Of a stretch of DNA of 19,031 bases, positions 1 to 19,031 are shown in pieces. The position numbers and the translations under genes are program-made. Origin of the DNA: an uncultured Oscillospiraceae bacterium (GTDB taxonomy: Bacteria; Bacillota; Clostridia; Oscillospirales; Oscillospiraceae); contig CAKTNP010000032.1 of the NCBI GenBank assembly GCA_934589155.1, forward strand, positions 1 through 19,031, read 5' to 3'. Each line of letters begins with the position of its first letter. Positions within the stretch are counted from its first letter, which is position 1. The notes under the pieces were generated by a model. The model was not told where the DNA came from. It ran no database searches and saw nothing but the letters and a program-made list of their open reading frames with translations.

Positions 1-32
1 GTCAGCGCCCCTTTCCCGTTGTATGGAGAGGA

Positions 33-503
33 TCAATTTCTGGAACATTTTTCCGCGTCAATGGCCAGGACCAGCATGAGAACGTACAGGGCGTTTTTGG
101 GATCCGTTATGGTCAGAACATAGGTGTCCGACAAACGGAGCAGTTCCTTTTCCACCCGGGCCACAAGGCGGCCGGCGCTGTCGGAAACGGTATAATCCCA
201 TTCCATCAGGTCTCCGGAGACCTGCCAGCCCATGCAGTCGATGTCGTATCGGGGCCGGAACAGAGTTAGCTCCTTGCGGATGGAGCCCAGATATCGGTCG
301 TTTTCGTAAAGCTCGAATTTCGGCAGGAAGGTCAGGACCTTTTCCTGTACGGTGCCCACATGGCGGCCCTGAGTGTCCAGAATGTGGAGCCGGTGGCCCC
401 AGCTGAGCTGGCCCTTGACGGTGTATACCACCCAGCCGGCTTCATCGTAAATGTCGTAGCTGTCAAACCAGCTGAAAACTCGCTGCTTGAATAAAAGCTG
501 CAT
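33..503 (-). CDS. LURP-one-related / YxjI-like protein
   Basis: A 156-residue protein whose pattern of short beta-strand repeats matches the LURP-one-related (YxjI, tubby-like) family: an opening like MQLLFKQRVFSW, then DEAGWVVYTVKGQ, a HILDTQGRHVGTV strand pair, ELTLFRPRYDID and a second half repeating the same theme around DYTVSDSAGRLVARV. Members are small, usually cytosolic, beta-barrel-like proteins with a C-terminal hydrophobic helix; here ALYVLMLVLAIDA near residues 138-150 fits that helix. The biochemical role of the family in bacteria is not established. The ATG at 503 has a GAGGTCC Shine-Dalgarno that overlaps the TGA of the upstream lipoprotein gene (513-515), so the two are probably co-transcribed and coupled. 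The gene is complete, with TGA at 33-35. Family assignment is fairly confident; function is unknown. Confidence 0.8.
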   Translation of the reverse strand: MQLLFKQRVFSWFDSYDIYDEAGWVVYTVKGQLSWGHRLHILDTQGRHVGTVQEKVLTFLPKFELYENDRYLGSIRKELTLFRPRYDIDCMGWQVSGDLMEWDYTVSDSAGRLVARVEKELLRLSDTYVLTITDPKNALYVLMLVLAIDAEKCSRN

Positions 504-512
504 AAGCGGACC

Positions 513-893
513 TCAGTCGGGGACGTACAGGGAGACCACATCCACTCGGATCACCGGGTACTTGCCCTCCACCGAAACATTGGCGGTATAGTCGTAGGAG
601 ACGGAAAGCTGATCCGTGACGTTCAGTTTATTGGTGCCGCCGGTGCCCGCCACCTGATTGTAGTACACGAAAAGCTCGTCGGTGGTGTCAAAATGGGAGT
701 CACCGTTGACAACCTTGCACCGAACGCTGCCGTTGTCCTCCAGCCGCAGGACCCGGACCACCAGGCCCGAGGCGGTGAGGGAATCGACCTTGTCCTTGAT
801 GCCGTTGATCGCGGAATGGATCCCGGTACAGCCGCTGAGCAGCAGGGCCGTCATGGTCAGGGCCAGCACCAGCGCTATCATCTTTTTCTTCAT
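513..893 (-). CDS. Small secreted lipoprotein of unknown function
   Basis: The chosen ATG at 893 gives 126 residues beginning MKKKMIALVLALTM and a lipobox LLSGC, so Cys22 is the predicted lipidated residue. An ATG 18 bases upstream lies in the ribosome binding site itself and is unlikely: AAGGAGG at about 901-907 sits at ideal spacing from 893. The mature part (about 104 residues) starts with a short amphipathic stretch (IHSAINGIKDKVDSL) and continues as a single small beta-rich domain with alternating VVRVLRLEDNGSVRCKVVN-type strands. I do not recognise the family. It lies just downstream of a near-consensus promoter and is followed within about 10 bases by the LURP-one-like gene. Confidence 0.8.
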   Translation of the reverse strand: MKKKMIALVLALTMTALLLSGCTGIHSAINGIKDKVDSLTASGLVVRVLRLEDNGSVRCKVVNGDSHFDTTDELFVYYNQVAGTGGTNKLNVTDQLSVSYDYTANVSVEGKYPVIRVDVVSLYVPD

Positions 894-958
894 AAAACCG
901 CCTCCTTGCACACTCTCTCTTTGATCCAGGATATGGACCGTGCAATTGCTATATACAC

Positions 959-987
959 AGCATACGCTGAATTCCGGATTCTGTCAA
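959..987 (-). promoter_or_regulatory. Sigma-70/SigA-type promoter for the lipoprotein-LURP unit
   Basis: On the minus strand TTGACA (982-987) is separated by 17 bases from TATGCT (959-964), a close match to the housekeeping consensus with optimal spacing. Transcription would start near 952, leaving a leader of about 60 bases before the ATG at 893. It shows that the two left-hand genes form a separate unit from the large operon. Confidence 0.8.
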
Positions 988-999
988 TGGGTTAAGTTC

Positions 1000-1013
1000 T
1001 TAAGAATTCTTAA
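1000..1013. promoter_or_regulatory. 14-bp perfect palindrome upstream of the promoter
   Basis: TTAAGAATTCTTAA reads the same on both strands. It ends 12 bases upstream of the -35 box of the lipoprotein promoter and is preceded in promoter orientation by more A/T sequence. It could be an operator for a dimeric regulator or simply part of an AT-rich UP element. A half-similar TTAAG/CTTAA motif lies beside it at 992-1004. Confidence 0.35.
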
Positions 1014-1054
1014 TTTTCCATTAAGCGGACGGAGCGCCGGAAAAAGGAGGAAAG

Positions 1055-1124
1055 AATAAAAAATACGGGCCTTTTTCACGGCTGTGGGGAGCGGGGAACT
1101 ACGCTCGGCCGAAAAAGGACCCGC
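1055..1124 (-). terminator. Intrinsic terminator of the ten-gene operon
   Basis: In minus-strand RNA, CGGGTCCTTTTTCGGC (about 1108-1123) pairs imperfectly with GCCGTGAAAAAGGCCCG (1066-1082) across a loop of about 25 bases, followed by TATTTTTTATTC. The stem starts about 10 bases after the stop codon of the S component. It separates the operon from the lipoprotein unit downstream. Confidence 0.7.
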
Positions 1125-1133
1125 ATAGGGGAA

Positions 1134-1814
1134 CTATATCCCGTATTTATCCAGCACCCGCTGGAGCTTCTTTCCAATGGGTTTTGCCAGGAGCAGCAGA
1201 AAGATAACATTGGACACGGCATAGATAAGAGTGAAACTGGCAGAGCTGACCAGAGCCGCCAGGTACCGGGAGAGTTGGAAGGTGCCGTCGGCCCAGAGTG
1301 CGGTCCACACGTCCATACACAGGGAAAACAGCACCCCGGCCAGAGCGCCGAACACGCAGAGGAAGATTCGGCGGCCCTTCAGCTGCCGGGCCAGGAGCCC
1401 GGCCAGAAATCCGATCAGGCCCCAGGTGAACATCTGAAATGGGGTCCAGGGTCCCTGGCCAAAGTAGAAATTGGAGATCACGGCGGAGAGAGCGCCAGTC
1501 AGGAATCCGGCCTCGCTGCCAAGATACATGGCCGTGATGATGACCATGGCGGTGACGGGTTTAAAGCCGGGCACCGCGTAGAACAGCATCCGTCCCAGAA
1601 CGGACAGGGCTGTCAGCACCGCAATGAGGATCAGCCGGGAGCCGGACTGAGTCTTTCGCTCAAAGGAGAGAAAGAAAGGAACGCAGGACAGTAGGGCCAC
1701 CGCCAGGGAGATGAAGGCGTACTGCCGGCCCCGGAACACCGTGGCCCCCAGCAGTACCACCAGGGGAATGCAGAGCAGAAAAACAAGATAGGCTGCGACG
1801 TGTTTTCGTTTCAT
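1134..1814 (-). CDS. ECF transporter S component (predicted corrinoid-type)
   Basis: A 226-residue, very hydrophobic membrane protein: two N-terminal helices (about 8-26 and 32-49), then a core of about five more (60-80, 86-110, 125-142, 150-170, 185-210). The stretch with FGQGPWTPFQMFTWGL (118-133), followed by GFLAGLLARQ, and the earlier KPVTAM and YLGSEAGFLTGALSA, are typical of ECF substrate-specific (S) components. The ATG at 1814 overlaps the TGA of the ATPase gene (ATGA, 1811-1814) and has AAGGAGAACCC upstream; an in-frame start further upstream would lie inside the ATPase gene. Canonical S components have six helices, so the extra N-terminal hydrophobic segment is notable. It does not look like CbiM (no His-rich N terminus), arguing against cobalt. 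Corrinoid specificity is inferred from the operon's cobalamin riboswitch. Confidence 0.85.
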   Translation of the reverse strand: MKRKHVAAYLVFLLCIPLVVLLGATVFRGRQYAFISLAVALLSCVPFFLSFERKTQSGSRLILIAVLTALSVLGRMLFYAVPGFKPVTAMVIITAMYLGSEAGFLTGALSAVISNFYFGQGPWTPFQMFTWGLIGFLAGLLARQLKGRRIFLCVFGALAGVLFSLCMDVWTALWADGTFQLSRYLAALVSSASFTLIYAVSNVIFLLLLAKPIGKKLQRVLDKYGI

Positions 1815-3466
1815 GGGTTCTCCTTCCCGCCGCACAGGGCTACCACCTCGTCACAGCGCACGGCGTTGGGGAACAGGCCTCGGGCGATGCGGCTGGCGGC
1901 GGTGGTATAGAAATGGTTGCCGGAGAAGAAGGCGTTGGGGGTGCCGTCGGAAATGATCTCGCCGTCAAAGAACAGGGTGCAGCGGTCCGCCACGGCGGCG
2001 GCAAACTCCACATCGTGGGTCACCAGGACGATGGTCCGTCCCTCGGCCCGGAGCCGGGACAGAAGGGCCGCCAGGCGCTCCTTAAAGTCGGCGTCCAGGC
2101 CCTTGGTGGGCTCGTCCATGAGCAGGAGCCGGGGCTCCGTCAGCAGGAGCTTGCCCAGGGCGCACTTTTGCTGTTCTCCGCCGCTGAGGTCCATGGGGTT
2201 CCGGTCCATGAGAGGCCCGATGCCCAGCTTTTCCGCCATGGCCTCCGCCAGGGCAGCCTGCTGCTCCTTCGGCGTATCCATGGCCTTGAGCATTTGCAGG
2301 TAGTCTCCCCGGACTGTGTCCTCCATGAATACGGTCTGGGGATTCTGGGGCAGCAGGGACAGCGTCTTCCGGTACAGACTGCCGTTTTTATACTCCTTCA
2401 GCTTTTTTCCCAGGACCCGTACCGTGCCCCGATAGGGCCGCTCCAGACCGGAGAGGATCGACAGCGTGGTGGTCTTGCCGCTGCCGTTGCCTCCCAGCAG
2501 GGCGAAGATCTCCCCCTGCCGGACGGTGAGCTCCAGGTTTCGTAGGACGTCGGCGCTGTCCTTTTCGTATCGAAACCAGGCGCCGGAGACCTCCAGGGCG
2601 GGCTCCGTCCGGGGTGGGGTCTTCTCCGGCACCAGGGTGCCCTTTCGGGTGGAGAAATTCTCCTCCAAAAATTCCCGGCCCTCCCGTACCGTCAGGGGGC
2701 AGGGGGCAGGGGAGGACAGGCCGGTCCAGATCCGGCTGGCACTGGGCAGGCCCAGGGCCATGGGGTGGCCCCGAAGGGCCTGGCATACGGCCCGTGGCGT
2801 GTCCCAAACAGGCTCCCGCTCCGGGTCCAGCACCAGCACCCGGTCCGCAATGGGGAACACGTCCTCCAACCGGTGCTCCGCCAGGAGAATGGTGAGGCCG
2901 AACTCCCGGTTCAGCTTTTGCAGGGTGGCGATGAAGTCCGCCGCCGCAATGGGATCCAACTGCCCCGTGGGCTCGTCCAGCAGCAGGACCCGGGGATTCA
3001 TGACCATGACGGAGGCCAGATTCAAAAGCTGTTTCTGGCCGCCGGAGAGCCGGTCCGTGTCCCGGTGATACCAATCCTGGATCCCAAAATAGCTGGCGGT
3101 CTCGCCCACCCGGCGGCGGATCTCCGCCGTGGGCAGTCCCAGATTCTCGAGACCAAAGGCCAGTTCGTGCCAAACCTTGTCCGTGACGATCTGTTCGTCG
3201 GGATTCTGGCGGACATAGCCGATCTCCTGGGCGCTGCGCCGGGGCTCCAGCCGGTCCAGGGGGCTGCCGTCATACAGGATCTGACCGCTCCGCTCCCCGT
3301 GGGGAGCCAGCTCTGGCTTCAGGAGCCGCAGAAGGGTGGTCTTTCCGCAGCCGGAGGGGCCGCAGAGCACCAGAAAGCTGCCCCGCTCCACGGAGAAGCT
3401 CAGGTCCCGGAGGATCCGCCGGTCGCCGTAGGCAAAATTCAGATTTTGGATCTGGAGTAATTCCAT
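1811..3466 (-). CDS. Fused double ATPase of the ECF transporter (EcfA-EcfA')
   Basis: A 551-residue protein with two ABC ATPase domains in one chain, powering the ECF importer. Domain 1: Walker A GPSGCGKTT (36-44), Q-loop near VRQNPDEQ (85-92), signature LSGGQ (140-144), Walker B LLLDEP (161-166), switch His198. Domain 2: Walker A GGNGSGKTT (325-333), LPQNPQ (372-377), signature LSGGE (427-431), Walker B LLLMDEP (446-452), switch His484. All catalytic elements are intact in both halves. ECF systems more often use two separate subunits; fusions are known in the family. A linker of about 70 residues (220-288) and a roughly 40-residue C-terminal tail lie outside the ATPase cores. The ATG at 3466, with GAGGAGACC upstream, lies inside the end of the EcfT gene (28-base overlap), and the stop overlaps the S component start. 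Confidence 0.93.
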   Translation of the reverse strand: MELLQIQNLNFAYGDRRILRDLSFSVERGSFLVLCGPSGCGKTTLLRLLKPELAPHGERSGQILYDGSPLDRLEPRRSAQEIGYVRQNPDEQIVTDKVWHELAFGLENLGLPTAEIRRRVGETASYFGIQDWYHRDTDRLSGGQKQLLNLASVMVMNPRVLLLDEPTGQLDPIAAADFIATLQKLNREFGLTILLAEHRLEDVFPIADRVLVLDPEREPVWDTPRAVCQALRGHPMALGLPSASRIWTGLSSPAPCPLTVREGREFLEENFSTRKGTLVPEKTPPRTEPALEVSGAWFRYEKDSADVLRNLELTVRQGEIFALLGGNGSGKTTTLSILSGLERPYRGTVRVLGKKLKEYKNGSLYRKTLSLLPQNPQTVFMEDTVRGDYLQMLKAMDTPKEQQAALAEAMAEKLGIGPLMDRNPMDLSGGEQQKCALGKLLLTEPRLLLMDEPTKGLDADFKERLAALLSRLRAEGRTIVLVTHDVEFAAAVADRCTLFFDGEIISDGTPNAFFSGNHFYTTAASRIARGLFPNAVRCDEVVALCGGKENP

Positions 3467-4320
3467 CGCAAGGTCTCCTCTGTTTCGATCAGTGCCGGGG
3501 CCAGGGAAAGAAGGCCGAAGGCAATATACTGGACCAGGGCCAGGGGCCGGGTGTCCAGTGCGGTGATGGCGGGATAGAAGGAAAAGCGGCCCAGATCCAG
3601 GACAGAGGTGCCAAAATACAGCCCCATGGCCAGGATCGTGGCCCCCAGCAGCAGAAGATCCCTGCCGGTGAAATGGTAGTTGGAATAGCTGGTGTGGCCG
3701 GACAGACCGTAGCCCCGGGCCCGCATGGAGCGGCTGACCTCCACGGCGTTCTCCAGGGACCAGCCCACCAGGGAGGAAAACACCATGAGCTTGGACCGGA
3801 TCCGGTCAAAGCGGCTGTCGGAGGCGTACAGGCCCATGGTTTTCTGGGCCCGTTCCACCTTTCCGGCCTGCCGCTTCAGCATGGGCACATACCGCAGGGC
3901 CATGGACAGCACCAGCGACAGGCTGGGGATCACCCGGCCGAAGAGATACAGGAACTTGTCCGTGGACATGACCTTGTTATAGCATTTGCACCAGAGAATG
4001 ACGGATACCACCGTGAGACCCGTGAAAAAGCCGTACACGATGGCCTCCAGGGTCACGGGGTTGCCGTTCAGGAAGAACAGGGGGGTCACGCCGTTGTGGG
4101 AGAACAGGGGATTGGTCAGCGTCACAAGGACCAGCAGACCAAGATAAAAGCCCAGATCCTCCCGGCGCTCCCGGGGCTCCGACAGGAGCCAGGCGAAGCT
4201 GCCGCCGCCCAGAAGAGCCAGGATCAGAATGACGGGGTTCCCCGAAAACATGGCCGCCAGCAGCACCCCGAGAAAATAAAGCATCAGGGCAGCAGGATGA
4301 AAATTGGAAAAAAACTTCAT
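3439..4320 (-). CDS. ECF transporter transmembrane scaffold (EcfT/CbiQ family)
   Basis: A 293-residue membrane protein that links the two ATPase domains to the S component. N-terminal helices run from about 9 to 110; then a long amphipathic cytosolic region with RYVPMLKRQAGKVERAQKTMG (143-163) and the family's signature SRSMRARGYG (196-205), whose Ala-Arg-Gly element is the coupling motif that docks on the ATPases; last helices at about 218-240 and 260-280. The start at 4320 is chosen over one 54 bases upstream because it has GGAGGAG just before it and overlaps the TGA of the DUF4430 gene as ATGA (4317-4320). The order EcfT, EcfA-EcfA', S with overlaps indicates one complex. Confidence 0.9.
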   Translation of the reverse strand: MKFFSNFHPAALMLYFLGVLLAAMFSGNPVILILALLGGGSFAWLLSEPRERREDLGFYLGLLVLVTLTNPLFSHNGVTPLFFLNGNPVTLEAIVYGFFTGLTVVSVILWCKCYNKVMSTDKFLYLFGRVIPSLSLVLSMALRYVPMLKRQAGKVERAQKTMGLYASDSRFDRIRSKLMVFSSLVGWSLENAVEVSRSMRARGYGLSGHTSYSNYHFTGRDLLLLGATILAMGLYFGTSVLDLGRFSFYPAITALDTRPLALVQYIAFGLLSLAPALIETEETLRWNYSRSKI

Positions 4321-4862
4321 GGCTCCTCCATGACAAAACCCACGTCTTGTCCCAGGTCGCAGGTGTAGGACCACTGGATCACATCGCCGTCCTGCAGCAC
4401 GTAATCCGAGCAGCTATAATTCGGAAATTCTCCGTTAACGGTGTAGACCCAGCCGGAGGTGGGGCCGCAGGAGAACTCATACAGATAGTGGATTCCCTCC
4501 ACATACACACTGCCCAAGGAATTCTGGTCTGCCCCCTGGTACTCGAATTGGATCCGATTGGCCCGGACCGCCCGATACAGCACGTCAAAGACCGTGTCAC
4601 CGGGGCGCAGTACGTATTCCGTGGGGGGCAGGATTACCCCGTCCGGCGGAACGTATTCCTCCGACCGCAGGGATTTATTGAGCTTGTCGTAGTTTTTCAG
4701 GATGGTGTCGCAGCGAATGGAAAGGGTGACGGTCTCCGAATCCGGCCCTACATCCTCCAGGTGGGCGAGGTAATACTCGTCCACGGACTGGACATGCACG
4801 CCCTGGAACAGAATCACAAGGGCCAGGACGATGGCAAATAGAATGAGAATGTCCTTTTTCAT
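4317..4862 (-). CDS. Small membrane-anchored DUF4430 (transcobalamin C-terminal-like) protein
   Basis: 181 residues: a short N-terminal hydrophobic anchor (about 4-22, no lipobox Cys), then one extracellular domain. The segment from VTLSIRCDTIL (45-55) through PGDTVFDVLYRA (87-98) to SGWVYTVNGEFPNYS (136-150) and LQDGDVIQWSYTCDLG (156-171) is the DUF4430 pattern, with the conserved W-Y-V-N-G turn and the closing D-G-D-x-I-x-W strand. Four Cys (51, 132, 151, 168) could form disulfides. DUF4430 is the family of the C-terminal beta domain of animal transcobalamin and intrinsic factor, which closes over the vitamin. The gene is coupled by ATGA to EcfT, so this is the best candidate for a dedicated substrate-capture subunit of the transporter (inference). 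AAGGAGGCGG precedes the ATG. Confidence 0.85.
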   Translation of the reverse strand: MKKDILILFAIVLALVILFQGVHVQSVDEYYLAHLEDVGPDSETVTLSIRCDTILKNYDKLNKSLRSEEYVPPDGVILPPTEYVLRPGDTVFDVLYRAVRANRIQFEYQGADQNSLGSVYVEGIHYLYEFSCGPTSGWVYTVNGEFPNYSCSDYVLQDGDVIQWSYTCDLGQDVGFVMEEP

Positions 4863-4895
4863 AAGACCGCCTCCTTTCCGAGGGAATTCCGAGAA

Positions 4896-7800
4896 TTATT
4901 TCAGCAGGCGGTAAAGGAAGCACACCACCTGGCCCCTGGTACAGGTTTTGTCCGGGCTGAAGTGGGTGGTGTCGGTACCGTAGACCACGCCGTTTTCCGC
5001 GGCCCAAAGGACCGCGTCATAATAGTATGCGCCGCCGGTCACATCCCGGAAGGGATTGGCCGTCCCGTGGCTGGGATTTCCCTGATACCGGTGCAGGAAG
5101 CACACCACCTGAGCCCGGGTGCAGGAGGCATTGGGACTGAAGCGGTTGGCGCTGGTTCCGTAGACGATGCCGTTTTCCGCCGCCCAAAGCACCGCCTTAT
5201 AATAATACGAATCGGCGGAAACGTCAACAAAGGGATTTTTTGTGGTGCTGGGCTCCGGCTTTCCGGCGGCCCGCCACAGAAAGGCCACCACCTGGGCCCG
5301 GGTGCAGGTGCCGTTGGGGGAGAAGTGGGTGGCGTTGGTGCCGGCGGTGATCTCATGATTCACTGCCCACAGCACGGCATCGTAATAGTAGTCCGACCGT
5401 GCCACATCCACAAAGGGATTCTGAACCGGGGCGGACCAATTGGGATCCTTGGCTCCGCAGCGGGCGCAGGTCCCGTTTTCGTAGCTGTGGCCCAGCGCCG
5501 GAGTCTCCGCCCGCCGCTGGGAATAGCCGCAGACGGCGCAGGTGTCGGTGGTATAGCCCTGCTCCGTGCAGGTGGGATCGGTGACGGCGGAGGTGAAGTC
5601 GTGGGCCTGCCAGTCCTCCTGGGCCTTGCCGCAGAGGGTGCAGACGTGGCGGTGCCCCTGGGCGCCGGTCTCCAGCTTGCTGTATTCGTGGGCGGAAACC
5701 GTCAGCTCCACGGCCCCAGTGGGGGCATAGTAAGTCTGACCGGCCTTCCCGTCCCGGTCGCCGTACATGGTGTAGGGGAATACGATCTGGAACATGCTGT
5801 CGTCAGGAGTCAGAGGATCCGGGGACCAGGTTACATAGTCCGTCACGTCCCGGCTCACGCCGTTGGAATACCGGGCGGTGACGGTCATACCGTCAGGATC
5901 GAAGGCCTCGCCCTCATGGTAATCGGTCTTCCGGGGTTGGCTGACTTCCAGGGTGTCGATAGTGGGGCCAACGGCCATGAGATAGGCCGAGTCGTTTTTG
6001 AAGTAGATCACGCCGTCCTCGTCCACAATGGGGCTGCAAATGGCATACTGGGCCTGGGCTCCGCTGGGGGTAAAGAGCACGGAGGGGGTGTCGTAGGTCA
6101 CTTCCTTGCCGCCGACGAAGGCGGTCTCCTGGGTCAGAAGATCCGGTTCCGTCTGGCCGGGCCGGTCCCGCAGGACCCGGAGCTTGCCGGGCAGATAGTT
6201 GTCGAAGAAATAGACATAGACGGCGCCCTCCTGGTCCTCATAGGCGGTGGTGAGCAGGCCGCTGGACTGGGGATAGCCTTGGGTCCGGACGGTATAAGCG
6301 ATGGACAGGTCGGCAAGGTCGATAACGGTGATATTATGCCCCGAATAGGGGGAGAACTGTCCTGCGCCGGACACGCCGATGTAGGCCCGCCCGTTGTAAA
6401 CGGTGGGGGTGCTGGTGCTCATGGGCGGATTTTCGCCGTCCTCCAAATAATTGTACAGCCGCAGGCTCCGGAAGGACCCGGGGGTGAAGCTGCCGTCGGA
6501 TTCCGCATGGACGGTGTAGAAATAGCCGCCTTTGGTGGTGAAGTAGGCGGTACCGGCTCCGTCTCCGTCGGGCACGAAGGCAACGGAACTGCGGGCGTCG
6601 CCGGGATCCGGCAGGTCTATGGAATCCAGCAGGCGGCCGGTCATGGGATCCAGGGACAGGAACCGGCCGAAGCCCGTGGTGTAGCCCGCCTTGCCGTCGT
6701 CGGTGCCCACAAGAAGATAGTCGTCGCAGACATAGGCGCCGGCCCAGTAGAAACCGCCGGGGGAGGTAAAGCGCCAGGTGGCCAGCTTCTGTTCGGAGGA
6801 GCTGTCGGGATCCTCATCGGTGACGGACAGACACACGAAGTTGGCATCGCCTACCTCGCTGTTCCAGAAGCCGGTGTAGAGATAGCCGTTGCGGTAGACC
6901 AGAGGGCAGTTGGGCTGGCCGCCCAGGGGATCCCGGTAGAGCCACAGGGATTCCAGGGTCACGGCGTCAAAGGCCTGGACGCAGCCGTTGGCCAGACCCA
7001 CGAAGATCATGCCCGCGGCGTAGGTGGGGGAGTTGATGGCAAAGCTGGAATTGTGGTCCATTTTGCCGGTGGCTACGACTTCGCCCGTGATCTTGTCTAC
7101 CTTGTACAGGGTCTTGCCGGCGTAGACGTAGAGGTAGCCGTCTACCAGAATGGGGCAGCCGCAGGCCTCGGAGCCGTAGCCTTCTCCCAGCTGGGTGGCC
7201 CAGTAGAGGGCGGCGTCCTCCGCCCGGGTGGGGGTGGAGGCGTCTACCACGCCGTTGTTGCATTCGTCGGCTCGGAACCCCGGCCATTGGGCGGAAAGAT
7301 CCTGAAGCCGGGTGTTTTCTTTGGCCTTAGTCAGGGACACGGCCACGGCGGCGGGGGATTCCGGGGCAATGTAGCCCGTCTTTTCCTGTCCCACATAACC
7401 GGCGCAGGTGACGGTGTAGGTGTAGCTGTCTCCGGGGATCAGCAGGAAACTGCCGTCGGAGCTCCGGTCCACGCGCTGTCCGGTCTGGTCGTGGGTGAGG
7501 AACACGTTGGCCCCGGCAGGGGTGACCCGGAAGGTCACGGCCACGGGGGGCAGCTTCTGTACATGGATGGTGTAGGTCCCGGGCTGAGCGTTTTCGTCGC
7601 TGTGGCAGACGGTGATCACAATGTCCTCCTGGGCCTTGGCGGTGTCAAGAGACAGGCCCAGCCTGGACAGGCTGTCCTGCCGCTGGCCGTTGACCATGGC
7701 CCAGTAGCCGCCGGAGTGGGGGGCGGAACCGTCGCTGCTGACATATTCTCCGCTGAGGGTCAGGTTTTCGGTGCTGTTCAGCACCTTGACCCAGTATTCC

Positions 7801-9872
7801 CGGGTTTCCCGGTCAAATTTCATGGAATTGCCGGAGCCGTCCAGCAGAGTCTGGCTGCCGGTGCCGTTGGTCAGAGACAGGGATTTCAGGCTGAGCTGCC
7901 GCTCCAGGGTCAGGGTGTAATCCTGATAATAGGTAACGCTGCCTGCCGTTCGGGACAGCCGCAGGGTAATAATGTTGGAATCGCCTCCGGTGACAAGAGC
8001 CTGGGCACACAGGGTGGCGGAGCTGCTGCCTGCGGGGATTGTGACGACGGCCGCACTGCCGTCGGCGGAGAGGCTGGCGGACTGCTTGGTATAGAGGGCC
8101 GTGATGGTATAGGCACTGTCGGACAGATCTGCCGTCAGGAAGGGAGCGCTGCTGAAATCCGGTATGGTAACGGAATAACTGTGGGTCCCGGCGGAGAAGG
8201 CGGGGGAGATGGCATAGCTCCGGGCCTTGGAAATATTTCGGGCGGAATAGGCCCCAAGGACGGACAGCCGGTCGCCGGTCTCCGGCGCCGCCACGTCCAC
8301 CGTCAGTCCCTGGGCGGCAGTGAAGGCGGCGGAGGTGTGGAAATAAGTGGAGGCCGTAGCCTCATAGGTGTAGGCTTCTCCGTTCATCAGCCGATAGGTA
8401 TTGCCGGAGACCGGAGCGATAACGCTGCCTGCGGCGTTTTTTACCTGGGCGGTAACGCCGGAGGGCAGGCGCAGGGTCACATCCACCGCCGGGGCTTTTT
8501 TTACGGCGACGGAATAAGTCCGGCTCTGGCCGTTGGTATGGGAAACGGTGACGGTCAGGTCCTTGGCGGGCACCGTGGGATCGGATCCGCCGTTGTAGGT
8601 CACGGTGTAGCCCTGGGAGCCGAAGGGGCTGGCCTCCACGGTCAGGCTGTCAGACAGGGCCGTAACGGTGTAGCCGGTGGAGACGGGATCAAAGTCCAAG
8701 GGCAGGGCAGTGCCGCCGTCCAGGATCCGGAGTCTGGCCAGGGTGGGGACCCGGGTCACGGTCATGGGATAGGACTGGATCCGGGTATAGCCGTCGTCAC
8801 CTGTGAGCCGGGCCTCCAGGGTGAAGCTGCGGCCGGTCATGGACTCGTCCAGCAGAGAGATCAGGTTGGTTCGGTAGCTCTCCCAGCTTTTCTGATTGGT
8901 GGAGACGGTGCCGTCGCCGTAGTCCACGCCGTCCAGACCCGTATAGCAGGTGTACAGCCGGGGCAGAGGAGCGGTGGGAGTACCGTCGCCCAGCTCGGCA
9001 TAGAGATAGGCGGCGGTGTAGGCATCCTCAATGAAATAGGTACCGTCCTGGCCGTCATAGGCAGAGGCAGTGCTCCCGGCGGCCCGCAGAAGCCGAACGC
9101 TGCCGAACCAGTTGCCCTGAGGCAGGGCGGCAGTGACGGCGGTATCGCCGGACACGGTAACGGAGCCCTCCACCCGGTTATTGCCGCCATCGGAGGCCAC
9201 GAAGCCGTAGGTCCCTGCCAGAACCTCCGCAGAGGTGCCGGAGAGCAGGGAGGTGTCTCCGTAGGGATCCGTCAGCGCGATGGAGGAACTCCCGGGGATC
9301 TGAAAGGTCAGGGTGTACCGGGGGCCGGACTGGGCCGCATCAAAATCCGCTACGGCCTGGGTCAATGCGGTAAGAAGGGCATCCGCCCGGCTGCCGTCGG
9401 CGGAGGGCAGCTCGGAAAGGGCCTGGTCCCGGGCTTTCTTTACGGCGGCGTCCTTCAGGACGGTATCGGTACGCTCGGTCAGGGCGGCCAGCTGCCGGGT
9501 CAGCTCCAGTAAGGGCTGGGAATAAGCGGTGCTATCGGCGCGTTCGGAGAAGATCAGGGCGGTGACGGTCTCGGGAGAGGCCACAGCATCCAGGTCATAG
9601 GCTCCGCCGTCGTAATAGCGAGTGTAGTTGCCTACCACGCCCTCAATGATCTGGATGGAGCCGCCGTCGCCGGAAAAGGCATAGCTGCTGGCATCCAAAG
9701 CCTGACGGATGGTCTGGCCCGGCCCATAGGTGATCCGGGTGGGGGCAATGATCACCTGGGAAGCGGATGTGGCGGTGAGAATGAAGCTGCCTCCCTCTTG
9801 GGCGTCAACAGGCACCAGGGAAAAGAGCATAAGAACGCAGAGCAGCAGCGCGATCCATCGGCGGATTCTCAT
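4896..9872 (-). CDS. Giant S-layer-anchored protein: cadherin-like domains, PQQ-type beta-propeller, three SLH domains
   Basis: 1658 residues, secreted. A signal peptide (about 1-24, ending VPVDAQ) is followed by: an N-terminal module with RITYGPGQTIRQAL (46-59); a helical stretch (about 110-182); cadherin-like beta-sandwich repeats (about 376-458, 535-657, 660-773, each with an L..L..G..L/F start and Y-x-V strand); PEGA-like strands (464-530, 777-848); a PQQ-type beta-propeller (about 862-1305) with repeated blades such as GYLYVYAGKTLYKVDKITGE and GMIFVGLANGCVQAFDAVT; a group-3 bacterial Ig-like domain (1305-1392); a Cys-rich zinc-ribbon-like segment (Cys1411, 1414, 1435, 1445, 1448, 1469, 1472); and three SLH domains (about 1484-1535, 1545-1597, 1605-1657) that would bind secondary wall polymer. 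AAGGAGGTCC precedes the ATG. No catalytic role is evident. Its place in a cobalamin-riboswitch operon suggests a surface role in corrinoid capture; that is inference. Confidence 0.9.
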   Translation of the reverse strand: MRIRRWIALLLCVLMLFSLVPVDAQEGGSFILTATSASQVIIAPTRITYGPGQTIRQALDASSYAFSGDGGSIQIIEGVVGNYTRYYDGGAYDLDAVASPETVTALIFSERADSTAYSQPLLELTRQLAALTERTDTVLKDAAVKKARDQALSELPSADGSRADALLTALTQAVADFDAAQSGPRYTLTFQIPGSSSIALTDPYGDTSLLSGTSAEVLAGTYGFVASDGGNNRVEGSVTVSGDTAVTAALPQGNWFGSVRLLRAAGSTASAYDGQDGTYFIEDAYTAAYLYAELGDGTPTAPLPRLYTCYTGLDGVDYGDGTVSTNQKSWESYRTNLISLLDESMTGRSFTLEARLTGDDGYTRIQSYPMTVTRVPTLARLRILDGGTALPLDFDPVSTGYTVTALSDSLTVEASPFGSQGYTVTYNGGSDPTVPAKDLTVTVSHTNGQSRTYSVAVKKAPAVDVTLRLPSGVTAQVKNAAGSVIAPVSGNTYRLMNGEAYTYEATASTYFHTSAAFTAAQGLTVDVAAPETGDRLSVLGAYSARNISKARSYAISPAFSAGTHSYSVTIPDFSSAPFLTADLSDSAYTITALYTKQSASLSADGSAAVVTIPAGSSSATLCAQALVTGGDSNIITLRLSRTAGSVTYYQDYTLTLERQLSLKSLSLTNGTGSQTLLDGSGNSMKFDRETREYWVKVLNSTENLTLSGEYVSSDGSAPHSGGYWAMVNGQRQDSLSRLGLSLDTAKAQEDIVITVCHSDENAQPGTYTIHVQKLPPVAVTFRVTPAGANVFLTHDQTGQRVDRSSDGSFLLIPGDSYTYTVTCAGYVGQEKTGYIAPESPAAVAVSLTKAKENTRLQDLSAQWPGFRADECNNGVVDASTPTRAEDAALYWATQLGEGYGSEACGCPILVDGYLYVYAGKTLYKVDKITGEVVATGKMDHNSSFAINSPTYAAGMIFVGLANGCVQAFDAVTLESLWLYRDPLGGQPNCPLVYRNGYLYTGFWNSEVGDANFVCLSVTDEDPDSSSEQKLATWRFTSPGGFYWAGAYVCDDYLLVGTDDGKAGYTTGFGRFLSLDPMTGRLLDSIDLPDPGDARSSVAFVPDGDGAGTAYFTTKGGYFYTVHAESDGSFTPGSFRSLRLYNYLEDGENPPMSTSTPTVYNGRAYIGVSGAGQFSPYSGHNITVIDLADLSIAYTVRTQGYPQSSGLLTTAYEDQEGAVYVYFFDNYLPGKLRVLRDRPGQTEPDLLTQETAFVGGKEVTYDTPSVLFTPSGAQAQYAICSPIVDEDGVIYFKNDSAYLMAVGPTIDTLEVSQPRKTDYHEGEAFDPDGMTVTARYSNGVSRDVTDYVTWSPDPLTPDDSMFQIVFPYTMYGDRDGKAGQTYYAPTGAVELTVSAHEYSKLETGAQGHRHVCTLCGKAQEDWQAHDFTSAVTDPTCTEQGYTTDTCAVCGYSQRRAETPALGHSYENGTCARCGAKDPNWSAPVQNPFVDVARSDYYYDAVLWAVNHEITAGTNATHFSPNGTCTRAQVVAFLWRAAGKPEPSTTKNPFVDVSADSYYYKAVLWAAENGIVYGTSANRFSPNASCTRAQVVCFLHRYQGNPSHGTANPFRDVTGGAYYYDAVLWAAENGVVYGTDTTHFSPDKTCTRGQVVCFLYRLLK

Positions 9873-9885
9873 AAATAGGACCTCC

Positions 9886-11880
9886 TTAATAGACGAAAAG
9901 TACGAAGCGGTAATAGAAACGCCGCAAGAGATTCCAACGGTTTTTGCAGAGGGCCAGGACCCGGGCGGCGTAGTCCCGCATTTGGGCTTTTTCCTCGGGC
10001 CCCATGGGGTGGGGGCTGAACATGGCCTCCCGGTTCAGACGCTCCGCCTCGGGATCCGGGATCTCCGCGCCGGGGCAGTGGGCCAGAAGGTATTGGGCGT
10101 AGCCGTAATACAGAGCAACGGCCTGAGCCCCGGAGGCGGACTTCATCCGAGCAAGAGCCCGGCGGAGCTTTCGGCGACCCAGAATTTCCCAGGCGGCCAG
10201 GGCCAGGATCAGGAGCCCCAGCAGCCACCACAGGAGCCGCAGAGGGGCCTCCTCCGGGGAGGCCTCCGGCTCCCGGTCGGGCTGTTCCACCACCGGAGGC
10301 GGCAGCTCCGTGTTTTCATAGTGCTTTTGGTCCGTGTCGGACCCGGCGGGAAGTTCCTCGTCGTCTCGGTAGCCCGGCGTGACCTCAAAGGGAATCCAGC
10401 CTACGCCCTCCAAATAGTATTCCGTCCAGGCGTGGGCGTGATTTTCGTCCAAGGTGACGGTCTGGCCCGGGGCCAGGCTCTGGGCCTCCTCGGCGGAGAG
10501 GAAATACCCCTCCACATACCGGGCGGGAACGCCGCAGTACCGCAGCATCAGGGTGGCGGCGGCGGCATAGTGGACGCTGTAGCCCCGCCGGGTGACGGAG
10601 GTCAGATATTGGAGAAAGTCCATGGATCCGTTCTGGGTGTCCACGGTCTCGTCATAGGTGAGATTGCCGTCCAGACCGTCCAGGATCCTCTGACGGATCT
10701 CTGCCAGGGTCATGGCTTGGGCCTCGCTGCCCAGCAGAGAGCGAACGGCCTGGGCGGCCTCCGCCGTGATCTGAAGATCCTGGGCCCGGGCGTAATCGGC
10801 ATATGCGGATTCCAGGGCCAGATAGGAGCGCTGGGTCTCCTGGCCCCGGGAAAGGGCCGCCTGGGCCGCATACCACTGGGGCACACTGCCGGGGTAGTAG
10901 GTTAAGGTCCAGCTTCCATCGTGGGCCCGGGTGACAGCGTCCCCCAGAGCCATGGAATCCAGAAGCCCGGTGTCCGCCAGGGCGTAGGGAAGATAGATCC
11001 GGGCGGAGCAGGCGGAGCGGTTCACGATGGTCATGGCGGCGGGAGCCTCCCCGCTCGTCAGAGCCAGAGCCTGTCCCACGGCGCTTTGCCCGTAGAAGCC
11101 CTCCCGGTGGAGCCAGTAGAACAGATCCTCCGATTCCGCAAGAGTATCCCCGGACAGGGGTTCCCAGGCGCTGCCCGTGTAGGTCTCGCCCACAAAGCCC
11201 CGAAGATAGAGCTTCTGGGGGACCTCCATGGTCACATCCAGGGCGGCGGTGCCGTTTTTGTTCCAGGCGGAGAGATTTTGGAGTTGCCCTTCCGGCATGG
11301 AGTTGCCGGGGCTGTCATAGCGGACCCGGTGCCAGGCAGAGGACAGGGAATGGGCAAGGTCGGACTGGGGCAGGGCACCGGACAGGGGCAGAAGACCGAG
11401 ACCCAGGCTCAGGCACAGGATCAGCGCCAGGCCGGAGCGCCAGGTGAGGGCACCGGAGGCGGCGTACAAGTGGAACACCAGGGTCAGCACTAGGCACAGA
11501 ACCAGGGTCCAGCCGGGGGAAAGAAGCCCCAGACACAAGGCGGCGGCGCCCAGACTCCAGCACAGCGCCGGGAACCAGGCCCGTTTTTGCAGGAATGCGG
11601 CGGCAAGGCCGAAGAACAGCAGAAGCCCCAGGGGCAGCAGGATATAGATCAGATTTTCCTCCGTACCGCCGGACAGGGGCAGGTGCAGGATCCCGGTGCG
11701 CCGGGTGAGCCAGTCCAGTCCGCGGTTCATGAGGGCGATGAGGCCGGAATGCACCCGGCTCCCCAGAGCCAGACAATAGATTGTAAGTCCTGCCAGCAGG
11801 ACAACGGAGGCAAGGCCCAGACTGGGACCCGGCCTGTGCTTTTTGGGAGGATAGAGAACAAAGCCTGGGGTTTGTTTCAT
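9886..11880 (-). CDS. Membrane transglutaminase-fold protein, catalytic Cys replaced by Ser
   Basis: 664 residues from the ATG at 11880 (GGAG eight bases upstream; an upstream in-frame TTG at 11886 is less likely). About five N-terminal helices (22-40, 77-97, 103-120, 123-141, 150-166), an extracellular region with a transglutaminase-like core, then a C-terminal helix (about 557-575) and a charged cytosolic tail. This layout resembles the TgpA-type transglutaminase proteins that sit beside MoxR and DUF58 genes. In the core, the motif that normally reads G-x-C-x-x-[FY]-A is GYSVHYAAAATL, so Ser435 (AGC, 10576-10578) occupies the catalytic Cys position. His483 in HAHAWTEYY is kept, and Glu499 in PFEVTPGY is in the usual Asp place. 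The protein may be a non-catalytic, binding-type member. It follows the DUF58 gene by two bases. Confidence 0.85.
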   Translation of the reverse strand: MKQTPGFVLYPPKKHRPGPSLGLASVVLLAGLTIYCLALGSRVHSGLIALMNRGLDWLTRRTGILHLPLSGGTEENLIYILLPLGLLLFFGLAAAFLQKRAWFPALCWSLGAAALCLGLLSPGWTLVLCLVLTLVFHLYAASGALTWRSGLALILCLSLGLGLLPLSGALPQSDLAHSLSSAWHRVRYDSPGNSMPEGQLQNLSAWNKNGTAALDVTMEVPQKLYLRGFVGETYTGSAWEPLSGDTLAESEDLFYWLHREGFYGQSAVGQALALTSGEAPAAMTIVNRSACSARIYLPYALADTGLLDSMALGDAVTRAHDGSWTLTYYPGSVPQWYAAQAALSRGQETQRSYLALESAYADYARAQDLQITAEAAQAVRSLLGSEAQAMTLAEIRQRILDGLDGNLTYDETVDTQNGSMDFLQYLTSVTRRGYSVHYAAAATLMLRYCGVPARYVEGYFLSAEEAQSLAPGQTVTLDENHAHAWTEYYLEGVGWIPFEVTPGYRDDEELPAGSDTDQKHYENTELPPPVVEQPDREPEASPEEAPLRLLWWLLGLLILALAAWEILGRRKLRRALARMKSASGAQAVALYYGYAQYLLAHCPGAEIPDPEAERLNREAMFSPHPMGPEEKAQMRDYAARVLALCKNRWNLLRRFYYRFVLFVY

Positions 11881-11882
11881 GG

Positions 11883-12980
11883 TCAAAGCTCCAAATGCCG
11901 GAGGACCTCCGGATAGTTCTGAGACGTATAGGTTACGGTGGGATAGGCGTCAAAGCCTTCTCCGCCGCACAGGATCAGGGTCGTATTCGCCGTGCCTGTG
12001 AATAAAGACAGGGCAGGGGAGACCCGGGCGCCGAAGTACAGGATCTTGCCGAAGCCTGCCGCGCCCTTTTCCGCTGTGTATCGGGGCAGAGGGTCCTCCC
12101 CGGCGGGAGCGCCCCGCAGAACGGCGGGAATGGCGGCAAGCAGGTCGTCAATGGTGTTGATTTCCAGGAAGGTGAGACCACCCTCCCGGCAAAAGCCCAT
12201 GGTAAAGGCATAACCCTGTTGACACAGAGCCTGGCACAGTGAGAAATAGACTTCGGCCTGGGCGTCCAGCGCTTCGCCCCGCTTTTCCCAAAAGGCAAGC
12301 AGGGAGCGGCTCACGGGAAGACTGGCCTCCCGGACCATAAGATCGTCCTGCTTGGCCGACAGCTTCCAGTGGATGCTGCGGAGGCTGTCTCCGGGCTGAT
12401 ATTCCCGGTATTGATAGGGCTCCGTGGGATCAGGGCCCCGGCGGTCCGGCGCGTAGTCCTCGCTGTCCAGGGTCATGGCCTGGGGGACGGTCAGCCGGAT
12501 CTCCGGCTGGAAGGTGTCCGGCAGTACCGTCAGGCGGCTGCGGGCCTCTGTGGGGAGCCGAAGGGGCAGAAAGCCCACAAGCCCCCGGAGCCAGGCCCTT
12601 TCGGCCAGGACCTCGACCTCGCCGCAGTGGGTGCAGGCGAAGGCGAAATCGCCGGTCTCCCGGAGCCGGATCCGGGCAGTCTCCCCGGTAAGGCGGTTGG
12701 TGATCCGGAGCTTCAGGCCCACGGGACCGGTGGGGAACCGGGTCTCTCCCTTGACCTGGATCCGGCCGGAGATCTCCTCGCCCTTTGCGGCGGTTGGGGG
12801 CAGCGTGACCCGGAGGCTTATCTTTTTCTGCTGGCCCAGGGCCAGCAGCCAGGAAAACAGAAGAAACAGGGCCTGGCCTGCCATGGCGCACAGGGCCAAG
12901 ACGGAGCCCGTGAAGGCAAAGACCAGACAAAGGACCAAGAATAGGCCAAGATAAAGCAAAAAGGAAACCAGGGCGCTCAT
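11883..12980 (-). CDS. DUF58 domain protein
   Basis: 365 residues. Two N-terminal hydrophobic helices (about 3-24 and 27-48) are followed by a beta-rich extracellular or peripheral part and the DUF58 signature YQYREYQPGDSLRSIHWKLS (189-208) continuing to AKQDDLMVREAS. After this, DUF58 proteins carry a von Willebrand A-like fold; here the usual aspartate-rich first strand is replaced by SRSLLAFWEKRGE, so a metal-binding MIDAS site is not obvious. DUF58 proteins typically pair with a MoxR ATPase, which is the gene directly upstream: its TGA overlaps this ATG (12977-12980), and GGAGC precedes the start. The pair likely acts as a chaperone-like assembly module for the adjacent membrane protein. 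Confidence 0.9.
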   Translation of the reverse strand: MSALVSFLLYLGLFLVLCLVFAFTGSVLALCAMAGQALFLLFSWLLALGQQKKISLRVTLPPTAAKGEEISGRIQVKGETRFPTGPVGLKLRITNRLTGETARIRLRETGDFAFACTHCGEVEVLAERAWLRGLVGFLPLRLPTEARSRLTVLPDTFQPEIRLTVPQAMTLDSEDYAPDRRGPDPTEPYQYREYQPGDSLRSIHWKLSAKQDDLMVREASLPVSRSLLAFWEKRGEALDAQAEVYFSLCQALCQQGYAFTMGFCREGGLTFLEINTIDDLLAAIPAVLRGAPAGEDPLPRYTAEKGAAGFGKILYFGARVSPALSLFTGTANTTLILCGGEGFDAYPTVTYTSQNYPEVLRHLEL

Positions 12981-13936
12981 TTTGTAAAGCTCCGGCTGTT
13001 GGGCTGGGGAGTTTTGTCCAGCAGTTCTGTCAGCAGCTGCTCCGGGGTGTAGTCATGAAGCCGGGCCTTGGGGCTCAGCACCAGCCGGTGGGCGCAGACA
13101 TCGGGGAGTACCAGGGCCACGTCCTGAGGGATCACATAGTCCCGGCCCTGGAGAAAAGCCCAGGCCTTAGCGGCCCGGCACAGGGCTAGGGCACCCCGGG
13201 GGCTGACGCCCAAGAGGATATAGGGGTGCTTCCGGGTGGCGTCCATGAGCTCTGCCGTGTAATCATAGACGCCGTCGGCAATGTAAACATTGGACACGGT
13301 GTCGATGAGGGCCAGCAGGGTATTCCGGTCCGTTACGGGCTTCAAATTGTCCAGCGGGTCCGAATGATGCCGGTCCTTCATGATCTCCACCTGGCTCTTC
13401 CGGTCGGGATAGCCCATGCTCAGCCGGATCAGGAACCGGTCCAGCTGGGAGGAGGGCAGCATCTGGGTCCCGGCGGAGCCTACGGGGTTCTCCGTGGCCA
13501 GGACCACAAAGGGGGACTGCAGATCCCGGGTCTGGCCGTCTACGGTGACCCGCCGCTCCTCCATGGCCTCCAGCAGGGCGGACTGGGTCTTGGCGGAGGT
13601 CCGGTTGATCTCGTCCGCCAGCAGTAGGTTCGTCATGACGGCGCCGGGCTGATAGCGGAGCTGGCCCGTGGCCTTGTCATAGACGGAGAAGCCGACAATG
13701 TCCGAGGGCATGGTGTCCGGAGTGAACTGTATCCGCCGGGTGTCCAGCCCCAGGACCCGGGCGAAGGACAGGGCCAGGGTGGTCTTGCCCACGCCGGGCA
13801 CGTCCTCCAGCAGAATGTGGCCCTTGGCCAGAATGGCCATCAGGACCTTTTGAATGGCGGCGTCTTTGCCGAGGATCACGGTCTTGACCTGGGACTGGAT
13901 GTCCTGGGCCAGGGCGTACATTTCGTTCATGTTCAT
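12977..13936 (-). CDS. MoxR family AAA+ ATPase
   Basis: 319 residues, cytosolic. Walker A within EDVPGVGKTT (44-53), the MoxR-typical QFTPDTMPSDIVGF (70-83), Walker B LLLADEINR (104-112), SAKTQSALLEAMEE (114-127), sensor-1 ATENP (147-151) and the DRFLIRL segment (166-172) are all intact. MoxR ATPases are thought to remodel or activate partner complexes, commonly with DUF58 and VWA-domain proteins. The ATG at 13936 directly abuts the TGA of the lipoprotein gene (13937-13939), with GGGAG five bases upstream; an in-frame ATG six bases later is a possible alternative. What makes it unusual is the setting: a cobalamin-riboswitch operon ending in an ECF transporter. Confidence 0.95.
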   Translation of the reverse strand: MNMNEMYALAQDIQSQVKTVILGKDAAIQKVLMAILAKGHILLEDVPGVGKTTLALSFARVLGLDTRRIQFTPDTMPSDIVGFSVYDKATGQLRYQPGAVMTNLLLADEINRTSAKTQSALLEAMEERRVTVDGQTRDLQSPFVVLATENPVGSAGTQMLPSSQLDRFLIRLSMGYPDRKSQVEIMKDRHHSDPLDNLKPVTDRNTLLALIDTVSNVYIADGVYDYTAELMDATRKHPYILLGVSPRGALALCRAAKAWAFLQGRDYVIPQDVALVLPDVCAHRLVLSPKARLHDYTPEQLLTELLDKTPQPNSRSFTK

Positions 13937-14923
13937 TCACGCTCCCTGGGTGAAATCATAAAGCCGCAGGCCATTCTGGGCCTTTTGCTGGGCCAGCAGA
14001 GCCAGCATGGCCTGCTCTGTGGCGATGACGTTGCCTTTGCCGTCCTGCTCCGTGTGGCAGTAGCTGCCGTCGGAGAGCCGGAACTGGTCCAGACCCGTCA
14101 GCAGGGTCCGTTCACCCCGGGTGAACCGGGGGTCGGTCTCCGGGTCAAGGCCCAGGGCATAGAGGGCAATGAGAACCTGGCAGATGGTCTCGGCGTTTTC
14201 GGCGCCGTAGGCGGCATAGGTGCACCGGTCCGTCATTTGATCGGACAGATAGGACAGGGCGGACTCGACGGTCTCCTTGGCCTCGTCATAGGGCGCAAGA
14301 GCCTGCAGGGCCATGGCGGTAATGTCCGGATCCGAGCTGCCGGACACAAGGCCGAAGCCGCCGTCCGGTTCTTGCTGGGCCAGAATGGCGGAGAGGATCT
14401 CCTCCCGGCTGTGGGCGGCCCCGGCGGGCACCTCATAGGCACCGGCATCCAGGGTGATGAGGGCGAAGATCAGGCTGTTGAGACCCTGGACGCCCAGGTC
14501 GCCGTCATAGCTATAGGTCCCGTCCGCGATCAGATTCACGGAATTTCCCTGGGCATCGGTGCCGAAGGCGGTGGGGTCGCCCCCCAGGGCCAGCACCGTC
14601 AGAGCGATTCGGTGGTATTCCGTGGGCTTATAGGCGTCCAGGGCGCCGTTTTCTCCATAGCGGTCCGTGACGGACTGCGCCATGGCGGCAAGATAGCCGT
14701 CGTAGTCGTCCTGGGCTCCGCTGAGCTTCAGGGCCATGGCCATCCAGTCAAAGGAGGAGTTCCCGGCAGGGCATACGTCCTGATGGGACAGGATCTTTCC
14801 CCGGACCCCCAGCAGGGACCGGAAGCTGGCGGCGGACTGGTCCAGCCCCGACAGGGAGCCGGTGCAGCCGGCCAGAAGCACGACGCATAAGAGAAGGCAC
14901 AGGGGGTGCAGCAAACGTTTCAT
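13937..14923 (-). CDS. Lipoprotein with alpha/alpha-toroid (terpenoid cyclase/transcobalamin N-domain-like) repeats
   Basis: 328 residues with a signal peptide and lipobox LLAGC (Cys20), so it is tethered to the outer face of the membrane. The mature part is a series of helical-hairpin repeats: SSFDWMAMALKLSG (56-69), TEYHRIALTVLALGGDP (101-117), LGVQGLNSLIFALITLDAG (143-161), DGGFGLVSGSSDPDITAMALQAL (187-209), AETICQVLIALYALGLDP (244-261) and DGSYCHTEQDG then ATEQAMLALLAQQ (301-313). The D-G-[GS]-[FY] turns followed by a small-residue-rich helix are the pattern of squalene cyclase/prenyltransferase-type toroids. No catalytic DxDD motif is visible, so it is probably a binding protein. Transcobalamin's N-terminal domain has this fold, which fits the riboswitch-controlled context. 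It overlaps the first DUF4430 gene by ATGA (14920-14923). Confidence 0.8.
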   Translation of the reverse strand: MKRLLHPLCLLLCVVLLAGCTGSLSGLDQSAASFRSLLGVRGKILSHQDVCPAGNSSFDWMAMALKLSGAQDDYDGYLAAMAQSVTDRYGENGALDAYKPTEYHRIALTVLALGGDPTAFGTDAQGNSVNLIADGTYSYDGDLGVQGLNSLIFALITLDAGAYEVPAGAAHSREEILSAILAQQEPDGGFGLVSGSSDPDITAMALQALAPYDEAKETVESALSYLSDQMTDRCTYAAYGAENAETICQVLIALYALGLDPETDPRFTRGERTLLTGLDQFRLSDGSYCHTEQDGKGNVIATEQAMLALLAQQKAQNGLRLYDFTQGA

Positions 14924-16806
14924 AGCAGTTCATCCTTTTTTCGTTTATGAGATTCCTGAGAAGGGGAGGGCTCCGACGGTTTCGTAGGCTCCGTGGGAGG
15001 CTCCGTAGGTTCTGTGGGAGGGTCTGTGGGTTCCGTCGGGGGTTCCGTGGGAGGCTCGGTAGGCGGCTCCGTGGGCTCCGGGCCCGTGGCGGGCAGGACC
15101 TCCCGGGTCACCTCGCCGCACTTGGAGCAGGTTCTTTCAATGTATCCGTCCTGGGTGTCCGTGGGTTCTACCCGGGCGGTTTCCTGATAATCGTGGGACA
15201 GGGGGGTAAAGACCCCGTCCCGCCAGATCCCGCAGTAGCTGGACAGGCTGCCGTACTGGCCGCCGGTGGAGCCGTAGCCGTCAATGTCCTTGCCCCAGGA
15301 CAGGGTAAAGCGCAGGGTGATCACGTCTCCGTCGGAGGGGAACCCGCCGTCCATGCCGAAACCGGGATAGGCACCGTTGACGTCATACATCCATCCGGAG
15401 CCCCGGGTGTAGTCCATTTCGCCCAGACTGTCCGGGTCCGACTGGCCTGTGAGGCTGATGCCGTCCCGGAGGATCAGCTGCCACAGCCGGGGATCCACCT
15501 CGGCCCCGTACATCATGTCGCCCCGGGTGAGCCGCCGGAGGTAGAAACCACCGTTTTCTGCTGGGGTCCCGGCGTAGCCGGGGGTATAGCCGCAGAGATC
15601 CAGGGCCCGCAGCACCACCTGGGCGTAGGTCTCGCCCTGGGTGACTGTGAGAGTTTCCTCGTCCAGGATCCCAAGGCCAAGGGTGGTGGCGTCCACCCGG
15701 ACCGTGGCCGAGCCGATGGGATCGCCCTTGGATACGGTCTCATAGGTGATGGACAGGGTCCGGCAGGTGGAGTTGCCCTCGTCGTCCCAGGCCAGGATTT
15801 TTACGATATAGGTCCGGGAGTCGCCCATCTCCGGGGCGGAAAACCGCAGGGTGTACTCAAAGCCGCCCCGGGCGTTTCCGGTGGGGTTGGTCAGCAGAGT
15901 TCCGTCCAGCCAGACCCGCAGGTGATTTTCATAAATGGGCTGGCCTCCGGTGTCGCCCCCGGTTCGGGCGGAGACCCGGAGAATGAATTTTTGGACCCGA
16001 ATAGGATCCGTGACCCCGTCCCGGTTGGTGGTGATGACGGGGGGCGCATCGCCGATCTCGGGGTGGTCCTCGTCGGCCAGATCCGCCTGATAGGAGACAT
16101 AGTAGGTCAAGGGAGAGCCCAGGACCCTGCCGTTCTGATAGAGGTACAGCGTCAGCTTATAGCTGGTGTTCAGGGCCATTTTCAGGGCGTAGGAGCCGGA
16201 CTCCGGCGTCAGGAGCTGGCCGTTGTTGGCGGTGGAGCGTTGCTCCTTCCAGTAGACCCTGACGGAAAGACCTGTGCCGCCCGCGCCGTAGGCATAGAAC
16301 CGGAGGGTGTCGTTTTCCAGCTCCTTGGGGGTCCAGGCTCGATTCTGCAGGTTCGTGACGATGTGGGGCTCCGTCTCCGGGTCCCGGGGCTCCGTAGGGC
16401 CGGGGTTCGGCACCGTGGGGGAGGTAGGATCGGTCCCCGGGGTGGAGGGGTCCGGCTGGCTGCCGGTGGCGTCCGGAGCGGTGGGCTCCGTCACGGAGGC
16501 TGTGGCGTCGGGAACGGGATCCTGGGTCCGGGTCTCCGGCGGCTCCGTTTCCTCCTGGGGCTGGGTGGGCTCCGTCTCCGGTTCTGTTTCCGGCTCCGTG
16601 GGGGGCTCGGTGTCATCCCGGTCCCCGGTACCGCTGCCGCCGGACCGGGCCATGGATTCCGGCGTCAGCCGGGAGGGCTCCGGATCGATGGGGTTCTCCG
16701 GGATCCGGGTCCCGGCGCCCGCCAGGGACAGGACCGCGCCCAGGATCAAAACCAGGGCCAGCAGCGCCGCCAGGACACCGAACAGCCCCTTTTTATTTCG
16801 CTTCAT
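14920..16806 (-). CDS. Large membrane-anchored DUF4430 (transcobalamin C-terminal-like) protein
   Basis: 628 residues and the first gene after the riboswitch. N-terminal basic residues and one hydrophobic helix (8-30, no lipobox Cys) form a signal anchor. A Thr/Pro/Glu-rich linker (about 62-148) follows, then two beta-rich segments (about 150-245, 255-360; the second with RVWLDGTLL and TYIVKILAWDDEGN, Ig-like) and a DUF4430 domain (about 364-507) with GETYAQVVLRALDLCG, SGWMYDVNGAYPGFG and SDGDVITLRFTLSWG. A short Cx2C segment (TCSKCGEV, 559-566) and a TEPP-rich tail (about 573-612) ending in KRKKDELL complete it. No LPxTG sorting signal is present. The ATG at 16806 has GAGGT about eight bases upstream; an in-frame TTG at 16827 is an alternative start. 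DUF4430 suggests corrinoid or small-ligand binding. Confidence 0.85.
   Translation of the reverse strand: MKRNKKGLFGVLAALLALVLILGAVLSLAGAGTRIPENPIDPEPSRLTPESMARSGGSGTGDRDDTEPPTEPETEPETEPTQPQEETEPPETRTQDPVPDATASVTEPTAPDATGSQPDPSTPGTDPTSPTVPNPGPTEPRDPETEPHIVTNLQNRAWTPKELENDTLRFYAYGAGGTGLSVRVYWKEQRSTANNGQLLTPESGSYALKMALNTSYKLTLYLYQNGRVLGSPLTYYVSYQADLADEDHPEIGDAPPVITTNRDGVTDPIRVQKFILRVSARTGGDTGGQPIYENHLRVWLDGTLLTNPTGNARGGFEYTLRFSAPEMGDSRTYIVKILAWDDEGNSTCRTLSITYETVSKGDPIGSATVRVDATTLGLGILDEETLTVTQGETYAQVVLRALDLCGYTPGYAGTPAENGGFYLRRLTRGDMMYGAEVDPRLWQLILRDGISLTGQSDPDSLGEMDYTRGSGWMYDVNGAYPGFGMDGGFPSDGDVITLRFTLSWGKDIDGYGSTGGQYGSLSSYCGIWRDGVFTPLSHDYQETARVEPTDTQDGYIERTCSKCGEVTREVLPATGPEPTEPPTEPPTEPPTEPTDPPTEPTEPPTEPTKPSEPSPSQESHKRKKDELL
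14971..15078 (-). repeat. TEPP-rich degenerate tandem repeat in the C-terminal tail
   Basis: Codons 577-612 of the large DUF4430 gene repeat the pattern T-E-P-P or T-E-P-T with small variations, giving DNA units close to GGCTCCGTGGGAG on the plus strand. Such Pro/Thr/Glu-rich tracts are extended wall-spanning linkers. A looser tract of the same composition lies at about 16363-16608 in the same gene. Copy number could vary between strains. Confidence 0.7.
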
Positions 16807-16845
16807 GTGTGAAACCTCGCTTGACAAAAACAGCCTGGAAAGGCA

Positions 16846-16886
16846 TAAAAAAAGAACAGCCGTGCAGCAGGATGCAGCGTCCGTTC
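16846..16886 (-). terminator. Riboswitch expression-platform terminator
   Basis: In minus-strand RNA, GAACGGACGCTGCA pairs with TGCACGGCTGTTC (hairpin 16854-16886; one bulged base, one mismatch, six-base loop), followed directly by seven T (16847-16853). It lies between the cobalamin aptamer and the first start codon. This arrangement predicts premature termination when cobalamin is bound. I did not resolve a convincing antiterminator, although CGTCC near 16919-16924 can pair with the GGACG of the terminator's 5' arm. Confidence 0.75.
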
Positions 16887-16930
16887 CTTAGGGAATGTAT
16901 GCACCGTCTGCCCATAACTCGTGGACGGAG

Positions 16931-17114
16931 CAATTTCAAGCAGGTCTTCTGACTTGCGCGTCTGCGGTCCGGCGCTGCCTTCTCGGGTCGCCCCAATGGC
17001 TGACTTTCGTCCTGCGCCGGCCTCTGCGCTTACAGCGGCGGTACCGTCCGGGAATCTCACCCGGTTGTCTATTCTCCCTCCGGACCCCATAGGGCCGGGA
17101 GGGCACTTGAAATG
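16931..17114 (-). ncRNA. Cobalamin (B12) riboswitch aptamer
   Basis: The minus strand carries the hallmark elements in order. P1 is formed by ATTTCAAG (17106-17113) and CTTGAAAT (16933-16940). The conserved core contains CCGGGTGAGATTCCCGG, ACGGTACCGCCGCTGTAAGC (17027-17064), close to the family consensus GGTGAAATCCC...CGGTCCCGCCACTGTAA. AAGTCAGCCATTGGGG and a GC-rich arm follow, and the closing B12-box AGTCAGAAGACCTGC (16940-16954) ends at P1. It begins about 12 bases after the predicted transcription start and precedes the DUF4430 gene by about 125 bases. It is the main evidence that the operon responds to cobalamin, normally by switching off when the coenzyme is abundant. Confidence 0.93.
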
Positions 17115-17132
17115 TCCTTATTTTGCATCATA

Positions 17133-17161
17133 AGTATAGCAGGAAAGGCCCATTCTGTCAA
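17133..17161 (-). promoter_or_regulatory. Promoter of the cobalamin-riboswitch operon
   Basis: TTGACA (17156-17161) and TATACT (17133-17138) on the minus strand are separated by 17 bases, near-consensus for SigA. Transcription would start near 17126, just before P1 of the riboswitch. A strong constitutive promoter combined with a terminating riboswitch is the usual arrangement for corrinoid uptake genes. Confidence 0.85.
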
Positions 17162-17441
17162 TGAATCCCGGAATACTTCCGGAAGAATCCAAGGCAGCGT
17201 ATCGTAAAGGGCCGCGAAGTTTCCTTCACGGCCCTTTGACGTCAAATGCAGATATAAGTCTTTTGCTTTCCGTTACTATACTTAAAAACGCTTATAATGG
17301 TTTAATGAGTTTTGCCCTTGTAAAACATCGGAGCGGGATAGAGAGGGGGATATAATACGGGAACTTTCTTTTTTCTATTCTGCTTCTGGTCTAGTGGAGA
17401 CTTTCTGCCCTATGAAGAAGGATTTTAATTCAATATTACGA
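17162..17441. other. Intergenic region between the operon promoter and the XRE gene
   Basis: No gene is supported here. It holds a hairpin AAAGGGCCG...CGGCCCTTT (17206-17237) without a clear T-run on either side, possibly a weak bidirectional terminator, and the left copy of a 22-bp direct repeat (17277-17298). Base composition shifts from GC-rich to AT-rich at about 17240. A lone TATAAT at about 17353 on the plus strand has no matching -35 box and no downstream plus-strand gene. Confidence 0.5.
17277..17298. repeat. Left copy of 22-bp direct repeat
   Basis: The sequence starts TATACTTAAAAACG and ends TTATAAT, with C at the one variable position. It matches 18620-18641 at 21 of 22 positions in the same orientation. 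The two copies bracket the AT-rich XRE/lipoprotein pair, as an attachment-site duplication would, but no integrase is present between them. Confidence 0.6.
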
Positions 17442-17765
17442 TTATTTGAAGTATTTGATATTAGTGCTTATAAAGTCGATAAACCTATCTTTGTTCTCTT
17501 GTGACAGCCCGTTAACTTCCATAAGGCTTTTTATATACTGGTACTCTGTATTATGTCTGTAATTGCCCTTAAGAAAATCAATACTTACACCCAACACACA
17601 AGCGATGCTATCCATAGTTGGAAAACTTGGCATACTCTCTCCTCGCTCTATCTTTCCTAAAAAGTTCTCCGTTATTCCAACCATTTCAGCCAATCTTTCT
17701 ATAGTCAACAATTGTCTTTTGCGCTCTGTTCTAATGTTTTCTCCTATAATCTTCATATCAAGCAT
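17442..17765 (-). CDS. XRE-family helix-turn-helix transcriptional regulator
   Basis: 107 residues from the ATG at 17765, chosen because GGGGTGG lies six bases upstream; an ATG 15 bases earlier lacks a ribosome binding site. Residues about 7-66 form a Cro/C1-type helix-turn-helix: ENIRTERKRQLLTIERLAEM, then VGITENFLGKIERGESMPS (recognition helix around 32-41), then MDSIACVLGVSIDFL. The remaining 40 residues (EYQYIKSLMEVNGLSQENKD) form a helical tail, as in small SinR-like regulators, probably for dimerisation. Codon use and AT content differ strongly from the large operon. It is divergent from a lipoprotein gene with paired inverted repeats between them, which it may bind. Confidence 0.9.
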   Translation of the reverse strand: MLDMKIIGENIRTERKRQLLTIERLAEMVGITENFLGKIERGESMPSFPTMDSIACVLGVSIDFLKGNYRHNTEYQYIKSLMEVNGLSQENKDRFIDFISTNIKYFK

Positions 17766-17796
17766 TAAGTACCACCCCATAAGTATATTTTATAGG

Positions 17797-17807
17797 GAAT
17801 AGTATTC
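17797..17807. promoter_or_regulatory. Short inverted repeat, candidate operator
   Basis: GAATA-G-TATTC is a perfect 5-bp inverted repeat around one base. It lies about 32 bases upstream of the XRE gene start, close to a possible minus-strand -10 region (TATAAA at about 17790-17795). This is a plausible site for autoregulation by the XRE protein; the evidence is only its symmetry and position. Confidence 0.3.
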
Positions 17808-17820
17808 GCTTTTAAGTTCA

Positions 17821-17835
17821 TAATAATCCTTATTA
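17821..17835. promoter_or_regulatory. Inverted repeat between divergent genes, candidate operator
   Basis: TAATAA-TCC-TTATTA is a perfect 6-bp inverted repeat with a 3-base centre, ending two bases upstream of the -35 box of the plus-strand lipoprotein promoter. Its placement between the divergent genes makes it a candidate binding site for the XRE regulator. AT-rich sequence makes chance symmetry possible. Confidence 0.35.
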
Positions 17836-17837
17836 TA

Positions 17838-17866
17838 TTGACAAATAGGAACTGTATTGATATTAT
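17838..17866 (+). promoter_or_regulatory. SigA-type promoter of the AT-rich lipoprotein gene
   Basis: TTGACA (17838-17843) is followed after 17 bases by TATTAT (17861-17866). Transcription would start near 17873, about 30 bases before the ATG at 17903, which has AAAGGAAG as ribosome binding site. Confidence 0.75.
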
Positions 17867-17902
17867 AAAGAGGATAAGAACAAACTGAAAGGAAGTATTC
17901 CG

Positions 17903-18553
17903 ATGAAAAAACTACTTGCGCTACTTTTAGCTGCTCTTATGAGCATATCAATGGTTGCTTGTGGAGAATCCAATAAACCATCAGGAGAAGAAACATCAAA
18001 TACTGAAAATGAATCACCAGAAAGCACTGCATTTGCAATAGGTGAAGCCTTTGGTACTGATAGTGTAGAATGTGTGATAAAGGAAACCAAATGGATTACA
18101 TCAGAAGAATTTGAACAGTATACCACAAGAGAAAACCTTTCTATTAGCACAGTGTTTCCTGATTATGAAGCAAAGGGCATAACTAAAATTACTAAATCTT
18201 CGCTTACAGATTCCTCATATCTTTGCGTAGTGTATTCTCTACAAAATGTTGGTAAAGAAGATGTTGTTTCTGGAGAAGAGTCTGTAGGCGATGGTAGTTA
18301 TTGGGCTTTGCCATATGGTACTATTGAAGTGAATTATGACGATGGATATACATTTTCTGGAGGGATTGACGGATTTACCAAATATTTTGGTTTTACCAAT
18401 ACCCTAAAGGTTTTAAGCGACCCTATCACAGAGGTTATGATATTTGACTTGCCTAATCAAGTTTTCGAAAATGATGATAAACCATTAAATCTTAAAGTTA
18501 CATTACCTTCTTCTAATGAAGAAACCGAAGAATTTATTGTTTCTATTAGATAA
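17903..18553 (+). CDS. Secreted lipoprotein with an Ig-like (DUF4352/DUF5067-type) domain
   Basis: 216 residues. A signal peptide MKKLLALLLAALMSISMVAC has its lipobox Cys at position 20, followed by a Ser/Glu-rich linker (about 21-45). The mature domain (about 47-216) is beta-rich: a DSVECVIKETKW strand, then SYLCVVYSLQNVGKEDV (a pattern common to DUF4352- and DUF5067-like extracellular Ig-like domains), a Tyr/Gly-rich centre (YDDGYTFSGGIDGFTKYFGF) and a C-terminal strand pair. Exact family is uncertain and no function can be assigned. It is the only convincing plus-strand gene here, AT-rich, with its own promoter and a strong terminator, divergent from the XRE regulator that may control it. 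Confidence 0.85.
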   Translation: MKKLLALLLAALMSISMVACGESNKPSGEETSNTENESPESTAFAIGEAFGTDSVECVIKETKWITSEEFEQYTTRENLSISTVFPDYEAKGITKITKSSLTDSSYLCVVYSLQNVGKEDVVSGEESVGDGSYWALPYGTIEVNYDDGYTFSGGIDGFTKYFGFTNTLKVLSDPITEVMIFDLPNQVFENDDKPLNLKVTLPSSNEETEEFIVSIR

Positions 18554-18558
18554 TGATT

Positions 18559-18592
18559 AAGAATGGGGGCTATTACAGCCCCCATTCTTTTA
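18559..18592 (+). terminator. Intrinsic terminator of the lipoprotein gene
   Basis: GAATGGGGGC (18561-18570) pairs perfectly with GCCCCCATTC (18578-18587) around a 7-base loop, followed by TTTT. It lies just after the stop codon. Confidence 0.85.
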
Positions 18593-18619
18593 CTCACCTA
18601 TAGAAAGCATTTTGTTTTA

Positions 18620-18641
18620 TATACTTAAAAACGTTTATAAT
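18620..18641. repeat. Right copy of 22-bp direct repeat
   Basis: Matches the copy at 17277-17298 in the same orientation with one difference (T instead of C after TATACTTAAAAACG). It lies just beyond the terminator of the plus-strand lipoprotein gene, so the two copies frame a 1.3-kb module. Confidence 0.6.
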
Positions 18642-18912
18642 CATAAAAAGCGATTGTCTGTTTGCTGTTACACTTTGTCAGTTGATACACCGCAAATTGA
18701 CTATAGGCAAAGTCTACCGTTACATCTTTAAGAAAGCCTTTGCCGAAAAGCGGGGGCCTGTTTTTGCTTTAGGAAAAACAAAACTTTCCTGTAGCTTTTT
18801 CATCGCTTTTTGGCGGAGAATCGCAAAAATTTGCGGATACGCTCAAAAAACAGCGGGAGCAAACAATGGAGAAAAGCTTAATAGGCCGCAAAAGTTCCGG
18901 GAAACCATAGAA

Positions 18913-18945
18913 AAAACCACCCAAGAAAATTTCTTGGGTGGTTTT
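18913..18945. terminator. Perfect bidirectional terminator hairpin
   Basis: The 16-base arm AAAACCACCCAAGAAA is followed after one base by its exact complement, giving a GC-core stem with A-tract and T-tract on both strands. It would terminate transcription from either side. The gene it serves is not visible in the window. Confidence 0.8.
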
Positions 18946-19031
18946 GCTTTGGCAAATGACTCTAATTTTGATAGAAACCGTGTAAGGGGGTGCAACTTCG
19001 GTTCGGAGGGGGGTGCAGTTCTCAATTTAGG

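Follow-up and report, generated by a model that had tools for sequence, protein, structure and literature searches.

A predicted cobalamin-riboswitch-controlled operon for corrinoid capture and import in an uncultured Oscillospiraceae bacterium

The capture of vitamin B12 at the cell surface of gut bacteria has been described for the surface lipoproteins of Bacteroides (PMC6143338, PMC8941943). For Gram-positive bacteria, Burroughs et al. proposed in 2007 that surface proteins with DUF4430 (SLBB) and toroid domains, encoded next to CbiO/CbiQ genes, scavenge B12 or its precursors, and also noted a second SLBB paralogue in the operon and a beta-propeller fusion (PMC1796856). The same study ascribed the origin of the animal B12 carriers to a transfer from low-GC Gram-positives. 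Human intrinsic factor, transcobalamin and haptocorrin consist of a toroid and a DUF4430-type C-terminal domain, as in the bacterial set, and the name DUF4430 has been applied to this domain of the animal carriers (PMC4350170). On the transport side, ECF-CbrT of Lactobacillus delbrueckii (6FNP) is a demonstrated cobalamin importer that also accepts cobinamide, and the Lactobacillus ECF module is described as common to several S components (PMC5997447). The protein name 'Additional lipoprotein component of putative cobalamin ECF transporter' is already in use (PMC9963975).

Here, we analysed a stretch of 19,031 nucleotides (the window) from an uncultured Oscillospiraceae bacterium, whose ten-gene operon shares with the set of Burroughs et al. 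the domains, the ECF neighbours and a predicted role in Gram-positive surface scavenging. In the window, however, toroid and DUF4430 are separate genes, and an S component, not named in the relevant passages of the 2007 study, is recognizable. The preliminary description of this DNA had presented the surface proteins as not normally listed among B12 uptake genes. This does not hold for DUF4430 and toroid proteins with an ECF module, already proposed for B12 uptake (PMC1796856). The text of that study gave no match for riboswitch, MoxR, DUF58, transglutaminase or S-layer. The core idea thus dates from 2007, and the window presents a fuller set of parts together with its control. Unlike ECF-CbrT, whose S component is the nearest solved relative of the one in the window, the window importer comes with its own EcfT and fused EcfA-A', with surface proteins and with a riboswitch. 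The Bacteroides system, in contrast, is Gram-negative, and its proteins are unrelated to those of the window; BtuG is a beta-propeller.

Operon structure and control region

The features of the operon are given below in the direction of transcription; start codons of the ten open reading frames were picked by inspection, and junctions were read from the table of open reading frames.

17133..17161, minus strand: promoter-like site, TTGACA-17-TATACT with an extended -10 (TG before the -10), 11/12 in a consensus scan
16922..17125, minus strand: cobalamin riboswitch aptamer (RF00174), Rfam scan, 96.9 bits, E 1.9e-23
about 16848..16889, minus strand: expression platform ahead of the first gene, a terminator-like hairpin that runs into a T run
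14920..16803, minus strand: D1, long DUF4430 protein (PF14478, E 1.1e-5, partial)
13937..14923, minus strand: TOR, alpha/alpha-toroid protein with a lipobox-like LLAGC
12977..13936, minus strand: MoxR-family AAA+ ATPase (AAA_3; PF07726, E 4e-56; PF17863, E 4.3e-27)
11883..12980, minus strand: DUF58 protein (PF01882, E 5.6e-7)
9886..11886, minus strand: transglutaminase-fold protein with a hydrophobic N-terminal part (PF01841, E 9.2e-19)
4896..9872, minus strand: SLH giant of 1658 aa with cadherin-like, PQQ beta-propeller, Big_3 and three SLH domains (Pfam)
4317..4862, minus strand: D7, short DUF4430 protein with an N-terminal hydrophobic segment (PF14478, E 8.7e-19)
3439..4374, minus strand: EcfT transmembrane component, CbiQ family (PF02361, E 5.8e-10)
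1811..3466, minus strand: EcfA-EcfA' double ATPase in a single chain (PF00005, two stretches, E 1.1e-62)
1134..1835, minus strand: ECF S component, CbrT-like (PF07155/PF12822)
about 1053..1126, minus strand: intrinsic terminator 3' of the last gene, a strong hairpin followed by a T run

The cobalamin riboswitch that the preliminary description had placed at 16931-17114 was found by Rfam at 17125-16922, as a full aptamer (model positions 1-189) well above the gathering score of 31.5 bits. A promoter-like site, a terminator-like platform, the ten minus-strand genes and the final terminator were likewise recovered at the locus. The fold of the platform hairpin had a z of -2.1 (5/200 shuffles equally good) and that of the operon-end hairpin a z of -4.0 (0/200). 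Because the consensus scan returned 14 promoter-like sites in the window, where shuffled sequences averaged 5.7, it is weak taken alone, and a promoter-like match is by itself no evidence of function. The same scan gave an internal site (10/12, 5227-5199) within the SLH gene and upstream of the ECF part, which could add separate transcription of the latter; it is a weak candidate for a second promoter separating the transporter genes from the riboswitch.

The genes are tightly packed. Overlaps of 4 bp join D1 to the toroid gene, MoxR to DUF58 and DUF58 to the transglutaminase gene, the toroid and MoxR genes abut, and the three ECF genes have overlapping junctions; gaps of 13 bp and 33 bp precede the SLH giant and D7, respectively. 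D1 has an N-terminal hydrophobic segment and Thr/Pro/Glu-rich stretches, with a possible TTG start at 16827, and an alternative internal ATG of EcfT is possible near 4320. Pfam agreed with the domains initially called for both DUF4430 proteins (68.2 bits for D7 and 26.2 for D1; cut-off 23.8), MoxR, DUF58, the transglutaminase, the SLH giant and the ECF genes. The operon holds a complete ECF module of its own, with EcfT (PF02361), two ATPase domains (PF00005 twice; TIGR04520, 325.5 bits against a cut-off of 315) and the S component.

Riboswitch linkage in related loci

To see how often a cobalamin riboswitch precedes such operons, a check proposed in the preliminary description, we used as relatives the best 80 of 215 confirmed toroid matches, obtained by a profile scan of genome contigs with a toroid alignment. 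Genes of the operon recur in these 80 loci, which come from 80 assemblies, nearly all Bacillota by record title, and are not a random sample; as they were selected by the toroid, its frequency among them is uninformative. Culturable carriers include Siminovitchia thermophila and Kurthia zopfii. In 44 of these best 80 loci, an RF00174 match that reached the gathering score lay upstream of a system gene and on its coding strand. When the 11 loci with a contig end less than 1 kb from the first gene are set aside, the riboswitch is linked in 44 of 69 evaluable loci and absent in 25, and 0.40 linked loci would be expected by chance (for a distance of 10 kb, calculated with the riboswitch density of the assembly in question). 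In 16 assemblies, the RF00174 upstream of this operon was the sole one found.

Whole-assembly RF00174 matches were placed on the loci by position and strand. Among the 44 counted, 14 were scanned with Rfam in locus coordinates, 29 agreed (29/29) with the position given by a covariance model, R1, and that of L045, 1.8 kb upstream of the first gene and beyond the fetched locus, was placed by overlap. All 57 matches of R1 at E<=1, 11 of which had served to train it, lay on the strand of the system genes, and L068 has one for each of its divergent sets. Whole-locus Rfam scans of batches of loci without a strong R1 match found RF00174 in 0/24, 2/7 and 3/9. R1 matches unconfirmed by Rfam (L053 and L055) and sub-threshold RF00174 matches (L005, L032 and L079) were left out of the count. 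A loose motif scan for the riboswitch was dropped, as it gave many false sites at three substitutions, in favour of the covariance model and Rfam.

The whole-locus Rfam scans detected no other effector riboswitch upstream of the system genes. Relatives consistently devoid of the cobalamin riboswitch and carrying other effector signals, as envisaged in the preliminary description, were therefore not what we observed: the riboswitch is mostly, not always, kept. On the opposite strand, c-di-AMP riboswitches were seen in L048 and L074 (two in all).

The toroid-DUF4430 pair and the ECF importer

Animal intrinsic factor and transcobalamin are built of two domains, toroid and DUF4430. The window toroid, proposed at the outset to be a lipoprotein, was sub-threshold in Pfam, yet its model is a confident alpha/alpha-toroid. 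Sequence profiles gave no significant similarity of the toroid or DUF4430 proteins to the animal carriers, PDB sequence searches with the short and the long DUF4430 protein had no significant match, and PF01122 (Cobalamin_bind) matched neither the window toroid nor any of 104 domains, and only one of 50 close homologues. A natural fusion of toroid and DUF4430 from a relative (P0121, from locus L056) was modelled by AlphaFold2. In Foldseek, ranks 1-9 all went to entries for transcobalamin, intrinsic factor or haptocorrin (E 3.7e-6 to 5.1e-5), the next match being a GH105 protein (E 9.7e-5). Residues 33-656 of the model aligned with 347 of 378 residues of intrinsic factor (2pmv) at 3.7 A, over both domains. 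Toroid and DUF4430 matches lay on one open reading frame in 30 of the best 80 of 215 loci; in 18 of these 30 the DUF4430 domain was near complete, and in 16 the toroid came first, the order known from the animal carriers. A single chain combined DUF4430, toroid and SLH domains in 5 of 6 relatives scanned, and in L064 and L068 a propeller was fused as well; the domains joined there to DUF4430 and toroid are of the kinds seen in the window SLH giant. The toroid fold alone was tried as a discriminator and failed to separate carriers from enzymes. The window proteins differ from the human carriers in being bacterial, probably surface-attached and in two chains, with sequence similarity that is not significant; toroid lipoprotein and DUF4430 protein may form a two-chain B12 clamp at the surface.

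For the S component, the best PDB match was 6fnp_A (ECF-CbrT, E 7e-13), followed among solved S components by 4hzu_S (E 0.036), and its nearest solved relative predicts a CbrT-type B12 S component.

Sequence profiles rank squalene-hopene cyclases and drimenyl diphosphate synthase first for the toroid, and databases give some homologues names such as terpene cyclase/mutase or prenyltransferase/squalene oxidase repeat protein, as would be expected if the toroid were a terpene cyclase or prenyltransferase and the operon made a B12-regulated lipid. We regard this as very improbable: the toroid bears a lipoprotein-type signal, its relatives are fused to DUF4430 domains, the P0121 model places B12 carriers ahead of cyclases, and the window proteins scanned include no terpene or prenyl pathway gene. 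The window toroid reached 16.1 bits for SQHop_cyclase_C in Pfam, below the 26.1 bits required. An importer that takes up cobalt, cobinamide or a precursor of B12 (a lower-ligand base, for example) in place of complete B12 would fit the CbiQ/CbiO families of EcfT and EcfA, the acceptance of cobinamide by CbrT (PMC5997447) and a C. difficile cobalt importer described as also lying behind a cobalamin riboswitch (PMC11477304). It seems improbable, however, given the CbrT-like S component, a clamp resembling carriers of whole cobalamin and the lack of a CbiM or CbiN match (Pfam) among the ten window proteins.

One system or two, and the proposed mechanism

A different question is whether the transcript carries a B12 importer (D7, EcfT, EcfA-A', the S component and perhaps the toroid and D1) together with a general cell-surface module of MoxR, DUF58, transglutaminase and SLH giant that is B12-regulated merely by its position. 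Two of the same assemblies have MoxR-DUF58-transglutaminase cassettes at other sites (L097 and L098), with no toroid or DUF4430 match in the 14-15 kb around them, and 56 of the best 80 of 215 loci have no MoxR match. The bifidobacterial PFNA cluster has genes for a MoxR ATPase, a DUF58 protein and a transglutaminase beside that of a large surface protein, as in the window; this protein has FN3 domains, a Ser/Thr kinase accompanies it, the proposed role is host contact, and the account of the cluster mentions no B12 gene (PMC8430577). A study of tandem riboswitches describes a transglutaminase under c-di-GMP, not cobalamin, riboswitches (PMC12452182). The promoter-like site upstream of D7 (5227-5199) would also suit two systems. 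Against this, a MoxR gene stands next to toroid, D1 or ECF genes in 24 of the best 80 of 215 loci, and the MoxR-bearing loci span Clostridia, Bacilli (L013, L028) and one Coriobacteriaceae-labelled contig. In L006, L022 and L033, RF00174 is immediately followed by D1-toroid-MoxR-DUF58-transglutaminase, with no ECF gene in the stretch examined, and fusions in L064 and L068 combine DUF4430, propeller, toroid and SLH. In a tree without the L025 MoxR (86 aa) and with L099 (context unclear) unlabelled, a single branch separates the 24 B12-operon MoxRs from 15 paralogues (1 change versus a mean of 12.1 in shuffles), although branch support is only 40/92 and 36% of bootstrap trees. When 22 assemblies were compared, from the 24 loci with a MoxR match, 20 had the operon MoxR as their best match to the window MoxR. 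Two separate systems appear rather unlikely to us.

We consider it probable, from sequence and models, that the operon encodes a cobalamin-riboswitch-controlled B12/corrinoid scavenging system with a predicted surface clamp and an ECF-CbrT importer. Capture and import, as put forward in the preliminary description, is the best reading because of the riboswitch linkage (44/69), CbrT as the nearest relative and the intrinsic-factor-like toroid/DUF4430 pairing; that all ten genes serve B12 uptake is what we infer. At low adenosylcobalamin, the platform terminator would not form and the genes would be made. The corrinoid may then be enclosed from two sides by the toroid lipoprotein and one of the DUF4430 proteins, probably D7 with its membrane anchor, in a two-chain clamp that would mirror what the alpha and beta domains do in intrinsic factor and transcobalamin. 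In the wall and S-layer, D1 and the SLH proteins may hold this clamp or additional domains that bind B12, perhaps the beta-propeller. The clamp would pass the corrinoid to the CbrT-like S component, and the ECF module would drive its passage across the membrane. Together, MoxR, DUF58 and the transglutaminase-fold protein might form a module that matures or assembles the surface proteins, the least certain step.

The operon, which joins regulation, transporter, clamp and scaffold on one transcript, is a concrete candidate for the capture of B12 at a Gram-positive surface and would tie proteins called DUF4430, terpene cyclase, MoxR or DUF58 in databases to vitamin uptake. It also bears on the origin of animal intrinsic factor and transcobalamin. 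Tentatively, we suggest a split intrinsic factor at the cell surface, switched on by B12 shortage, in which the toroid lipoprotein and membrane-anchored DUF4430 chains would surround B12; the S-layer giant would display them, and a MoxR-DUF58-transglutaminase set of their own would mature them. If so, animals would have drawn their B12 carriers from systems of this sort, which in the gut would compete with host intrinsic factor.

Architecture of the operon and its flanks

The ten-gene operon led by a cobalamin riboswitch is real. As the preliminary description had proposed, an RF00174 scan is positive at its head, and the genes that follow the aptamer and a terminator-like hairpin run tightly packed (widest gap 33 bp in the ORF table) up to a strong terminator.

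Features of the operon and its upstream flank (position, strand, feature)
17161-17133, -, promoter-like site (consensus scan)
17125-16922, -, full-length cobalamin aptamer RF00174 (Rfam, 96.9 bits)
after the aptamer, -, terminator-like hairpin (folding)
gene 1, -, D1, long DUF4430 protein (Pfam)
gene 2, -, toroid (sub-threshold Pfam match)
gene 3, -, MoxR (Pfam)
gene 4, -, DUF58 protein (Pfam)
gene 5, -, transglutaminase core protein (Pfam)
gene 6, -, SLH giant with cadherin-like, PQQ-propeller and Big_3 domains (Pfam)
gene 7, -, D7, short DUF4430 protein (Pfam)
gene 8, -, EcfT, CbiQ-type (Pfam)
gene 9, -, double ABC ATPase (Pfam)
gene 10, -, ECF S component (Pfam)
operon end, -, strong terminator (folding)
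17442-17780, -, HTH gene in the low-G+C part
17903-18553, +, ORF with a lipoprotein-like start in the low-G+C part; no Pfam match

All parts of the ECF importer claimed earlier were found, and since EcfT and the fused ATPase pair adjoin the S component, the transporter looks like an ECF module of its own. Among solved structures, the S component is nearest to 6fnp_A (E 7e-13; sole other match, E 0.036). This structure is ECF-CbrT, for which import of cobalamin and cobinamide has been demonstrated, according to the available text of PMC5997447.

In 1-kb steps, G+C is 57-66% in the operon, and it falls from about 65% to 36-39% beyond 17 kb, just upstream of the riboswitch; either the operon or the DNA next to it may be an acquisition. 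Positions 18552-18634 (-) resemble the sRNA family sraA below threshold (38.2 versus 56 bits needed); the stretch takes in a GC-rich hairpin where the neighbouring ORF ends and could simply be a terminator. Downstream of the operon lies a gene for a LURP-one-related (LOR) protein (33-503, -; PF04525, E 1.1e-12).

Gene set and riboswitch in relatives

Relatives were retrieved with the toroid alignment, and genes were counted at E<=1e-4 in the best 80 of 215 loci, from 80 assemblies. These show matches to the long (64/80) and short (68/80) DUF4430 proteins, EcfT (54/80), the S component (53/80), MoxR (24/80), DUF58 (20/80), transglutaminase (22/80) and the SLH giant (32/80). Partial gene orders recur, as D1-toroid-D7-T-A-S (T-A-S, the ECF genes) and as D1-toroid-MoxR-DUF58-transglutaminase-SLH. 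The ECF and MoxR parts are joined without the giant in Siminovitchia (L013), Kurthia (L028, no S-component match at this locus) and Syntrophaceticus (L039). DUF4430, toroid and SLH domains share one chain in five of the six fused relatives scanned, with a cadherin-like domain and PQQ propeller added in L064 and L068; these fusions tie the giant to the proposed toroid-DUF4430 clamp. In Desulfosporosinus (L010, 14926-20278), a second toroid-EcfT-ATPase-S set directly follows the first T-A pair. A contig titled Coriobacteriaceae (Actinomycetota; L034) has the identical D1-to-SLH order, either by transfer or by misbinning.

A riboswitch was counted when RF00174 reached the gathering score on the coding strand ahead of system genes, as it did in 44 of these 80 loci. 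Setting aside 11 loci with a contig end <1 kb from the first gene, it is present in 44/69 and absent from 25/69 evaluable loci, against 0.40 loci expected by chance within 10 kb from the riboswitch number of each assembly. A covariance model built from relatives' loci (R1) gave 57 matches at E<=1, all on the system-gene strand, 11 of them its training set. In 16 assemblies, the operon's riboswitch is the sole RF00174 found. Speaking against the linkage, none was found in 10 of the 80 assemblies, an absence that is not strict since at most 48 candidates were scored per assembly; whole-locus scans of the eight evaluable loci among them (L016, L036, L044, L047, L048, L060, L069 and L074; seven with EcfT) agree with it.

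The Ruminococcus-type loci L036, L044 and L047 keep toroid, DUF4430, ECF and MoxR genes, and may be regulated otherwise, as no RF00174 was found in their assemblies. L049 carries three RF00174 copies spaced by about 1030 bases (1260-3517), apparently tandem duplications; behind each of the first two stands a short DUF4430-like ORF. Its ECF genes are preceded by another riboswitch, the fourth and a weaker one (29.8 bits with R1, 43.9 with RF00174). Two divergent, back-to-back cobalamin riboswitches in L068 (7132-7608) precede a D7-ECF set and a DUF4430-propeller-toroid-SLH gene. In L079, where the toroid gene (at 7316) stands behind an ATPase-S-MoxR-DUF58-transglutaminase row, a sub-threshold RF00174 match (27.3 bits) lies just before it, at 6994-7128 as derived by hand.

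The MoxR module and earlier predictions

MoxR-DUF58-transglutaminase is a general cassette, since copies without toroid or DUF4430 neighbours (L097, L098) occur in two assemblies also carrying operon-type loci, and bifidobacteria, in the available text of PMC8430577, have a similar set beside a large surface protein, as with the SLH giant here. The window MoxR finds its best match in the operon MoxR in 20/22 assemblies, the exceptions being G036 and G044, and 24 operon MoxRs are separated from 15 paralogues by a weakly supported branch (40/92). The module would presumably serve the maturation of surface proteins.

The accessible text of Burroughs et al. 2007 (PMC1796856) describes SLBB domains of the transcobalamin type in bacteria, fusions of these domains with toroids, and SLBB (DUF4430)/toroid operons with CbiO and CbiQ genes, as in the window; it gives B12 scavenging as the likely role and proposes an origin of the animal carriers from low-GC Gram-positives. 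That text makes no mention of riboswitch, MoxR, DUF58, transglutaminase or S-layer. PMC9963975, as far as available, names a protein as an additional lipoprotein component of a putative cobalamin ECF transporter and reports a DUF4430 gene adjoining rtpR. As the scavenging core was already predicted in 2007 and searches of an open-access library brought up no description of the full operon, the fuller operon is a variant of that kind. With the 44/69 riboswitch linkage, the CbrT-nearest S component and the recurring gene set, the earlier reading is well supported: the operon encodes a putative corrinoid capture and import system, its corrinoid binding, its substrate range and the role of the MoxR module being predicted.
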